In this document: positions 1-64,000 of the stretch, one piece after another
Position numbering within the stretch: position 1 is the stretch's first letter
How the letters are laid out: each line of letters begins with the position of its first letter
Assembly: GCF_002968335.2 (NCBI RefSeq)
Contig: NZ_CP134398.1
Location: 1,922,001 to 1,986,000 of the forward strand
From: Mycobacterium sp. ITM-2016-00316
GTDB taxonomy: Bacteria; Actinomycetota; Actinomycetes; Mycobacteriales; Mycobacteriaceae
DNA length: 64,000 nucleotides
Reading direction: 5' to 3'
Notes under the pieces: model-generated
Database searches by the model: none
What the model saw: the letters and a program-made list of their open reading frames with translations, nothing else
What the model was told of the DNA's origin: nothing
Position numbers and translations under genes: made by a program

Positions 1-59
1 CGATCCGGCGCGACGCCGGCCGCGGCGGTCACCAGGTCGTGGATACGGGCGATGGTCAT
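1..59 (-). CDS. N-terminus of an unidentified protein, cut by the left edge
   Basis: On the minus strand an ATG at 59-57 opens a frame that reads MTIARIHDLVTAAAGVAPD and then leaves the window. It starts 30 bp after the stop of the TetR gene on the same strand, so it could be co-transcribed with it. The start 'IHDLVTAAA' is like the beginning of many AMP-binding acyl-CoA synthetases, but 19 residues are too few to assign a family. No strong ribosome binding site is visible. Confidence 0.4.
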   Translation of the reverse strand, partial: MTIARIHDLVTAAAGVAPD

Positions 60-89
60 GTGCCGGTGACGTTACGCACCCGGCGGGGT

Positions 90-671
90 TCAGTCGGTGT
101 CGGGCAGGATCAGCGAGAGCATGGTGTCGAGCCTGTCGGCCATCGCGTGGTAGCTCATCCCGTTGGTCTGCACCTGCAGCAGGGCGCCCCAGAACAGGGT
201 TTCCACGGCGTCCAGCACCTCCGGCCAGGCGCCCATCCCGAGGGCGGCGGCGGTCCGGCGGTGCACTTCGGCGGCGACCCGGGCGCGCACCCCGGCCACC
301 GCGTCGTCGCCGTCGCGCAGCAGTGCCCGCGCGCAGGCCGAGGCCAGCAAGGGTTCGTCGGCGAGCACCAGCGTCACGGCGCGCAACTGGGCGCTGACCC
401 GGGCGCCCGCACCGGCACGGGGATCGATGGTCAGCGGCAGCTCGTACACCCGATTGAGGTACAGCTCGGCGAACATCGCGTCGATGGACGGAAAGTGCGC
501 GGACACGGTGGACGGTGCGACCCGGGCCCTGGCGGCCAGTTCGGCGATGGACAGTTCGGCTCGTGCGTCGAGGATCGCCGCGGCCGCGCCGAACACCTGG
601 CGGTGGGTGTGCTTGCGGCGGTACGCCGGATCCTGCAGATAGGTGACTTCAGCCACCACTGGGCTGGACAT
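90..671 (-). CDS. TetR family transcriptional regulator
   Basis: A 193-residue protein with an N-terminal TetR helix-turn-helix at about residues 25-60 ('LSIAELAARARVAPSTVSAHF') and a variable all-helical ligand-binding domain. I chose the ATG at 671 (MSSPVVAEVTYLQ) because an upstream start would add 22 residues before the usual TetR N-terminus. A TATACC -10-like element lies a few bases upstream, so the transcript may be nearly leaderless. The start codon lies inside an inverted repeat (666-677) that recurs at the divergent fprB promoter, which suggests autoregulation plus control of fprB. The ligand is unknown. Confidence 0.88.
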   Translation of the reverse strand: MSSPVVAEVTYLQDPAYRRKHTHRQVFGAAAAILDARAELSIAELAARARVAPSTVSAHFPSIDAMFAELYLNRVYELPLTIDPRAGAGARVSAQLRAVTLVLADEPLLASACARALLRDGDDAVAGVRARVAAEVHRRTAAALGMGAWPEVLDAVETLFWGALLQVQTNGMSYHAMADRLDTMLSLILPDTD

Positions 672-677
672 GTGTCC
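666..677. promoter_or_regulatory. Inverted repeat GGACA-N2-TGTCC over the TetR start codon
   Basis: The sequence GGACATGTGTCC has perfect 5-bp arms with a 2-bp centre, and flanking T/A bases extend it to TGGACATGTGTCCA. It covers the TetR start codon. The same repeat occurs at 808-819 at the divergent fprB promoter. The pairing suggests the operator of the TetR protein; binding is inferred. Confidence 0.65.
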
Positions 678-807
678 AAGGTATAGCGGTAGCCGAAGAT
701 TGGCAACATCAGCTCCCAAGACGCCATTGAAGAGCAATTATATGCCAACAACTCTCTGGCCGCGGCCTGAGAAGGTGGAAGACCGCTCCGATTCACTTAG
801 GTCAATC

Positions 808-819
808 GGACAAGTGTCC
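808..819. promoter_or_regulatory. Inverted repeat GGACA-N2-TGTCC at the fprB promoter
   Basis: GGACAAGTGTCC repeats the arms of the site at 666-677. It lies 43 bp before the fprB start and immediately upstream of a TATTCT -10-like hexamer (822-827), so a bound regulator would block RNA polymerase. The rest of the 672-862 intergenic space holds no gene I can support. Confidence 0.62.
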
Positions 820-862
820 AGTATTCTGGGAAGAGTTCCGATGCCGAGCCGAGGGGGATGTC

Positions 863-2431
863 ATGGCCTACGTGATCACGCAGAATTGCTGCAAGGACGC
901 CAGCTGTGTACCGGTGTGCCCGGTCGACTGCATCCGGCCGGTGGGCGCGTCCGCGGCGGACATGCTCTACATCGACCCGGAATCCTGCATCGACTGCGGA
1001 GCCTGCTTCGACGAATGCCCCGTCGGCGCGATCCACTACGAGGAGGACCTGCCGGCCGGGCAGGAGCGTTTCAAGGACATCAACGCCGCCTACTTCGCGC
1101 GCCATCCGCTGGAACCGGACACCTCCGCGCCACCCGCGTCCCGCCAGGGTGTCACGCCAGGAGATCTGCGGATCGCCGTGGTGGGCGCGGGTCCGGCGGC
1201 CTGCTACGCCGCGGCCGAACTGATCGCCGTCGACGGGGTCCAGGTGAACCTGTTCGAACGGCTACCCACCCCGTTCGGACTGATCCGCGCCGGCGTCGCA
1301 CCCGATCACCAGCACACCAAAGCGGTGGTCGGCATCTTCGAGCGCATCTTCGCCAACCCGCGGTTCGGCTGCCACCTCGGCGTCGAGATCGGCCGCGACC
1401 TCACCCACGAGGACCTGCTCGCACACCATCATGCGGTGATCTACGCGGTCGGTGCGGCGACCAGCCGCGAACTCGGCGTCCCGGGAGAGGATCTGCCGGG
1501 CAGTCATCCGGCCGCCGACTTCGTCGGCTGGTACAACGGGCATCCCGATCATGCCGACCGCACATTCGATCTGGGCACCGAGCGAGCGGTGATCGTCGGC
1601 AACGGAAACGTGGCCCTCGATGTCGCCCGGGTGCTGCTTATGGATCAGCAGGCGCTCGGTGCAACCGATATCGCCGAGCACGCACTGGAAGCGCTGCGTG
1701 ACAACAGAATCCGGGAGGTGGTGATTCTGGGCCGCAGAGGTGTGGCCGACGCGGCGTTCTCGGTGGGCGAGTTCCTGGCGCTGGGCCAGCTCGACGGTGT
1801 CGACGTGATCATCGACGGACCGCTGGAAGACCCGGTCGATGACACCGACCTGTGGGCCACTCTGAAACTCAAGATCGCGCGCGAGTACGCGCAGCGCCCG
1901 GCCACTCCGGGGAACAAGCGGATCGTGTTCCGGTTCATGAGCACCCCGGTGGAGATCGTCGGCGACGAGAGGGTGCATGCGCTGCGGGTGAGCGACGGTG
2001 ACCTTCCCGCCGGCCTGGTGTTGCGGTCCATCGGGTACCGGGGCGCTCCCGTCGACGGCCTGCCGTTCGACGAGGCGACCGGCATCGTGCCCAATATCGG
2101 CGGCCGCGTCGACGGGGCGCCCGGCAGCTATGTGACGGGCTGGATCAAACGTGGGCCGCGCGGGGTGATCGGCACCAATCGGACCTGCGCGGAGGAGACC
2201 GTCGCCCAGTTATGGCGTGACCACCTCGACGGTGTGCTGCGCCGTCCTGTCGCCGAGCCGGACCAGCTGCGGAATCTCTTGGAGGACAGGGGAGTACAGC
2301 CCATCGACTGGTCGGGCTGGCGGGCGATCGACGCCGCCGAACGGGAGCGCGGCACCTCGTTGTCGCGCCCGCGGGTGAAGTTCATCGGGATACCGGAGAT
2401 GCGTACCGCCGCGCTGGGTGCGCCTCAATGA
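863..2431 (+). CDS. fprB: FprB-type ferredoxin / ferredoxin-NADP(+) reductase fusion
   Basis: A 522-residue electron-transfer flavoprotein. Residues 1-60 form a 7Fe-type ferredoxin: C9, C15, C19 and C23 plus a C42-xx-C45-xx-C48-xxx-C52-P motif. A linker leads to an adrenodoxin-reductase-like domain with an FAD-binding GAGPAA at 108-113 and an NADPH Rossmann motif GNGNVALDVAR at about 246-256. The family passes electrons from NADPH through its own ferredoxin, often to P450s or other oxygenases. Mycobacterial FprA lacks the ferredoxin, so this is the FprB type. GAGGGGG lies about 9 bases before the ATG. It is divergent from a TetR gene with a shared operator. A redox partner among the P450 or Rieske genes of this window is possible but not shown. 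Confidence 0.93.
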   Translation: MAYVITQNCCKDASCVPVCPVDCIRPVGASAADMLYIDPESCIDCGACFDECPVGAIHYEEDLPAGQERFKDINAAYFARHPLEPDTSAPPASRQGVTPGDLRIAVVGAGPAACYAAAELIAVDGVQVNLFERLPTPFGLIRAGVAPDHQHTKAVVGIFERIFANPRFGCHLGVEIGRDLTHEDLLAHHHAVIYAVGAATSRELGVPGEDLPGSHPAADFVGWYNGHPDHADRTFDLGTERAVIVGNGNVALDVARVLLMDQQALGATDIAEHALEALRDNRIREVVILGRRGVADAAFSVGEFLALGQLDGVDVIIDGPLEDPVDDTDLWATLKLKIAREYAQRPATPGNKRIVFRFMSTPVEIVGDERVHALRVSDGDLPAGLVLRSIGYRGAPVDGLPFDEATGIVPNIGGRVDGAPGSYVTGWIKRGPRGVIGTNRTCAEETVAQLWRDHLDGVLRRPVAEPDQLRNLLEDRGVQPIDWSGWRAIDAAERERGTSLSRPRVKFIGIPEMRTAALGAPQ

Positions 2432-2661
2432 GCGGCGGGTGCGGTCGCGTCCTCGCGGAACTCGATGGGACGCGGCAGCATCCACCGGTAGACCGTGACG
2501 CCGGGCATCATGACGGGCCAGAGTAGGCCGAAGACGGCGCTGACGATGACCAGGGCGAGGTTGACGCGGTGGCCGGCGGACCGGATGACCCGCCAGAACC
2601 AGGCACCGCAGAATCCGCCCACCAATAGGTAGGCGGCCACCGACAGCGTCGAGATCCCCAT
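2425..2661 (-). CDS. Small two-helix membrane protein of unknown function
   Basis: A 78-residue protein with two hydrophobic segments, at about residues 5-22 ('SVAAYLLVGGFCGAWFW') and 32-53 ('LALVIVSAVFGLLWPVMMPG'), separated by a basic loop, and a charged C-terminus. It most likely sits in the cytoplasmic membrane. I chose the ATG at 2661 because the protein then begins directly with the first helix; the frame stays open further upstream. Its 3' end overlaps the convergent fprB gene by 7 bp. I recognise no family. Confidence 0.6.
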   Translation of the reverse strand: MGISTLSVAAYLLVGGFCGAWFWRVIRSAGHRVNLALVIVSAVFGLLWPVMMPGVTVYRWMLPRPIEFREDATAPAAH

Positions 2662-2733
2662 AGGAATTTCAGCGTAGCGCGGGTGTGTCACAGGTTGTGG
2701 CAAAGCCTGCGGCAGTTGAGTGACGGTCGTCCC

Positions 2734-2739
2734 TACACT
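2734..2739 (+). promoter_or_regulatory. TACACT -10 element for a possibly leaderless transcript
   Basis: TACACT ends 7 bases before the ATG at 2747. That spacing would place the transcription start at or next to the start codon, a common mycobacterial leaderless arrangement. No Shine-Dalgarno sequence precedes the ATG, which fits. No convincing -35 element was seen. Confidence 0.45.
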
Positions 2740-2746
2740 CTGGGCC

Positions 2747-3031
2747 ATGGATGTCAGCGGCAGCGACGAGACGGCGGGCGCGGAACGCCGGCTCGTCATC
2801 AGGGTCAATTCGAACGCCACGATGTCTCGCGGCAAGGCCGCCGCACACGCGGTGCACGCGGCATTGAAGCTCTACGGCATCGAATACGACCATCCGGTGA
2901 TCGTCATCGGCGGAAAGCCCGACGAGATTCTGGACCAGACCGTGCACATCCGCGACGCGGGCCGCACCGAACTCGAACCGGGCACCCTGACCGCGGGTGC
3001 GAGCTGGGAGTACCGGCCCCGCACCGAATGA
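2747..3031 (+). CDS. Pth2-like (peptidyl-tRNA hydrolase 2 fold) protein
   Basis: A 94-residue protein with the two signatures of the Pth2 family: an N-terminal 'MSRGKAAAHAVHAAL', equivalent to the M-x-K/R-GK-xAAQxxHA motif of archaeal and eukaryotic Pth2, and a C-terminal 'IRDAGRTELEPGT', equivalent to IxDAGRTQIxPGT. Authentic Pth2 releases peptides from peptidyl-tRNA. Here the central part is shorter and the usual Gln after AA is His, so the activity may differ. I chose the ATG at 2747 from the -10 element just upstream. It ends 3 bp before the convergent ACAD gene. Confidence 0.7.
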   Translation: MDVSGSDETAGAERRLVIRVNSNATMSRGKAAAHAVHAALKLYGIEYDHPVIVIGGKPDEILDQTVHIRDAGRTELEPGTLTAGASWEYRPRTE

Positions 3032-3034
3032 CGG

Positions 3035-4150
3035 TTACGGCCGGGTCAGCTGCGCGTACCGCGCGACATGGTGGTCGGTGGTTCCGAATTCGTACTGGAC
3101 GGCGGTCAGGCGCTTGAAATAGTGCCCGATGGCCAATTCCTCGGTCATGCCCATGCCGCCGTGCAATTGCACGGCGTTCTGGCCGATGAATCGTGCGGCC
3201 CGTCCGACGGTGGCTTTGGCGGCCGATACCGCGCGGGCGCGCTGTGGTGGTTCGGCTTCCAGGTTCAGCACGGCCAGATAGACGGCGGCCACCGACTGTT
3301 CGAGCTCCATGTGCATGTCCACCATGCGGTGCTGCAACGCCTGGAAGGCGCCGATCGGCGTGCCGAACTGCTGGCGTTGCTTGCAGTATTCGACGGTGTC
3401 GGCCAACACCTTTCGCATGTTCCCGACGGCCTCGGCGGCCACCGCGGCGGCACCCTCATCGCGGGCCCGCGACACCGATTCCCAGGCCGCACCGTCGGTA
3501 CCGAGCAGGACGGCGCGGACGCCGGACAGCTCCACATCGGCGGCCCGCCGGTCGTCGACGGTGCGGTAGCCGTGCAATGTCAGACCGGTCGCGGCATCGG
3601 CGAGGTCGATCAGGAACAACGACAGTCCCGCCCCGGTGGTCGCGGTGACCATCAGGTGCGTGGCCAGCGGGGCGTTGAGCACCGCGATCTTGGTGCCGTC
3701 GAGCACCCAGGTCTCGCCGTCGGCGCGCGCCGTGGTGGCGACGTCGCACCAGCGGTCACCGGACTGCGCCTCGGCGGCCGCCAGCGCGACGACGGCCTCG
3801 CCTCCGGCGATCTTCTCCAGCAGGGCGTCGGCGACCGGGTTCTGGGCCCGCTGCAGCAGCCCGCCGGCCACCACGACGGTATCGACGTAGGGCTCGATGA
3901 CCAGCGCGTGGCCCAGCGCCTCGGCGATCACCATGATTTCGGTTGGGCCCCCGCCGATTCCGCCGACCCGCTCGGGCAGCGCGGCGCCCAGGATGCCGAG
4001 GTCTTCGGCGAAGGCGCGCCAGATCTCGGGCTGCCAGCCCGGGCCCAGTTTGGCCGCCGCCCGGCTGGATTCCAGGCCGTAGCGGGTGGACAGGAACTTG
4101 CCGAGTCCCTCGCGGAGCAATTGCTGCTCGTCGGAAAGTGTGAAGTCCAT
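3035..4150 (-). CDS. Acyl-CoA dehydrogenase, small partner subunit of a heteromeric pair
   Basis: A 371-residue ACAD with an N-terminal helical domain (MDFTLSDEQQLLREGLGKFL), a middle beta domain and a C-terminal helical domain ending in 'VQLHGGMGMTEELAIGHYFKR'. Its ATG directly abuts the stop of the preceding ACAD gene (4151-5383). Paired, unequal FadE genes of this type in actinobacteria form alpha2-beta2 enzymes that act on CoA thioesters of bulky or short side chains, as in cholesterol side-chain degradation (ChsE type). FAD is expected at the subunit interface. The substrate is unknown. The other large genes visible on the opposite strand here are frame shadows. Confidence 0.88.
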   Translation of the reverse strand: MDFTLSDEQQLLREGLGKFLSTRYGLESSRAAAKLGPGWQPEIWRAFAEDLGILGAALPERVGGIGGGPTEIMVIAEALGHALVIEPYVDTVVVAGGLLQRAQNPVADALLEKIAGGEAVVALAAAEAQSGDRWCDVATTARADGETWVLDGTKIAVLNAPLATHLMVTATTGAGLSLFLIDLADAATGLTLHGYRTVDDRRAADVELSGVRAVLLGTDGAAWESVSRARDEGAAAVAAEAVGNMRKVLADTVEYCKQRQQFGTPIGAFQALQHRMVDMHMELEQSVAAVYLAVLNLEAEPPQRARAVSAAKATVGRAARFIGQNAVQLHGGMGMTEELAIGHYFKRLTAVQYEFGTTDHHVARYAQLTRP

Positions 4151-5383
4151 CTACAGTCCCAACTCTGCTTTGGCGAGGATGTTGCGTTGAATCTCGTTGC
4201 TGCCGGCGTAGATCGAGCCGGCCCGGTCGTTGAAGTAGCGCAGTGGTGCGACGGCCTGCCACGGCTCGCCGGTGACGTACCCGTCGGCGGGCGGAACGAA
4301 ATCGGCGATCGGCCCGCCGGGGCAGGCGGCGTGCGGCTGGTAAGCGCGCCCGCGCGGTCCCGCCGCTTCCATGGCGAGTTCGGTGAGTGTCTGGCTCAGC
4401 TCGGTGGAGATCACCTTGAGCATGGACGAGGCCGCGCCGGGATGTCCGCCGCCGGCCAGCGCCGCGAGTACCCGGTACTCCAGGATCTCCAGCACCTCGG
4501 TGCGGATGCGGGCGTCGGCCAGTTTCCGGGAGAAGGCGGGGTCGTCGATCAGCACGCCGCCGGCGGGGCCGGGCTGCTCGGCGGCCACGGTGGCGATGTC
4601 CTCGGCCATCACCTGCAGCGCCGGGGCGGTCGCGCCGCCGCCACGCTCGAATTCCAGCAGGTATTTTGCCACCGTCCATCCGTCGTCGATGGCCCCGATG
4701 ACATTGACCTTGGGGACACGCACCTCGTCGAAGAACACCTGGCTCTGGACCTCCTCCCCGGAGGTCATCACCAGGGGCCGGATCTCGATCCCCGGGGTGG
4801 TCATGTCGATCAGCACGAAGGTGATGCCCTGCTGCTTCTTACCGGTGCGTGAGGTGCGCACCAGCGCGAACATCCAGTTGGCCTCGGTGGCGTGGGTGGT
4901 CCAGATCTTGCTGCCGGTGCACACCAGATCGTCCCCGTCGTCGACGGCGGCCATGGTCAGCGCGGCCAGGTCCGATCCCGCCTCGGGCTCGGAGTAGCCC
5001 TGGCAGAAGAAGACCTCGCCGGTGAGGATGCGGGGCAGGTAGAAATCCTTCTGCTCCGCGGTGCCGAACTTGACGATCGCGTGCGCGACCATCCGGATGC
5101 CCATCGGGGACAGGGTGGGCGCCCCGGCCAGCTGGCACTCCCGGCTGAAGATGTAGTGCTGGGTCAGGGTCCAGTCGCAGCCGCCGTATTCGACCGGCCA
5201 TGCCGGCGCGGCCCAGCCCCGCTCGTGCAGGATCGCCTGCCAGGCCAGGCTCGCCTCGTGGTCGCTGTACACGCTGGTCATCAGGCGTCCGGCCCGCTGG
5301 ATGTCCGGCGTCATCGTGTCCGCGAGGAACTGTCGTACCTCGTCGCGGAACGCCGTGTCCGCGTCCGACCAGCTCAGGTCCAT
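4151..5383 (-). CDS. Acyl-CoA dehydrogenase, large partner subunit of a heteromeric pair
   Basis: A 410-residue ACAD, first gene of a two-gene operon with the ACAD at 3035-4150. 'YSEPEAGSDLAAL' is the FAD/substrate loop of the middle domain. The C-terminal motif reads 'SIYAGSNEIQRNILA' where classical homotetrameric ACADs have IYEGT, so the usual catalytic Glu is Ala. That substitution is typical of heteromeric pairs, in which the base comes from elsewhere. A GGAGAGGG ribosome site precedes the ATG at 5383. Upstream lies an AT-rich promoter with a palindrome (5409-5419). Confidence 0.9.
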   Translation of the reverse strand: MDLSWSDADTAFRDEVRQFLADTMTPDIQRAGRLMTSVYSDHEASLAWQAILHERGWAAPAWPVEYGGCDWTLTQHYIFSRECQLAGAPTLSPMGIRMVAHAIVKFGTAEQKDFYLPRILTGEVFFCQGYSEPEAGSDLAALTMAAVDDGDDLVCTGSKIWTTHATEANWMFALVRTSRTGKKQQGITFVLIDMTTPGIEIRPLVMTSGEEVQSQVFFDEVRVPKVNVIGAIDDGWTVAKYLLEFERGGGATAPALQVMAEDIATVAAEQPGPAGGVLIDDPAFSRKLADARIRTEVLEILEYRVLAALAGGGHPGAASSMLKVISTELSQTLTELAMEAAGPRGRAYQPHAACPGGPIADFVPPADGYVTGEPWQAVAPLRYFNDRAGSIYAGSNEIQRNILAKAELGL

Positions 5384-5408
5384 GAGTGCCCACCCTCTCC
5401 GTCTGCTG

Positions 5409-5419
5409 TCTAACTTAGA
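5409..5419. promoter_or_regulatory. Palindrome TCTAA-C-TTAGA at the ACAD-pair promoter
   Basis: TCTAACTTAGA is a perfect 5-bp inverted repeat with a 1-bp centre, 26 bases before the ATG of the ACAD pair. It shares the nine-base core CTAACTTAG with the perfect 17-bp palindrome at 61499-61515. A second overlapping inverted repeat, ACTTA-N6-TAAGT, covers 5413-5428. The minus-strand -10 region (TATATC) falls here, so this is a good operator position. The regulator is not known. Confidence 0.5.
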
Positions 5420-5428
5420 TATATAAGT

Positions 5429-5698
5429 AGCAGTTTGGGTGGCCGGTTGTGAAATCCCCGGACGGCGACCCGCGGTGCGGCGCCTGACCTAGGGTGGGCC
5501 GGGCGTGCGTCGCCCCGCCGTCGTCGCAGGTCGAGGCATATTTATGGGTGATAGGGTGGGGTGTTGCCCCCGTCCGCGTCAGCAAACTCGAGTGAATTGC
5601 TGCGTGGACTGCATGCGTATTGCTATGCGCCGCTGTCGATGCATATCGCACCATGTGATGGGGCTGACTACGGCGCAGACGCGTTTGCCCTAGAAGAC
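5429..5698. other. Gene-free region between divergent promoters
   Basis: The 366-bp space between the ACAD pair and the flavoprotein gene is less GC-rich than its surroundings and contains clustered GCAT/TGCG words, for example GCATGCGTATTGCTATGCG. A minus-strand 99-codon frame here has no family features, no ribosome site and unusual composition; I do not regard it as a gene. Regulatory palindromes lie at both ends. Confidence 0.5.
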
Positions 5699-5714
5699 TT
5701 GCGGCGTGCCGCAA
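5699..5714. promoter_or_regulatory. Palindrome TTGCGGC-GT-GCCGCAA
   Basis: Perfect 7-bp arms with a 2-bp centre, 36 bp before the flavoprotein start at 5750. Its even spacing and position suit a dimeric repressor. It could also form a short RNA hairpin, but there is no U tract. The regulator is unknown. Confidence 0.5.
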
Positions 5715-5726
5715 TGATCACACAGC

Positions 5727-5742
5727 TATCAAAAGGTTGATA
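5727..5742. promoter_or_regulatory. Inverted repeat TATCAA-AAGG-TTGATA next to a ribosome site
   Basis: Perfect 6-bp arms around AAGG, ending 7 bases before the ATG at 5750 and directly upstream of the GGAG ribosome site. It may be an operator, or an RNA element that affects translation of the flavoprotein. This is inferred from position only. Confidence 0.45.
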
Positions 5743-5749
5743 ACGGAGT

Positions 5750-6532
5750 ATGTGGGACGAGATTGTCGACGTGGTGTCGGTGGGTGCCGGGCCCGCAGGG
5801 CTGGCATGTGCGGTCGCCGCGGTGGATGCCGGGCTCGACGTGTTCGTCGCGCTGCCGGGTGCGGCCACGGCACCGCAGACCGACCACCCCCGCGGCTGGC
5901 TGCCCGCCGTCGCCGACGACGAGACCATGGCGTTTTTCGATGCGCTCGCCGAAGAGCTCCCGACGGTGGCGCTGCCCGGGGATCCCGCCGCGCTGCAGGT
6001 TCGGGCCCTGCACGAGATCCAGGTCGACACCTCCCGTCGTGCGCAGGTCGAGACCTTCGTCGGGGCGCGGCTCGGTACCTGGGCCGCGGGCTGCATCGCG
6101 TCGCCATACGGCGTGCTCTTCACCCGGGTGGACCACTGGCCCACCACCACCATGCGGGCGACGAACGGAACGTCATTCCAGGTGGCCGCGCTCGACGAGT
6201 CGCCGCCGACGGCAGCGACCTTCACCGAGCGGCTGGACGAACTGGTGGCCGAACGGGATATCGAGGTGCTCGCCGACCATCCGCTGCAGCGCATCGTGTT
6301 CGAGGAGGGCCGGATCGTGGGCGTGGTGGTCGACTCTGCCGATGGACCCTGGGCGGTGCGGGCCCGCGTCGGAATCGCGGTGACGTCGCAGCAGCCGGTC
6401 TCGCCGGACACCCGAATCCTCGATGTCGACAGTCGCATCGCGCTGGTCGGTTTGGCGGCCAGCCGGTTCGGCCGGGTCGAGGTGCTGAGTACGGCCGATG
6501 TGTCGACCGCCGCGGAGATGAATTCCGCCTAG
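5750..6532 (+). CDS. Short FAD-binding protein (FAD_binding_2 / 3-ketosteroid dehydrogenase-like N-terminus)
   Basis: A 260-residue protein with an N-terminal dinucleotide motif 'VVSVGAGPAGLACAVAAVDAG' (about residues 8-28) and an FAD-domain strand pattern 'LQRIVFEEGRIVGVVV'. This resembles the FAD_binding_2 group (fumarate reductase, ketosteroid dehydrogenase), whose members are usually 450-560 residues. It is therefore about half length and lacks a clear substrate domain, so it may be a degenerate or single-domain oxidoreductase. The ATG at 5750 follows a GGAG site. It is convergent with the LuxR-type gene, 45 bp away. Confidence 0.65.
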   Translation: MWDEIVDVVSVGAGPAGLACAVAAVDAGLDVFVALPGAATAPQTDHPRGWLPAVADDETMAFFDALAEELPTVALPGDPAALQVRALHEIQVDTSRRAQVETFVGARLGTWAAGCIASPYGVLFTRVDHWPTTTMRATNGTSFQVAALDESPPTAATFTERLDELVAERDIEVLADHPLQRIVFEEGRIVGVVVDSADGPWAVRARVGIAVTSQQPVSPDTRILDVDSRIALVGLAASRFGRVEVLSTADVSTAAEMNSA

Positions 6533-6577
6533 TGCGGACCCTGCGCGATCAGCGGGCCCCGACGCCGTTGTCCGTCG

Positions 6578-9328
6578 TCACGGGTTCGACATCCGGTGCG
6601 CGAAGGCGGCGGCTTGGGTGCGGTTTCGGACGCCGAGTTTGGCGAGAATGGCACCCACGTGCCGGTTGGCGGTCTTGGGACTGATGTACAGCTCGGCGGC
6701 GATCTCGGCATCGCTGTGGCCGACCGCGAGGAGTTCGAGCACGTCGCGCTCACGGTTGGTCAGCCCGTGCGGATCGGCGGCGGTCGCCTTTCGGCGCGCG
6801 TCCGGACTGCGGCCGCGCAGCAGGGCGAGGCGTTGCTGGGCGCGCCGGGACACGGCACGTGCACCGAGGGCTCGGAAGGTCTCGAGTGCGGCCTCCACCG
6901 CGGGGATGTCGCCGCCGAGTTGAGCGATGGCCGCGTCGTAGGGGCAGCCCATGCGCGTCCACTCGGCGGCTGCCGCCTGCCAGTCTCCGCTGACCTCGTG
7001 ACGGTAGGGCGTGACGGCGTCGACCGCGGGGCCGTCCGGCAGTGGGCCGCCGGCCAGGTATGCCCAGCGGCGCAGGTGGCCCACCAGCCAGGGATCGGCG
7101 TGCGGGCTGGTGGCCGCGGCCAGACCGGCCTGCGCCTGCGCGCGGGCGGTGTCGTCGTCGCCGGCGAGCCAGGCCACCTCGGCGCGGGCGGCCCACACCA
7201 CTCCGAGGCGAAACAGCTCATTGGGCTCGGTCGCCGCCAGGGCCTCGTCCAGTAGACCGGCATCGGGTTGCTCGCCCCGGCGCGCGCCGATCAACGCCAC
7301 CGTGATCAGCGGCATGATGCGCTGCATCGGGCCGGGTGACGGTCGCGTCAGCACATCGTCGGCGTACGAGCGGGCACGCGTCCACTCTCCGCGGTGCAGC
7401 GCACAGAGGGCGGCCGCGCCGGTGGCAAACGGAAGGAACACACCGAGATCGTGTGTGGTGCAGAAGGAGGAGACTTCGGTGATGTAGTTCTCGGCGCGTT
7501 CGTGGTGGTGGTGCAGGGCGGCGAACCAGCAGAGCGTCGCGCCGATGATGCCGCCGAGTTCGGTCAGTCCCTCGGTGGTCATGGCCTCGCGCCATACCCG
7601 TTCGGCCTCACCCCATCCGGTGTCACCGGATGTCACCTCGACCATGGCGACAGCGGCGCGTGCGCGCACCACAACGGCGGTCTCACCGGTCTCGATGCCG
7701 ACGGCCATGGCGCGCATCGCATACTCGGTGCGCCGCGGGTCGAAATCCCCGGAGGCCAACTCGGCCATGTTGACCAGTGACCATGCCAACTCTGGGCACG
7801 GCCCGACACCTTCGAGCAGGCGTAGTGACGCGCGGCCGGCTTCGATGCCCTCGGTGGTGCGCCCCAGCATCCATAGCAGGTACGACACCAAGCGCAGGTT
7901 CTCTGCCTCCCCGAGGCGATCACCCAAGGCGCGGCGCAGCGCGGCCGCGTCATGGAAGGAAGCAACAGCGGCGTCGGGCAACCCGCTCAAATGGCTACTG
8001 ATCGCGTGGTGCTCGTGCCATCGCACTTTCTGTTCGTCGGGTACGTCGTCGGCGTGGCGCAGCGTCAACGCGTACAACTCGGCGGCTTCGCGGTTGGCGC
8101 CCAATGCGGATGCCCGCTCGGCGGCGGCGGGCCCGTAGCCGATGACCGCGTCGGTATCGCCGGCCTGATCGGCGTGAAAAGCCAACGTTCCCAGCCCATC
8201 CGGGTCGACCGGCGGTTCGGTGAGGACGATCAGCGCTTGTTTGTGCAACATTCGGCGCTGGTATGCGGGGATCTGATCGAGCGTGGCGCGCCGGGCCAGC
8301 TCATGGCGAAATCCCACCGTGTCCGCGTCGGCGACCAGCACCCCGGCGTTCAGGCACTCCGCCAACCCCTCGGCCGCGGCCGGGCACACCGCGTGCACCA
8401 GGGCCAGATCGGCACGCGGCCCGCATACCGCCGTGGCGTACACGGTCTCACGCCCTGAGTTCGACAGTCGGGCCAGTCGTCCCCACACCGCCTCGGACAC
8501 ACTGCGCGGCAATGCTTCACGCGCGCCGGGACCGGCAGCCAGCACCTCGGTGACATAGAACGGATTACCACCGGTGAGCCGATGCAACACGGCGGCATTG
8601 GTCCCGGTTCCCGCAGACAACTCGGCCACCGCTGCTTCGCTGAGGGGTTGCAGCCCGATCCGGCTCACCGCCGCCGAGGTCGCCAGATCGCCGAGCAGCA
8701 CCGCCAGCGGATGCTGCGCACCGATCTCGTCGTCGCGGTAGGACACCAGCAGCAGCAGCGGCAGCGAGGCGATCCTTCGGGACAGGAATCGCAACAGATC
8801 CAGCGTCGCGCCATCGGCCCAGTGCACGTCCTCGACGATGCAGACCGACGCGGTCGCGTTGCCGAACACGCCGACGAGTCGGGCGTAGATCGCCTCGGTG
8901 TCACCCGCATCGACCGCGGCGCGCAGTCCGGCGGCCTGCTCGCCCGACGTGTCCGCGAGCATGTCGACCAGCGGCCCCAACGGTCGCGGCGACGTCAGTG
9001 GATCACACCAGCCCTGCAACACACGCGCGCGCTGGCCCAACCCGTCGACAAACCGCGCGATCACCGTGGTCTTACCCACGCCGGCCTCTCCGCGCAGCAA
9101 CACCAACCGCCCGGCACCCCGGGCAACTGCCCGTTGGGCTTTGTCCAGTTCGGCCAGCGCCGAACCTCGCTGAGAAGCCGTTCCCTCGGGGCCACAACCC
9201 TCCCGCCTCGGATCAATCCTCGGCCAGTTGGTCCCGGCCGTTGCGTTCTGACCACAACGGGTGACGCTTGATGTGCTGGGGTGGAGCGGTCGTGCACGGT
9301 ACGACAGGAGTATGTGCGGCCAGCGCAC
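6578..9328 (-). CDS. Large LuxR-family (LAL/MalT-like) ATP-binding regulator
   Basis: A protein of up to 916 residues with an N-terminal AAA/NACHT-type ATPase, Walker A 'GEAGVGKTT' (about 80-88), Walker B-like 'VCIVEDVHWAD', a long TPR-like helical middle, and a C-terminal LuxR helix-turn-helix ('LTNRERDVLELLAVGHSDAEIAAELYI' region). Such STAND-type activators bind an inducer through the repeat domain and oligomerise with ATP. The true start is uncertain: the first ~50 residues of the longest frame look unlike the family, and no other good start lies before the ATPase domain. Target genes are unknown. Confidence 0.85.
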   Translation of the reverse strand: MRWPHILLSYRARPLHPSTSSVTRCGQNATAGTNWPRIDPRREGCGPEGTASQRGSALAELDKAQRAVARGAGRLVLLRGEAGVGKTTVIARFVDGLGQRARVLQGWCDPLTSPRPLGPLVDMLADTSGEQAAGLRAAVDAGDTEAIYARLVGVFGNATASVCIVEDVHWADGATLDLLRFLSRRIASLPLLLLVSYRDDEIGAQHPLAVLLGDLATSAAVSRIGLQPLSEAAVAELSAGTGTNAAVLHRLTGGNPFYVTEVLAAGPGAREALPRSVSEAVWGRLARLSNSGRETVYATAVCGPRADLALVHAVCPAAAEGLAECLNAGVLVADADTVGFRHELARRATLDQIPAYQRRMLHKQALIVLTEPPVDPDGLGTLAFHADQAGDTDAVIGYGPAAAERASALGANREAAELYALTLRHADDVPDEQKVRWHEHHAISSHLSGLPDAAVASFHDAAALRRALGDRLGEAENLRLVSYLLWMLGRTTEGIEAGRASLRLLEGVGPCPELAWSLVNMAELASGDFDPRRTEYAMRAMAVGIETGETAVVVRARAAVAMVEVTSGDTGWGEAERVWREAMTTEGLTELGGIIGATLCWFAALHHHHERAENYITEVSSFCTTHDLGVFLPFATGAAALCALHRGEWTRARSYADDVLTRPSPGPMQRIMPLITVALIGARRGEQPDAGLLDEALAATEPNELFRLGVVWAARAEVAWLAGDDDTARAQAQAGLAAATSPHADPWLVGHLRRWAYLAGGPLPDGPAVDAVTPYRHEVSGDWQAAAAEWTRMGCPYDAAIAQLGGDIPAVEAALETFRALGARAVSRRAQQRLALLRGRSPDARRKATAADPHGLTNRERDVLELLAVGHSDAEIAAELYISPKTANRHVGAILAKLGVRNRTQAAAFAHRMSNP

Positions 9329-9430
9329 CAGGTGCGTGAGCAGACCGCCATCTGGTCAGGATGCGGTCAAGAGATTAGCCCAGCCGGCCCGTGCATGCTC
9401 GCGAACGCGTGTGCGTGGCGGCAGGGACGG
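9311..9430 (+). repeat. Imperfect direct repeat, copy 1
   Basis: This non-coding block recurs at about 9531-9660. The best-matching part is accgccatctggtcaggatg (9343-9362) against accgtcatctggtcaggatc (9561-9580), and the similarity continues to a shared GCAGGGACGGG end. It lies between the LuxR-type regulator and a secreted protein gene, so it may be a duplicated promoter region. Confidence 0.5.
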
Positions 9431-9530
9431 GTCGCGGCGCGACAGTGGTTGCGCGCCGAGCGTGAATCCGGATGTGGGCCAAAATGCGGTAATCGCCTCA
9501 TGTGCGGCGCTGGTAGCCGGCGCACAGTGA

Positions 9531-9660
9531 ACATGCGCGGCCCACCACGGGCATCGGCGAACCGTCATCTGGTCAGGATCCGGTCGAAAGCTCGGCCCGG
9601 CGGGTACGACGCATGCGCGACGCGGCACGGCACGTGTGGACGGATGCAGGGACGGGACGA
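9531..9660 (+). repeat. Imperfect direct repeat, copy 2
   Basis: Second copy of the block at 9311-9430, about 220 bp downstream. It shares CATCTGGTCAGGAT, a C-rich middle and the GCAGGGACGGG end. The whole 9329-9760 space has no gene I can support. The second copy is nearer to the secreted protein gene at 9761. Confidence 0.5.
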
Positions 9661-9721
9661 GGGAAGGGACCCCGAAATTGGGATCGGTAGCGGCTGGGGG
9701 CTTGTGTACTTCCCACACCCG

Positions 9722-9740
9722 GGGCCGCGCACTGCGGCCC
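9722..9740 (+). promoter_or_regulatory. Hairpin GGGCCGC-N5-GCGGCCC in the leader of the secreted protein gene
   Basis: Perfect 7-bp arms with loop GCACT, ending 20 bases before the ATG at 9761. It would form a stable hairpin in the 5' untranslated RNA. It has no U tract. It may affect mRNA stability or mark the end of an upstream transcript. Confidence 0.45.
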
Positions 9741-9760
9741 TCAATCAGAGAGATCACAGC

Positions 9761-10150
9761 ATGAAGACCACGCACAGTCGAAAGCGGATCGTGGCCGGGG
9801 TGGTGATGTCGGCCGGTCTTGCGATCGCCGGTGTTGGGCTGTCCACCGGCACCGCCCAAGCCGAGGTTCCCCCGGACGGACCGCACACCTGGTGTCCAGG
9901 AGATCCCCCGGTGGAGACCGGGAACAAGCGGGTCAACCCGGTGATCTGGGATACCAACATCTGCCACGAATACTGGTTCGTCTACTTCGGGCAAGGCAAC
10001 GTCGCGAACAACATCTGGGACGGGCCGAACCCGCCAGGGCCGCCGCCCGGTCAGGGATTCGTCCCGCCGCCGCCGATTCCGCCGGGCTGGTGCTGGGGTC
10101 TCTTCGCGCCGTCTCCCTGCCCCCCGGGCGTTCAGGGGCCGGTGCCGTAG
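9761..10150 (+). CDS. Small secreted proline-rich protein
   Basis: A 129-residue protein with a clear Sec signal peptide: basic MKTTHSRKR, a hydrophobic stretch 'IVAGVVMSAGLAIAGVGL', and a TAQA-like cleavage site near residue 34. The mature part is rich in Pro, Gly and Trp, has four Cys (CPG, IC, WCWG, PCPPG) and a poly-proline C-terminal half. It probably works outside the membrane. Such proteins are common in mycobacteria but have no assigned role. The ATG at 9761 is the only start that places the signal peptide at the N-terminus. Confidence 0.78.
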   Translation: MKTTHSRKRIVAGVVMSAGLAIAGVGLSTGTAQAEVPPDGPHTWCPGDPPVETGNKRVNPVIWDTNICHEYWFVYFGQGNVANNIWDGPNPPGPPPGQGFVPPPPIPPGWCWGLFAPSPCPPGVQGPVP

Positions 10151-10271
10151 CAGCTTGCCCGGCCCGACGTTGCGGACAACCAGGTATGTGGGTCCGCCAA
10201 CGTGGCTGCGTCGGCGCCGAAATTGGGGTGAATACCTCATGCATCGGAGCGGACGCATCGGGCACAGTACC

Positions 10272-10308
10272 CGTAGCGCGCGCAGGCCAGGTGCCTGCGC
10301 GCGCTACG
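10272..10308 (+). terminator. Strong hairpin CGTAGCGCGCGCAGGC / GCCTGCGCGCGCTACG
   Basis: Perfect 16-bp arms around the 5-base loop CAGGT, between the secreted protein gene (ends 10150) and the esterase gene (starts 10345). Such a GC-rich stem should be very stable. There is no U tract, so it is either a tailless mycobacterial terminator or an RNA-stability element in the esterase leader. Confidence 0.6.
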
Positions 10309-10344
10309 CACGTGACCATTCGACGCAGAGACCAAAGGGGTTCC

Positions 10345-11358
10345 GTGGATACGACTTTCGACACCCGACGACGACATCGTGTGACGCGTCGCGCGGGCGC
10401 GATCGCCGGCGCGCTGGCGTTTGCGGTGTCATTGCTCACGGTGCCGGCCGCCACCGCGCAACCAGGGCAGAGCCCGCACATCACCGGCATCGAGCACGTC
10501 AACGACCGGTGGGACAAGGTGTCGGTGTTCTCGCCGTCGATGAACAAGGTGATCGTCAACGATGTCTACAAGGCGGCGCGCAGTGGGTCGCCCACGTTTT
10601 ATCTGCTGCCCGGAATCGACGGTGGCGACAATCTCGATCCCGGTGGGCTCTGGGCGCCGGGTACCAAGAGCTGGTTCGGGATGGCCGACATCCCGGGCTT
10701 CTTCGCCGACAAGAACGTCAATGTGGTGTCTCCGCTGGGCGGGCAGTTCAGTTGGTTCACCAACTGGGTGGCCGACCCGGGTAAGCAGTACCAGACCTAC
10801 ATGACCCAGGAATTGCCGCCGCTGATCGACGCCGAGTACAACACGAACGGGCGCAACGCCGTCGGTGGTCTGTCGAGCACCGGGGGCACCGCGGTCGACT
10901 ACGCGATTCAGGCTCCCGGGTTGTATCGGGCCGTCGGCTCCTACAGCGGGCTGCTGACCCCGGCCGCCAATCCGCAGCAGGTCGGAATCACCCTGATGGG
11001 TGGCGGCGCCAGTGCCGACGCGATGTGGGGTCCGGCGGGCGGTCCCCTGTGGGTGGCTCACGATCCGTCGCTGAACGTGTCGAAACTCGCCGGTGTCGCG
11101 GTGTATGTGGCGGCGTCGGGGTCGGGCAATGTCGGCGAGGTCGACAGGCTGCCGCCCGGCTTCGGTCCCAATATCACCGGCGGTCTGATCGAGCGCATTG
11201 TTGCCGAGAGCACCAGGGTGTTCGCCGACAACGCTGCGGCAGCCGGTGTCCCGGTCACCTACGTGGTGCGTCCCGACGGCTCTCACACCTGGGGCCTGTT
11301 CGAGTCGGAGATGCAGGAGTCCTGGAACACCACGATCGGCCCGGCCCTCGGGGCATAG
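10345..11358 (+). CDS. Secreted antigen-85-like esterase (alpha/beta hydrolase, PF00756)
   Basis: A 337-residue exported protein. The signal peptide runs over the first ~40 residues (basic RRRHRVTRR, then AGALAFAVSLLTVPAATA, cleaved after TAQ). The mature domain resembles the mycolyltransferase/esterase-D fold: the nucleophile elbow reads 'GGLSSTGG' (antigen 85 has GLSMAGS), and the C-terminal 'DGSHTWGLFESEM' supplies the His. It may transfer mycolates or hydrolyse esters in the cell envelope; the exact activity is not certain. I chose the GTG at 10345 because AAAGGGG lies just upstream and the signal peptide follows. Confidence 0.85.
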   Translation: MDTTFDTRRRHRVTRRAGAIAGALAFAVSLLTVPAATAQPGQSPHITGIEHVNDRWDKVSVFSPSMNKVIVNDVYKAARSGSPTFYLLPGIDGGDNLDPGGLWAPGTKSWFGMADIPGFFADKNVNVVSPLGGQFSWFTNWVADPGKQYQTYMTQELPPLIDAEYNTNGRNAVGGLSSTGGTAVDYAIQAPGLYRAVGSYSGLLTPAANPQQVGITLMGGGASADAMWGPAGGPLWVAHDPSLNVSKLAGVAVYVAASGSGNVGEVDRLPPGFGPNITGGLIERIVAESTRVFADNAAAAGVPVTYVVRPDGSHTWGLFESEMQESWNTTIGPALGA

Positions 11359-11385
11359 CTCACAGAGTGTGGTTGGCGGGGCCGG

Positions 11386-13179
11386 CTAGGAGGTGCCGGC
11401 CGAAAAGTCCACCGACACCCGGCCTCGCCTCAGCAGTGCCTCCATCTGGTCACTGGCGATCGGGCGTGACAGCAAGAACCCCTGGGCGCGGTGACAACCA
11501 TGCCGCAACAGCGTGATCGCGGCGGTCTCGGTCTCCACCCCCTCGGCCACCAACTGCAGGCCGAACGCCTCGGCCAAGGCGATGATCGCCCGCACGATGG
11601 CCAGATCTCCCGGGTCGGCACCCAGATCGCGCACGAAACTCTTGTCGATCTTGAGGGCATCCACCGGGAGCGACTTCAGCAGCGACAGCACGCTGTAACC
11701 GGTGCCGAAGTCATCGATGGCGACCTGCACGCCGACCTCATGCAGCTTGGCCAGCGTGATCCGGGTGACGTCGATGTCCTGCACCACAATGCTTTCGGTG
11801 ATTTCCAGGCATACCGAACCTCGGGGCAGCCCGAACTCGCTGACGATCGACGCCACCGATTCGGCGAACCCGTCCGCGACGAGCTGCACCGGTGACACGT
11901 TGACCCGCAGCACGGCGTCCAGCCCGAAGCCGTTGGCCCGCCAACCGGCGAAGTCCGCGCACGCCGTGCGCATCACCCAGCGGCCCAGCTCGCCCGCGAG
12001 ATTGATGGATTCGGCGACGCCGATGAACGAGTCCGGGGCGAGCAGGCCGCGGGTGGGATGCTGCCAGCGGACCAGTGCCTCGGTCGCCAGGACCTTGCCG
12101 GTGCGCATATCGACCTCGGGTAGGTAGCGCAGAAACAGCGACCCGGTCTCGATCACGCTCTGCAGGTGTAGCTCGATGTCGTTGCGGAACTCGCTCTCCA
12201 GCGATATCGCGTTGGAGTAGATGGTCACCTGGTTGCCGCCGGTACCTTTTGCGGTGAGCACGGCCTGATCGGCGTGGCGGAGCAGATCCGAGGTGGTGTC
12301 CTGCCCGGGGATGCCCAGCGCGACACCGATGCTGACCGTGCGGGTCACCATCTCGCCGTCGATAGGAACCCGCCTGGACAGCACGGCCTGTAACCGGTGG
12401 GCGAGTTCCTCGGCCGCGGCGGCACCGGTGGGGGAGGCGGGGACCACCACGAACTCATCGCCGCCGAGGCGGGCGATCATGCTGGGGCCCGAGGCCAGTG
12501 CGAGCCGTTCGGCGAGCACCCTGATGAAACGGTCTCCCGCTGAGTGGCCGAGGTAGTCGTTGATGGCCTTGAGCCGGTCCAGGTCGAAGAACAGCGCGGT
12601 GACCGGGCCGGGTTGCCCCGGCTTGAGCCGGTCATCCAGATGGGCCATCAAGGCCCGGCGGTTGTGCAGTCCGGTGAGGTCATCGTGCTCGGCCAGGAAC
12701 CGCAGTCGCTCCTCGGCGTACACCCGGGCCTGCACCTGAGTGAACAGGGACGCGATGGCGGCCAGCGCATTGAGTTCCTCGGCGGTCCACTCCCGGTCGC
12801 CGGCCTTGGCGAAGCCGATCACCCCGGTCGTGACGTCACCGGACAGCAGCGGCACACAGGCCGTCGTCGTCGTTGCGTCGGGCCGGAAGACCACGGGCTC
12901 CTTGAGATGTTCGGCCAGCGCGAAAACCGGTTCGGCGTCGGCGAAGTAGACCAGCTCAAGCGGGTCGGGCCGCACCTCCTCCGTGCGCGGAGGCCACTCG
13001 GCGATGAGCCGAGTCGCGTGGATGCCGTGGTCGTTGTGCCGCAGGAAACTGAAATCGACATCGAAGTATGTGACCAGTTCGGCCAGCACCTGCTGGCTGA
13101 CGCCGGTCGCGGTGGCGGCGTCCACGGCGATCAGGCGAGTGGCGACCGCGGTGACGACGAGTTCGAGGCTGCGGGGCAC
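11386..13179 (-). CDS. dcpA: GAF-GGDEF-EAL cyclic di-GMP enzyme (DcpA / Rv1354c type)
   Basis: A 597-residue cytoplasmic protein. A GAF sensory domain (about 20-150) is followed by a diguanylate cyclase domain with an intact GGDEF at 239-243, and a phosphodiesterase domain with an intact EAL at 367-369, plus the EAL-family motifs DDFGTGYS, KIDKSFV, AEGVET and QGFLLSRP. Both activities may therefore be present, as reported for the mycobacterial DcpA type. Sequence and domain order match M. tuberculosis Rv1354c closely ('LVTAVATRLIAVDAAT...FSFLRHND'). No RxxD inhibitory site is evident before GGDEF. It stands alone, convergent with the esterase gene. Confidence 0.88.
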   Translation of the reverse strand: MPRSLELVVTAVATRLIAVDAATATGVSQQVLAELVTYFDVDFSFLRHNDHGIHATRLIAEWPPRTEEVRPDPLELVYFADAEPVFALAEHLKEPVVFRPDATTTTACVPLLSGDVTTGVIGFAKAGDREWTAEELNALAAIASLFTQVQARVYAEERLRFLAEHDDLTGLHNRRALMAHLDDRLKPGQPGPVTALFFDLDRLKAINDYLGHSAGDRFIRVLAERLALASGPSMIARLGGDEFVVVPASPTGAAAAEELAHRLQAVLSRRVPIDGEMVTRTVSIGVALGIPGQDTTSDLLRHADQAVLTAKGTGGNQVTIYSNAISLESEFRNDIELHLQSVIETGSLFLRYLPEVDMRTGKVLATEALVRWQHPTRGLLAPDSFIGVAESINLAGELGRWVMRTACADFAGWRANGFGLDAVLRVNVSPVQLVADGFAESVASIVSEFGLPRGSVCLEITESIVVQDIDVTRITLAKLHEVGVQVAIDDFGTGYSVLSLLKSLPVDALKIDKSFVRDLGADPGDLAIVRAIIALAEAFGLQLVAEGVETETAAITLLRHGCHRAQGFLLSRPIASDQMEALLRRGRVSVDFSAGTS

Positions 13180-13364
13180 CTAGACCTCTCTGTGTGGCGA
13201 CACCTGACGGTGCCGCGTGGCGACGCACGGGCGCCGGCGGGCGTCCGGACAGCCTGCGAAAAGTGTATTCCAGACGTCGCCCATGATTGGTGCCATCCCA
13301 TGGGTCCGACGTTTCGTGGTCTGATCGAACGATCCGAACGGCAGCGCGCCCGCCGGTCGGATGA

Positions 13365-14114
13365 TCACACCCCGGCCTCGGCGGTCCCGGCCGGCGCGAC
13401 GAGGTCATCGAGCAGCGGCAGCAACACGCGCGCTTCGGCCCGAATGGCGATAATCTGTTGCGGGTCAGCCGTTCTGGTGAATTCGGCTTGATCCCACCAC
13501 ATCATCTTGGTCGCGTAGCGCTCGTCGGGATAGGGTGTGGCCGGGATGCGGGTGGCGACCACACCGCCCGATGATTGCCAGCGATCGAGTACGTGCGCCG
13601 CCGCGGTCGCCATGGCGAACTTGGCGCCGAGGACGAGGGTGGCGTGCAGGGGCATACGGGCCAGAACGGGCGTGAGCTCTCGGCTGCGTGCAAACCCGTC
13701 GTCGGTCCACGCGGTCTTGATCTCGACGACACCGAACGGCATGCGATCGTCGATCATTTTGCGTACCTGCGGCAGCGCGGGCTGTCCGGCCCATTCGACC
13801 ACCGCATGGCTCTCGTCGGCGCCACCGTACGGGCCTTGGGCTCGAACGCCGCCGACCACCTGGCCGGCGTCGTCGATCGCGGCGAGGAACAGCGACGTGG
13901 TGGCGGGGTCGGCCAGTGCGGTCGGGTCGATCGCACGCTCCACTCCGTGTTTGCGGTAACTGCGCATGGCGCCCTCGATGAAATCGTCCCAGAGCTCGGG
14001 CTCCGCGCGGGGCGTGGACACCACGAGGGTGCAGTCCGTGTCCCTGTCCCACCACTGCGCCGACGCATTATCGGGGAGTCCGCGAAACGCGGTTTCGGCG
14101 ACAGACACGCTCAT
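13365..14114 (-). CDS. Conserved hypothetical protein, possibly a GNAT-fold acyltransferase
   Basis: A protein of 249 residues from the ATG at 14114 (MSVSVAETAFRGLP). It has no signal peptide or membrane segment. Alternating strands and helices ('TDCTLVVSTPRAEPELWDDFIEGAMRSY', 'DPATTSLFLAAIDDAGQVVGGVRAQGP') resemble N-acyltransferases that judge an incoming acyl donor, but I cannot name a conserved catalytic motif. It has several Trp-rich segments (QWWDRD, MMWWDQ). It stands alone in the divergent region before htdZ. The function is open. Confidence 0.55.
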   Translation of the reverse strand: MSVSVAETAFRGLPDNASAQWWDRDTDCTLVVSTPRAEPELWDDFIEGAMRSYRKHGVERAIDPTALADPATTSLFLAAIDDAGQVVGGVRAQGPYGGADESHAVVEWAGQPALPQVRKMIDDRMPFGVVEIKTAWTDDGFARSRELTPVLARMPLHATLVLGAKFAMATAAAHVLDRWQSSGGVVATRIPATPYPDERYATKMMWWDQAEFTRTADPQQIIAIRAEARVLLPLLDDLVAPAGTAEAGV

Positions 14115-14138
14115 TCCCAGGCCCACCGATCAGTTGTC

Positions 14139-14166
14139 GGAACGTTGCCCCGAGCGGGTACGTTCC
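14139..14166. promoter_or_regulatory. Stem-loop GGAACGT...ACGTTCC upstream of the hypothetical gene
   Basis: Arms GGAACGT (14139-14145) and ACGTTCC (14160-14166) enclose an inner CCC/GGG pair, making a 28-bp hairpin or operator 25 bases before the start at 14114. The remaining 14167-14527 space is AT-rich for this genome and contains a small hairpin CGGCAA-GTTA-TTGCCG (14222-14237). I see no gene in it. Confidence 0.4.
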
Positions 14167-14527
14167 TGAGGTAACTTCAAATAGTGCAGTTAAGTATCGC
14201 CATATCCAGGGGATATACCAGCGGCAAGTTATTGCCGTTCCTGACAACTCGTTGCCAACTTCGCGTAGGTGGGTTTCTAGCAATTTCACGGGCAACTAGT
14301 TAATAGTGGCTAACTTCATGCAAATTATCGCTGGCGTAAGTGGTGGCAAATCGCATTCAGCGACCAAATAGTTTTCTAAATCGATCACGCAGAAGGCACC
14401 GTGTCTGCCATTCGCTACCTTTTCACGGTCATGTCGATCCGGTGATCGATGACCCGGTGCCCGACGCCCGTCGATGACGCGCTATGTATGGATGGGAAAA
14501 ATCGACATGGTGACCGGAGGAGGAGCG

Positions 14528-14967
14528 GTGCAGGTTTTCAAGAATCTCGATGAATTGGTGGGGGCCAAAGGGGCCGAGTTGGGTCCGACGGAGTGGCTGG
14601 AGATCGGCCAGGACCGGGTGAACAAATTTGCCGAAGCAACAGAAGATCACCAGTGGATCCACGTCGATCCCGAACGTGCGGCCGACGGACCCTTCGGCGG
14701 CACCATCGCCCACGGTCTGCTGACCTTGTCACTGCTGCCGTATTTCAGCCATCACCTGTATCGGGTGGAGGGCATCTCGCTGGCGGTCAACTATGGGTAC
14801 AACAAGGTCCGCTTCATCACGCCGGTGAAAGTCGGTGCCAAGGTGCGGGCCCGCGCCGTGGTCACCGATGTGACGGCGCTCGAAGGCGCCGCCCAGTCGA
14901 CGGTCACCATCACCGTCGAGATCGAAGGCTCGGAAAAGCCTGCAGCGGTGGCAGAGTCGATCGTGCG

Positions 14968-14980
<13 letters not shown>
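14528..14980 (+). CDS. htdZ: MaoC-like (R)-specific enoyl-CoA hydratase, HtdZ type
   Basis: A 150-residue hot-dog-fold hydratase that adds water to trans-2-enoyl-CoA. The hydratase-2 motif is complete: 'DHQWIHVDPERAADGPFGGTIAHGLLTL' with the catalytic Asp and His, then 'NYGYNKVRFITPV' and a C-terminal 'AESIVRYIA'. These match M. tuberculosis Rv0130 (HtdZ) almost word for word, and so does the length. I chose the GTG at 14528 because GGAGGAG ends just before it; an ATG at 14507 would add seven residues. It is convergent with an ACAD gene, overlapping it by 13 bp. Confidence 0.9.
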
Positions 14981-16245
<1,265 letters not shown>

Positions 16246-16291
16246 CGGCGGGCTCTCCTGAATTGGTGCGATCACCGCAAGGGGTGGTTTG

Positions 16292-16318
16292 ATACAAGAA
16301 ATATCATATTTTATGTAT
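16292..16318. promoter_or_regulatory. AT-rich interrupted palindrome ATAC-N3-AAATAT-N-ATATTT-N3-GTAT
   Basis: A symmetric 27-bp site between the divergent ACAD (16245) and SDR (16355) genes, strikingly AT-rich in this genome. It probably holds both promoters and a regulator site. The GntR/FCD protein encoded at the end of the SDR operon (19513) is one candidate to bind it. Confidence 0.5.
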
Positions 16319-16354
16319 GGATTAGTTTCTGGCTTCAGGAAGGGATGGGCTCCC

Positions 16355-17095
16355 ATGGGTCTGCTCGACGGTCGGACCGCGGTGATCACCGGCGGTGCAC
16401 AGGGAATCGGGTTCGCGATCGCCGAGAGGTTTGTCGCCGAAGGCGCCCGGGTGGTGCTCGGTGACCTGAATCCGGAGGCCACCGACGCCGCGGTCACCGC
16501 GCTCGGCGGTTCCGCCGTGGCCACGGCGGTCAGGTGCGATGTCACCGACGCCGGCCAGGTCGAAGCGCTCGTCGGCACCGCCGTGGACACCTTCGGAAGC
16601 CTGGACATCATGGTCAACAATGCGGGCATCACCCGTGACGCGACCATGCGCAAGATGACCGAGGAGCAGTTCGATCAGGTCGTCTCGGTGCACCTCAAGG
16701 GCTCGTGGAACGGCACCCGGCTGGCCGCTAACATCATGCGTGAGGCGAAAAGCGGTGCCATCATCAACATCTCGTCCATTTCGGGCAAGGTCGGTCTGAT
16801 CGGACAGACCAATTACTCCGCGGCAAAGGCCGGCATCGTCGGACTCACCAAGGCCGCCGCCAAGGAAATCGCCCACCTGGGTGTCCGGGTCAACGCCATC
16901 CAACCCGGCCTCATCCGCTCGGCGATGACCGAGGCCATGCCGCAGCGGATCTGGGACCAGAAGTTGGCTGAGATCCCGATGGCGCGCGCCGGGGAGCCCA
17001 GCGAGGTCGCCTCCGTGGCCCTGTTCCTGGCCTCGGATCTGTCCTCGTACATGACCGGCACGGTGCTCGAAGTGACCGGCGGGCGGCACATCTGA
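16355..17095 (+). CDS. Short-chain dehydrogenase/reductase, FabG-like
   Basis: A 246-residue SDR. The cofactor motif TGGAQGIG (about 12-19), the NNAG motif and the catalytic Ser...Tyr-xxx-Lys ('[16 protein letters not shown]') are all present, so an NAD(P)-dependent hydroxyacyl-CoA or alcohol dehydrogenase is likely. The C-terminal '[14 protein letters not shown]' is typical of FabG proteins. I chose the ATG at 16355, behind GGAAGGG; longer frames upstream run through the palindrome. It is first in an operon with a thiolase (1-bp gap), an ACAD and a GntR regulator, so a beta-oxidation 3-hydroxyacyl-CoA dehydrogenase role is inferred. Confidence 0.88.
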
Positions 17096-17096
17096 C

Positions 17097-18311
17097 ATGT
17101 CTGATGCGGTGATCTGCGAGCCGGTCCGCACCCCGATCGGCCGCTACGGCGGGATGTTCCAATCCCTGACCGCCGTGGACCTAGGGGTTGCGGCACTGCA
17201 GGGTCTGTTGGAACGCACCGGGATTCCCGCCGATGCCGTGCAGGACGTGATCCTGGGGCACTGCTATCCCTCCAGTGAGGCCCCGGCGATCGGACGGGTG
17301 GTCGCGCTGGACGCGGGTCTGCCGATCACCGTGCCCGGCATGCAGCTCGACCGGCGTTGCGGATCCGGCCTGCAGGCCGTCATCCAGGCCTGCCTTCAGG
17401 TGTCCAGCGGCAACAACGATCTCGTCGTCGCCGGCGGCGCCGAATCGATGAGCAACGTGGCCTTTCATTCCACCGATATGCGGTGGGGCGGGTCGCGCGG
17501 TGGAGTGACGGTGCACGACGGACTCGCCCGCGGCCGCACCACGGCCGGGGGCAAGCACTATCCGGTGCCCGGCGGCATGCTGGAGACCGCCGAGAATCTG
17601 CGCCGTCAGTACGGCATCTCGCGGACCGAACAGGACGAACTGGCGGTGCGCTCGCACCAGAAGGCCGTCGCCGCCCAGCGCAGCGGCGTGCTCGCCGAGG
17701 AGATCATCCCGGTGACGGTCACCTCGCGAAAGGCTGACTCCGTCATAGATACCGACGAACACCCGCGCGCGGACACCACGGTCGAGGCGCTGAGCAGGCT
17801 GCGCCCGGTGCTGGGCAAGAGCGACCCCGAGGCCACCGTGACTGCCGGCAACTCCAGTGGGCAGAACGACGCCGCATCCATGTGCATCGTCACCACACCC
17901 GAACGTGCCGCCGAACTTGGTCTCAAACCCCTTGTCCGGCTGGTGTCCTGGGGTGTGGCCGGGGTGGCGCCCAACATCATGGGCATCGGGCCGGTGCCGG
18001 CCACCGAGCGGGCATTGGCCAAGGCGGGATTGTCGCTTTCGGATATCGACCTCATCGAACTCAACGAGGCCTTCGCCGCCCAGGCGCTGGCCTGCACCCG
18101 CGAATGGCAATTCACCGACGCGGATTTCGACCGCACCAACGTGCGCGGATCCGGTATCTCGCTGGGCCATCCGGTCGGCGCGACCGGCGGCCGGATGCTC
18201 GCCACCCTGGCGCGTGAACTCGAACTGCGCGATGCCCGCTACGGGCTGGAAACCATGTGTATCGGTGGCGGCCAGGGCCTGGCCGCCGTATTCGAACGGA
18301 CTTTGCTATGA
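17097..18311 (+). CDS. Thiolase (acetyl-CoA acyltransferase, FadA-like)
   Basis: A 404-residue thiolase that cleaves 3-ketoacyl-CoA. The nucleophile is C88 in 'DRRCGSGLQA'; the family motifs 'NEAFAAQ', 'GHPVGATGGRM' with the catalytic His, and the second Cys in 'CIGGGQG' are intact. The length is normal. Its ATG lies one base after the SDR stop, so the two are translated together. The next gene, an ACAD, follows after 27 bp. Confidence 0.92.
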   Translation: MSDAVICEPVRTPIGRYGGMFQSLTAVDLGVAALQGLLERTGIPADAVQDVILGHCYPSSEAPAIGRVVALDAGLPITVPGMQLDRRCGSGLQAVIQACLQVSSGNNDLVVAGGAESMSNVAFHSTDMRWGGSRGGVTVHDGLARGRTTAGGKHYPVPGGMLETAENLRRQYGISRTEQDELAVRSHQKAVAAQRSGVLAEEIIPVTVTSRKADSVIDTDEHPRADTTVEALSRLRPVLGKSDPEATVTAGNSSGQNDAASMCIVTTPERAAELGLKPLVRLVSWGVAGVAPNIMGIGPVPATERALAKAGLSLSDIDLIELNEAFAAQALACTREWQFTDADFDRTNVRGSGISLGHPVGATGGRMLATLARELELRDARYGLETMCIGGGQGLAAVFERTLL

Positions 18312-18338
18312 CCAGCGAGAAGCGGAGCGGGATCGCCC

Positions 18339-19529
18339 ATGACTAGATTGGCGCACACTCCCGGTCTCACCGACGTGCAGACCGACATCCTCGCCACCGT
18401 GCGGCAGTTCGTGGACAAGGAGATCATCCCGAACGCGCAGGAGCTGGAACACTCCGACACCTACCCGCAGCACATCGTCGACCAGATGCGCGAGATGGGC
18501 CTGTTCGGTCTGATGATTCCCGAGGAGTACGGCGGCCTGGGCGAGTCACTGCTGACCTACGCACTGTGCGTGGAGGAATTGGCCCGCGGCTGGATGAGCG
18601 TATCCGGGGTCATCAACACCCATTTCATCGTCGCGTACATGATCCGCCAGCACGGCACGGACGCACAGAAACAGCACTACCTGCCCCGGATGGCGACCGG
18701 TGAGGTGCGCGGCGCGTTCTCGATGTCGGAGCCCGAACTGGGTTCCGATGTCGCGGCGATCCGCACCAAGGCGGTCCGCGACGGCTCCGATTACGTGATC
18801 ACCGGGCAGAAGATGTGGCTGACCAACGGGGGCAGTTCCACCTTGGTGGCCGCACTGGTGAAAACCGATGAGGGAGCGGACAAACCGCACCGCAATCTGA
18901 CCGCGTTCCTGATCGAGAAGCCGGCCGGATTCGGCGAGGTGCTGCCGGGGCTGACCATTCCGGGCAAGCTCGACAAGCTGGGTTACAAGGGCATCGACAC
19001 CACCGAACTGATCTTCGACGGCTACCGTGCCGGTGCGGGGGACGTGCTCGGCGAACTTCCGGGCAAGGGCTTCTTCCAGATGATGGACGGTGTCGAGGTC
19101 GGCCGGGTGAACGTGTCGGCGCGCGCGTGTGGCGTCGCGCTGCGGGCGTTCGAGCTGGCGATTCGCTATGCGCAGCAACGGGAGACGTTCGGCAAGCCGA
19201 TCGCCGGGCACCAGGCCATCGCGTTCCAGCTCGCCGAGATGGCCACCAAGGTCGAGGCCGCCCACCTGATGATGGTGCACGCGGCACGGCTCAAGGACTC
19301 CGGTGACCGCAACGACGTCGCGTCCGGGATGGCCAAGTACCTGGCCAGCGAGTACTGCGCCGAGGTCACCCAGCAGAGCTTCCGGATCCACGGCGGCTAC
19401 GGCTACTCCAAGGAGTACGAGATCGAACGGTTGATGCGCGACGCCCCGTTCCTGCTGATTGGTGAGGGCACCAGCGAGATCCAGAAGACCATCATCAGCA
19501 AGAATCTGCTGGATGAGTACCGGGTCTGA
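18339..19529 (+). CDS. Acyl-CoA dehydrogenase
   Basis: A 396-residue ACAD with all three domains. 'FSMSEPELGSDVAAI' is the FAD/substrate loop and 'IGEGTSEIQKTIISK' contains the catalytic Glu. The C-terminal 'IHGGYGYSKEYEIERLMRDA' is typical of short- or branched-chain enzymes. As a homomeric type it differs from the paired ACADs of this window. It is the third gene of the SDR-thiolase operon, and its last codons overlap the GntR gene by 17 bp. Confidence 0.9.
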   Translation: MTRLAHTPGLTDVQTDILATVRQFVDKEIIPNAQELEHSDTYPQHIVDQMREMGLFGLMIPEEYGGLGESLLTYALCVEELARGWMSVSGVINTHFIVAYMIRQHGTDAQKQHYLPRMATGEVRGAFSMSEPELGSDVAAIRTKAVRDGSDYVITGQKMWLTNGGSSTLVAALVKTDEGADKPHRNLTAFLIEKPAGFGEVLPGLTIPGKLDKLGYKGIDTTELIFDGYRAGAGDVLGELPGKGFFQMMDGVEVGRVNVSARACGVALRAFELAIRYAQQRETFGKPIAGHQAIAFQLAEMATKVEAAHLMMVHAARLKDSGDRNDVASGMAKYLASEYCAEVTQQSFRIHGGYGYSKEYEIERLMRDAPFLLIGEGTSEIQKTIISKNLLDEYRV

Positions 19530-20196
19530 CGCCGAGTTCGCGGTCCGGCCGCAACTCTCCGACGATGTCGCCCGCGTGGTCCGTCGCCGCATCTTCGACG
19601 GCACCTACCCGGCGGGGGAGTATCTACGGCTGGACCAGCTGGCCGTCGACCTCGGCATCAGCGTCACCCCGGTGCGCGAGGCACTGCTGAATCTGCGCGC
19701 CGAGGGTCTGCTGGTTCAGCATCCGCGCCGCGGCTTCATGGTGCTCGAATTCACCGCGCGCGACCTTGCCGATGTCGCCAATGTGCAGGCCTACGTCGGG
19801 GGAGAGCTGGCCGCGCGGGCGGCCGAGAACATCAGCGCCGAACAGCTTTCCGAGCTGAAGGCGATCCAGGACCAGTTGGAGCAGGCCTACGAGCAGCCCG
19901 ACTCGGACCGCACGGTGCGGCTCAATCACGAGTATCACCGGCTGATCAACGTGGTGGCCGACTCACCCAAGCTCACCCAGTTCATGTCGGGTATCACCCG
20001 CTATCAGCCGGAATCGGTGTTCCCCACCCTCGATGGGTGGCCCGCTCAGTCCATCAAGGATCACCGCCGGGTGATTGCGGCCTTCGAGCGTGGCGACGCC
20101 GGTGCGGCCCGCGCTGCGATGGCCGAACACTTCACCATCGGGGTCGCGCCGCTGTGCGAGCACCTCACCAAGCTGGGGGTCATCCGCCCCATTTGA
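19513..20196 (+). CDS. GntR family regulator with FCD ligand domain
   Basis: A 227-residue regulator. The winged helix lies at about residues 12-75 ('DDVARVVRRRIFDGTYPAGEYL', 'LGISVTPVREALLNL', 'HPRRGFMVLEF') and a helical FCD domain follows, with the metal-site His pattern 'LNHEYHRLI' and 'IKDHRRVIAAF'. FCD regulators sense small carboxylates. The ATG at 19513 overlaps the ACAD end, so it is co-expressed with the operon it probably controls. Its stop codon lies in the first twin palindrome of the next operon. Confidence 0.88.
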   Translation: MSTGSDAEFAVRPQLSDDVARVVRRRIFDGTYPAGEYLRLDQLAVDLGISVTPVREALLNLRAEGLLVQHPRRGFMVLEFTARDLADVANVQAYVGGELAARAAENISAEQLSELKAIQDQLEQAYEQPDSDRTVRLNHEYHRLINVVADSPKLTQFMSGITRYQPESVFPTLDGWPAQSIKDHRRVIAAFERGDAGAARAAMAEHFTIGVAPLCEHLTKLGVIRPI

Positions 20197-20205
20197 CGTA
20201 CGTCA
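20194..20205. promoter_or_regulatory. Twin operator 1: TGACGTACGTCA
   Basis: A perfect 12-bp palindrome overlapping the stop codon of the GntR gene. Its centre is exactly 20 bp, two helical turns, from the second palindrome at 20214-20225. Together they sit at the promoter of the flavin monooxygenase operon, which includes an EthR-like TetR gene, the likely binder. Confidence 0.65.
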
Positions 20206-20213
20206 GTAGTTAT

Positions 20214-20225
20214 TGACGCGCGTCA
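20214..20225. promoter_or_regulatory. Twin operator 2: TGACGCGCGTCA
   Basis: A perfect 12-bp palindrome with the same TGACG/CGTCA arms as the site at 20194-20205. It ends 42 bp before the monooxygenase ATG. Two sites on one face of the helix suggest cooperative binding of two dimers, as EthR-type regulators do. Confidence 0.65.
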
Positions 20226-20267
20226 GAACCCTCGGTAGTGTCGCCCATCACAGCGACCCGAGGAGTG

Positions 20268-21614
20268 ATGGTGGTGCGAACCCTGCCGCGTACAGCGGTC
20301 ATCGGTGCAGGTATCAGCGGGTTGACCGCCGGCAAGATGCTCAAGGACTACCGCGTTCCGTACACGACCTTCGAGATCTCCGACCGCGTCGGCGGCAACT
20401 GGGCGTTCGGCAACCCCAACGGGTTGAGCAGCGCCTACCGGTCACTGCACATCGACACCTCCAAGCATCGGTTGTCGTTCAAGGACTTTCCGGTGCCCCA
20501 CCACTTTCCGTCGTTCCCGCACCACAGCGATATCAAGGATTACCTGGACTCCTATGCCGAGGCTTTCGGCCTGTTGGAGAACATCGAGTTCAACAACGCG
20601 GTACGCCACGCCCGCCGGCGCGACGGTGGTGGCTGGCTGATCGAGGACCAGTCCGGCACCGAGCGGGAGTTCGATCTGCTCGTCGTCGGCAACGGACATC
20701 ACTGGGATGCGCGGTGGGCCGAGTTTCCCGGCACCTTCACCGGTGAATCGATCCATTCGCACCACTACATCGATCCGCAGACCCCGCTGGCGCTGACCGG
20801 CAAGCGCATTCTCGTCATCGGAATCGGAAACAGCGCCGCCGATATCACCGTCGAACTCTCGTCGAAGGCAATGCAGAACAAGGTGACGCTGTCGACGCGG
20901 TCGAGCGCCTGGATCGTCCCGAAATACCTTGCCGGGCAACCCGGGGACAAGATCTTCAAGACGACGCCGTACCTGCCACTGTCCTGGCAACGTAGGGCCG
21001 CGCAGGCATTCGCCCCCCTGGTGGGCGCTGATCCCACCAAGTACGGCCTACCTGCGGCCAATCACAAACTTTTCGAGGCACACCCGACCCAGTCGGTCGA
21101 ACTACCGCTGCGACTGGGTTCCGGCGACGTGATCCCGAAGCCGAATGTCACGCTGCTGGACGGGGACACCGTGCACTTCGACGACGGGACATCGGACGTG
21201 TTCGATGTCATCATCTACGCCACCGGATACAACATCACCTTCCCGTTCTTCGATCCCGATCTGATCAGCGCGCCCGAGAACCAGATCCGCTTGTACAAGC
21301 GGATGTTCAAGCCGGGCTTCGAGGATCTGGTCTTCATCGGTTTCGCTCAGGCCATTCCGACGCTGTTCCCGTTCGTGGAATGCCAATCGCGGCTGCTCGC
21401 GGCCTACGCCGCCGGGAGGTACGTGCTACCGGCTGCCGATGAGATGGAGCGGGTGATCGACGCCGATCAGCAGCTGCACGCTGGGCACTGCACCAACCGG
21501 GCCCGACACACCCAGCAGGTGGACTACTTCTACTACGAGCACGATATCCGCACCAAGGAGATCCCGGCCGGGATCAAGCGTGCGGCGTCGCGCCCCGTGT
21601 CGGTACCCGCGTGA
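20268..21614 (+). CDS. Class B flavin-containing monooxygenase
   Basis: A 448-residue FMO-like enzyme. The FAD motif GAGISG lies near the N-terminus, the FMO fingerprint F-x-G-x-x-x-H-x-x-x-Y is met by 'FTGESIHSHHY', and the NADPH motif is 'VIGIGNSAADI'. Such enzymes oxygenate a ketone, amine or sulfur compound with NADPH and O2. I chose the ATG at 20268, behind GAGGAGTG; a longer frame would begin inside the promoter. It overlaps the EthR-like regulator by 4 bp (GTGA). The substrate is unknown. Confidence 0.9.
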   Translation: MVVRTLPRTAVIGAGISGLTAGKMLKDYRVPYTTFEISDRVGGNWAFGNPNGLSSAYRSLHIDTSKHRLSFKDFPVPHHFPSFPHHSDIKDYLDSYAEAFGLLENIEFNNAVRHARRRDGGGWLIEDQSGTEREFDLLVVGNGHHWDARWAEFPGTFTGESIHSHHYIDPQTPLALTGKRILVIGIGNSAADITVELSSKAMQNKVTLSTRSSAWIVPKYLAGQPGDKIFKTTPYLPLSWQRRAAQAFAPLVGADPTKYGLPAANHKLFEAHPTQSVELPLRLGSGDVIPKPNVTLLDGDTVHFDDGTSDVFDVIIYATGYNITFPFFDPDLISAPENQIRLYKRMFKPGFEDLVFIGFAQAIPTLFPFVECQSRLLAAYAAGRYVLPAADEMERVIDADQQLHAGHCTNRARHTQQVDYFYYEHDIRTKEIPAGIKRAASRPVSVPA

Positions 21615-22210
21615 GGTCGCCGACGGATCGCCGGCCGTCGCTCCGCAGCGACGAACGGCGCGAAGCCATCCTCGATGCACTGGACGGATGGCTGCAGGAA
21701 TCCAGCCTGGATACCATCAACGTCGCCGAGATCACCGCGCAGGCCGGTGTCACGCGCTCGGCCTTCTATTTCTACTTCGAGAACAAGGCGGCCGCCGTCG
21801 GGGCTCTCATGGAGCGTCTGGTCACCGAGATCTTCGTCGTGAACGAGGAGTTCACCACCGGCGACGGGGCGCCGCGCGACCGGGTGTACACCATGTTGAA
21901 CGGGCTCTTCGACAGCAGCGACCGGTACCGGCATGTCTTCGGCGCGATGCTGGAGGCCCGCGGTTCCAGCTCCACCGTCAGGCAGATCTGGGACGACGCG
22001 CGCGATGCGTTCATTCCGTCGGTGGCCGAGATGATCCGGGCGGAGCGGCCCGGCTCCGCTCCCGAGCCAGCGGTCCTCGCGGCGGTGCTGCTGGAGTTCA
22101 ACGACCGAATGCTGGAGCGGTTCATCCTGGGCGGGTCGCTGACGCGTGCGCAGCTGATCGAAGGGGCGGCCGCGGTGTGGTTGAGCACGATCTATGGAGA
22201 GAATCGATGA
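21611..22210 (+). CDS. TetR family regulator, EthR-like
   Basis: A 199-residue regulator. The helix-turn-helix lies at about 35-65 ('VAEITAQAGVTRSAFYFYFENK') and the C-terminus ends in 'WLSTIYGENR', nearly the same as the end of M. tuberculosis EthR. EthR controls the monooxygenase EthA, and here the gene also follows a flavin monooxygenase. It begins with GTG in a GTGA overlap and overlaps the next hydrolase by ATGA, so all three are one operon. It probably represses that operon through the twin palindromes at 20194-20225. Confidence 0.88.
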   Translation: MRSPTDRRPSLRSDERREAILDALDGWLQESSLDTINVAEITAQAGVTRSAFYFYFENKAAAVGALMERLVTEIFVVNEEFTTGDGAPRDRVYTMLNGLFDSSDRYRHVFGAMLEARGSSSTVRQIWDDARDAFIPSVAEMIRAERPGSAPEPAVLAAVLLEFNDRMLERFILGGSLTRAQLIEGAAAVWLSTIYGENR

Positions 22211-23100
22211 GCTATCAGGAGCTGTCCTTCACCTCGCACGGAACACGTTGCAGTGCGTGGCATTTTCGTGCATCCGGTGAGCATTCGCGACCGGTCGTGG
22301 TGATGGCGCACGGATTCGGCGGCACCAAGGACTCTGGCCTGGAACCATTTGCGGAACGGTTCGCCGCGGCCGGTATCGACGTGTTCGCGTTCGACTATCG
22401 CGGATTCGGAGCGTCCGAAGGCTCTCCGCGCCAGACGATCTCGCTGGAACGGCAACTGGCCGACTTCCACAGCGCGATCGCCGCGGCGGCGGACCTACCG
22501 GATGTCGATCGGGACAGGATCGGGCTGTGGGGTGCATCCATGTCGGGCGGGCATGTCCTTCAGGTTGCCGGTGACCGGGACGATATCGCCGCGGTGATCG
22601 CGTTGACCCCGCTGACCAGCGGGCTGGCTGCCGGCCGGGCCGCGATCGGTGAGCGTGATGTGCTGACCGCGTTGCGGTGGACCGCGACCGGGGTGCGCAG
22701 CAAGGTGTCGGTGGCCCGGGGCGGTGCGGCGACGCTGATGCCGATCGTCGGCAGGCCGGGCGAGCCCGGCGCGCTCACGCTGTCCGGGGCCTACGAGAGC
22801 TATCTGGCGATGGCCGGGCCGACCTGGCGCAACCAGATCGATTCCTCGGTGGGCATGGAGTTGGGGCGGATGAACGTCAAGGCCGCGGTCCGTCGGATTT
22901 CGTGCCCCGCATTGGTGCAGATCGGCGACTTCGATCGGTTCGTCCCCGCCGGCGCGGTGGCCAAGACCGCGGAATTGGCCAGGGCACAGGTGCATCGGTA
23001 TGCCTGCGACCACTTCGACGTCTGGCCGGGCAACGAGTGGTTCGACAAGACCGTCGAGGATCAACTGGTGTTTCTGCGGCGGGTGCTCGCTCCGGTCTGA
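22207..23100 (+). CDS. Alpha/beta hydrolase
   Basis: A 297-residue alpha/beta hydrolase. It has the oxyanion strand 'VVVMAHGFGGTKD', the nucleophile elbow 'GASMSGG', an acid in 'IGDFDRFVP' and the His of 'CDHFDVWPG'. The length fits the dienelactone hydrolase/esterase group. As third gene behind a flavin monooxygenase and its regulator it could hydrolyse an ester or lactone made by that enzyme. Its ATG overlaps the regulator stop (ATGA). Two hairpins follow its end. Confidence 0.87.
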   Translation: MSYQELSFTSHGTRCSAWHFRASGEHSRPVVVMAHGFGGTKDSGLEPFAERFAAAGIDVFAFDYRGFGASEGSPRQTISLERQLADFHSAIAAAADLPDVDRDRIGLWGASMSGGHVLQVAGDRDDIAAVIALTPLTSGLAAGRAAIGERDVLTALRWTATGVRSKVSVARGGAATLMPIVGRPGEPGALTLSGAYESYLAMAGPTWRNQIDSSVGMELGRMNVKAAVRRISCPALVQIGDFDRFVPAGAVAKTAELARAQVHRYACDHFDVWPGNEWFDKTVEDQLVFLRRVLAPV

Positions 23101-23115
23101 TCGTCCCTCGATCAC

Positions 23116-23141
23116 TCGCGCCCGCAAATATTCGGGTGCGA
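23116..23141 (+). terminator. Hairpin TCGCGCCCG-N8-CGGGTGCGA after the hydrolase
   Basis: Nine-base arms with one G-U pair, loop CAAATATT, starting 15 bp after the stop codon of the hydrolase. There is no long U tract. It probably ends the monooxygenase operon. Confidence 0.5.
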
Positions 23142-23148
23142 AAGTGCC

Positions 23149-23178
23149 CGGCTGTCAGTGACTTTCGAGCGACAGCCG
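23149..23178 (+). terminator. Second hairpin CGGCTGTC-N14-GACAGCCG
   Basis: Eight-base perfect arms around a 14-base loop, 8 bp after the first hairpin. The tandem arrangement separates the monooxygenase operon from the 13E12-family gene. Confidence 0.45.
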
Positions 23179-23243
23179 AGTCTCAGAATTTTCTTTGGAC
23201 TCATTGATCACATCGGTCACTTCCTGGCCGGTTTTGTCGGTGG

Positions 23244-23259
23244 TCGCACGTATGTTCGA
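23244..23259 (+). promoter_or_regulatory. Mycobacterial SOS (LexA) box, one mismatch
   Basis: TCGCACGTATGTTCGA matches the mycobacterial LexA box TCGAAC-N4-GTTCGA at 11 of the 12 fixed bases. It ends 3 bases before the ATG of the 13E12-family gene, so LexA would block transcription directly. 13E12-family genes with SOS boxes are known in M. tuberculosis. Confidence 0.72.
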
Positions 23260-23262
23260 GTC

Positions 23263-24930
23263 ATGAACAGTGATGTGGTCGGCGGCCGGGACGCGGTGCA
23301 GCACGCGTTGTCCGATCGCGCCGCATCGGTCAAGGCGCTGCTGGACGCCGATTTCGCGATGTTCGACACCGCCGAACTGCTGGGCCTGTTGTCTGAGCGT
23401 GAGCAGCAGGCCCGCGCCGATACCGCGGTCGATCACCGGATCCTGGCCGCCCTGATGGATCGGGCCACCCCGCATGAGATCGGCGGCAAAACCTGGACCG
23501 ATGTGCTGGCCACCCGCGACCGCCTCAGCGCCACCGAAGCTGCCCGGCGCATCACCGCCGCCCGCGATCTGGGGCCGCGGCACACCATGACCGGTGAGGT
23601 GTTGGAGCCGGTGCTGGCGGCATGCGCGGCCGCGCTGGCCGCCGGGGCCATCACCAGCGGGCACATCGCGATCATCCGGGCCACGCTGAACAAGGCCTCG
23701 GCCCGCCTGGATGCCACCGCGCGCGGGCAACTGGAATCCACACTGGTCGATATCGCCACCACCAATACCCCCGAGACGGTGCAGAAGGCCGCCGATCACG
23801 CGCTGGCTCTGATCAACCCCGACGGTGATGGCCCCGACCCGGCACGCCACCGGCGCGGGCTGAGCATCGGTCCCCAGGACGTCGACGGTATGGCCAAGGT
23901 GTCGGGCTGGGTGGACGCCGAATTCGCCGCCTACCTGCGCACCATCCTCGACGTCTGGGCACGCCCGGGCATCAACAACCCCGACGATGAGCAGCCCCAG
24001 CAGAATCCGGTGCCCAACCCACTGGAAGACGACGCTGCGGACGACGCGGTTGTCGACGACGCGGTTGTCGACGACAAGGGTGTGGACGACGAGGGTGTCG
24101 AGCCCCAGCCGCCGGCCCGGGACCAGGCCGCGCACGAGGACAAGGCCGGCGCCGATAGTGACGGTGAACTCGAACCCGAACCCGAGATGTCCGGCGTATC
24201 CGAACCCGAACCCGAGATGTCCGACGTATCCGAACCCGAACCCGAGGTGTGCGATACCGCCGGCCCACCGGTGAAGTGGGACCCTGACGAATTTCTGCGC
24301 GACCCCCGCACCCAGGCCCAACGCAACCACGACGCCATCAAAGCCGTCCTACGCGACACCCTGATGTCCAAAAGGCTCGGCCAACACAACGGCCTACCCG
24401 TCACCCTCGTCGTCTCCACCACCCTCAAAGAGTTGGAGGCCGCCGCCGGGATCGCGGTCACCGGATCGGGCACCCTCATGCCGATGCGGGATCTGATCCG
24501 GCTGGCCGAACACGCCCACCACTACCTGATCGTCTACCGCCACCACACCGCCGAACCGCTCTACATGGGCCGCTCCAAACGGTTGGCCACCAAAGCCCAA
24601 CGGCTACTGCTCTACAACCGGGACCGTGGCTGCACCCGACCCGGCTGCACCCAAGCGGCGTGTCGCTGCCAGGCCCACCACGCCAACCCCAGCTGGAACA
24701 ACGGCGGACTCACCGACGCACCCGACCTCGGGCTGGGCTGCGGACCCGACAACCAGCTCGCCGAACTGGGCTGGACCAACACCATCGACCCCGTCACCGG
24801 CCGCGTGCACTGGCACCCACCACCACTGATGGACACCGGCGGCGACACCCTCAACCACCACTTCCACCCCGAAGAACTCTTCCCGCCAGAGCTGCGACCG
24901 GGACTGGATGACGAAGAACCCATACTGTAA
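23263..24930 (+). CDS. 13E12-family protein (DUF222 + HNH endonuclease)
   Basis: A 555-residue protein. DUF222 covers about residues 20-320 ('MDRATPHEIGGKTWTDVLATRDRLS'). An acidic low-complexity region (about 245-335) with three 10-residue units of SEPEPEMSxV follows. A C-terminal HNH nuclease domain contains 'LLYNRDRGCTRPGCT..CQAHHANPSWNNGG', with the Cys and His of a zinc-HNH site. These genes are the REP13E12 family, repeated across mycobacterial genomes and linked to phage/mobile elements. An SOS box sits at the start. I chose the ATG at 23263, right after that box. Its stop codon is part of the 24923 operator. Confidence 0.88.
   Translation: MNSDVVGGRDAVQHALSDRAASVKALLDADFAMFDTAELLGLLSEREQQARADTAVDHRILAALMDRATPHEIGGKTWTDVLATRDRLSATEAARRITAARDLGPRHTMTGEVLEPVLAACAAALAAGAITSGHIAIIRATLNKASARLDATARGQLESTLVDIATTNTPETVQKAADHALALINPDGDGPDPARHRRGLSIGPQDVDGMAKVSGWVDAEFAAYLRTILDVWARPGINNPDDEQPQQNPVPNPLEDDAADDAVVDDAVVDDKGVDDEGVEPQPPARDQAAHEDKAGADSDGELEPEPEMSGVSEPEPEMSDVSEPEPEVCDTAGPPVKWDPDEFLRDPRTQAQRNHDAIKAVLRDTLMSKRLGQHNGLPVTLVVSTTLKELEAAAGIAVTGSGTLMPMRDLIRLAEHAHHYLIVYRHHTAEPLYMGRSKRLATKAQRLLLYNRDRGCTRPGCTQAACRCQAHHANPSWNNGGLTDAPDLGLGCGPDNQLAELGWTNTIDPVTGRVHWHPPPLMDTGGDTLNHHFHPEELFPPELRPGLDDEEPIL
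24171..24260 (+). repeat. Three 30-bp tandem repeats in the 13E12-family gene
   Basis: The unit (begins cgaacccgaacccgaga) occurs at 24171-24200, 24201-24230 and 24231-24260, with few differences. It encodes the 10-residue unit EPEPEMSxVS. A GACGACGCGGTTGTC repeat lies just upstream (24030-24075 region). The number of units may differ between strains. Confidence 0.8.
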
Positions 24931-24941
24931 TACTTACAGTC
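24923..24941. promoter_or_regulatory. Island operator A: TACTGTAA-TAC-TTACAGTC
   Basis: Perfect 7-bp arms ACTGTAA / TTACAGT with a 3-bp centre. It overlaps the stop codon of the 13E12-family gene and lies 28 bp before the CoA-transferase start. It is one of seven related sites in the catabolic island. Confidence 0.78.
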
Positions 24942-24968
24942 GGATATTCGACGAAGGTGGGTTCAACC

Positions 24969-26156
24969 ATGCCAGGGGTCCTCGACGGGATACGGGTACT
25001 CGACTACGGCCGATTCATCGCCGCGCCCTGGTGCAGTGCAATCCTGGCCGATATGGGTGCCGACGTCCTGCGCGTGGAGAAACGTGAGGGCGGCGAGGAC
25101 CGGTGGGTCCAGGCCGTCACCGACGGCGGTGAGGGCGGCACCTTCCTGCAGTGCAACCGCAACAAGCGTTCCCTGACTTTGGATTCCACGAGCGCGGAGG
25201 GCGCGGAGATCACCCGCCGACTGGTCGCACGCGCCGATATCGTCGTCGCCAATATGCCGTCCGCCGGGATGCGGGCCAGCGGACTGGACTACGAGACGCT
25301 GCGCGCCGTCAAGCCGGACATCATCCTGGCCAGCGCCACCGCCTACGGTGAGGGCGGCCCGTACAGCACCAAGGTCGGCTTCGACGGCGCCGGCCAGGTC
25401 ATGTCTGGCGCGGTGTACCGGCAGGGACTGCCCGACCAACCCATCCGGACCGTGGTGCCCTACAACGACTTCGGCACCGCGCTCACGCTGACGATCGGCG
25501 TCATGATGGCGCTCTACCACCGGGACCGCACCGGGGAAGGACAGCACGTCGAGGGTGCCCTGCTGCCGACTGCGCTGATGCTGTCCAACGCCTTCCTCAT
25601 CGAGCGGGAACTCCTGCAGACCGACAAGCCGCGGATGGGCAACAAGGGCGCCTCGGTGGCCCCGTGCGATCTGTATCGCACCGCCGACGATCAGTGGGTG
25701 CTCCTACAGGTGGCCGGTCAGCCGATGTTCAAACGGTGGTGCATTCTCATGGGCCGTGCGGAACTCTTCGACGACCCGCGCTTCGCCGACGACGATATCC
25801 GCTGGGAGAACGGCGATGTCCTCAACGACATCATGTCGCAGTGGTGTGCCGACAAGACGAAGGCCGAGGTCCTCGAACTCCTGGAGAAGGCGAAGATGCC
25901 CGCCGCGCCGCTGCTTTCCACTCAGGAAGTGCTCGACGATCCGCACATCCAGGCCATGGGTTACCTGAAGCGAGTGCCCTTTCCCGGCGCCTCCCGCGAT
26001 GTGCCGATCATCGAGACCCCGTTCCGGATGTCGGCTACACCCGGCAGCATCCGGCGCCGCGCCCCACTGCTCGGCGAGCACACCGATGAGGTGCTTGGGG
26101 AGATCGGTTATGACGCCGCGCAGATAGCAGGGTTACGGGCGGACGCCATCGTGTGA
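24969..26156 (+). CDS. Class III (CaiB/BaiF) acyl-CoA transferase
   Basis: A 395-residue CoA-transferase. It starts with 'VLDGIRVLDYGRFIAAPWCSAILADMGADVLRVEK', the family N-terminus, followed by 'NRNKRSLTLD' and the substrate loop 'GEGGPYSTKVGFDG'. The family moves CoA between acids through a catalytic Asp; 'PYNDFGTALTLTIGVMMAL' is the likely Asp region. It would activate a substrate acid of the island without ATP. GAAGGTGGG precedes the ATG at 24969, and operator A lies upstream. Its 3' end overlaps the convergent synthetase by 24 bp. Confidence 0.88.
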   Translation: MPGVLDGIRVLDYGRFIAAPWCSAILADMGADVLRVEKREGGEDRWVQAVTDGGEGGTFLQCNRNKRSLTLDSTSAEGAEITRRLVARADIVVANMPSAGMRASGLDYETLRAVKPDIILASATAYGEGGPYSTKVGFDGAGQVMSGAVYRQGLPDQPIRTVVPYNDFGTALTLTIGVMMALYHRDRTGEGQHVEGALLPTALMLSNAFLIERELLQTDKPRMGNKGASVAPCDLYRTADDQWVLLQVAGQPMFKRWCILMGRAELFDDPRFADDDIRWENGDVLNDIMSQWCADKTKAEVLELLEKAKMPAAPLLSTQEVLDDPHIQAMGYLKRVPFPGASRDVPIIETPFRMSATPGSIRRRAPLLGEHTDEVLGEIGYDAAQIAGLRADAIV

Positions 26157-27593
26157 CGCCGCGAGCATCTCGCGGATCCGGTGCTTGTCGGGCTTACCGG
26201 TGGCGCCGAAGGGAACCGCGTGCTCGCTGTCCAGGATCGACCAGACCGTCGGGACCTTGAAGGCGCTGAGCGTTTCCCTGGCCGCGGTGCGTAACTCGGC
26301 GGCGGACCGGCTCGTCACCACGGCAGCGGCGACGCAGCCGGCGAGATCGACCACGAACGCCGCCCGTACTCCGGGGATCGCCCGCAGCGCACGCTCCACC
26401 TCGCTGGGGTACACCGTGGCCCCACTGACCTTGAACATGTCATCGGACCGGCCGCGGTAGAACAGGAATCCGTCCTCATCGAGGAGCCCGAGATCACCGG
26501 TGGGGTAGTACCCGTCCGGAGTGAACACGTCCTCGCGGCCGCGCCGGCAGATCCCGCGCAGCACGTGCGGTCCGCGGATCTGGATCTGGCCGACCTCGCC
26601 TGCGGGCAGCCGCTCACCCGATTCGATATCGGTGATCCGCACATCCATCCCGGCGAACGGCTTCCCGCAACTGCCCCAGGCCGATTCGGGCATATCGGTG
26701 TCCGCGGGAAACCCGCAGTACGGCCCGAACGATTCGGTCATCCCGAACAGCGAGGCCCGCGCCCCCGGGGCCGAGCGCCTCTCCGGTGGCAACAACGCCT
26801 CCAGACTGCCCACCCGTAGGTCGGGCAGGGGTGCCAACAGAAAATGGGAGAGCGCCGTCGCCTGGTCGGGCCAACCGCGGAACAGCGTGACCCGCTCGCG
26901 GCGAAGCAATTCCAGCGTCGACTCGGCCTGCGGGATCGGCTCGGTCACCAACGTGGCCCCAGCCAGCAGCGCGGACAGGATCCCGGCCCCGAAACCGCCC
27001 ACCCAGAAGAACGGCATCGGCAGATACAGCCGGGTGTCCTCGGTGATGAGGCGTGCATCCAGCCCGGAACGCACCGCGGCAAGCGCACTGCCGTGGGAAT
27101 GCCGAACGCCCTTCGGTGGCCCACTGCTGCCCGAGGTGAACATGATGACCAACGGGTCGGCGGGCCGCACGGGTGGGAACGCTGCCCTGCCGCGCAATGC
27201 CAGCACCTCGCTCGGCGTCCACACCCGGCGCAGGGATGCCACCGGCCCCGGTGCGTAGCGCCGGCCGCGGAACTCCTCGACGGCGATCAGGTGCTGGACC
27301 GAGGCCGTACGCAGCTGTCCGGTGAGTTCGGGTGCGGTGAGAAGTGTGCTCAGCGGCACCAGCACCGCGCCGATCCTGGTGAGGGCCAGCGCGATCCGTA
27401 CCCAGTCGGCGCTGTTGGGCATGATCAGCCCGACCCGGGTGCCTTTTCCGATGCCGGCGCCGAGCAAACCCGAGGCCAACGCGACTGTGCTCGAATCGAG
27501 TTCGGCGTAGCTGATCCGGGTGTCGGGATCGATGATCATCGGCTTGCTGTCGGTGGCCCGCGCGCGGATCAGCTCATCGATGGTCTCAGTCAT
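26133..27593 (-). CDS. Acyl-CoA synthetase (AMP-binding), third of three in tandem
   Basis: A 486-residue ANL-family ligase: ATP + CoA + acid gives acyl-CoA. The P-loop 'FTSGSSGPPKGVRHSH', the 'GYYPTGDLG' motif and a C-terminal catalytic-lysine region 'PFGATGKPDKHRI' are present. It is shorter than typical long-chain FadDs (above 500), which suggests a compact acid substrate. Its start overlaps the previous synthetase by 8 bp. It is the last gene of the operon that starts at 32837. Confidence 0.88.
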   Translation of the reverse strand: MTETIDELIRARATDSKPMIIDPDTRISYAELDSSTVALASGLLGAGIGKGTRVGLIMPNSADWVRIALALTRIGAVLVPLSTLLTAPELTGQLRTASVQHLIAVEEFRGRRYAPGPVASLRRVWTPSEVLALRGRAAFPPVRPADPLVIMFTSGSSGPPKGVRHSHGSALAAVRSGLDARLITEDTRLYLPMPFFWVGGFGAGILSALLAGATLVTEPIPQAESTLELLRRERVTLFRGWPDQATALSHFLLAPLPDLRVGSLEALLPPERRSAPGARASLFGMTESFGPYCGFPADTDMPESAWGSCGKPFAGMDVRITDIESGERLPAGEVGQIQIRGPHVLRGICRRGREDVFTPDGYYPTGDLGLLDEDGFLFYRGRSDDMFKVSGATVYPSEVERALRAIPGVRAAFVVDLAGCVAAAVVTSRSAAELRTAARETLSAFKVPTVWSILDSEHAVPFGATGKPDKHRIREMLAASHDGVRP

Positions 27594-29025
27594 CGAACAG
27601 CTTCACCAGCCCGGGCAGATCGACCTTGCCACTGGACATCATGGGGACATCGGCGGGGCGGCAGATCGCGAACCGTCTGGGCACCTTGTAGGACGACAGT
27701 GTCTCCCGCAATGCCCGGCGGAGCGCCTCGGTGTCGACCGGACCGTCACTGACGATCACGGCGGCCACGATCTGCCCGCGCTGCGCGTCGGGCAGAGCCA
27801 GCACGTGGGCGACGAATCCCTGCGCCGCGAGAGCTTTCTGCACCTCGCCGGGGGTGACATTGGCTCCCGCGGTCTTGATCATCGCCCCGGCACGGGTCAG
27901 GTAATAGAAGTAGCCGTCCTCGTCGACGCGCACCAGATCGCCGGTGTGAAACCAGCCGTCGGCGTCGAAGCACTCCTCGCGGCTGCGTCCGTAATAGCCC
28001 TGCATGACATAACGCCCACGGATACAGAGCTCACCGGTGTCGAGCACCGTGGTCTCGAACCCCGGCGCGGGACGGCCGAAGCTGCCGCGCCGGTGCTCGG
28101 GCTGATCGGACTCGTCGCCGTCGATCAGCAGCACGCTGGCGGCCTCGGTCATCCCCAGCATGTTGTGCCGCAACTCGGGATCGGCCGGACGGGCATCCGG
28201 CGCCATGATCGGGTACAGATTCCCGCGGCGCAGCGTCGACAGGTCCCGGTCGACGAAACTGGGATGACGGGTCAGATGCGCGACGGCCGTGGCGAAGCCG
28301 TTGGTGACATTGGGGCGCACCGCCTCCAGCAGATCCAGGGTTTCACCGGCATCGGTGGCATTCGAGCAGACCAGTGTGGACCCGGCCACGATGGTGGCGA
28401 GCAGGCCGAACGCGAAACCGCCGATCCAGAAGAACGGCGAAGTGCAGAACAAGATGTCCGACTCGGAGAGTCCGCGGATCTCGTTGAGATTGCGTTGATG
28501 CCCGAGCAGCCCGGCGTGGGTGTGCACCGCACCCTTGGGCGGGCCGGTCGAACCCGAGGTGTAGACGATCGCCAGCGGATCGCAGCCGTCGACGTCGGCT
28601 TCCAGCCCGGTCAGGTCCGGTTCGGCGGCCGATGGCGGGTCGAACAGCACGTGGCGCAGGCACGGCGCCGCGATCCCTGCGAGGTGTTGCTCGTAATCGT
28701 GTTGACGGAAAGACCGCGCCGCCAACAGGAACTCGGTGTCGCTGTCGACCAGCTGGGTCGTCAACTCCGCGGCGGTCTGGAAGGTGGAGAACGGCACCAC
28801 CACCGCACCGATACGCGCGGCGGCCAGCATCCCCACCACGAACGCCGCGCCGTTGGGGTACAGCAGCCCGACGTGGGTGCCCTTGCCCGCGCCCAGCGCG
28901 ACCAGGCCACGCGCGAGGTCTGCGGACCGGATATCTGCCTCGGCGTAGGTCAGCCGTTCGTCATCGCAGATCAGCAGGGGATGGTCCGCTCGGCGGCGGA
29001 GCAGGTCGACCAGTGACTCGATCAC
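27586..29025 (-). CDS. Acyl-CoA synthetase (AMP-binding), second of three in tandem
   Basis: A 479-residue ANL ligase. 'IVYTSGSTGPPKGAVHTH' is the P-loop, 'GWFHTGDLVRVDEDGYF' the hinge region and 'MMSSGKVDLPGL' carries the C-terminal Lys. I chose the GTG at 29025 because it makes a GTGA overlap with the preceding gene; the open frame upstream of it is the neighbour read in another phase. With the flanking synthetases it forms a tandem of three paralogues with clearly different sequences, so they probably act on different acids of one pathway. Confidence 0.88.
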   Translation of the reverse strand: MIESLVDLLRRRADHPLLICDDERLTYAEADIRSADLARGLVALGAGKGTHVGLLYPNGAAFVVGMLAAARIGAVVVPFSTFQTAAELTTQLVDSDTEFLLAARSFRQHDYEQHLAGIAAPCLRHVLFDPPSAAEPDLTGLEADVDGCDPLAIVYTSGSTGPPKGAVHTHAGLLGHQRNLNEIRGLSESDILFCTSPFFWIGGFAFGLLATIVAGSTLVCSNATDAGETLDLLEAVRPNVTNGFATAVAHLTRHPSFVDRDLSTLRRGNLYPIMAPDARPADPELRHNMLGMTEAASVLLIDGDESDQPEHRRGSFGRPAPGFETTVLDTGELCIRGRYVMQGYYGRSREECFDADGWFHTGDLVRVDEDGYFYYLTRAGAMIKTAGANVTPGEVQKALAAQGFVAHVLALPDAQRGQIVAAVIVSDGPVDTEALRRALRETLSSYKVPRRFAICRPADVPMMSSGKVDLPGLVKLFDD

Positions 29026-30455
29026 GAGGTGGTGAAATGCTCTCGTACCGCCCCGAGATCGGCCTTGCCGGACGGGGTGCGCGGGATCACCTCGACGATG
29101 GCGATGTCGGTCGGGATTTCGTAGCGGGCCAGCCGAGTGGCCAGGAATTCGGACAGCTCGTCCGCGGTGGCCTGGCCGCGCAATTCGACCATGGCGACCG
29201 GGGTTTCGCCGAGACGTTCGTCGGCCAGGCCGATGACCGCAGCGCCGCGCACCGCGGGGTGACTTTCCAGCGCGGTGCGCACATCGTCGGGCATCACCTT
29301 GAAACCACCCCGGATGATGGCCTGATCGGCGCGGCCGAGGATCCAGACGAATCCGTCGGCGTCGATGCGCGCCAGGTCGGTGGTGCGGATCCAGTCCCCA
29401 GACGACATCTGTGCGGGAATGACCTCCAACAGCCCTTGCTCGTCCGGGCCGAGGACGTGACCCGCCTCGTCGACCACCCGTAGTTGTGCGCCGGGATTGG
29501 CACGGCCCACGCTGCCACGCTTGGCCTGCCAGTGCTGCTGGTGATCGGCCAGCGTCCAACCGGTCACGCCGCCGCCGAACTCGGTGGCCGCATAGGACGT
29601 CAGCACCGGGATGCCGAACTTGGCGGTGAAGGCATCGGCGTCGTCGGCGGACAACGGGGCGGTGCCCGAGGTGACCGCGCGTACGCCGGCCAGATCGTCG
29701 CGGGTGAGTGCGGAGTGCAACACCATCCGCAGCGCGGCCGGCACCAGCGACACCGCGCGGGGTTGATGCTCGCGCACCGCGGCGGCCCAGCGCTGCAGTT
29801 CGAACTTGGGCAGCAGCACGAACGGCCGGGCCTCACTGATACACAGCAGGATCCGGAATACCCCGCCGACGTGCACCAGCGGGGAGTTCACGATCGCCAC
29901 CCCGCGTCGCAGCTCGGTGGGCGCCTGCCACGGTTGGCGTCCCAGCACGCTGCGGGCGAGCATGTCGTAGGTGAGGTCGACCCGTTTGGGCGGGCCGGTG
30001 GTGCCGCTGGTCAGCATCCACACCGCGACTCCCGGGCGTCGGGCGTCATCGATGGTGGTGCCCAGCTCCTCGGTGGGGGCGGTGTCGAGATCGGAGATGG
30101 TGATCACCGTGCCGGTGAATGCCGGTGTCAGCAGGTTGGCGATATCGTCGGCGACGCCGATGACCACCGGCAGCACGAGCGCAGCGATATCGGCGCGGGT
30201 GCGGTCATCACCGCGCGACGGGTTGATGACCACGACGGTGCCGCCGGTCTCCAGCACGCCGAGCAGCGCGGCGACATGGGCGGGCTGATTGCGCAGCATG
30301 ATCCCGACCCGAACCGGGCCGGTGAGCGCGCCGATGCGGCGCGCCAGCATGGCGAGCTGCCCCCAGTTGGACCACCGACCCTCGTACTGCAGCGCCGGCG
30401 CCGACGGATCCAGATCCAGGACGGTGCCGATGCGTTGCGAAAGCGGATGGGACAT
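29022..30455 (-). CDS. Acyl-CoA synthetase (AMP-binding), first of three in tandem
   Basis: A 477-residue ANL ligase, the most divergent of the three: 'MLTSGTTGPPKRVDLTYDML' is the P-loop, 'SYAATEFGGGVTGW' the A5 region, and 'TPSGKADLGAV' the C-terminal Lys. I chose the ATG at 30455, which overlaps the crotonase stop by one base; a TTG one codon earlier is possible. The unusual 'PKRVDLT' in place of PKGVxxT may reflect a special substrate. Confidence 0.87.
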   Translation of the reverse strand: MSHPLSQRIGTVLDLDPSAPALQYEGRWSNWGQLAMLARRIGALTGPVRVGIMLRNQPAHVAALLGVLETGGTVVVINPSRGDDRTRADIAALVLPVVIGVADDIANLLTPAFTGTVITISDLDTAPTEELGTTIDDARRPGVAVWMLTSGTTGPPKRVDLTYDMLARSVLGRQPWQAPTELRRGVAIVNSPLVHVGGVFRILLCISEARPFVLLPKFELQRWAAAVREHQPRAVSLVPAALRMVLHSALTRDDLAGVRAVTSGTAPLSADDADAFTAKFGIPVLTSYAATEFGGGVTGWTLADHQQHWQAKRGSVGRANPGAQLRVVDEAGHVLGPDEQGLLEVIPAQMSSGDWIRTTDLARIDADGFVWILGRADQAIIRGGFKVMPDDVRTALESHPAVRGAAVIGLADERLGETPVAMVELRGQATADELSEFLATRLARYEIPTDIAIVEVIPRTPSGKADLGAVREHFTTS

Positions 30456-31228
30456 CAACGGATCCGCGGCGGGGTCTTGGGGATCGGTCGTGCCGCGAGC
30501 TCCTCCTTGGCGATCGGGTTGCCCAGCCGGGTGTAGATCAGACCGTGGTCCATCGCGGCGCGGTACGGCTTGTCCAGCGACTCCCAGATGGCCTTGACGG
30601 TGCCCTGGGTCGCGGTCGGCGGTTTGGCGGCGATGGCGGTGGCGATCTCATCGGCGCGGTTCCACAACATGTCTCGGGGCACCACCTCGGTGACCAGACC
30701 GATCCGCAGCGCGGTATCGGCGCTCACCCGTTCGTCGTTACCCATCAACGCCATCCGCAGGGTGTCGCCGAGACCGATACGGCGCATCAGTCCGATCGGC
30801 TCCAGCGCCGACACCAGCCCGGCGCTGACATGGGAGTCGAAGAAGGTGGCCTCCTGCGAGCAGATCACCACATCGGACTCGTTGACGAAGTACAGCGCAC
30901 CCGCGGTGCACATGCCCTGCACCGCGCAGACCACCGGCTTCCACATCTTCTGCCACTTGGGGCTGAGCAGCTCGCCCGGATCCTCGTGGTTCCAGACGAT
31001 CTCGGGTTGTCCATAGCTGGATTTCACGTCCAGGCCGGCACTGAAGGCGCGGTCACCGGCGGCGCGCAGCACCACCGCATGGATGGCCTCGTCATCCTTG
31101 ATGGTGTGCCAGGCATCGCGCATCTCATGGCACATGGCGCGGTTGAACGAATTCAGCGATTCGGGGCGGTTGAGCGTCACGGTGGCGACGTGGCTGCCGT
31201 GGTTCAGGTCGAGCAGGATGGTGTCCAC
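30455..31228 (-). CDS. Crotonase-family protein (enoyl-CoA hydratase/isomerase), third in operon
   Basis: A 257-residue crotonase-fold protein. The CoA oxyanion motifs are 'AFSAGLDVKSS' and 'GMCTAGALYFVNESDVV'. At the active site it reads 'FFDSHVSAGLVSALEPIGL', where classical hydratases have two Glu residues (FGLPEV and PGAGG contexts), so both catalytic Glus are replaced. It may do another crotonase reaction or a hydrolysis. It starts at a GTG two bases after the previous stop and is co-transcribed with the synthetases. Confidence 0.85.
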   Translation of the reverse strand: MDTILLDLNHGSHVATVTLNRPESLNSFNRAMCHEMRDAWHTIKDDEAIHAVVLRAAGDRAFSAGLDVKSSYGQPEIVWNHEDPGELLSPKWQKMWKPVVCAVQGMCTAGALYFVNESDVVICSQEATFFDSHVSAGLVSALEPIGLMRRIGLGDTLRMALMGNDERVSADTALRIGLVTEVVPRDMLWNRADEIATAIAAKPPTATQGTVKAIWESLDKPYRAAMDHGLIYTRLGNPIAKEELAARPIPKTPPRIR

Positions 31229-31230
31229 CC

Positions 31231-32034
31231 CTACCGCGCCTGCCAGTTGGGCGTGCGCTTCTCCACGAACGCGCGCGGCCCCTCCAGCGCATCCTCGGTG
31301 CGGGTGACCCGCTCCCGGAACGTCTCGGCCAGGATCTCCCCCTCGTGCAACGGCAGATCCAGCGTCTTGTGGATGGCCAGGCGGGTACCCCGTACTGCCA
31401 GCGGCGCATTGAGATTGACCGTGTCGGCGATCTCGTGCGCACGCGCCAGCAGCTTCTCGTGTTCGACGATCTCGGTGATCAGCCCGAGTTCGTAGGCCCG
31501 CTGCACCGTCATTCGCTCGTGCTTGCCCATCAGCGCCATCCGCAAAGCCACCGACCGGGGCAGTGCCTTGGCCAGGCGCACCATCTCGCGCGCGGCGACC
31601 AGGCCGATGCTGACATGTGGGTCGAAGAAGGTGGCCCTGTCGGAGGCGATGACGATATCACCGGTGGTCACCCAATCCAGCCCTGCGCCACAACAGATTC
31701 CGTTGACGGCGACGATGACCGGTTTGGTCATGGTCCGAAACGGTGGGGTGCCCTCCTGCGGGGCCTCCCACTGTTCGTAGGTGGACAGGTACGGGCGTTC
31801 GTTGAGCACCTTGCCGTCGCCGGGGATCTCCTTGACATCGGCGCCGGTGCAGAACGCCCGCCCGTTGGCGGTGACGATCATCAGCCACACGTTGTCGTCG
31901 TCCTCGACTCGCTGATAGGCCGCCCGCAGTTCGGTGATCATGTGCGGCGACAACGCGTTCAGCGCGTCGGGCCGGTTCATGGTGATGGTGGCCTTGTGGC
32001 CGTCGACGTCATAGGTGATCGTGTCGTAGCTCAT
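31231..32034 (-). CDS. Crotonase-family protein, second in operon
   Basis: A 267-residue crotonase-fold protein with 'AFCTGADVKEIPGDG' and 'NGICCGAGLDWVTTGDIV' as CoA-binding loops. The active-site strand 'FFDPHVSIGLVAAREMVRL' lacks the standard Glu pair and resembles the neighbouring paralogue. The length is normal. It starts 8 bp after the stop of the first crotonase gene. The two share the FFDxHVSxGLV motif, so they may derive from a duplication and could form a hetero-oligomer. Confidence 0.86.
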   Translation of the reverse strand: MSYDTITYDVDGHKATITMNRPDALNALSPHMITELRAAYQRVEDDDNVWLMIVTANGRAFCTGADVKEIPGDGKVLNERPYLSTYEQWEAPQEGTPPFRTMTKPVIVAVNGICCGAGLDWVTTGDIVIASDRATFFDPHVSIGLVAAREMVRLAKALPRSVALRMALMGKHERMTVQRAYELGLITEIVEHEKLLARAHEIADTVNLNAPLAVRGTRLAIHKTLDLPLHEGEILAETFRERVTRTEDALEGPRAFVEKRTPNWQAR

Positions 32035-32042
32035 GATTCCTC

Positions 32043-32837
32043 TCAGCGTCCCTGGAAGTCGGGGTCGCGGCGTTCCCGGAACGCGGCCAGGCCCTCTTTG
32101 AAATCGGCGGTGCGGCAGGAGAGTTCCAGATTGGACAGCTCTTGATTCATGGACTGGGGCAGAGTGGCGTGCTGGCCGTAGGCGATGGCCTGCTTGGCCA
32201 GCCCGATGGCGACCGTCGGTCCACTGGAAAGCCGGGCCAGCAGCTCATCGGCGGCGGTCTCCACCTCGTCGGCGGGCACCGCGCTGTGGATCAGCCCCCA
32301 GTCGGCGGCATCGGTGCCGCTGACCTTCTCGCCGAGCAACAGCATCCGCTTGGCGCGGGCCACGCCGGCCAGCCGAGGGAGCAGCCAGGTGGAACCCGAA
32401 TCCGGGCTGAACCCGCGGGAGATGAACGGCTCCCAGAAGGTGGCTCCGGTGTCGGCGACGGTGAAGTCCGCGGCCAGGGCCAGGTTGCAGCCCAGACCGA
32501 CGGCCCAGCCGCGGACAGCGCAGACCACCGGTAGGTGGATGGTGGCGACGAGTTCGATCAGCCGATGCGCGGTGTGCGGGATGCGCCGGACCAGGTCGCC
32601 GGTGCGGGGGCGCTCCCCGGAACTGTTCGTGGACACCCAGTCCGCACCGGTGCAGAAATGGTCACCGGCGCCGGTGATGAAGAGGGCGCGCAGCGAATCG
32701 TCGCTGGCGGCAGCAGTCAGTATGCCGACCAGATCGTCGATCATCTGGTGGTCCAGGGAATTTCGGCGTGACTGCCGGTCGAGCGTGATCCGCAGGACGG
32801 AGTCTCTGCGGGAGGTGGTCACCGAACCGTCGCTCAC
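32043..32837 (-). CDS. Crotonase-family protein, PaaG/isomerase-like, first in operon
   Basis: A 264-residue crotonase-fold protein. 'HFCTGADWVS' and 'GWAVGLGCNLALAADF' bind CoA. The active-site segment 'SRGFSPDSGSTWLLPRLAG' has the Asp that PaaG and enoyl-CoA isomerases use, rather than the hydratase Glu pair, so a double-bond or ring isomerase is more likely than a hydratase. It is the first gene of a six-gene minus-strand operon. The degenerate operator at 32863 lies 26 bp upstream. Confidence 0.87.
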   Translation of the reverse strand: MSDGSVTTSRRDSVLRITLDRQSRRNSLDHQMIDDLVGILTAAASDDSLRALFITGAGDHFCTGADWVSTNSSGERPRTGDLVRRIPHTAHRLIELVATIHLPVVCAVRGWAVGLGCNLALAADFTVADTGATFWEPFISRGFSPDSGSTWLLPRLAGVARAKRMLLLGEKVSGTDAADWGLIHSAVPADEVETAADELLARLSSGPTVAIGLAKQAIAYGQHATLPQSMNQELSNLELSCRTADFKEGLAAFRERRDPDFQGR

Positions 32838-32862
32838 CTGGCACCCGGCCTTTCCTCATCCA

Positions 32863-32881
32863 TACAGTTGCCCATACAGTA
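32863..32881. promoter_or_regulatory. Island operator H (degenerate): TACAGTTG-CCC-ATACAGTA
   Basis: A degenerate copy of the TACTGTAA-N3-TTACAGTA site: the right arm has one mismatch, the left arm three. It lies in the divergent space between the crotonase/synthetase operon and the GntR gene. It is weaker than sites A, B and C, and the call rests on position as much as on sequence. Confidence 0.45.
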
Positions 32882-32898
32882 GGCGATGCGGTTACTAT

Positions 32899-32908
32899 CT
32901 TGTACAAG
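32899..32908. promoter_or_regulatory. GntR-type operator CTTGTACAAG
   Basis: A perfect 10-bp palindrome containing TTGTACAA, a form common for FadR-subfamily GntR regulators. It lies 20 bp before the start of the GntR/FCD gene at 32929, and probably serves autoregulation. Confidence 0.6.
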
Positions 32909-32928
32909 TTAGCAAGGAAAGGTCGTCG

Positions 32929-33687
32929 ATGGAAGGACGCGCCCGGCGCATCCGGCAGCCACGGGTTGCCGAGATCGTGGCGTCCAAACTGCGCGACGAC
33001 ATCCTGTCCGGGCGGCTGCGCGCCGGTGACATCCTGCCCACCCAGGAGAACCTGTTCTCCGAATTGGGCGTCAGCCCACCGGCGCTACGCGAGGCGATCC
33101 ACCTGCTGGAGACCGACGGCCTGGTCTCGGTGCGGCGCGGCAACATGGGCGGCGCGGTGGTGCAACTGCCGTCTGCGGAACGCACGGCGCACATGATCGG
33201 CATGGTGCTGCAGACCCGCGCCGCCACGCCGGCCGACGTCAGCGGTGCCCTGCTGCACCTGGAGCCGATCTGTGCGGGCATGTGCGCGGCCCGTGCGGAC
33301 CGGGCTACCGAGGTGGTGCCTCAGCTACAGGCCGAAATCGACACCCAGGCAGCCCAGTTCGCCGATACCGCGCAGTATGTGCGCAATGCCCGCCGCTTCC
33401 ACGAGGTGCTGGTGGCGCGTTGCGGAAACGAACCGATGATCCTGCTGATCGGCTCGCTGGAACTGATCTGGTCCACCCACGAGTCGGCGGTATGGGGCGA
33501 CGATATGCACGAAGGCACGATGCGTGCCGCGCTACGCGATCATCAGCGTCTGCTCGACGCCATCGCCGACGGCAACGTCGCCCGCGCCACCAAACTGGCC
33601 GCCGACCATCTCACCGCGGCCCGGCGGACCACGCTGGCCGCCGGAACCGACAAAACGATTGAAGCGAGGCTGATTTCGCATGACTGA
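32929..33687 (+). CDS. GntR family regulator with FCD ligand domain
   Basis: A 252-residue regulator. The winged helix lies at about 12-75 ('VAEIVASKLRDDILSGRLRAG', 'LGVSPPALREAIHLLE', 'VRRGNMGGAVVQ') and a C-terminal FCD domain follows ('NARRFHEVLV', 'LRDHQRLLDAI'). I chose the ATG at 32929, 20 bp after the CTTGTACAAG site and behind AAGGAAAGG. Its stop overlaps the next crotonase (33680) by 8 bp, so it is co-transcribed with that gene. It is divergent from the six-gene operon and may control both directions. Confidence 0.88.
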   Translation: MEGRARRIRQPRVAEIVASKLRDDILSGRLRAGDILPTQENLFSELGVSPPALREAIHLLETDGLVSVRRGNMGGAVVQLPSAERTAHMIGMVLQTRAATPADVSGALLHLEPICAGMCAARADRATEVVPQLQAEIDTQAAQFADTAQYVRNARRFHEVLVARCGNEPMILLIGSLELIWSTHESAVWGDDMHEGTMRAALRDHQRLLDAIADGNVARATKLAADHLTAARRTTLAAGTDKTIEARLISHD

Positions 33688-34579
33688 CGACCGGGTGCTC
33701 TTCGAGGTCGATGCGGATCACCGCATCGCCACCATCACCTTCAACAACCCGAAGCAGCGCAACTCCTATGACGCGGCCATGCGCGATGAGATCGCGCGCC
33801 ACCTCGATACCGTGGCCGACGACGACGACATCACCGTGGTGCTGCTGCGCGGCGCCGAGGGCGTGTTCAGCACTGGTGCGGACATGAACAATGCCTATGG
33901 CTGGTATGGCGATGAGCGCTCGCGCGAAGAGCAAAGTGCTGGAGCCAAGGAGTCCGCACCCAGGAAATCCCGGCCCAGCCAGCGCCGCCGACTGACCGTG
34001 GACCGCAAGTCTTTCGACTTCTATCACAACTTTCTGGGCTTCCCGAAGGTCACCGTCGGCGAGATCAGCGGGTACGCGCTCGGCGGCGGATTCGAGATGG
34101 CGCTGATGACCGACATCTCGGTGATCGCCCGCGATACCAAGATCGGGATGCCCGCCACCCGCTTCCTCGGTCCGGCGCTGGGCAGCCTGCACATGTTCTT
34201 CCACCGGCTGGGTCCGGTGCTCGCGCGTCGCATGCTGCTCACCGGTGACATCATCGAGGCCGGCGCCGTGGAGCACCTCGGGGTCTTCACCGACACCTGC
34301 GATGCCGACAAGGTCGCGGCCCGGGCCCGGTACTGGGCGCAGAAGGCCGCCAAGATGCCGGCCGACGGCGTCGTCATCGCCAAGGAGGCGTTCCGGTGGG
34401 TCGAGCAGAGCCAGGCCTATGCGGGCGAGGAGGTGGCCAGCTACATGTTCCACGCTTATGGGACCAACCTGCAGTTCTCGCCGGGAGAGTTCAACTTCGT
34501 CAAGACCCGTGCCCAGCACGGGACCAAGGAGGCGTTCCGGCTGCGTGACGAGCATTTCCACGTGCCCGAACCGCAGTAG
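33680..34579 (+). CDS. Crotonase-family protein with an extra basic loop
   Basis: A 299-residue crotonase-fold protein. 'VFSTGADMNNAYGW' and 'SGYALGGGFEMALMTDISV' are the CoA loops. Residues 75-115 form a Lys/Arg/Ser-rich insertion ('KESAPRKSRPSQRRR') not usual in the family. The active-site segment 'MPATRFLGPALGSLHMFF' has neither hydratase Glu. It probably catalyses another crotonase-type step. It overlaps the GntR gene by 8 bp and is followed 74 bp later by a thiolase. Confidence 0.84.
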   Translation: MTDDRVLFEVDADHRIATITFNNPKQRNSYDAAMRDEIARHLDTVADDDDITVVLLRGAEGVFSTGADMNNAYGWYGDERSREEQSAGAKESAPRKSRPSQRRRLTVDRKSFDFYHNFLGFPKVTVGEISGYALGGGFEMALMTDISVIARDTKIGMPATRFLGPALGSLHMFFHRLGPVLARRMLLTGDIIEAGAVEHLGVFTDTCDADKVAARARYWAQKAAKMPADGVVIAKEAFRWVEQSQAYAGEEVASYMFHAYGTNLQFSPGEFNFVKTRAQHGTKEAFRLRDEHFHVPEPQ

Positions 34580-34615
34580 CCAACCCCGCAACGGAGCGCC
34601 TACAGTGGGTGCTAC

Positions 34616-34627
34616 GTTTACATAAAC
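34616..34627. promoter_or_regulatory. Inverted repeat GTTTA-CA-TAAAC before the thiolase
   Basis: Perfect 5-bp arms with a 2-bp centre, 26 bp before the thiolase ATG. A TACAGT half-site lies at 34601-34606. This suggests that the thiolase has its own regulated promoter in the 74-bp gap. Confidence 0.45.
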
Positions 34628-34653
34628 ACTGGATATCGTAAAGGCGGAAAGAC

Positions 34654-35829
34654 ATGCCCCAACCCGTGATCGTCGGTGCCGCCCGCACCGCCATCGGCCG
34701 GTCCTTCAAGGGGACCCTGGTCAACACCCCGCCTGAGGTGCTGCTCGGCGCGGTCCTGCCCGAACTGGTCCGGCGCGCAGGCATCGATCCGTCGGCCCTC
34801 GACGACATCATCATCGCCGAGTCGCATTACGGCGGCGGCGACCTGGCGCGGTACGTCGCACTGTTGTCGGGTTTCGAGAATGCACCCGGGCAGGCGGTGA
34901 ACCGGCACTGCGCGGGCAGTCTGACCGCCATCGGCAATGCGGCGGCCCAGATCGGCTCCGGGATGGAGCGCTCGCTGATCGCCGGCGGTGTGCAGTCGCT
35001 GTCGATGACGCCGCTGATGAATCAGCGTATTCCCGGCCCGGAACTCAAGTTCGAGGAGCGTTGGCTGCCGCCCATCCACCCGGAGGCTCCGGATGCGCCC
35101 TCCCGGGACATGTCCATCACCGTGGGATGGAACACCGCGCAGTCCTACGGACTGACCCGCGAGGAACTCGACTCCTGGGCGGCGCGCTCGCATCAGCGCG
35201 CGGTCGCCGCGCAGGATGCGGGCAAGTTCCTCGACGAGATCGTGCCGCTCAAGGTGACCCAGCCCGACGGTTCGGTCATCGAGTTCAGCGTCGACGAGCA
35301 CCCGCGGCGCGACACCACCGTGGAGAAGCTGGCCGGCCTCAAAGTCCTGCACCCGGAGATCGAAGGCTTCTCCATCACCGCGGGCAACAGCAGTGGCACC
35401 AATGATGCTGCCGCTGCTGTCGCGGTGGTCGCCGACGACTACGCGGCCGCGGAGAACCTCAATGTGCTCGCCAAGGTGCGGGCGTGGGGTTCGGTCGGCG
35501 TGCCCGCCAAGGACACCGGACTCGGCGGCGTGAAGGTGATCGGCAAGGTTCTCGACCGCGCCGGGCTCAAGCCTTCCGACGTGACACTGTGGGAGATCAA
35601 CGAGGCGTTCGCCTCGGTGCCCGTGGCGGCGGTGCGCGAGTACGGCCTCGACGAGGAACTCGTCAACTTCTCCGGCAGCGGCTGCAGCCTGGGTCATCCG
35701 ATCGCCGCCTCCGGCGCGCGGATGGTCACCACCCTGATCTACGAACTGCAGCGTCGCGGCGGCGGTATCGGCGTGGCGGCGATGTGCGCCGGTGGCGGTC
35801 AGGGCGGCGGCCTGGTGATCGAGGTCTAA
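34654..35829 (+). CDS. Thiolase (acetyl-CoA acyltransferase)
   Basis: A 391-residue thiolase. C86 in 'NRHCAGSLTAIGN' is the nucleophile; 'NEAFASV', 'GHPIAASGARM' and 'CAGGGQGG' complete the active site. It probably performs the thiolytic step of ring or side-chain beta-oxidation in the island. GGCGGAAAG precedes the ATG. A classical terminator follows 25 bp after its stop. Confidence 0.9.
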   Translation: MPQPVIVGAARTAIGRSFKGTLVNTPPEVLLGAVLPELVRRAGIDPSALDDIIIAESHYGGGDLARYVALLSGFENAPGQAVNRHCAGSLTAIGNAAAQIGSGMERSLIAGGVQSLSMTPLMNQRIPGPELKFEERWLPPIHPEAPDAPSRDMSITVGWNTAQSYGLTREELDSWAARSHQRAVAAQDAGKFLDEIVPLKVTQPDGSVIEFSVDEHPRRDTTVEKLAGLKVLHPEIEGFSITAGNSSGTNDAAAAVAVVADDYAAAENLNVLAKVRAWGSVGVPAKDTGLGGVKVIGKVLDRAGLKPSDVTLWEINEAFASVPVAAVREYGLDEELVNFSGSGCSLGHPIAASGARMVTTLIYELQRRGGGIGVAAMCAGGGQGGGLVIEV

Positions 35830-35837
35830 GGGCTGAG

Positions 35838-36584
35838 TTACCCGGTGGACTTGCCCCGGCCCTTCGGGGCCGGGGTTTTCGCTTTTCGGCCGCTCTCGAG
35901 CCGGCGGCTCGCATGCTCCAGGATGCAGTCCAGGCCGAACTCGAAGTTGTTCTCGTCGGAGGCCCCGAAGCTGTGGCCCTCGCTGGTCACCTGCGCCAAC
36001 AACGGCGCGACCTCCGGATCGATGACCATCCTCTGGTCATAGGCGCCCGGCCCTTCTTCGCCCGTGTTCTTCTCCGCGAGGCGCTGCAACACGACCGAAC
36101 CCCGGACGTGCAGCGTGACAGCCGAGTAGGTGTCGAAGGCATCTTCGGCGCTCAATCCGGCCTCGACCAGTCCTGAGATCGCCTTCTCCATCTCCAGCAC
36201 ACCGAGTTTCGCGGCGCGCGGGCTCAGCGCGGCGCGGATGAGGATCAGATCGCACAGGATCGGATTGCCGGTGAAGGTCTTGCGCATGGTGCGAGCGTGG
36301 TTGCGCAGCGTCTCGCGCCAGTCCTTGGCCTCCACATACGGGGTGGCGAAGACGTACTCGCTGAGCGCGCGATCGGTCATCGCGTTGAGCAGGTCGTCCT
36401 TCTTGCGGAAGTACCAGTAGATGCTGGTGACGCCGACGCCCAGATGCTTACCGAGCAGCGGCATGCTGAGGTTGTCGATCCCGACCTGCTCGGCGAGTTC
36501 GAAGGCGCCCTTGATGATGTCGTCGGGGTTGATCGACCCGCGCTCGCGGCGCTGTCGTTTCTCGGCAACCGGTTGCTTCGCCAC
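35838..36584 (-). CDS. TetR family regulator, candidate controller of the island operators
   Basis: A 248-residue TetR protein. A basic start (KRQRRERG) leads to a helix-turn-helix at about 20-60 ('LSMPLLGKHLGVGVTSIYWYF') and a long ligand domain. The C-terminal tail is Lys/Arg-rich and ends in 'KGRGKSTG'. I chose the GTG at 36584, since GAGG lies 8 bases upstream; a GTG at 36593 is also possible. Operator E at 36722, related to the other six island sites, lies in the divergent promoter, which makes this protein the best candidate binder. Its last codons are antisense to the thiolase terminator. Confidence 0.85.
   Translation of the reverse strand: MAKQPVAEKRQRRERGSINPDDIIKGAFELAEQVGIDNLSMPLLGKHLGVGVTSIYWYFRKKDDLLNAMTDRALSEYVFATPYVEAKDWRETLRNHARTMRKTFTGNPILCDLILIRAALSPRAAKLGVLEMEKAISGLVEAGLSAEDAFDTYSAVTLHVRGSVVLQRLAEKNTGEEGPGAYDQRMVIDPEVAPLLAQVTSEGHSFGASDENNFEFGLDCILEHASRRLESGRKAKTPAPKGRGKSTG
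35854..35879 (+). terminator. Rho-independent terminator of the thiolase, inside the TetR gene
   Basis: CCCCGGCCC-TTCG-GGGCCGGGG followed by TTTT: a perfect 9-bp stem, a stable tetraloop and a short U tract, 25 bp after the thiolase stop. On the minus strand the same bases encode the last residues of the TetR protein (TPAPKGRG). Confidence 0.85.
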
Positions 36585-36721
36585 GGCGGGCACCTCTTTC
36601 GCGATCGATGCTGCGGTTCACTTTCCGGGGCCGGCCAGTGAACCGTCAAGCTTACCGGTAGCCATACCGTCGACGCCGGTACGCGCGTTCTCGGGTGGGC
36701 TATACGGCGCTCTCGGCCGGC

Positions 36722-36740
36722 TACCGTAATGACTATAGTA
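36722..36740. promoter_or_regulatory. Island operator E (degenerate): TACCGTAA-TGA-CTATAGTA
   Basis: Matches TACTGTAA-N3-TTACAGTA with one mismatch in the left arm and two in the right. It is located between the TetR gene (36584) and the divergent crotonase (36796). It is expected for autoregulation, where weaker sites are common. Confidence 0.6.
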
Positions 36741-36795
36741 ATGTTTTCCGGTATCTGACCCGCCCCATTGTTCAGCTGAATGCGAGGACCCGAGA

Positions 36796-37557
36796 GTGGC
36801 CGATGAAATCCTGACCGAGCGCCGGGGCCGCACCCTGGTCATCACCATCAACCGGCCCGAGGCGCGCAATGCGTTCAATCTGCCGGTGGCACAAGGCCTC
36901 GCGGCCGCGATGGATGAGCTCGATGACAGCCCGGAGCTGTCGGTGGCGATCCTCACCGGCGCCGGCGGGAACTTCAGCGCCGGGATGGACCTGAAGGCCT
37001 TCGCTTCCGGCGAGCTGCCCTATGTCGAGGGGCGCGGTATCGGCTTCACCGAGCGGCCGCCCCGCAAACCCGTCATCGCCGCCGTCGAGGGCTACGCACT
37101 GGCCGGCGGCACCGAGATGGTGCTGGCCACCGACCTCATCGTGGCGTCCCGGGAAGCGAAGTTCGGTATCCCCGAGGTCAAGCGCGGGCTGGTCGCCGGC
37201 GGCGGGGGACTGCTGCGGTTGCCACACCGGATCCCGTATCAGAAGGCGCTGGAACTCGCGCTCACCGGTGAGAACTTCACCGCGGAACAGGGTTTCGCCT
37301 GGGGCTTCGTCAACAAGCTGACCGAGCCCGGCGAGGCGCTCGCGGGCGCGCTGGAACTCGCCGAGAAGATCACCGCCAACGGTCCGCTGGCGGTGGCGGC
37401 GACCAAGGAGATCATCGTCAAGTCCGGCGAGTGGAGCCGCAGCGAGATGTGGCAGAAGCAGAACGAGATCATGGGTCCGGTGTTCGGTTCCAAGGATGCG
37501 ATCGAGGGTGCCACCGCGTTCGCCGAAAAGCGCAAGCCGAACTGGTCCGGGAGCTGA
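36796..37557 (+). CDS. Enoyl-CoA hydratase/isomerase (crotonase family)
   Basis: A 253-residue crotonase. 'NFSAGMDLKAFASG' and 'GYALAGGTEMVLATDLIV' bind CoA, and 'FGIPEVKRGLVAGGGGLLRLP' keeps the first hydratase Glu, while the second is Gly. It is the most hydratase-like of the crotonases in the island. It starts with GTG at 36796 and probably forms an operon with the SDR 23 bp downstream. Operator E lies upstream. Confidence 0.88.
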   Translation: MADEILTERRGRTLVITINRPEARNAFNLPVAQGLAAAMDELDDSPELSVAILTGAGGNFSAGMDLKAFASGELPYVEGRGIGFTERPPRKPVIAAVEGYALAGGTEMVLATDLIVASREAKFGIPEVKRGLVAGGGGLLRLPHRIPYQKALELALTGENFTAEQGFAWGFVNKLTEPGEALAGALELAEKITANGPLAVAATKEIIVKSGEWSRSEMWQKQNEIMGPVFGSKDAIEGATAFAEKRKPNWSGS

Positions 37558-37580
37558 TCGTCGACGAATAGGGCGGCACA

Positions 37581-38378
37581 ATGGATCTCGGGTTCGCCGG
37601 TGCGGCAACCGTCGTCGTGGGCGGTGGCCGTGGCATGGGCTTCGCGACGGCGCAGTGCCTGGCCGATGACGGGGCCCGGGTGGCGATCATCGGACGCTCG
37701 GCCGAGGTGCTCGACGCCGCCGCGGCGGATCTGGCCCTGCGGGGGAGTCCGGACGCCGTGGCGATCGTCGCCGATATCGGTGACGACGCCGCGGTGCGGC
37801 GGGTCTTCGCCGACCTGGGTGAGCGCTGGGGCGGGGAGCTCAACGCACTCATCAACACCGTCGGCCCCGGCGCGGCAGGCAACTTCGAAGAGCTGACCGA
37901 CCGGCAGTGGCAGGAGACCTTCGACGCCGGGCTGTTGGGCATGGTGCGCTGCGTGCGGGCCGCACTTCCGTTGCTGCGCAGGGCGCAATGGGCGCGCATC
38001 GTGAACTTCTCGGCGCACTCGACGCAGCGGCAGAGCACCCGGCTGCCGGCCTACACCGCGGCCAAGGCGGCGGTGAACAGCGTCTCGAAGAACCTGTCGC
38101 TGCAGTTGGCGCCCGACGAGATCATGGTGAACGTGGTGTCCCCGGGCAGCATCTCCTCGGAGGCGTTGCTGGGCTGGGCCCGTTCGGTGGGTGTGGACGG
38201 GAGCGACCCGTATGCGTTGATGTCAGCCATCGACGAGCACTTCGGTCATCCCGCCCACCTGCCGCGCGCCGGACTGACCAGTGAGATCGGGCCCGTCGCC
38301 GCGTTTTTGGCGTCCAGACGCAACTCCTACATGACGGGCGCCAACATCAACGTCGACGGCGGTAGCGACTTCATCTGA
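37581..38378 (+). CDS. Short-chain dehydrogenase/reductase
   Basis: A 265-residue SDR with an unusual cofactor motif 'VVVGGGRGMGFA' and 'NTVGPGAAG' where most SDRs have NNAG. The catalytic Ser...Tyr-xxx-Lys is present ('NFSAHSTQRQ..AYTAAK'). It ends in 'YMTGANINVDGGSDFI', typical of the family. It probably oxidises a hydroxyacyl-CoA or alcohol intermediate with NAD(P). It lies 23 bp after the crotonase. Confidence 0.86.
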   Translation: MDLGFAGAATVVVGGGRGMGFATAQCLADDGARVAIIGRSAEVLDAAAADLALRGSPDAVAIVADIGDDAAVRRVFADLGERWGGELNALINTVGPGAAGNFEELTDRQWQETFDAGLLGMVRCVRAALPLLRRAQWARIVNFSAHSTQRQSTRLPAYTAAKAAVNSVSKNLSLQLAPDEIMVNVVSPGSISSEALLGWARSVGVDGSDPYALMSAIDEHFGHPAHLPRAGLTSEIGPVAAFLASRRNSYMTGANINVDGGSDFI

Positions 38379-38430
38379 TTTCGTCGAGTTTTCGCTGGTC
38401 GCGGCGCATCAGGGCACTTGCGGAATGCAC

Positions 38431-38449
38431 TACCGATAGGTATACAGTA
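38431..38449. promoter_or_regulatory. Island operator G (degenerate): TACCGATA-GGT-ATACAGTA
   Basis: One mismatch in the right arm and three in the left relative to TACTGTAA-N3-TTACAGTA. It lies 29 bp before the crotonase at 38479, the first gene of a six-gene operon. Its placement matches that of site A. Confidence 0.5.
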
Positions 38450-38478
38450 AGTATGCTTCAGCGGGAGGTGGGTGACCG

Positions 38479-39300
38479 GTGACCATCGCCGACAGCGTGG
38501 GTACTGATGCCGTGCTCTACGAAATCGCGGCGGGTGGCGTCGCCGTCATCACGCTCAATCGCCCGGAGCGGCTGAACTCCTGGGGGGCCGATATCTCCCG
38601 GGGGGTCTATGCGGCCTTCGACCGCGCCGAGGCCGACGATGCGGTGCGGGCCATCGTGCTGACCGGCACCGGCCGCGGATTCTGTGCCGGCGCCTACATG
38701 GGCGCCATGCAGGATCTCGGCGCGTCGATCAGCGGGGACACCGATGTCAGCAAGATCGTCGGTGAACGACACCCGCACTTCCTGACCGCCCTGCGCAAAC
38801 CGGTGATCGCGGCCATCAACGGTGCCTGCGTCGGTATCGGCCTGACCCATGCGCTGATGTGCGATGTGCGGTTCGCCGCCGCCGGCGCCAAGTTCGCCAC
38901 CGCCTTCCCGCGGCGCGGACTGATCGGCGAGTACGGCATCACCTGGATCCTGCCCCGGTTGGCAGGTTGGGGTGTGGCGGCGGACTTGCTGCTGTCCGGG
39001 CGCACCTTCCTCGCCGACGAGGCCGCCCAGCTCGGCCTGGTCAAAGAGGTTGTGGCGCCGGAAGATCTGCTCCCCACCGCCCTGGCCTACGCCGAGGATC
39101 TGGCCCGCAACTGTTCACCGGCGTCCATGGCGGTCATCAAGCGCCAGCTCTACGGCGACGCGAACGACGCGGTCACCGACGTGAGTGCGCGTGCCGAGAC
39201 CCTCATGCACGAGTCCATGGTGCGACCCGATCTGGTCGAGGGCATCACCGCGTTCTTCGAGAAACGGCCGCCGAACTTCCCTGCATTGAAACAGCTTTGA
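38479..39300 (+). CDS. Crotonase-family protein
   Basis: A 273-residue crotonase. CoA motifs are 'GFCAGAYMGAMQDLG' and 'NGACVGIGLTHALMCDV'. The active-site strand 'FPRRGLIGEYGITWILPRLAG' lacks the first Glu but has one at the second position, as in some EchA proteins. It starts with GTG at 38479 and opens the operon that continues with an amidohydrolase, a synthetase, a second amidohydrolase and an ACAD pair. Confidence 0.87.
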   Translation: MTIADSVGTDAVLYEIAAGGVAVITLNRPERLNSWGADISRGVYAAFDRAEADDAVRAIVLTGTGRGFCAGAYMGAMQDLGASISGDTDVSKIVGERHPHFLTALRKPVIAAINGACVGIGLTHALMCDVRFAAAGAKFATAFPRRGLIGEYGITWILPRLAGWGVAADLLLSGRTFLADEAAQLGLVKEVVAPEDLLPTALAYAEDLARNCSPASMAVIKRQLYGDANDAVTDVSARAETLMHESMVRPDLVEGITAFFEKRPPNFPALKQL

Positions 39301-39313
39301 AAGGTTGACTGAC

Positions 39314-40561
39314 ATGTCTGACACACCGGAGCGTCTGCCGTACCTCGCCGTCGACGTCGACAACCACTACTACGAGCCGATCGACGCCTTCACCCGGCAC
39401 CTGCCCAAGGAGTTCAAGAGCCGCGGTGTGCAGATGGTGCAGGACGGCAAGCGCACGCTGGCGGTGTTCGGCGGGACGGTCAACCACTTCATTCCCAACC
39501 CCACCTTCGACCCGATCATCGAGCCGGGGTGCCTGGACCTGCTGTTCCGCGGCGAAATCCCCGAGGGCGTCGACCCCGCGTCGTTGATGAAGGTCGACCG
39601 GCTCTCCGAGCATCCCGAGTACCAGAACCGCGACGCCCGGCTGCAGGTGCTGGACCGTCAGCACCTCGAAACGGTGTTCATGCTGCCGACGTTCGCCTGC
39701 GGTGTGGAGGAAGGGCTCAAGCACGATATCGAGGCCACCATGGCCTCGGTGCACGCCTTCAACCTGTGGCTGGACGAGGACTGGGGCTTCGAGCGGCCCG
39801 ACGGACGCTTCATCTCCGCGCCGATCATCTCGCTCGCCGATCCCGTGAAGGCGGTCCAAGAGGCCGAATTCGTCATCGGCCGGGGTGCCAAGTTGGTCTG
39901 CGTGCGCCCGGCTCCGGTGCCGGGGGTGGCCAAGCCGCGGTCGCTGGGGGACCCGTCACACGACCCGGTCTGGGCCCGGCTGGCCGAGGCCGGCGTCGCG
40001 GTGGTGTTCCATCTGTCCGACTCCGGGTACATGGCGATCCCGGCGCTGTGGGGTGGCAGCGGGGTGTTCAAGGGATTCGGCAAGCGCGACCCGCTGGACA
40101 TGGTGATCATGGACGATCGCGCCATCCACGACACCATGGCCTCGATGATCGTGCACCAGGTATTCACCCGGCACCCCACGCTGAAGGTCGCCAGCATCGA
40201 GAACGGCTCCTACTTCGTCTACCGGCTGATCAAGCGCCTCAAGAAGGCGGCCAACAATGCGCCGTACCACTTCAAGGAGGACCCGGTGGAGCAGCTGCGC
40301 AACAACGTCTGGATCGCGCCGTACTACGAGGACGACGTGAAGCTGCTGGCCGCCACCATCGGGGTGGACAAGATCCTGTTCGGTTCGGACTGGCCGCACG
40401 GCGAGGGCCTGGCCGACCCGACCACGTTCACCGCCGATATCCCGCAGTTCCCCGAGTTCAGCCTCGAGGACACCCGGAAGGTGATGCGTGACAACGCACT
40501 CGAACTGCTCGGTGACGTCACCCGCATCGCCCCCGGCGTCTCGCACCTGGTGTCGGTGTAG
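39314..40561 (+). CDS. Amidohydrolase (COG2159, amidohydrolase_2)
   Basis: A 415-residue TIM-barrel metalloprotein of the ACMSD-like family. The N-terminal 'VDVDNHYYEP' replaces the usual HxH metal pair; 'ASIENGSYFVYRL' and 'LFGSDWPHGEG' hold further metal ligands. In aromatic and steroid catabolism these enzymes decarboxylate or hydrolytically open a ring. I chose the ATG at 39314, after an AAAGG site. A paralogue at 45330-46561 is frameshifted, and a more distant one is at 42186. Confidence 0.88.
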   Translation: MSDTPERLPYLAVDVDNHYYEPIDAFTRHLPKEFKSRGVQMVQDGKRTLAVFGGTVNHFIPNPTFDPIIEPGCLDLLFRGEIPEGVDPASLMKVDRLSEHPEYQNRDARLQVLDRQHLETVFMLPTFACGVEEGLKHDIEATMASVHAFNLWLDEDWGFERPDGRFISAPIISLADPVKAVQEAEFVIGRGAKLVCVRPAPVPGVAKPRSLGDPSHDPVWARLAEAGVAVVFHLSDSGYMAIPALWGGSGVFKGFGKRDPLDMVIMDDRAIHDTMASMIVHQVFTRHPTLKVASIENGSYFVYRLIKRLKKAANNAPYHFKEDPVEQLRNNVWIAPYYEDDVKLLAATIGVDKILFGSDWPHGEGLADPTTFTADIPQFPEFSLEDTRKVMRDNALELLGDVTRIAPGVSHLVSV

Positions 40562-40569
40562 CCACCGCA

Positions 40570-42189
40570 ATGACCGAATGGACCATCGGCGCCGTCATCG
40601 ACGCGATCGCCCAGGCAGTCCCGGACCGGGAGATGACGGTGTGCGGCACTCGGCGCACCACCTTCGCCGAGAGCGCGGACCAGACCCGGCGGCTGGCCAA
40701 CTTCCTGGCCGGGCGCGGACTCGGCGCACACCGCGAACGCGATGAACTGAACCGGTGGGAGTGCGGGCAGGACCGCGTCGCGCTGATCATGCACAACGAT
40801 CAGTATCCGGAGATGGTCATCGGGTGCCTGAAGGCCCGCACGGTGCCGGTCAACGTCAACTACTACTACTCGCCGGGCGAGGTCGCCGACCTGCTGGCCT
40901 ACCTGCGGCCGCGGGCGATCATCTATCACCGCTCGCTGGGCGCCACGTTCGCTTCGGTACTGCAGGCCGATCTGCTGATCTCCGTCGACGACGGCGACGG
41001 GGACGGGGACGGGGACGAACTTCCCGGTGCGGTGCGCCTCGATGATGCGCTGGCCCAGAGCGATTCGGACTGTACGGCGGTGCCGTCGCCGGATGATCTG
41101 CTGATGATCTGTACCGGGGGCACCACCGGCCGGCCCAAGGGTGTGCTCTGGCGCCAGGGTGACATCTACGTGTCCTCCATGAATGGGGCCGACCACGACG
41201 AGGTCGGCGAGATCCACGACAAGGTCGCCCATGCCGGGCCGCCGTGGTTCGCCGTCTCACCGCTGATGCACGCGGCCGGTTTGTGGACGGCCTTCTCCGG
41301 ATTGCTGTCCGGGCAGACCGTCGTATTGCACGACACCAAGCCGAAGTTCGATCCGCGCAACGTGCTGGAGACCGCGGAGCGCGAGAAGGTCGGGCTGATG
41401 ACCATGGTCGGCGACGCGTACGCCGCCCCGATCGTCGACGAACTCGCAACGCGTTCCTATGACTTGTCCTCGATGTTCGCCATCGGCACCGGTGGCGCGG
41501 CCACCAACCCGAAACATCAACGGGCCCTGCTGGATCACCTCCCGCAGATCACCATCATCAACGGCTTCGGTTCCTCGGAGACCGGCAACATGGGTTTCGG
41601 GCACACCCAGCGCCAGACCGACACCGCCGACACCTTCCAGTTGCGGCCCGGTGGTCTGGTGCTCGCCGAGGACTACACGCGCTTCCTGGAACCCGGTGAG
41701 GCCGAGGTGGGCTGGGTGGCCCGCAACGGACGGATACCGCTGGGGTACTTCGACGACGCCGACGCCACCGCCAAGACCTTCCCCGAGGTCGGCGGCCAAC
41801 GGGTGGTGATCTCCGGGGACCGGGCGGCGCTGGACTCCGATGGCAGCCTGCGGCTCTACGGCCGGGACTCGCTGGTGGTGAACACCGGCGGGGAGAAGGT
41901 CTTCGTCGAGGAGGTCGAGGCGGCCCTGCGGGCGCACCCCGGCGTCGTCGATGCCCTGGTGGTCGGCAGGCCCAGTGAGCGGTGGGGCGAGGAGATCGTC
42001 GCGATCGTGGCGCTGCACCCGCACGCCACGATGACCGCAGCGATGTTGCGCGAGCACAGCTGCACGGTGCTGGCGCGTTTCAAGGCGCCCAAGGATGTGC
42101 TCTTCGTCGAGCAGGTCCGCAGGCTCGGCAACGGCAAGGCCGATTACCGGTGGGCGAAGAATGTGGCGTCTGGAGAGGTGCGGGTATGA
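40570..42189 (+). CDS. Acyl-CoA synthetase (AMP-binding)
   Basis: A 539-residue ANL ligase with 'MICTGGTTGRPKGVLWRQ' as P-loop, 'NGFGSSETGNMG' (A5), 'GYFDDADATAKTF' and a C-terminal 'LGNGKADYRWAK' with the catalytic Lys. It is close in type to the synthetase at 52616 (both have GVLWRQ and KADYRWA), so the two may act on related acids. An ATGA overlap joins it to the next amidohydrolase. Confidence 0.9.
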   Translation: MTEWTIGAVIDAIAQAVPDREMTVCGTRRTTFAESADQTRRLANFLAGRGLGAHRERDELNRWECGQDRVALIMHNDQYPEMVIGCLKARTVPVNVNYYYSPGEVADLLAYLRPRAIIYHRSLGATFASVLQADLLISVDDGDGDGDGDELPGAVRLDDALAQSDSDCTAVPSPDDLLMICTGGTTGRPKGVLWRQGDIYVSSMNGADHDEVGEIHDKVAHAGPPWFAVSPLMHAAGLWTAFSGLLSGQTVVLHDTKPKFDPRNVLETAEREKVGLMTMVGDAYAAPIVDELATRSYDLSSMFAIGTGGAATNPKHQRALLDHLPQITIINGFGSSETGNMGFGHTQRQTDTADTFQLRPGGLVLAEDYTRFLEPGEAEVGWVARNGRIPLGYFDDADATAKTFPEVGGQRVVISGDRAALDSDGSLRLYGRDSLVVNTGGEKVFVEEVEAALRAHPGVVDALVVGRPSERWGEEIVAIVALHPHATMTAAMLREHSCTVLARFKAPKDVLFVEQVRRLGNGKADYRWAKNVASGEVRV

Positions 42190-43022
42190 CCCACAAAGTG
42201 ATCGACTGCCTGGCCAATGTGCATTTCGGCGAGACGGAGCAGCAGCCCACCTTCATGACGAAGGTGCGCGACGACTACTTCAAGGGCCCGACGTCCATGT
42301 ACGACCCGATCGACCTGGCGGCGCTGCTCGACGAGATGGATACCCACGGGGTGCGCAAGGCGATCCTGATGGACTCACTCGCCAAACCCTCGGTGACGGC
42401 GCGCACATTCGTCGAGTCCCATCCGGAGCGGTTCGCGCTGGCGATGGGCGGAGTCAACCTGCTGCGGCCCATCCCGTCGCTGCGCGAACTGGCCGCCATC
42501 ACCAAAGACCTACCGGTCGCCTACACCGTTGTCGGACCAAGCTTCTGGGCCGACGGTCAGTATCCGCCCAGCGACGCGGTCTACTACCCGCTCTACACCA
42601 AATGCGCCGAGCTGGAACTGCCGCTGTGCGTCAACACCGGCATGCCCGGCCCGCCGATCCCGGGTGAGGTGCAGAACCCGATCCACCTGGACCGGGTGTG
42701 CGTGCGTTTCCCCGAGCTGAAGCTGTGCATGATCCACGGGGCGGACCCGTGGTGGGACGTCGCGATCCGGATGTTGCTCAAGTACCAGAACCTGCGGCTG
42801 ATGACCTCGGCGTGGTCACCGAAACGGCTGCCGGACAGCCTGTTGCACTACATGCGTACCCGCGGGCCGAACAAGATCATCTTCGCCTCGGACTATCCGG
42901 TGCTGCGGATGGAACGCGTGGTGCCCGAGGCGCGGGCACTGGATCTGCCGGCCGAGGTGCTGGAGAACTACCTCTACCACAACGCTGCCGAGTTCTTCTT
43001 CGGCGAGAACGAGGGGAGCTAA
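42186..43022 (+). CDS. Amidohydrolase (COG2159 family), shorter type
   Basis: A 278-residue amidohydrolase_2 protein. The N-terminus 'VIDCLANVHFG' replaces the canonical HxH; 'CMIHGADPWWDVAI' and 'IFASDYPVLRMERV' supply the remaining barrel ligands. It is shorter than the 415-residue paralogue and may bind fewer metals. I chose the ATG at 42186 in the ATGA overlap. It is followed by the ACAD pair after 3 bp. Confidence 0.86.
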   Translation: MTHKVIDCLANVHFGETEQQPTFMTKVRDDYFKGPTSMYDPIDLAALLDEMDTHGVRKAILMDSLAKPSVTARTFVESHPERFALAMGGVNLLRPIPSLRELAAITKDLPVAYTVVGPSFWADGQYPPSDAVYYPLYTKCAELELPLCVNTGMPGPPIPGEVQNPIHLDRVCVRFPELKLCMIHGADPWWDVAIRMLLKYQNLRLMTSAWSPKRLPDSLLHYMRTRGPNKIIFASDYPVLRMERVVPEARALDLPAEVLENYLYHNAAEFFFGENEGS

Positions 43023-43025
43023 ACC

Positions 43026-44081
43026 ATGGACCGCTACGAATTGCGCAGGCTGGACTACAGCCTGACCGAGGACCACAAGGACCTGCAGGCCGCGTACCGG
43101 CAGTTCTTCAAGACGCATTCCGATATCGAGACCGTGCGCGCCGCCGAGGCCGGTGGATTCGACAAGAGTCTGTGGGAACGGTTGTGCAGCATGGGCGCAA
43201 CGACCATGGGCCTGCCCGAATCGGTCGGTGGTGACGGGGCCACGCTGGTCGACCTCACCCTGGTCGCCGAGGAGATCGGCCGCTACCTGGCTCCGGTACC
43301 GTGGATCGACCACGTGGTGGCCGCGCGGCTGCTGGCGCGCCTGAGCGCGCTGGCCGGTGATGACGCCGACGGCATCGTCGCGGGCACGACGTTGGTCGCG
43401 CTGGATGCACAACAGGTGGCGCCCTGTGGCCCGCGGCTGATTCCGGCCGGGGCGATTGCCGGGCAGATCATCGTCCGCGACGGTGACGACGTCGTGCAGC
43501 TCGGCTACTCCAGCCCGCCGGCCAAGGTGGACAATATCGGCAAGTTGCCGATGGCCTGGGTGGACCCGGCCGCGGCCGACAGCCGCGTGGTGCTGGCCAG
43601 TGGTCCCGGCGCCCTGGCTGAATATCAACGGGCACTGGATGAGTGGCGGCTGCTGACGGCGGCCGCGCTGGTCGGCCTGGTCGAGGAGACCATGACCATC
43701 GCCGCGGAATTCGCCAAGTCCCGCTACACCCTCGGCGTGCCGATCGGCACCCTGCAGGGCATCTCGCACCCGCTGGCCAATATCGCCATCACCGTGCAGA
43801 GCGGCCGTGGGCTGGCCCGGCGCGCGGCCTGGTTCCTCGACAACGAACCCGCGGAACGGCCCGAACTGGCGCCGTCGGCGTTCGTGTTCATGGCCGAGGA
43901 GGCCGCCAAGGCCGCCACGATGGCGGTGCACGTACAGGGCGGGCTCGGGGTGTCGGCCGAGGCCGCCGCCACCGCATACCTGGTCCGGGCCCGCGGCTGG
44001 GCGCTGGCCGGCGGCGACCCGGGCGCCACCGCAGTACACATCGCGCGGATCGTCACCGCGCGCGAAACGGCAGGGGTGTAA
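43026..44081 (+). CDS. Acyl-CoA dehydrogenase, partner subunit 1 of a heteromeric pair
   Basis: A 351-residue, shortened ACAD: helical N-domain (residues 1-110), a reduced middle domain with no clear FAD loop, and a C-terminal domain ending 'HVQGGLGVSAEAAATAYLVRA'. The short size and the directly following ACAD (44087) mark a heteromeric alpha-beta enzyme, like the pair at 3035-5383. It probably dehydrogenates a cyclic or branched acyl-CoA made by the synthetase of the same operon. Confidence 0.86.
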   Translation: MDRYELRRLDYSLTEDHKDLQAAYRQFFKTHSDIETVRAAEAGGFDKSLWERLCSMGATTMGLPESVGGDGATLVDLTLVAEEIGRYLAPVPWIDHVVAARLLARLSALAGDDADGIVAGTTLVALDAQQVAPCGPRLIPAGAIAGQIIVRDGDDVVQLGYSSPPAKVDNIGKLPMAWVDPAAADSRVVLASGPGALAEYQRALDEWRLLTAAALVGLVEETMTIAAEFAKSRYTLGVPIGTLQGISHPLANIAITVQSGRGLARRAAWFLDNEPAERPELAPSAFVFMAEEAAKAATMAVHVQGGLGVSAEAAATAYLVRARGWALAGGDPGATAVHIARIVTARETAGV

Positions 44082-44086
44082 GAGTC

Positions 44087-45262
44087 ATGGATTTCTCAGC
44101 AGTCGAACTGTCCGCGGAAGACAAGGCTTTCCAGACCGAGGCCCGTGAGTTCCTGGCGAGCGTGGTGACCGAGGACGTCATCCGCCGCGACCGCGAGACC
44201 GGTGACAACTTCGATGAGGGCGTGCATCTGGCGCTCGGCGCGGCCGGGTACCTGGAGAAGGAATGGAAGACCGAGGCCGACGGCGGGTTCAGCCGGGTGC
44301 GGCGGCGCATCTGGGAACTGGAGAAGCGCCGCGCCGAGGTGCCGTGGGTGACCTGGGGTACCACGTCGATGGTGGCGCGCTCGGTGGCCAAGTTCGCCCC
44401 CGACGAGATCCGCGATGAGGTGCTCCGCGGTGTCTTCGACGGCACGGTGCGACTGTGCCTGGGCTACACCGAGCCCGAGGGCGGCTCCGATGTCGCCACC
44501 TGCAAGACCCGCGCGGTGCGCGACGGTGACCAGTGGATCATCAACGGTTCCAAGATGTTCACCACCGGCGCGCACAACTGCTCGTACACCTTTCTGATCA
44601 CCAACACCGATCCGGACGCCCCGAAGCACAAGAGCCTCACCATGTTCCTGGTGCCGCTGGATCTTCCCGGCGTCGAGATCCAGGGCATCCGCACCGTCGA
44701 CGGTGACCGCACGAACATCGTGTACTACTCCGATGTCCGCGTCGACGACACCTACCGCCTCGGTGAGGTCAACGGCGGCTGGACGGTGGTGCGTGAACCG
44801 CTGGATGCCGAGCACGGTGCGGTCGCGGCCGCCGACGACGGGCTGGCCGACGTGGCGATCATGGCCCATCAGGCCGGTTTCATGATCGAGGCCGCCGACA
44901 ACGTCGCCGCCGTGGTGCAACGCTCGGGCGCCATCGAGGACGCATCGGTCGGATACCGCCTGGGCCGCAGCATCGCCCGCATCGAGGCATCGCTGTCCGC
45001 CCCGAGCATCTTCGGCCGGGTCGCGCTGGCCCAGACCATGCGTGATGTCGCACCCGACCTGATGGACGTCGCCGGGTCGGTGGCCGCACTGCCGATCGGC
45101 GCCGAGGGCGGTTTCGATGACCGCAGCGAGTACGTGTACCGGTTCGCGCCGCTGGTGGGGATCTACGGCGGGACGCTCGAGGTGTTCCGCAACATGATCG
45201 CCCAGCATGTGCTCGGGCTGGGTAAGCCCAACTACTCGGCGCCCAAGGTCAAGGCCTCGTAG
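44087..45262 (+). CDS. Acyl-CoA dehydrogenase, partner subunit 2 of a heteromeric pair
   Basis: A 391-residue ACAD with a good FAD loop 'CLGYTEPEGGSDVATC' and 'WIINGSKMFTTGA'. Near the C-terminus 'GIYGGTLEVFRNMIAQHVL' has Gly where homomeric ACADs carry the catalytic Glu (IYEGT). It begins 5 bp after its partner. I chose the ATG at 44087, since the open frame continues upstream only through the partner gene. It ends the operon; a long hairpin follows. Confidence 0.88.
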   Translation: MDFSAVELSAEDKAFQTEAREFLASVVTEDVIRRDRETGDNFDEGVHLALGAAGYLEKEWKTEADGGFSRVRRRIWELEKRRAEVPWVTWGTTSMVARSVAKFAPDEIRDEVLRGVFDGTVRLCLGYTEPEGGSDVATCKTRAVRDGDQWIINGSKMFTTGAHNCSYTFLITNTDPDAPKHKSLTMFLVPLDLPGVEIQGIRTVDGDRTNIVYYSDVRVDDTYRLGEVNGGWTVVREPLDAEHGAVAAADDGLADVAIMAHQAGFMIEAADNVAAVVQRSGAIEDASVGYRLGRSIARIEASLSAPSIFGRVALAQTMRDVAPDLMDVAGSVAALPIGAEGGFDDRSEYVYRFAPLVGIYGGTLEVFRNMIAQHVLGLGKPNYSAPKVKAS

Positions 45263-45325
45263 CGCCGAAACTGTATTCCGGAAGGGAAACTGCGAGCAGC
45301 AGCCCTCCGGAATACCGTTTCGGCG
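45263..45325. terminator. Long bidirectional hairpin between convergent operons
   Basis: Arms of 24 and 23 bases (45263-45286 and 45303-45325) pair with one mismatch and one bulge around a 16-base spacer: CGCCGAAAC...GGAAGGG against CCCTCCGGA...GTTTCGGCG. It begins right after the ACAD stop and ends just before the stop of the convergent amidohydrolase pseudogene, so it can terminate both. Confidence 0.7.
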
Positions 45326-45329
45326 AAGG

Positions 45330-46561
45330 TCAGGCGCGGGCCAGCACCGGTGGCTTGACGGCCTCGGGGTCCGGGTTGGCGATCGGGAGGCCCATGAACC
45401 GGCGGGCGTTGTCACCCATGAAATCGTAGGTGCGCCGGACGTCCATGCCCTCGGCGTAGCGCCAGAAACCCTTGGGCTCGGTAAGCCCCTCGGGATGCGG
45501 GTAGTCCGACCCGAACAGCACCTTGTCCCAGCCGACGGTGTCTACCACATCGGAGACGCAGCCCTCCCAGAACGGGCTGACCCAGATGTTGCGGCGGAAC
45601 ACGTCGTGCGGATGTTCGGGGAAGTTCTGCGGCATCTTCTTCTGCAGATCCTCGAAATCGTGGAACAGCGGGTAGATCCAGCCGCTGCCGTTCTCCACGC
45701 TGGCGACCCGCAGTCTGGGGAAGCGGGTGAAGGTTCCGTGGCAGATCAGCGCGGTGATCATATCGGCGATCTCGCGGTGCCCCAGCACCATCCAGCGGAA
45801 GGCGCTCTGCGTCATGAAGTTCTGGGTGTACGGCGGTTCCCACTTGCCGACGTAATCGTCCAGCGGTGGATAGCTGGCGTGCAGCACGATCGGCAGACCG
45901 GCCGCCTCCACATCGCGCCAGAACGGGTCGAACTCCGGAAGCGCGGGGGAGCGCCAGCCGTGCAGACCGTTCACCGGGCCCGGTTTGATCAGGGCCACCT
46001 TGGCGCCGTTCTCCAGCAGCCAGGCCAACTCACGCTGGGCGGCGTCCACCTCGGACAGGTTGATGATCGGGGTGGTGAACACCCGGTTCCGGTAGTTGAA
46101 GGACCAATGCTGAGAATCCACTCGTTGAGTGCGTGCACGATGGCCAGCGTCAGCGCCGGGTCATCGGCGCTGGAATGCTCGACCAGGCTGCCCAGCGTCG
46201 GGTAGTTCAATGCCTCGGTGACGCCCTGACGGTCCAATTCCTTGACCCGCGCCTCCGGCGTGCGGGTGGCCTCGGGCGCCTCGATGGCCTTGCCCTGCAT
46301 CTCGCGCAGCGTCAGGCCCTCGGTGTTCTCCCCGGCGAAGAACTTCTCATGAGCCCCCGGGGCAGCCACCCGCTCGAACGTCGGGTTCGGGATGAAATCG
46401 GTGACCCGGTTGTTGATCACGATCCTGGTCTGCCTGCCGAACTGCGCGTACTGCACTGCCCGGCTGTACTTCTCGGGCAGGAACTTGATCAGCGCATCGG
46501 CGGTTTCGTACATGTGCTGGTCGGCATCGAAGATCGGTGCGTCCCGGAACTGCTCGGTCAT
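45330..46561 (-). pseudogene. Frameshifted amidohydrolase (COG2159)
   Basis: Two overlapping frames together make one amidohydrolase. The N-part (46561 to ~46118) runs 'FDADQHMYETADAL' to 'VHALNEW'; the C-part (~46106 to 45330) runs from 'HWSFNYRNRVFTTPIINL' to the end, with 'LFGSDYPHPEG'. Both align end to end with the intact paralogue at 39314. Between the two Trp codons (CCA at 46104-46106 and 46118-46120) are 11 bases where 12 are expected, a single-base loss. It may be a true mutation or a sequencing error. It is third gene of the thiolase operon from 48139. If truly broken, the gene is dead. Confidence 0.82.
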
Positions 46562-46571
46562 CGGTTACCTC

Positions 46572-47717
46572 TCAGAGGGTCAGGACGGTGGCACCCGCGG
46601 TGCCGGGCGCGCCGTAGAGCTGGGCGAAACCGACCTTGGGTTCGCCGGGAACCTGGCGATCACCGGCCTCGCCGCGCAGCTGGCGCACCAGTTCGTGGAT
46701 CTGGCGCAGCCCGGACGCGCCGATCGGTTCGCCGTTGGCGATCAGGCCGCCGTCGGTGTTCACCGGCAGCGCGCCGCCGATCTCGGTGGCACCGTCGGCC
46801 AGCAGCTTCTCCTGGTCGCCGTGGGCGCAGAACCCGCATTCGGCCATGTGGATGATCTCGGCACCGGCGTCGGTGTCCTGCAGTTGCACCACGTCGACGT
46901 CTTCGGGTGCGACACCGGCCTTTTCGAATGCGGCACGCGCGGCGTACACCGTCGGGGCCACATCCTCCACCACCGGGGCGCAGGTGGTGTTCACCTCGTA
47001 GGCGCCGTAGCGGCGGGTGCGGACCTCGACGGCCCTCAGGTACACCGGTTTGGAGGTGTACTTGTGCGCCAGGTCGGCCCGGCACATCACCACCGCGGCC
47101 GCGCCTTCGTCGGGGGCGCAGAACATGTACTGGGTCAGCGGGTAGTTCAGCATGGTCGAGTTGAGGATGTCGTCCTCGGTGATGGGCTTGCGCCGGAAGG
47201 CGTTCGGGTTCAGGGCGCCGTTGCGCAGATTCTTGTTCGCCACCTTGGCCAGGGTGCGCGCCGAGATGTTGTGGTCGTGCAGGTAGCGGTTGGCCTTCAT
47301 GCCGAAGAACTGGGTGGTCAGGTACTGGCCGTTCTCGGCGTACCAGGCCGGCATGCCGACCAGACCCGGATCCTCGGTGAAGGCGCCGCGCGGGTGCTTG
47401 TCCAGCCCGACGGCGATCCCGATGTCGTAGTCGCCGAGGCGGATACCGTCCGCACACACCTTGGCCGCACTCGCTGCCGTCGCGCAGGCGTTGAAGACAT
47501 TGGTGAACGGGATGCCGGACAGCCCGACCATGCCCACGATGGCGTCCGGGTTGGCGACCGTCCAGCTGCCCCCGGTGGCGGCACCGATGTCCTTCCACTC
47601 GACCCCGGCGTCGTCGACGGCGGCGAAGATGGCGTCCACCCCCATCGCAAGAGCCGTTTTACCCTCGAACCGGCCGAACGGGTGCAGGCCGACTCCGATG
47701 ATCGCCACGTCGTGCAT
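46572..47717 (-). CDS. SCP-x type thiolase / Ltp-like aldolase partner
   Basis: A 381-residue thiolase-fold protein of the lipid-transfer group. The nucleophile Cys region 'NVFNACATAASAAK' is present, but the GHP motif is 'GEPIGASG' (His replaced by Glu) and the last motif is 'QLYGAPGTAG' without the second Cys. This pattern matches Ltp2-like retro-aldolases more than true thiolases. It is translated with the DUF35 protein upstream, whose start-side neighbour it directly abuts. Such pairs cleave a C-C bond of a hydroxyacyl-CoA in steroid side-chain degradation. Confidence 0.82.
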   Translation of the reverse strand: MHDVAIIGVGLHPFGRFEGKTALAMGVDAIFAAVDDAGVEWKDIGAATGGSWTVANPDAIVGMVGLSGIPFTNVFNACATAASAAKVCADGIRLGDYDIGIAVGLDKHPRGAFTEDPGLVGMPAWYAENGQYLTTQFFGMKANRYLHDHNISARTLAKVANKNLRNGALNPNAFRRKPITEDDILNSTMLNYPLTQYMFCAPDEGAAAVVMCRADLAHKYTSKPVYLRAVEVRTRRYGAYEVNTTCAPVVEDVAPTVYAARAAFEKAGVAPEDVDVVQLQDTDAGAEIIHMAECGFCAHGDQEKLLADGATEIGGALPVNTDGGLIANGEPIGASGLRQIHELVRQLRGEAGDRQVPGEPKVGFAQLYGAPGTAGATVLTL

Positions 47718-48139
47718 CAGGCTCCCTCTACCGGTGCGAACGCGAAGGTGATCAACTCGTCACCGTCGGCGTCGGTCGCGAACGGAATCATGGTCAGTGC
47801 GACCTGCATGCCGAATGTCAGCTTGGCCGGGTCGTTCTCGGTGAGCCGTCCCTCGACCCGCAGTACATCTCCGAGCTGGACGAGCCCGACACCGAACGGC
47901 ACGAAGTCCTTGCCGGTGGGTCCCTTGTAGGGCGGACCGGGCGGAAAGCCCTGGGTGGTCCAGGCGATCAGGGTGCCGCGCCGGGGCAGGTGCTCGGGGC
48001 TCATCGCGGCACTGCTGCAGCCGGGACAGCGCCGTTGCACCGGGAACGTCGTCGCGCCACAGGAGCCGCACCGGCTGCCGATCAGTGCGGGCTCGGCGTC
48101 GGGCCACGTCGAAATCTCTGCCGCCAGCGCTTTCTGCAT
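47717..48139 (-). CDS. DUF35 OB-fold protein with rubredoxin-like zinc ribbon
   Basis: A 140-residue protein. A zinc ribbon 'CGSCGATTFPVQRRCPGC' (CxxC-N11-CxxC) is at about residues 24-41, and an OB-fold follows ('GTLIAWTTQGF', 'PFGVGLVQLGDVLRVEGRL'). The family partners an SCP-x thiolase to bind acyl-CoA, as ChsH2 with Ltp2. It is the first gene of the minus-strand operon. Operator B lies 36 bp upstream. Confidence 0.86.
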   Translation of the reverse strand: MQKALAAEISTWPDAEPALIGSRCGSCGATTFPVQRRCPGCSSAAMSPEHLPRRGTLIAWTTQGFPPGPPYKGPTGKDFVPFGVGLVQLGDVLRVEGRLTENDPAKLTFGMQVALTMIPFATDADGDELITFAFAPVEGA

Positions 48140-48174
48140 TCAGGTCTCCTCGGGATCCGCGAACTGCTCGGGCC

Positions 48175-48193
48175 AACTGTAATTCTTACAGTA
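48175..48193. promoter_or_regulatory. Island operator B: AACTGTAA-TTC-TTACAGTA
   Basis: Perfect 7-bp arms ACTGTAA / TTACAGT with a 3-bp centre, between the divergent DUF35/thiolase operon (48139) and the aldehyde dehydrogenase (48248). It probably controls both directions. Confidence 0.8.
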
Positions 48194-48247
48194 GTGTATC
48201 TGGTGGTCGCCTCGGTGGTGACGGATTGCGGTGCGGGAGGTCTTCTG

Positions 48248-49783
48248 GTGGGTGAGGTCGCGGCGGTCACGACGAGCGTGGACCTCGGGTACCGGGCGGC
48301 GGGCCGGGCCGAGACGCGGATGCTCATCGACGGTGAGCTGACCGCCGCGGTCTCCGGTGCCGAGTTCGACAATGTCAGCCCGGCAACAGGTTTGGTGCTG
48401 GGCAGCACCACGGCGGCAGGTCCCGAGGACATGGACCACGCCATCGGTGCAGCCCGGCGCGCATTCGATGACAGCGACTGGTCGACCAACCGCGCACTGC
48501 GGCAGCGTTGCCTGCTGCAGCTGCAGAGTGCCATCGAAGCCGAAACCGAACAGCTGCGTGAGGAACTGATCGCCGAGGTCGGATGCCCGGCCATGACGAC
48601 GCAGAACGCGCAACTGGATTGGCCGCTCGCCGATGCGCTGCGCTACCCGGCCCGGCTGATCGACGAGTTCGAATGGGAGCGACGCCTCGACGGCGGCGGT
48701 CTGTTCGGCGAGCGCAACGCGCGCACCGTGGTCAAGGAGGCGGTCGGCGTCGTCGCCGCCATCACCCCGTCCAACTTCCCGATCGAAGTCATCCTCAACA
48801 AGCTCGGCCCGGCGCTGGCCGCCGGAAACACCGTGGTGCTCAAGCCCGATCCGAGCACCCCGTGGAATGCCACCCGGCTCGGGCGTCTGATCGCCGAGCG
48901 CACCGACATCCCGGCCGGGGTGATCAACGTGGTCCCCACCCCGTCCAATCAAGTGGCCGCGCTGCTCGGCACCGATCCCCGCGTGGACATGGTGTCGTTC
49001 ACCGGGTCGACCGCGGTGGGCAGGCATCTGATGCGGGTCGGCGCCGACACCATGAAGCGCACCTTCCTGGAACTCGGTGGCAAGTCCGCGATGATCGTGC
49101 TCGACGACGCCAACCCGGCACACATCATCCCCGGTGCCATCGGCGCCTGCGTGCACGCCGGTCAGGCATGTGCGGCGAATACCCGGATGCTGGTGCACCG
49201 CAGCCTGTTCGACGAGGCCGTCACCACTGTGATAATGGCTTTCGGTGGCGTGCCCGTCGGTGACCCGGTGCTGCCGACCACCCTGGTGGGTCCGCTGATC
49301 AGTGCGGCCCAGAAGCAACGGGTGCTCGATGCCATCGACGGCGCACGGCGCGACGGTGCCGAGGTCGTCGTCGGTGGCGGCATACCCGCGGGGCTGCCCG
49401 ACCACCTGGCCAATGGGCACTTCGTGGCGCCGACCGTGATCCTCGGCGCGCACCCGGGATCGTCCATCGCCCAGGACGAGGTGTTCGGCCCGGTGCTGGT
49501 GCTCATCCCGTTCGACGACGACGACGAAGCGGTGCGGCTGGCCAATGACAGCGCCTTCGGGCTGGCCGGCGCGGTGATGTCGAAGTCCCCGGAACGCGCC
49601 ATGGGTATCGCCCGGCGGATCAGGACCGGAGCCATCGGCGTCAACGGCGGCATGTACTACGGCGCCGACGCACCGTTCGGTGGGTACAAGAACAGCGGCG
49701 TCGGGCGGCAGTGCGGTATCGAGGGCTTCGCCCAGTACACCGAGACCAAGACCATCGGGTGGCGACTGCCCCGTCAGGCCTGA
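48248..49783 (+). CDS. NAD(P)-dependent aldehyde dehydrogenase
   Basis: A 511-residue aldehyde dehydrogenase. 'ITPSNFPIEVILNKLGPAL' and 'SFTGSTAVGRHL' (251-254 FTGS) bind cofactor; E275 in 'FLELGGKSA' and C308 in 'GQACAANTRM' form the active site. It oxidises an aldehyde to the acid that a synthetase can activate. I chose the GTG at 48248, because GGGAGG lies 7 bases upstream; an ATG at 48320 would cut into the N-terminal domain. Operator B is upstream. Confidence 0.9.
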   Translation: MGEVAAVTTSVDLGYRAAGRAETRMLIDGELTAAVSGAEFDNVSPATGLVLGSTTAAGPEDMDHAIGAARRAFDDSDWSTNRALRQRCLLQLQSAIEAETEQLREELIAEVGCPAMTTQNAQLDWPLADALRYPARLIDEFEWERRLDGGGLFGERNARTVVKEAVGVVAAITPSNFPIEVILNKLGPALAAGNTVVLKPDPSTPWNATRLGRLIAERTDIPAGVINVVPTPSNQVAALLGTDPRVDMVSFTGSTAVGRHLMRVGADTMKRTFLELGGKSAMIVLDDANPAHIIPGAIGACVHAGQACAANTRMLVHRSLFDEAVTTVIMAFGGVPVGDPVLPTTLVGPLISAAQKQRVLDAIDGARRDGAEVVVGGGIPAGLPDHLANGHFVAPTVILGAHPGSSIAQDEVFGPVLVLIPFDDDDEAVRLANDSAFGLAGAVMSKSPERAMGIARRIRTGAIGVNGGMYYGADAPFGGYKNSGVGRQCGIEGFAQYTETKTIGWRLPRQA

Positions 49784-49820
49784 CGCGCCAGCCAGGGCGG
49801 CCACCGGCGGCCAGTCACGC

Positions 49821-51044
49821 TCAGGTGATCGGCTCGAAGGTGACGGGTACGGCGGTGGGCGAGCGAAACGGTTGGCCGAAGATGTGGGGATCCCCGCTGG
49901 TGTCGAGCTTGAGATCGGTGACCCGGTTGAGCAGGCATTCGATGGCGACCCTGGTCTCCATCCGGGCCAGATGAAGTCCGAGGCAGGTGTGTTCACCGGC
50001 GGCGAAAGTAATGTGCGGCAGGCGCGTCCGGAAAATATCGAACTCCTCGGCCCGTTCCCAGCGGGACTCGTCGCGGTTGGCCGCGCCGATGCACACATCG
50101 ATGACGGCGCCGGCGGGCAGTTCGACACCGTCGAGTTCGGTGGCCACGCTCGCCGAACGCTGCACGGTGGTCAGCGGTGTCTCGTAGCGCAGGCCCTCCT
50201 CGATCGCCTGGCCGAGGAGCTCGTGGTCGGCCTGTACCGCGGCGAACTGATCGGGATGGGTCAACAACAGGTAGAGCAGATTGCCCGAGGACCGGAAGGT
50301 GGTCTCCAGCCCTGCCGGCAACAGCAACCGCAGGAACGAGTAGATCTCTTCGTCGGTGAGCTTTTCGCCCTCGACCTCGGCGGTCACCAGATCGCCGATG
50401 ATGTCGTCGGTGGGCGAAGACCGCCGCAGATCGATCTGGTTGACGAAGTAATCCTTCAGCGCCGCAGAGGCTTCGAAGGCGCGCTTGTACTTGACGTGGT
50501 AGCTGATCAACTCGACGGCCCGGGCGCGGAACCACGCGAGATCCTCTTCGGGCAGACCCAGCAGCTTGGAGATCACCCGGGTCGGGAACTCGAAGGTGAA
50601 GTCGCGGACCAGGTCCGCGCGACCGGTCTCGATGAACTCGTCGATGAGTTGTTCGCAGATGGGTCGGACGATCTCCGGCTCCCAGCGCTTCAGAGATTTC
50701 GCCTTGAAGGCCGTGGTGACCAGATTGCGGTGTGCGCGGTGCAGCGTGCCCTCCATCGCCAGGATGGACGGGCCGATGAACAGGCCGATGGTGTCGTCGT
50801 AGATCTTGGAATTGAACGACTTGCCGTCTCGGAAGATGGTGTTGACGGCGTCATAGGACACCGCCGCGTACTGGTTCGCGGGCCGGAATTCGTCCGGGGT
50901 CTTGGACCAGTCCATGACACTGCCCGCGAAGACGCCGTGCCGGGCGCGGTGTGCGGCGAAGAACGGGTACGGGTCGCGGAGCAGGTTGAACGAGTCGCCC
51001 AAGTCCGCCAGTAGGTCGTTTTCGCCCTGCGTCTGGCTGTCCAC
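49821..51044 (-). CDS. Cytochrome P450
   Basis: A 407-residue bacterial P450. The heme ligand is C354 in 'FAAGEHTCLGLHLARME', the ExxR motif is in 'EEGLRYETPL', and the I-helix 'LLPAGLETTFRS' has Glu where AGxDTT is common. It hydroxylates a lipophilic substrate with electrons from a ferredoxin; FprB-like partners are plausible. I chose the GTG at 51044, preceded by AAGGCAGG; a GTG at 51068 also exists. It is alone on the minus strand, with operator C and a second inverted repeat upstream. Confidence 0.9.
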   Translation of the reverse strand: MDSQTQGENDLLADLGDSFNLLRDPYPFFAAHRARHGVFAGSVMDWSKTPDEFRPANQYAAVSYDAVNTIFRDGKSFNSKIYDDTIGLFIGPSILAMEGTLHRAHRNLVTTAFKAKSLKRWEPEIVRPICEQLIDEFIETGRADLVRDFTFEFPTRVISKLLGLPEEDLAWFRARAVELISYHVKYKRAFEASAALKDYFVNQIDLRRSSPTDDIIGDLVTAEVEGEKLTDEEIYSFLRLLLPAGLETTFRSSGNLLYLLLTHPDQFAAVQADHELLGQAIEEGLRYETPLTTVQRSASVATELDGVELPAGAVIDVCIGAANRDESRWERAEEFDIFRTRLPHITFAAGEHTCLGLHLARMETRVAIECLLNRVTDLKLDTSGDPHIFGQPFRSPTAVPVTFEPIT

Positions 51045-51075
51045 GCGTGCTACCTGCCTTCGTGCCACCGGTTCG

Positions 51076-51094
51076 TACTGTAATCCTTACAGTA
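51076..51094. promoter_or_regulatory. Island operator C: TACTGTAA-TCC-TTACAGTA
   Basis: The best copy: perfect 8-bp arms with a 3-bp centre. It lies in the divergent space between the P450 (51044) and the aldehyde dehydrogenase (51140). It defines the consensus used for the other sites. Confidence 0.82.
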
Positions 51095-51110
51095 ACACGT
51101 CCCATGTTAC
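51092..51110. promoter_or_regulatory. Inverted repeat GTAACA-N7-TGTTAC
   Basis: Six-base perfect arms with a 7-base centre, overlapping the end of operator C by 3 bases and ending 29 bp before the aldehyde dehydrogenase start. It could be a second regulator site in the same promoter region, for instance for catabolite or substrate control. Confidence 0.4.
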
Positions 51111-51139
51111 CGTGAGGACTACCGGAGGGAGTTCAGGAA

Positions 51140-52615
51140 ATGAGCACAACCGACCAGCGCATCGCGCACGAGGTCGACGCACGAGCTCTGCTGGAACGCC
51201 AACGGCGGGCGTTCATCGCCGCCGGCCCGCCGAGCGCGGCACTGCGCCGCAACCGGATCGACCGGCTGTTGGCGCTGGTGCTGGACAACACCGACGCGTT
51301 CGTCGACGCGATGGCCGCCGACTTCGGCACCCGGTCACGTGCGGCATCTCTGTTCACCGAGGTCGTCGGCATCATTCCGGTGATCGAACACACCAGGGCT
51401 CATGTGCCGCAATGGATGAAGGCCACCAAGCTGATGCGGGCGGCGCGCGTGGCCGGGCTCCGCGCCGAGGTCGAGCCGGCTCCACTGGGCGTCGTCGGCA
51501 TCATCGGTCCGTGGAACTTCCCGCTCAACCTCGTGGTGCTACCCGCTTCGGCGGCCTTCGCCGCGGGCAACCGGGTGATGATCAAGATGTCCGAGGTCAC
51601 CTCGGGCACCGCGGAACTGATGGCGACGCTGGCCCCGAAGTACTTCGAGGACACCGAACTCGCCGTGGTGACCGGTGGCCCCGAGGTGGCCGCCGAGTTC
51701 TCCCGGCTGCCGTTCGACCACCTGTTCTTCACCGGCTCTCCGTCGGTGGGATCGCTGGTGCAGCGCGCCGCCTCGGAGAACCTGGTGCCGGTGACCCTGG
51801 AACTGGGCGGCAAGAATCCCGTCGTGGTGGCCCCGGCTGCGGACATCGAGCGCTCGGCGACCCGAATCGCGCAGGCCCGCATGGTCAATGGCGGTCAGGT
51901 CTGTGTCTGCCCGGACTACGTGTTCGTCCCCGATCGCAGCGTGGCGCAGTTCGTCGACACCGTCCGGCGGACCTGGGCGGGCATGTTCCCCAGCATCATC
52001 GGCAATGACGACTACTGCTCAAGTGTCAACGAGGCCAATTTCGACCGGGTGGTCGCCCTGATCGACGACGCCCGCGACCGGGGCGCCACCGTGGAATCGG
52101 TGGTCCCGGCCGGCGAGTCGCTGCCGGACCGTGCCACCCGCAAGATCGCGCCGACCATCGTCCGCGGTGTCGACGAGCGGATGGCCATCGCGTCGGAGGA
52201 GATATTCGGTCCGGTGCTCTCGGTGCTGGGTTACTCGGCGCTCGGTGAGGTGATCGACTACATCAACGCGCGTCCGGCGCCGCTGGTCGCCTATTGGTTC
52301 GGCCCGGATGGCGACACCTTCCGGACCTTTCTGCGCAATACCCGCAGCGGGGGTGTGGCGCGCAATGACTTTGCCGCGCAGATGATCCCGTCGGCTGCGC
52401 CGTTCGGTGGGGTTGGCCGCAGCGGTATGGGTGCCTATCACGGTAAGGCCGGCTTCGACGCCTTCAGCCATCAGCGCACGGTGGTGGGCACCGATCTGCC
52501 GTTCAGCATGACCGGCTCGGCGGCACCGCCGTTCCGCCGTGGGATGCAGATGTACGCCGACGTGACCTTGAACATGGCCCGCCGGCGTACCCGGCGCCGG
52601 CTCAGGAACCGCTGA
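51140..52615 (+). CDS. Aldehyde dehydrogenase (coniferyl-aldehyde/ALDH3-like)
   Basis: A 491-residue aldehyde dehydrogenase. 'IIGPWNFPLNLVVLP', 'FFTGSPSVG' (197-200 region), E221 in 'LELGGKNP' and C255 in 'GGQVCVCPDY' define the cofactor and active sites. The N-terminal form is like the ALDH3/coniferyl group rather than the first ALDH (48248). It has an additional basic C-terminal tail (ARRRTRRRLRNR). GGAGGGAG precedes the ATG. Operator C is upstream. Confidence 0.9.
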   Translation: MSTTDQRIAHEVDARALLERQRRAFIAAGPPSAALRRNRIDRLLALVLDNTDAFVDAMAADFGTRSRAASLFTEVVGIIPVIEHTRAHVPQWMKATKLMRAARVAGLRAEVEPAPLGVVGIIGPWNFPLNLVVLPASAAFAAGNRVMIKMSEVTSGTAELMATLAPKYFEDTELAVVTGGPEVAAEFSRLPFDHLFFTGSPSVGSLVQRAASENLVPVTLELGGKNPVVVAPAADIERSATRIAQARMVNGGQVCVCPDYVFVPDRSVAQFVDTVRRTWAGMFPSIIGNDDYCSSVNEANFDRVVALIDDARDRGATVESVVPAGESLPDRATRKIAPTIVRGVDERMAIASEEIFGPVLSVLGYSALGEVIDYINARPAPLVAYWFGPDGDTFRTFLRNTRSGGVARNDFAAQMIPSAAPFGGVGRSGMGAYHGKAGFDAFSHQRTVVGTDLPFSMTGSAAPPFRRGMQMYADVTLNMARRRTRRRLRNR

Positions 52616-54277
52616 TCAGGCTCCCGCCGCCTGCTCACGCGCCCACCGGTAATCGGCCTTCCCGGCCGGGCTGCGCTCGATCAGCGGGCGGAACACCACA
52701 GCCTTCGGCAACTTGTACCGTGCGATGGAACTTTCGGCGTGCCGGATGAGTTCCTCGGCGTCGGCGCGGGCACCGTCGGCGAGTGCGACGACCGCGACCA
52801 CCTCGGAACCCCACCGCTCGCTGGGGCGGCCGGCCACCACCACGTCGGCCACCGACGGATGCGAGGCGATGGCCGACTCCACCTCCTCGGCGAAGATCTT
52901 CTCGCCACCGGAGTTGATGGTGACCGAGTCCCGGCCGAGCAGTTCGACCGCACCGCTCTCCAGATGCCGGGCCCGGTCGCCAGGCACCGCACACCGCACA
53001 CCCTCGATCACCGGGAACGTCGCCGCGGTCTTGGCGGCATCGCCCTTGTAGCCGAGCGGCACGAAACCGCGCTGGGCCAGCCAGCCGAGACCGTCATGGG
53101 CCGGCGGCAGGATGGCGGTGAAATCCGCTGCCACCACGCAGGTGTCGGGCCCGGCGTTGAAGGTGCCGGTCGATACCGCACCGGGAGCGGACATGTGGCT
53201 CATCTGCGCGCCGGTCTCCGACGAACCGACACCGTCGATCACGATGAGCCCGGGTTTGCAATCGATCAATTGCTGCTTCACATACGGGGTGAGTTGCGCG
53301 CCGCCATTGGCCACCACGGCGAGGCTGGAGACATCCGCGCTGCCGTCGCGCAGGCTGGCTTTGATGGCGGCCAGCAACGGGCGGGCCATCGCGTCGCCGA
53401 CCACGGTGGCCACCAGCACCCGTTCGCGCTCGATGGTGCGGACCACCTCGGCTGCGTCGAAACGGTCGACGATGTTCGAGAAGACGAGCGTCTGACCGGT
53501 GGTGATCGCGGTCATGGCGGCCCACTGGGCGGCGCCGTGCATCAGCGGCGGCAGGATCAGCAGCGTGGTGCCGGGGTTCTCGGTGACCCGACCGACGATC
53601 TCCTCGACCGATCCGGCCCGCTCGCCGGTCATCATGTTGCGGCCGCCGAATGCGGTCATGAAGATGTCGTGCTGGCGCCACAACACGCCCTTGGGCATGC
53701 CGGTGGTGCCGCCGGTGTAGAGGACGTAGAGATCGTCGGGGGAGGGCTGCACCGGCGGAGCGGCCGCCTCGGCGGTGACGATCGATTCGTAGTCGACGGC
53801 ACCGTCGAGCAGGTCGTTGCCGGACCCGTCGGCGATCTGGATGAGCACCCTGAGATTCGGTAGTTCGTCCCGGATCTCGGCGACCCGCGGTGCGAAGGCG
53901 CCGTGGTACAGCAGCGCCGAGGCCTCCGAATCGGCCAGCAGATACTGCAATTCGTTCTTCACGTAGCGGTAGTTGACGTTGAACGGCGCCACCCTGGCCC
54001 GGAACGCGCCGAGCATCCCCTCGACGTACTCCGCGCCGTTGTAGGCGTAGATGCCGAGCAGGTCCTGGCCGACCTCGTGCCCGGCCAGCGTGTCGCGCTC
54101 GGTGTGGCAACCCAGACCCTGAGCGTGCAGATATGCGGCGAGCCGGGTCGACCGGTCGACCATGTGGCGGTAGCTGTACCGTCGCTCACCCTGGGCCACC
54201 AGCGTGCGGTCGGGTATCGCTTCGGCGACGGCCTCGGCCACCGCAGACACGGTGAACATCGGGGAAACCTCAGCCAT
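52616..54277 (-). CDS. Acyl-CoA synthetase (AMP-binding)
   Basis: A 553-residue ANL ligase. 'VLYTGGTTGMPKGVLWRQ' is the P-loop, 'DGVGSSETGAQMS' the A5 motif and 'SPAGKADYRWAREQ' holds the catalytic Lys. It strongly resembles the synthetase at 40570, including GVLWRQ. I chose the ATG at 54277, which overlaps the isochorismatase-like gene by 8 bp; the longer frame reads through that gene. It is the third gene of the Rieske operon. Confidence 0.89.
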   Translation of the reverse strand: MAEVSPMFTVSAVAEAVAEAIPDRTLVAQGERRYSYRHMVDRSTRLAAYLHAQGLGCHTERDTLAGHEVGQDLLGIYAYNGAEYVEGMLGAFRARVAPFNVNYRYVKNELQYLLADSEASALLYHGAFAPRVAEIRDELPNLRVLIQIADGSGNDLLDGAVDYESIVTAEAAAPPVQPSPDDLYVLYTGGTTGMPKGVLWRQHDIFMTAFGGRNMMTGERAGSVEEIVGRVTENPGTTLLILPPLMHGAAQWAAMTAITTGQTLVFSNIVDRFDAAEVVRTIERERVLVATVVGDAMARPLLAAIKASLRDGSADVSSLAVVANGGAQLTPYVKQQLIDCKPGLIVIDGVGSSETGAQMSHMSAPGAVSTGTFNAGPDTCVVAADFTAILPPAHDGLGWLAQRGFVPLGYKGDAAKTAATFPVIEGVRCAVPGDRARHLESGAVELLGRDSVTINSGGEKIFAEEVESAIASHPSVADVVVAGRPSERWGSEVVAVVALADGARADAEELIRHAESSIARYKLPKAVVFRPLIERSPAGKADYRWAREQAAGA

Positions 54278-54860
54278 GGGTGCTCCAGTCTTCGATGAGT
54301 GCTGCGGTGGTGGTGATGGTGGCCAGCAGGGCCAGGCTGTTGTCGATGACGGCCGCACCGTATTCGGCGGGGATACCGGCGACCGCGTCCCGGGGGAGCA
54401 CCACCCGGTAGCCCGCGTTGACGGCGTCCATCACGAGATTGGGGATGGCGATGTTCAGCGAGACCCCGACGGCGACGATGGTGGTGACGCCGAGGTTGCG
54501 CAGGATCGCATCCAGATCGGTGCCGCCCATCGGCCCGAGTCCATGCCAGCGTGACAGCACCAGATCTGCTGGCTCCGGGCCGAATTCGGGCAACAGGGCG
54601 GCACCTTCGCTGCCGGGGGTGATGTCGACGGAGCGCTTACCCGCGGCGAACAGGCGGGCGTTGTGATTGGACCCCAATCCGTCCGGGCGGCGCTGCACCA
54701 GACAGTGCACGACGTGATGGCCTGCGGCGCGGGCCGCAGGCAGCAGCCGGCCGATATTGGGCAGTGCCACCCGACGGGCCTCGTCGGCCAGCACGGCCAG
54801 ACCGGCGTTCGGGCCGACCACCGCACCCTGGAGTTCCTGGGTGATGATCGCCGTCGTCAT
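54270..54860 (-). CDS. Isochorismatase-family protein lacking the usual catalytic residues
   Basis: A 196-residue cysteine-hydrolase-fold protein. The family uses Asp, Lys and Cys. Here the N-terminal motif reads 'IITQELQGAVVG' (no Asp), the Lys position is 'LSRWHG' and the Cys motif is 'GVSLNIAIPNLVMDAVNAGY' with Ala in place of Cys. It is therefore probably not a classical amidohydrolase; it may bind a ligand or use a different chemistry. It is in an operon between the Rieske oxygenase (ATGA overlap) and a synthetase. Confidence 0.8.
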   Translation of the reverse strand: MTTAIITQELQGAVVGPNAGLAVLADEARRVALPNIGRLLPAARAAGHHVVHCLVQRRPDGLGSNHNARLFAAGKRSVDITPGSEGAALLPEFGPEPADLVLSRWHGLGPMGGTDLDAILRNLGVTTIVAVGVSLNIAIPNLVMDAVNAGYRVVLPRDAVAGIPAEYGAAVIDNSLALLATITTTAALIEDWSTHG

Positions 54861-55864
54861 ACCGGTGTGCCGACCGGCGGGACCTCATAAAATTGCGTCG
54901 CCCATTTACGGATGGCCATATAGGGTTTCGCGTCGATCTTGGACAGCGAGGGCCGCTCGATGTACTTCTGGTAGCGCCAGATGTCGAGATCGTCCCAGAC
55001 CGTCACCAGATACTGCTTCTCGACGCGCGTGCGGACATCCTCGGGTGGGATGTCGGAGGTGTCGCCGGGCACCTTGGGCCACCAGATCGAATAGAACATG
55101 TTGGATACGTGGTCATCGACGGGGGTGCAGGCAAAGATCAGCCGGTGCTCGGCGGCGCCCTCGAAGGCACTGATCGCGAAACCCAGGCCGGAGAAGTGGC
55201 TGTGGATGTAGAGCGACATCTTGTCCGGATCGTCGCTGCGGGCATCGGGCCAGCCGGTGAGGAACTGCCACTCGTTGTCGACGACCTTCCAGTCCAGGCA
55301 GACCGGGGTGACGGTGGCGCGGTGTACATAGCGGAAATGCGCGCTGTCAGGGCCATTCTCGGCGACGATCTGCGGATGCACCGGTTCGTTCTCGGCGAAT
55401 CGGGAGAACTCCGGATAGGGCCGGTAGAACGCGTCGGGATCGGTGGGGAACTGCGGGAACTTGTCGAAGATATCGGGCAGTTCCCAGCGCGGGGGTTCGC
55501 CGTGCGGCTGGAACCACATGAACACGCAGCCGTGCTGTTCGGCGATCGGATAGGTGCGCAGCCGAAGGCCGCGGTTGGGCTTGTCGGGCTGATATGGGAT
55601 GTGGCGGTTGGTGCCGTCGGGTCCCCACCGCCAACCGTGGAAGGGGCATTCCACGCAGTCGCCGACGACCTTGCCGCCGTGGCCCAGATGCGCACCGAGG
55701 TGTTTGCAATGGGCTTCCATCAGGTTCAGTGCGCCGTCCTGATCGCGCCAGGCCACCAGGTCTGCACCGAAGTAGCGCAGCGGCCGGGTTTCCCCGGCGA
55801 CGAATTCGGCCGACCAGCCGATCATGAACCAGCCGGTGACCTTCCAGGTGAACGGAACCTCCAC
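54857..55864 (-). CDS. Rieske-type oxygenase, KshA-like
   Basis: A 335-residue Rieske non-heme iron oxygenase component. The Rieske cluster ligands are C53 and H55 in 'AHCKHLGAHLG' and C73 and H76 in 'ECPFHGWRW'. The mononuclear iron site is in 'ENGPDSAHFRYVH', with Asp and two His. This form resembles KshA, the 3-ketosteroid 9-alpha-hydroxylase oxygenase. A separate reductase is needed and none is adjacent. I chose the GTG at 55864, behind GGAAGG; longer frames would run through operator D. It is first gene of its operon. Confidence 0.88.
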   Translation of the reverse strand: MEVPFTWKVTGWFMIGWSAEFVAGETRPLRYFGADLVAWRDQDGALNLMEAHCKHLGAHLGHGGKVVGDCVECPFHGWRWGPDGTNRHIPYQPDKPNRGLRLRTYPIAEQHGCVFMWFQPHGEPPRWELPDIFDKFPQFPTDPDAFYRPYPEFSRFAENEPVHPQIVAENGPDSAHFRYVHRATVTPVCLDWKVVDNEWQFLTGWPDARSDDPDKMSLYIHSHFSGLGFAISAFEGAAEHRLIFACTPVDDHVSNMFYSIWWPKVPGDTSDIPPEDVRTRVEKQYLVTVWDDLDIWRYQKYIERPSLSKIDAKPYMAIRKWATQFYEVPPVGTPV

Positions 55865-55891
55865 GGGAACACCTTCCAGATCCGAACCTGA

Positions 55892-55910
55892 TACTGAACA
55901 GCTTACAGTA
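55892..55910. promoter_or_regulatory. Island operator D: TACTGAAC-AGC-TTACAGTA
   Basis: A perfect right arm and two mismatches in the left arm compared with site C. It lies between the divergent Rieske operon (55864) and the SDR operon (55949), 28 and 39 bp from their starts. Confidence 0.68.
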
Positions 55911-55948
55911 GTATCGTCCGCAAGAGCCGTGAAATGCAAAGGAGCACG

Positions 55949-56770
55949 ATGCCAGGGTTGTTGACCGACAAAGTCGCCTTCATCACCGGTGCTGCGCGTG
56001 GCCAGGGCCGCGCCCATGCCGTCCGGATGGCCAACGAGGGGGCGGACATCATCGCCGTCGACATCGCCGGGCCGCTTCCGCCGAAGGTGCCTTACCTGTC
56101 AGCCACCCCCGATGAGTTCGCCGAGACGGTTGATCTGGTCAAGGCCACGGGGCGGCGGATTTTCCATCGCGCCGTGGATGTGCGTGACTTCGATGCCCTG
56201 TTGTCCGCCGTCGACGACGGCGTCGCCGAACTGGGCCGCCTCGATGTGATCGTCGCCAACGCCGGCATCACCATCCCCGAGGCCTGGCATGACATCACCC
56301 CGGAGTCCTTCCGCGACACCATCGACATCAATGTCACCGGCACCTGGAACACGGTGATGGCCGGCGCTCAGCACATCATCGACGGCGGCAGGGGTGGCTC
56401 GATCATCCTGGTGAGTTCGCTTGCGGGGGTGAAGATGCAGGCATTCATGGTGCACTACACCGCCAGCAAGCACGCCGTCACCGGGATGGCGCGGGCGTTC
56501 GCTGCCGAACTCGGCAAGCACCACATCAGAGTCAACAGCGTGCACCCCGGGCCGGTGAACACCGCGATGGGCACCGGTGACATGGTCGGCGCGCTCGGTA
56601 AGGCCTTCGAGACCAACCCGCCGCTGGTGCAGATGGGCACCCCGTTCACCCCGAACTGGATGGCCGAACCCGAGGACATTGCCGCGTCGGTGGCGTGGCT
56701 GGCCTCCGACGAGGCCCGGCACATCAGTGCGGTGGCGCTGTCCATCGACAACGGAATGGCACAGTTCTGA
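55949..56770 (+). CDS. SDR oxidoreductase, mycofactocin-associated type
   Basis: A 273-residue SDR with the signature 'FITGAARGQGRAHAVRMANEGADIIAVDIAG' N-terminus (broken here only by length), a spacer 'TPDEFAETVDLVKATGRRI', NAG, and a catalytic Ser/Tyr/Lys in 'VSSLAG' and 'HYTASK'. These features are those of the mycofactocin-coupled SDR group, which keeps a non-exchangeable NAD. It would oxidise an alcohol to a ketone. AAAGGAG precedes the ATG at 55949. It is the first gene of a five-gene operon with an NTF2-like protein, an epimerase-like SDR, a BVMO-like enzyme and a hydrolase. Confidence 0.88.
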   Translation: MPGLLTDKVAFITGAARGQGRAHAVRMANEGADIIAVDIAGPLPPKVPYLSATPDEFAETVDLVKATGRRIFHRAVDVRDFDALLSAVDDGVAELGRLDVIVANAGITIPEAWHDITPESFRDTIDINVTGTWNTVMAGAQHIIDGGRGGSIILVSSLAGVKMQAFMVHYTASKHAVTGMARAFAAELGKHHIRVNSVHPGPVNTAMGTGDMVGALGKAFETNPPLVQMGTPFTPNWMAEPEDIAASVAWLASDEARHISAVALSIDNGMAQF

Positions 56771-56771
56771 T

Positions 56772-57206
56772 ATGGACGACTACGAGGCGATCCGCCAACT
56801 CAAGGCACGGTACTGCCGGTTCCTGGACACCAAGGATTACGAGGCGTGGAAGGCGTTGTTCGCGCCCGATGTCGTGGTGAAGCTGGACATGGCGATCTCC
56901 ACCGGTGGCGCCGACGGTCAGACCGCACCCGATCTGAACGGACTCGACGAGTTCGTGCCGGTGGTGCTGGGCGGAGTCGAGCACGCGCAGACCAAGCACC
57001 ACGTGCATACCCCGGAGATCGACCTCACCTCGGATACCACCGCGTCGGCCATCTGGGCGATGGAGGATCTGCTGTTGTTTGCCGATGGCGGTGAGCTTTT
57101 CGGTGCCGGGCACTACCACGAGACCTACGAGAAACGCGACGGTGGCTGGGTGATCACCAGCCTGCACCTGACCAGGACCATCCTGCGTTTCACCCAGGCG
57201 AAGTAG
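56772..57206 (+). CDS. NTF2/SnoaL-like protein
   Basis: A 144-residue cone-shaped alpha+beta protein of the NTF2 superfamily: helix 'EAIRQLKARYCRFLDTKDYEAWKALF' then strands ending 'VITSLHLTRTILRF'. Members act as isomerases, dehydratases or cyclases (for example ketosteroid isomerase) or as ring-hydroxylating small subunits. The conserved 'H..HHVHTPEI' His cluster could be catalytic. Its ATG at 56772 starts one base after the SDR stop, so it is co-translated. A role on a cyclic ketone or alcohol is inferred. Confidence 0.82.
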   Translation: MDDYEAIRQLKARYCRFLDTKDYEAWKALFAPDVVVKLDMAISTGGADGQTAPDLNGLDEFVPVVLGGVEHAQTKHHVHTPEIDLTSDTTASAIWAMEDLLLFADGGELFGAGHYHETYEKRDGGWVITSLHLTRTILRFTQAK

Positions 57207-57208
57207 CG

Positions 57209-58216
57209 GTGACCGAACAGCGCACCGTGCTGGTGATGGGTGCCAGCGGTTTTCTGGGCTCCCATGTCACCCGCAAGCTCGTGGAACGCGGCGATCGCGT
57301 GCGGGTGCTGTTGCGGGACAGTAGTTCCACACGAGCCATCGAGGATCTCGACGTCGACCGCCACTACGGCGACATCTTCGACACCGAGGCGGTCCACATC
57401 GCGATGCACGGCTGCGACGCGGTGTTCTACTGCGTGGTGGACACCCGGGCCTGGCTTCGCGATCCGGCCCCGCTGTTCCGCACCAATGTGGAGGGGCTGC
57501 GCGGTGTGCTGGACATCGCGGTCGCGTCAGGGTTGCCCAAATTCGTCTTCACCAGCACCATCGGTGCGGTGGCCGTCGGGAACGACGGCCGGGCGGCCAC
57601 CGAGGACGACCCGTTCAACTGGCCGGGCCTCGGTGGCCCGTATGTCGAATCACGGCGTCAGGCCGAGGATCTGGTGCTGGGTTATGCCCGCGAGCGGGGA
57701 CTGCCCGCCGTCGCGATGTGCGTGTCCAACACCTACGGTCCGCGCGACTGGCAGCCCACCCCGCACGGCGCGATGATCGCGGCCGCGGCGTTGGGGCGGG
57801 TGCCGGTCTACGTCAACGGCGTCGGCTCGGAGGTCGTCGGCGTCGAGGACGCCGCCGAGGCATTGGTGCTGGCCGCCGAACACGGCACGGTGGGGCAGCG
57901 CTACATCGTCTCCGAGCGCTATATCAGTCAGCGCGAGTTGTTCTCGACCGCGGCACACGCCGTAGGTGCGCGCGCGCCGCACATCGGGCTGCCGGTGCAG
58001 TTGCTCTACGCGGTCGGAGCCGCCGGTGAGCTGCTCGGCAGGGTGCTGCGCCGCGACACACCCGTGACGCTCACCTCGGTGCGGCTGCTGGACCACACCT
58101 CGCCGCTGGATCATTCGAAGGCGACCCGCGAGCTCGGCTGGCAGCCACGGCCGGCGACCGAAGCCATTGCCCGGGCCGCCGAGTTCTACGTGGAGCGCCA
58201 CCATGCGCGGCTATGA
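57209..58216 (+). CDS. NAD-dependent epimerase/dehydratase (extended SDR, 3-beta-HSD-like)
   Basis: A 335-residue extended SDR. 'VLVMGASGFLGSHVTRKL' binds NAD; 'VFTSTIGAVAVG' and 'YVESRRQAED' are at the active site, where the Tyr is followed by Arg in place of the usual Lys of YxxxK. The C-terminus 'DHTSPLDHSKATRELGW' is like 3-beta-hydroxysteroid and dihydroflavonol reductases. It starts with GTG two bases after the NTF2 gene, and overlaps the BVMO by 14 bp. It probably acts on a cyclic hydroxyl group. Confidence 0.86.
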   Translation: MTEQRTVLVMGASGFLGSHVTRKLVERGDRVRVLLRDSSSTRAIEDLDVDRHYGDIFDTEAVHIAMHGCDAVFYCVVDTRAWLRDPAPLFRTNVEGLRGVLDIAVASGLPKFVFTSTIGAVAVGNDGRAATEDDPFNWPGLGGPYVESRRQAEDLVLGYARERGLPAVAMCVSNTYGPRDWQPTPHGAMIAAAALGRVPVYVNGVGSEVVGVEDAAEALVLAAEHGTVGQRYIVSERYISQRELFSTAAHAVGARAPHIGLPVQLLYAVGAAGELLGRVLRRDTPVTLTSVRLLDHTSPLDHSKATRELGWQPRPATEAIARAAEFYVERHHARL

Positions 58217-59813
58217 CGTCATCGTTGTCGGCGCCGGGTTCTCCGGGCTGTACGCACTGCACACACTGCGCGAACTTGGCCTGCGGGTAACGGTTCTGGA
58301 AAAGGCCGATGCGGTGGGCGGCACCTGGCTGGTCAACCGCTACCCGGGTGCCCGCTGCGACATCGAGAGCATCGAGTACTCCTACAGTTTCTCCGAGGAG
58401 ATTCAGCAGGAGTGGGTGTGGACCGAATCCATGCCGGCCCAGCCGGAGATCGAGGCCTATCTCAATTTCGTCGCCGACAGGCTCGACCTGCGTCGCGACA
58501 TCTGCTTCGGGACCGAGGTGCTCGGCATGACCTTCGATGAGGACGACGCGGTCTGGCGGCTGGACGTGTCCGGGGGCGAACCGTACGAGGCGCAGTTCGT
58601 GGTGGCCGCAACGGGCATTCTGTCGGTCCCGCTGGAACCGGACATCCCCGGGATCGCTTCCTTCACCGGCGAATCGCTGTTCACCAGCCGATGGCCGGCC
58701 GAGCCCGTCGATCTGACCGGCAAGCGGGTCGGTGTCATCGGCACCGGATCGACCGGCGTGCAGCTGATCCCGGTGGTCGCGCGGCAGGCCGGCGAGCTCG
58801 TCGTCCTTCAGCGCTCGCCGGCCTTCACGCTGCCCTGGACCGTGCGCGCCTTCGCCAAGGGTGAACTGGATGACCTGAAGGCCGACTATGCGAACATCCG
58901 AGCGGCCCAACGGGAACACCCGGTCGGTGCGGCCCGGCTTTCCGCGTTCTCGGTGCTGCTGGACATGCTGGCCAGCCCGCCGATCACGTCGGCGACCCGT
59001 GAGGAGCAGCTGCGTGCTATCGAAGAACGCGGTGTGATGGGCGCGCTGAACTGGGGCGACGTCTTCTTCGATATCGAAGCCAACCGGATGGCCACCGCGC
59101 TGTACGGCGAGGCGATCGCGCGCATCGTGACCGATCCCGGCACCGCCGCCGCCCTGGTGCCCACCCACCCGTTCGCCTGCAAGCGCCCGATCATCGATCA
59201 GGGTTACTACGAGACCTTCAACCGCGCCAATGTGACGCTGGTGGACCTGCGTGCGAACCCGATCCGCTCGGTGACCGCGGACGGCATCTGCACACAAGAG
59301 CGCGATATCGATCTGGACGTCATCATCTACGCCACCGGGTTCGACGCCATGACCGGCGCGCTGAGCAAGATGAAGGTACGCGGCCGTGACGGCGCGCTGC
59401 TCGGTGACTACTGGGCCGAGGAAGGGCCACTGTCCTATCTCGGTCTGGCCGTGGCCGGGTTCCCCAATCTGTTCACCGTGCAGGGGCCGGGGAGTCCCTC
59501 GGCGGCAACGAATTTCGTCGCGGCCATGGAACAGCACATCGAGTGGATCGCGGACTGCATCGGCCATCTGCGCGAACATGGCTACCGGACCATCGACGCA
59601 CAGTCCGACGCGCAGCGCGAATGGATCGAGCACGCCACCTCGCTGGTGGCGGCGACGGTGCTGGTGCACCCGTCGTGCAACTCCTGGTACAACGGCGCCA
59701 ACGTGCCCGGCAAGAAGCGGATGTACATGGGCTATACCGCGGGCATCCCGGAGTACCGACGGCGCTGCGACGAGATCGCGGCCGGCGGCTATCGAGGGTT
59801 CACCCTTGCGTAG
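58203..59813 (+). CDS. Baeyer-Villiger-type flavin monooxygenase
   Basis: A 536-residue class B flavoprotein, length of the CHMO-like BVMOs. 'GAGFSG' (10-15) and 'VGGTWLVNRYPGARCD' are FAD motifs, 'VIGTGSTGVQ' binds NADPH. The BVMO fingerprint FxGxxxHxxxWP is 'FTGESLFTSRWP' at 154-165, with Phe in place of the conserved His. It would convert a cyclic ketone to a lactone; the His change makes the activity less certain. I chose the ATG at 58203, which overlaps the upstream gene. Confidence 0.87.
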   Translation: MRGYDVIVVGAGFSGLYALHTLRELGLRVTVLEKADAVGGTWLVNRYPGARCDIESIEYSYSFSEEIQQEWVWTESMPAQPEIEAYLNFVADRLDLRRDICFGTEVLGMTFDEDDAVWRLDVSGGEPYEAQFVVAATGILSVPLEPDIPGIASFTGESLFTSRWPAEPVDLTGKRVGVIGTGSTGVQLIPVVARQAGELVVLQRSPAFTLPWTVRAFAKGELDDLKADYANIRAAQREHPVGAARLSAFSVLLDMLASPPITSATREEQLRAIEERGVMGALNWGDVFFDIEANRMATALYGEAIARIVTDPGTAAALVPTHPFACKRPIIDQGYYETFNRANVTLVDLRANPIRSVTADGICTQERDIDLDVIIYATGFDAMTGALSKMKVRGRDGALLGDYWAEEGPLSYLGLAVAGFPNLFTVQGPGSPSAATNFVAAMEQHIEWIADCIGHLREHGYRTIDAQSDAQREWIEHATSLVAATVLVHPSCNSWYNGANVPGKKRMYMGYTAGIPEYRRRCDEIAAGGYRGFTLA

Positions 59814-60882
59814 AGCCATTCAGATCGCATGGGAGCTCGGCGGGGTGCTGCCGCGGTCGGTCGGCGCGCTGAACGGGTCCGGTGACTGGAATGGGTTGTC
59901 GCGAAGGGGGTTACGGCAACTCGGCGAGGTCGCACTCGATGAGCTGGTGGTGACCGGGATGACGTTGACCGGCCCGCCTCCACAGCTGCCGCGTCCCCTG
60001 GCGGCCTACGGCGATGCCGCCGACGAGCTCGGGGCGCTGGGGATCGACGGGGCGCATCGCGAGCCGGAGCCGCTACAGGTGGCGGGCATCGAGCCGCGGA
60101 CCTTCGGGGCGCTGCAGTTCGAGGAACTGTGCTTCGAACACACGCCCGCACTGCCGCAGTCGCTGCTGGCCGATGGGCACGGCGGGGTGGCGACGGCGCG
60201 GGTGCGGTTGTACCGGCGTGGCGAACAGCGTCCCTGGGTGGTCTGGATCCACGGTGCCGGACAGGGCGATCCGATGGATCTGATGGTGGCGCGGGTGCGC
60301 AGGCTGGATGCGTTGGGTTTCAACGTGGCGCTGCCGGTGCAGCCCGGGCACGGTGCGCGGCGGCGGGAATGGCCCGAGTATCCGGCGCGGGACCCGTTGG
60401 CCAACGTGGCAGGGACGATGCGGGTGGTGTCCGAGGTGCGGGCGCTGATCGGATGGCTGGCAACCGATTCGGAATCGGTGACGGTGTCCGGGTTGTCGCT
60501 GGGCAGCGCGGTCGCCGCGCTGGTGTCCCACCTGGACGCCCGCGTCGATGCGGTGGCGTTGTACACCCCGATCCTCGGGCTCAACGCGATGATCGGATTG
60601 CATCTGGGTCGTTGGGGCCGGCCCGGCCGCAGCGCCGGCGAGCAGTTGCTGTCGGACACCGTGTCGGCCATGACCTCGGTGATCGATCCGCTGGCGACCG
60701 CGCCGGTCACCGACCGGCGGTTGATCGTGGGGGCCTGGCACGATCAGATGGCGATGCGCAGTTCGGCGCTGGCGATGCACGAGCGCTGGGGCGGTGAGCT
60801 GCATTGGCATGACGGAAGCCATGTCGGGCAGCTGTTCTCCGGGGGTGTGCAGACAGCGACCGAGCGGTTCCTGCTGGCTTAG
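59806..60882 (+). CDS. Alpha/beta hydrolase, possible lactone hydrolase
   Basis: A 358-residue alpha/beta hydrolase. 'WVVWIHGAGQG' holds the oxyanion region, 'VSGLSLGSAVA' the nucleophile elbow and 'DGSHVGQLF' the His. The first 130 residues are a helical extension before the hydrolase core. The TTG at 59806 overlaps the BVMO stop by 8 bp and is the only start that fits translation coupling. As the gene after a BVMO it probably opens the lactone. It is convergent with a TetR gene, overlapping it by 4 bp. Confidence 0.82.
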   Translation: MRRAIQIAWELGGVLPRSVGALNGSGDWNGLSRRGLRQLGEVALDELVVTGMTLTGPPPQLPRPLAAYGDAADELGALGIDGAHREPEPLQVAGIEPRTFGALQFEELCFEHTPALPQSLLADGHGGVATARVRLYRRGEQRPWVVWIHGAGQGDPMDLMVARVRRLDALGFNVALPVQPGHGARRREWPEYPARDPLANVAGTMRVVSEVRALIGWLATDSESVTVSGLSLGSAVAALVSHLDARVDAVALYTPILGLNAMIGLHLGRWGRPGRSAGEQLLSDTVSAMTSVIDPLATAPVTDRRLIVGAWHDQMAMRSSALAMHERWGGELHWHDGSHVGQLFSGGVQTATERFLLA

Positions 60883-61478
60883 CTGCCGTAGGTCGAGATG
60901 ATGCGTGCCCGAACGCAGGTGATCTCGTGATCGAGGTCGTGTTCCTCGGGTAACACCACCCACTGGAAGGCGATCCCGAAAATCGAGCCGGTGATATCGC
61001 GGACCGCGGCGTCGGCGTCGATGTCCGGGCGCAGCGACCCGTCGGCGATCCCGGTGCGCACCCCGGCCGCCACCTTCTGCGCCGCCGCACTGAGCTGCGC
61101 GCGCACCCCCTCGCGCAGCGGTGAGCTGGTGTTCACGGCCTCGAAGGCAGAGACGAACATCGCCTTGGTCACCGAGGCGTCCTCCGCGTGGATCTCCTGC
61201 ACCCGGTCGAAGTGAGCGAACACCTGTTGCAGTCCGGTGGAATCCGGTTCGGGATCGGGATTCAACCGTGCCACATAGACCTGCTGAAACGCCTCCAGGA
61301 TGGCGTCCTTGCTGCCGTAGCGGGCGTGCACCATGGCCCTGCTGTAGCCGGCGCGCCGCCCAATCTCGGCTGCTGTCGTTGCCTCCCAGCCCTTTTCGAC
61401 GATCAACTCGGCGGCGGCCTGCAACAGCCGGCGCGAGGACTGTTCCACACGCTGGTGCTGGGTGAGGCGCTCGGACAC
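60879..61478 (-). CDS. TetR family transcriptional regulator
   Basis: A 199-residue TetR protein with the helix-turn-helix at about 25-60 ('TTAAEIGRRAGYSRAMVHARYGSKDAI') and a typical C-terminal domain. It starts with GTG at 61478. A perfect 17-bp palindrome (61499-61515) lies between it and the divergent kinase-like operon, making autoregulation and control of that operon likely. The same core occurs at 5409-5419, so the ACAD pair at 5.4 kb is a possible second target. Confidence 0.88.
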   Translation of the reverse strand: MSERLTQHQRVEQSSRRLLQAAAELIVEKGWEATTAAEIGRRAGYSRAMVHARYGSKDAILEAFQQVYVARLNPDPEPDSTGLQQVFAHFDRVQEIHAEDASVTKAMFVSAFEAVNTSSPLREGVRAQLSAAAQKVAAGVRTGIADGSLRPDIDADAAVRDITGSIFGIAFQWVVLPEEHDLDHEITCVRARIISTYGS

Positions 61479-61498
61479 CCTTGCATATTAGACGCCCG

Positions 61499-61515
61499 AC
61501 AACTAACTTAGTTGT
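61499..61515. promoter_or_regulatory. Perfect palindrome ACAACTAA-C-TTAGTTGT
   Basis: Perfect 8-bp arms with a 1-bp centre, 20 bp from the TetR start and 29 bp from the kinase-like gene start. Odd-centred palindromes of this size are typical TetR operators. It shares CTAACTTAG with 5410-5418. Confidence 0.75.
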
Positions 61516-61544
61516 TCAGCGTCAAATTTCTGCGGAGGTCGCCG

Positions 61545-62612
61545 ATGACATCACCCGCTGGACCCGTCGTGGTCCCGTCGGCCATCGAGGAGGTGACCGC
61601 GCGGTGGCTCACCGATGCGTTGCCTGGATCCGCGACCGTCACCTCGGTGCGGGCGCACCGAATCGCGCAGGACACCGGGTTCTCCGCGCGGCTGTATCGC
61701 CTGATGCTGACCGGTGATACGGGCCTGCCCGCGTCGGTGATCGTGAAGCTGCCCGCAGATTCCGAAGCACGCGGAGGGATGGAACTGCTCGGCGGATACC
61801 GCAGGGAGCTGGCGTTCTACCGGCACATCGCACCCGCGGCCCCGATCGCCACGCCCGGCTGCCATATCGCCCGTATCGACGGGGACACCTTCGTCCTGGT
61901 GCTGGAGGATCTGTGCGACTGGGACAACGCCGACCACCTGGCCGGGTTGTCGATCGAACGCGCCGAGTTGTGTATCGGCGCGCTGGCCGATCTGCATGCC
62001 TGGTCGGTGCGGAACCCGCACGCCGATGGCCTGCAGGACTTTCCGAACATCGACAACCCGCTGACCCGCGACCTGTTCCTGCCGGCGTTCACCCCCGGCT
62101 GGCAGCTCTACATGGAGAAGACGAGCCAGCCGGTACCGCCCGCGGTGGCGCGCTTCGCCGAACGGTTCGCCGAGCTGGCGCCGCAGGCACTGGATGCGCT
62201 GTCACAGCGGATGATGTTGCTGCACGGCGACATCCGCGCGGACAACTTGTTCTTCCGCGGCGACGAGCTCAAGATCGTCGACTTCCAGCTGTCGGTGCGC
62301 GGCGGGGGCGCCGCCGATATCGCCTACCTGGTGAGTCAGGGACTGCCCACGTCAGTACGCCGGGGCAAGGACGAAGTCCTGGTTCGCGAGTACGTCGCCG
62401 CGCTGGAGAGCCGCGGGATCACCGACTACGGGTTCGACGAAGCCTGGCGGGACTACCGTTTCGGGGTGGCGCTGCTGCTGTTCATGCCGGTGGTCGCGCT
62501 GCTCACCTGGGATGTGGTGCCCGAACGATCGCGACAACTCTGCGTCACCCTGATCGACCGGGCGGTGGCCGCCATCGACGAGATCGCGGCGCTGGAGGAG
62601 TTCGTCCTGTGA
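61545..62612 (+). CDS. Phosphotransferase (APH/choline-kinase fold)
   Basis: A 355-residue kinase-like protein. 'VIVKLPADS' gives the ATP-site Lys, 'MLLHGDIRADNLFF' the catalytic loop Asp and 'KIVDFQLS' the metal-binding Asp. It belongs to the large group of APH-like proteins that occur with acyl-CoA dehydrogenases and LLM oxidoreductases in mycobacteria; its substrate is not known. I chose the ATG at 61545, since GGAGG lies just upstream. A GTGA overlap joins it to the next gene. Confidence 0.85.
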   Translation: MTSPAGPVVVPSAIEEVTARWLTDALPGSATVTSVRAHRIAQDTGFSARLYRLMLTGDTGLPASVIVKLPADSEARGGMELLGGYRRELAFYRHIAPAAPIATPGCHIARIDGDTFVLVLEDLCDWDNADHLAGLSIERAELCIGALADLHAWSVRNPHADGLQDFPNIDNPLTRDLFLPAFTPGWQLYMEKTSQPVPPAVARFAERFAELAPQALDALSQRMMLLHGDIRADNLFFRGDELKIVDFQLSVRGGGAADIAYLVSQGLPTSVRRGKDEVLVREYVAALESRGITDYGFDEAWRDYRFGVALLLFMPVVALLTWDVVPERSRQLCVTLIDRAVAAIDEIAALEEFVL

Positions 62613-62980
62613 GAACAGCCCGTGAGGTCGTGGAGCAGTACAACCTGGTGGTGTGGAACGAGCGTGATTTCGCGCTGGCCGACGAACTGTTGGGGGACAC
62701 CGTCACCCGCCACGACGTCGGCGAGGTGAAGGTGCTCACCCATGCCGAGGCGGTCAACCGGGTGGTGGACCATTGGGCGATGTTCGAGCGCATCCGGTTC
62801 GACCTCAACCTGGTCGTTGCCGGGGATGACGGCGAACACGTGGCGATTGTGTACCAGTCGCCGATGACGCTCACGGACGGCACCGAGACGACCATCGGCA
62901 GCATGGAGATCTTCCGGGTGATCGACGGGCGGATCACCGAGGTCTGGAACTGTGGCTACAAACAAGGAGTGTGGGCGTGA
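62609..62980 (+). CDS. SnoaL/NTF2-like protein
   Basis: A 123-residue NTF2-superfamily protein: helices 'AREVVEQYNLVVWNERDFALADELL' and the strand set ending 'MEIFRVIDGRITEVWNCGYK'. The C-terminal 'DGRITEVW' is a SnoaL-like hallmark. It may isomerise or hydrate a small ring compound, or may be an accessory binding protein. It begins with GTG in a GTGA overlap and overlaps the LLM gene likewise. Only about 15 kDa, with no signal peptide. Confidence 0.82.
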   Translation: MRTAREVVEQYNLVVWNERDFALADELLGDTVTRHDVGEVKVLTHAEAVNRVVDHWAMFERIRFDLNLVVAGDDGEHVAIVYQSPMTLTDGTETTIGSMEIFRVIDGRITEVWNCGYKQGVWA

Positions 62981-64000
62981 CGAATCGTGTGCTCGATGAG
63001 CTGGGCTACTACCTGCTGGCGGGTGCGGGCGGTGAAGGTCCCGCCACGCTCATGGACGAGGCCCGGCGCGGCGAGGAACTCGGCTTCGGCACCGGATTCA
63101 TCTCTGAGCGCTGGAACGTCAAGGAGGCGTCGTCGCTCACCGGCGCGGCTCTGGCCGTGACCGATCGGATGCAGATCGCCACCGCCGCAACCAATCACAA
63201 CACCCGCCATCCGCTGATCACCGGGTCGTGGGCCACCACCATGCACCGGTTGTCCGGTGGCCGCTTCACGCTCGGGCTCGGCCGGGGGATCGCGGCGATG
63301 TATGGGGCCTTCGGTGTGCCGGCGGTGACGACGGCGCAGATGGAGGACTTCGCGCAGGTGATGCGCCGGCTGTGGCACGGCGAGCTGATCTTCGACCACG
63401 ACGGCCCGATCGGTAAGTACCAGCTGCTCTTCCTGGACCCCGATTTCAACGAGGACATCCGGCTGGCGATCGTGGCCTTCGGTCCGCAGACGCTGGCGCT
63501 CGGGGGCCGCGAGTTCGACGATGTCATCCTGCACACCTACTTCACCCCGGAGACGTTGCAGCGCGCGGTGAAGACGGTGAAGGAGGCCGCCGAACAGGCC
63601 GGCCGCAATCCCGACGAGGTGCGGGTGTGGTCCTGCTTCGCCACCGTCGGCGATCACCTGCCCGAGGAGCTGCGGTTGAAGAAGACCGTCGCGCGGCTGG
63701 CGACCTACCTGCAGGGATACGGCGATCTGCTGGTCAACACCAACGGCTGGGATCCTGCTGTGCTGCAACGCTTCCGCGACGACACCGTGGTGCAGTCCAT
63801 CGGTGGCGGTATCGACCACAAGGGCACCGCCGAGCAGATCGAGCATATCGCCACGCTCATTCCCGACGAGTGGCTGGAACCGTCGGCGACCGGCTCCGCG
63901 CAGCAGTGCGTCGACCGGATCCGCAAGGAATTCGACTACGGTGCGGACGCGGTCATCATGCACGGCGCGACCCCCGACGAGCTCGAACCCGTGGTCGTCG
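62977..64000 (+). CDS. F420-dependent LLM-class oxidoreductase, cut by the right edge
   Basis: The GTG at 62977 opens a frame of 341 codons with no stop before the window ends: MTNRVLDELGYYLLAGAGG, 'GEELGFGTGFISERWNVKEASS', 'TAATNHNTRHPLITGSWA', 'FTLGLGRGI'. These are features of luciferase-like TIM-barrel enzymes that use coenzyme F420 (mycobacterial type). The last visible residues 'GADAVIMHGATPDELEPVV' are near the usual end, so only a few residues are missing. It is translated with the NTF2-like gene (GTGA overlap). Confidence 0.85.
   Translation, partial: MTNRVLDELGYYLLAGAGGEGPATLMDEARRGEELGFGTGFISERWNVKEASSLTGAALAVTDRMQIATAATNHNTRHPLITGSWATTMHRLSGGRFTLGLGRGIAAMYGAFGVPAVTTAQMEDFAQVMRRLWHGELIFDHDGPIGKYQLLFLDPDFNEDIRLAIVAFGPQTLALGGREFDDVILHTYFTPETLQRAVKTVKEAAEQAGRNPDEVRVWSCFATVGDHLPEELRLKKTVARLATYLQGYGDLLVNTNGWDPAVLQRFRDDTVVQSIGGGIDHKGTAEQIEHIATLIPDEWLEPSATGSAQQCVDRIRKEFDYGADAVIMHGATPDELEPVVV

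Follow-up and report, generated by a model that had tools for sequence, protein, structure and literature searches.

A 19-base palindrome ahead of the operons of a mycobacterial degradation gene island as the candidate operator of a TetR-family regulator

In a 64,000-nucleotide stretch of DNA from Mycobacterium sp. ITM-2016-00316, analysed as a whole and called the window here, seven copies of a 19-base palindrome lie ahead of operons that belong to a large island of degradation genes. Their comparison across mycobacteria and related genera points to genuine control sites, and the TetR-family protein encoded at 35838-36593 is most likely their reader. We consider it very probable, judging from sequence comparison, that the palindrome is the operator of this protein, which would repress the island operons and its own gene. 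Support comes from conservation both within the genus and across six others, and from an autoregulatory site, co-inheritance and a nearly invariant recognition helix. The predicted regulon is new, with no description of operator or regulon among the matches listed in the open-licence literature, while its general type, the TetR-controlled catabolic regulon, is known.

All seven copies of the original prediction are present at the positions given there, and they are the top seven weight-matrix matches of the window. Its division into exact or near-exact and degenerate copies agrees with the mismatches to TACTGTAA-N3-TTACAGTA, which number none at 51076, one at 24923 and 48175, two at 55892, three at 36722 and four at 32863 and 38431. 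Plausible start codons are found 1-60 bp from the sites, so placed that the predicted limit of 60 bp to a gene start holds for at least one such start per site; for the TetR gene itself, the distance between start and site 36722 is 129-138 bp. Gene models also bear out the placing of five of the seven in divergent promoters (32863, 36722, 48175, 51076 and 55892). The candidate operators, given without strand and with their matrix scores, are as follows.

24923..24941, candidate operator TACTGTAATACTTACAGTC, 16-28 bp 5' of the CoA-transferase III gene; 28.7 bits
32863..32881, candidate operator TACAGTTGCCCATACAGTA, between an enoyl-CoA hydratase (-) and a GntR/FCD gene (+); 19.9 bits
36722..36740, candidate operator TACCGTAATGACTATAGTA, between the TetR gene (-) and an enoyl-CoA hydratase (+); 26.1 bits
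38431..38449, candidate operator TACCGATAGGTATACAGTA, 5' of the hydratase-amidohydrolase-ligase operon; 21.3 bits
48175..48193, candidate operator AACTGTAATTCTTACAGTA, 5' of an aldehyde dehydrogenase; 32.2 bits
51076..51094, candidate operator TACTGTAATCCTTACAGTA, perfect, between a P450 (-) and an aldehyde dehydrogenase (+); 35.0 bits
55892..55910, candidate operator TACTGAACAGCTTACAGTA, between a Rieske/KshA_C oxygenase (-) and an SDR (+); 25.1 bits

The genes of the island are arranged around these sites.

24957..26156, + strand, CoA-transferase family III
26133..32837, - strand, predicted operon of three enoyl-CoA hydratases and three acyl-CoA ligases (evidence includes gene order)
32929..33687, + strand, GntR/FCD regulator, predicted target and nested regulator (orthologue has a site in 24/38 loci)
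35838..36593, - strand, TetR-family regulator, 251 aa, TetR_N and TetR_C_1 (Pfam), proposed operator reader
36796..38378, + strand, enoyl-CoA hydratase and SDR
38479..44081, + strand, predicted operon of enoyl-CoA hydratase, amidohydrolase, acyl-CoA ligase (PRK07798 family), amidohydrolase and acyl-CoA dehydrogenase-like genes
45330..47717, - strand, amidohydrolase, small ORF without Pfam match, and SCP2-type thiolase/lipid-transfer-like protein
48248..49783, + strand, aldehyde dehydrogenase, Rv0768-like but under that family's cut-off
49821..51068, - strand, cytochrome P450
51140..52615, + strand, aldehyde dehydrogenase
52616..55870, - strand, predicted operon of Rieske/KshA_C-type oxygenase, isochorismatase-like hydrolase and acyl-CoA ligase (PRK07798 family)
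55934..59813, + strand, SDR, 3-beta-HSD/epimerase-like and FMO-like genes

An opposite-strand ORF overlaps a ligase near 27586-29013 in the operon at 26133..32837.

In the mechanism that we propose, a TetR dimer would sit on the 19-bp site, a position that probably overlaps with the core promoter, and so hold the island operons and its own gene silent until a pathway intermediate releases it; the inducer is probably a CoA ester, most likely an acyl-CoA from the island ligases. A sigma-70 scan of 48000-56200 gave one promoter-like match and none at a site. The controlled genes encode P450s, a KshA-like Rieske oxygenase, aldehyde dehydrogenases, acyl-CoA ligases, hydratases, thiolases and amidohydrolases, and together they suggest a pathway acting on a hydrophobic alicyclic or isoprenoid-type acid; no substrate was identified from the family names of these enzymes.

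The weight matrix was trained on other genomes only (109 distinct sites). In the window it scored the seven sites at 35.0 to 19.9 bits and the next match at 9.9 bits, a gap of 10 bits, and the best of 20 random windows reached 14.0 bits. Across the 5.99-Mb genome, the pattern found five sites at ≤2 mismatches (control, 0) and seven at ≤3 mismatches, five of them within the window, which is about 1% of the genome (reversed control pattern, 8). A looser IUPAC pattern was unspecific in the genome scan, matching 19-21 times while its control matched 45-47 times. A chance or repeat-element origin of the seven sites might appeal to the two degenerate copies with four mismatches, but dinucleotide shuffles of the window yield no match at ≤3 mismatches, and the genes of both degenerate sites keep upstream sites elsewhere (62 of 67 loci for the hydratase orthologue of site 32863, 71 of 72 for the orthologue of the operon behind site 38431). 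Such an origin is vanishingly improbable, being already contradicted by the shuffles, the matrix scan and the locus counts.

The other promoters tell of similar retention, in counts that, like those for sites 32863, 38431 and 36722, reuse loci that fed the weight matrix: the site is kept in 2/2 relatives holding the 24923-type promoter and in 7/7 relatives at the aldehyde dehydrogenase promoter of 48175, at 7/8 P450 and 4/6 aldehyde dehydrogenase promoters orthologous to those of 51076, and at the Rieske promoter of 55892 in 7/7 mycobacterial relatives. The motif, which was to be looked for near orthologous clusters in other mycobacteria, recurs at orthologous promoters. Operon-first genes carry sites in mycobacteria and operon-internal genes none (amd39 0/72, ECH31 0/64, acad43 0/8, FadD29 0/6 and FadD52 0/9 mycobacterial loci), and the coding-sequence controls gave 0. 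The claim of a new regulon is supported, but the predicted regulon is wider than the island and extends past the window, to an eighth site 2.6 kb to the right and, at a distance of 2.2 Mb, a P450 gene.

The TetR gene had been credited with a copy in its own promoter, and this site, 36722, is retained in 76/80 loci. In a 480-nt stretch that surrounds the TetR start and extends upstream of it, 70/80 loci have a site at ≤3 mismatches, compared with a mean of 0.007 loci and a maximum of 1 for 300 permuted palindromes. Loci in which the TetR gene and the hydratase are not neighbours still have the site beside the TetR gene; M. lepraemurium and Mycolicibacter algericus keep the TetR with no recognisable upstream site (best 7 and 6 mismatches, respectively). 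Among 297 sampled genomes of the genus, sites at ≤2 mismatches were found in 211 of the 232 with a strong TetR homologue (E≤1e-80) and in 5 of the 65 without (mean 3.1 versus 0.09 sites per genome), as raw genome counts that ignore relatedness. Island loss takes away the TetR and its targets at once, which bears on these counts. In the 21/232 TetR-bearing genomes without any site at this threshold, it is relevant that the TetR's own site often has 3 mismatches.

The protein carries an N-terminal TetR_N helix-turn-helix (PF00440, E 3.1e-13, above cut-off), and it is the only TetR of this type in the genome at E≤1e-40. Its structural model shows an all-helical TetR fold at moderate confidence (mean pLDDT 64, pTM 0.57); Foldseek matched it to TetR in the PDB with prob 1.00, though with rmsd 7-11, and the 50 matches listed are all TetR or engineered TetR. 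Across 15 homologues, spanning genera, the recognition-helix region (residues 52-68) matches at 15-17 of 17 positions, and the effector domain (residues 80-235) is 52-63% identical.

Outside the genus, a strong homologue occurs in 11/201 sampled genomes of the family, belonging to six other genera; with the 232/297 within the genus, this makes the pathway a widespread one. Despite changed gene order, sites stand there at rearranged island promoters, beside the TetR and the same enzymes, and the sequence of site 38431 recurs letter for letter. All 11 genomes, which were picked for having the TetR, have 3-13 sites, compared with at least one site in 5/12 comparison genomes hand-picked from the same family scan (1, 1, 1, 1 and 5 sites), of which ten have no match and two (G333 and G339) have a 42-43% homologue, both of the latter falling among the five. 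Because the reversed control beats the pattern in 8/11 TetR-bearing genomes, only this between-group comparison was used. Only 7/16 stretches from these genera show a site in the 300 nt upstream of the TetR; homologues of the Rieske gene (0/3), thiolase 46572 (0/4) and hydratase 36796 (0/3) have none, and ECH31 (4/8) and amd39 (2/6) do carry sites. Plasmid searches gave no orthologue among the matches listed.

More tentatively, and at somewhat less than even odds, this may be a catabolic regulon that is core to the family, distinct from that of KstR and serving a common natural substrate, with an operator read by two paralogous TetR sensors in some lineages. Three mycobacterial examples of TetR paralogues are identical at 15/17 positions of the recognition-helix region and 37-49% identical in their effector domains. 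If true, two different intermediates could open one promoter set. Now that the operator is defined, the gene set bounded and a single regulator the leading candidate, the substrate becomes directly testable.

Other regulators might read the motif. One outside the window, with the TetR as a mere target, is very unlikely; co-occurrence alone cannot tell regulator from target within the same island, but the TetR is found in the rearranged islands of all 11 other-genus genomes, where its recognition helix is near-fixed and its effector domain diverges. A slightly poorer candidate still is the GntR/FCD regulator at 19459-20196. It has a homologue (E≤1e-60) in 255/297 genomes and lies about 8-11 kb from the TetR in four compared genomes (G012, G082, G101 and G110), but is distant from it in G291 and G134, and sites occur in 209/228 of its genomes with the TetR against 2/27 without (one site each). 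It has a site within 300 nt upstream in 0/3 stretches, and its best relatives in the 11 genomes of six other genera are only 36-44% identical, lie outside the fetched island stretches and are absent at E≤1e-30 in 4/11. The usual FCD-regulator site has a short GT..AC form, unlike the palindrome, in which GT and AC are seven bases apart. The GntR/FCD regulator at 32929-33687, which has a site in its own promoter in the window, is very improbable as reader, since strong homologues (E<1e-80, one a partial match) exist in only 98/297 genomes and sites persist in 113/134 genomes that have the TetR without it. TetR 60879 also fits poorly, with a match at E≤1e-20 in 3/30 genomes, drawn from 74 TetR-bearing genomes that have two or more sites and lack a strong GntR 32929; these three proteins were rejected on distribution. 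For the EthR-like TetR 21611, no match was listed in 20 stretches of the gene-order comparison, and one 41% match (L153) in 20 stretches of the other-genera comparison.

Assignment to one of the known sterol regulons, those of KstR, KstR2 and the Rv0767c-type motif X, would suit the similar enzyme types, but we regard it as highly improbable. KstR2 is a TetR repressor of acyl-CoA catabolic operons (HIP / ring C-D catabolism), in which it resembles the protein studied here, but its operator, AAGCAAG-N2-CTTGCTT, has no exact match in the window. KstR (Rv3574; sterol catabolism) is likewise a TetR-family repressor whose long palindrome stands in many catabolic promoters as well as its own; the outer ACT..AGT half-sites are similar. 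According to PMC1995591, some KstR sites include ACTGTAAC. However, KstR sites are built on AAC-N2-GTT and control different genes; our matrix gives 14 KstR motif sequences, each 29 bp long, scores of -0.5 to -15.5 bits, and the TnnAAC-N2-GTTnnA core occurs in the window only at 55092, within the Rieske gene. The original view that the operator is neither that of KstR nor that of KstR2 is therefore upheld. Motif X of the Rv0767c-type TetR (PMC6593523) marks a predicted mycobacterial TetR regulon that includes P450s, aldehyde dehydrogenases and SDRs, and PMC10312376 reports that GAC and GTC are enriched, and TAA and TTA depleted, in Rv0767c sites. Here the Rv0767c-type gene lies at 5.115 Mb, outside the island, and its promoter has GGACA-N2-TGTCC palindromes and no operator match (best matrix score -8.5 bits). 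All three were rejected as readers, motif X by way of this promoter rather than the published logo. The TetR scores 42 bits against the MftR2 (mycofactocin regulator) model NF038211, below its cut-off of 285. The classical tetracycline repressor is nearest in fold and domain family (TetR_N and TetR_C_1), and tetO is also a 19-bp odd-length palindrome; unlike it, TetR 35838-36593 scores only 80 bits against a cut-off of 265 (NF010319), and its neighbours are catabolic genes.

The original prediction placed seven copies of a 19-bp palindrome in the window, and all seven were present at their positions. The host genome is a single contig of 5.99 Mb, of which the window, bases 1,922,001-1,986,000, covers ~1% by length. 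Five of the seven copies lay within three mismatches of TACTGTAA-N3-TTACAGTA, and shuffled sequence gave none. Genome-wide, this threshold returned seven sites, five of them inside the window (reversed control, eight), while two mismatches returned five sites versus none for the reversed control. We then trained a weight matrix on 109 distinct sites from outside the host genome, with near relatives kept. When the window was scanned with this matrix, the top seven positions were exactly the predicted ones; the eighth-ranked position scored 9.9 bits, and the top score among 20 Markov windows was 14.0 bits.

Operator copies in the window and sites beyond it, with matrix scores
24923: window copy, 28.7 bits
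32863: window copy, 19.9 bits
36722: window copy, 26.1 bits
38431: window copy, 21.3 bits
48175: window copy, 32.2 bits
51076: window copy, 35.0 bits
55892: window copy, 25.1 bits
Genome C1:1988568-1988586 (L152:4568-4586): eighth site, TACCGAATTGCTTACTGTA, 20.6 bits, 2.6 kb right of the window
Genome 4,136,818 (L038:9819-9837): distal site, 27.2 bits, ~57 bp before a P450 gene
Genome 688,428: further site, 20.5 bits, 3 mismatches

The predicted placement also held: every copy has one or more plausible gene starts at a distance of 1-60 bp, and five of the seven are in divergent promoters; the start of the TetR-family regulator gene (35838-36593, -) is 129-138 bp from its nearest copy, 36722. 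At window 23158-24941, a DUF222 gene has its end within the 24923 operator, and this gene adjoins the CoA-transferase gene in genome G034 too. Since GntR 19459 immediately precedes the CoA-transferase in G082, the block made up of the FMO, TetR 21611, hydrolase and DUF222 genes may have been inserted.

The eighth site and the distal P450 site carry the predicted regulon beyond the one island proposed. The eighth site lies between a carboxylase-type gene (TIGR01117 as best family, score under the cut-off) and an F420-dependent oxidoreductase (TIGR03617, above the cut-off). Behind the oxidoreductase come a short-chain dehydrogenase-like ORF and a P450. Three other stretches (L047, L050, L055) have related sites in the corresponding place. 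The distal P450 site is conserved in G020 (L043), and a similar P450 in L042 likewise has an operator copy.

Across the genus, the palindrome at up to two mismatches gave at least one site in 216 of 297 genomes (727 sites in total), and the reversed control gave 101 sites in 72 genomes. The island and its operator sites are largely syntenic among the other mycobacteria fetched, with sites upstream of orthologous genes, and the TetR protein is 98% identical to its counterparts in Mycolicibacterium frederiksbergense LB 501T and Mycolicibacterium sp. P9-22, which places the host as a Mycolicibacterium close to these two. Promoters were counted at the loci of the best 80 of 289 TetR relatives, taking as a site at least 15 bits within 300 nt upstream; loci that had supplied matrix sites are among those counted. 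The predicted copy in the regulator's own promoter recurred at 76/80 loci, and sites preceded hydratase 38479 (71/72), hydratase 36796 (42/44), hydratase 32043 (62/67), GntR 32929 (24/38) and SDR 37581 (30/67), which adjoins TetR wherever hydratase 36796 is absent. Operon-internal genes gave 0/72 (amidohydrolase 39305), 0/64 (ECH31), 3/66 (ECH33) and 3/46 (thiolase 34654), and coding-sequence controls gave none. With the consensus only, at up to three mismatches, 70 of these 80 TetR promoters held a site, and permuted palindromes averaged 0.007 loci over 300 permutations. In a further 21 stretches, sites preceded P450 (7/8), ALDH 48248 (7/7), ALDH 51140 (4/6), Rieske (7/7), CoA-transferase (2/2), thiolase 46572 (3/9), HSD 57209 (5/6) and FMO 58167 (2/5), and none preceded FadD52 (0/9), acad43 (0/8), FadD29 (0/6) or GntR 19459 (0/3). 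M. lepraemurium (L132) and Mycolicibacter algericus (L131) retain the TetR gene, with no recognisable operator upstream.

In a family sample of 201, 11 genomes of six other genera, selected for possession of TetR, carry a homologue (58-69% identity, E<=1e-80). Their islands (16 stretches) share many catabolic genes with that of the window, though in rearranged order, and the same type of palindrome precedes several of these genes, in some cases identical to the 38431 site, TACTGTATACCTATCGGTA. The inner AA/TT is loosened, giving TACTGTA-N5-TACAGTA. Sites lay upstream of hydratase 38479 (4/4), hydratase 32043 (6/6), thiolase 34654 (3/3), P450 (3/4), SDR 37581 (3/5), ALDH 48248 (2/4), ECH31 (4/8), TetR (7/16) and amidohydrolase 39305 (2/6), and in these stretches not of Rieske (0/3), thiolase 46572 (0/4) or hydratase 36796 (0/3). 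At up to two mismatches the relaxed pattern gave 3-13 sites in each of the 11 genomes and at least one in 5 of 12 hand-picked other genomes; its reversed control was noisy and was set aside. In another genus, a similar palindrome (G333:C33:27671-27689) lies ~150 bp upstream of a 42%-identical TetR homologue, hinting at a broader operator-sharing subfamily.

Of the five regulators in or near the island, TetR 35838-36593 is, on the sequence evidence, very probably the one that reads the operator. Most weight is carried by the autoregulatory site, the conserved helix and the rearranged islands: in 15 homologues from other genera, residues 52-68 (the recognition-helix region) are identical at 15-17 of 17 positions, and residues 80-235 show 52-63% identity (L158, a split-gene piece, excluded from the range). 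The host genome has one TetR of this type at E<=1e-40. At E<=1e-80, TetR occurs in 232 of 297 genus genomes, and sites occur in 211 of these versus 5 of the remaining 65; such co-occurrence counts, for the GntRs as well, are uncorrected for relatedness, and island loss takes regulator and targets jointly. A strong homologue of GntR 32929 is found in 98 of the 297, but sites persist in 113 of 134 genomes that have TetR without it. GntR 19459 is more widespread (255/297), and among its genomes sites occur in 209/228 with TetR versus 2/27 without; the 11 other-genera genomes hold only relatives of 36-44% identity, outside the fetched island stretches, and four of the 11 have none at E<=1e-30. In G045 (C1:4299018-4299759) this GntR is split in two, and the genome retains two operator sites. 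TetR 60879 was found in 3 of 30 genomes tested, drawn from 74 with TetR, at least two sites and no strong GntR 32929. In L040, L050 and L052 the P450 has another TetR beside it, flanked by two operator copies; this protein shares 47-57% identity with the island TetR and has an almost unchanged recognition helix.

When 69 hydratase 38479 promoters were aligned on the operator, a conserved TTGcGG ended seven bases upstream of it. With this spacing the operator would overlap the core promoter, so that binding would repress transcription. The TetR fold model (mean pLDDT 64) matches TetR structures. Known catabolic TetR regulators respond to intermediates of their pathways. For KstR, the sterol-catabolism repressor, a passage of PMC4881515 gives 3-oxo-4-cholestenoic acid as the inducer. 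By analogy with these regulators, the inducer of TetR would likely be a pathway intermediate, either an acid or an acyl-CoA. As the substrate of the island, a sterol-like or isoprenoid-type acid is suggested by its enzymes: P450s, a Rieske oxygenase distantly similar to KshA, PRK07798-family ligases and an SCP2-type thiolase.

That the sites belong to a known sterol-type regulon, of KstR, KstR2 or the published motif X, is highly improbable. The original prediction did not recognise the operator as that of KstR or KstR2, and KstR's own operator sequences score below 0 bits with the island matrix. Motif X, from Mycobacterium sp. VKM Ac-1817D, is assigned to the Rv0767c orthologue in a passage of PMC6593523. 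In the host genome, a TetR gene transcribed divergently from the Rv0768 orthologue has GGACA-N2-TGTCC palindromes in its promoter, and Rv0767c sites are described, in a part of PMC10312376, as enriched in GAC/GTC and depleted in TAA/TTA; judged by this promoter and bias rather than by the logo, motif X appears to be a distinct operator. Two motif-X-like GGACA-N2-TGTCC palindromes also occur in the window, one (666-677) at the start of an ORF with a TetR_N domain (90-737, -) and the other (808-819) before it. This ORF and a ferredoxin/flavoprotein reductase gene (863-2431, +) are divergently arranged and may represent a second Rv0767c-type regulon member. Because the island operator differs from that of KstR and apparently from motif X, and no account of it was found among the matches listed in the open-licence literature, the predicted regulon appears to be new, and its general type, a TetR catabolic regulon, is already known.
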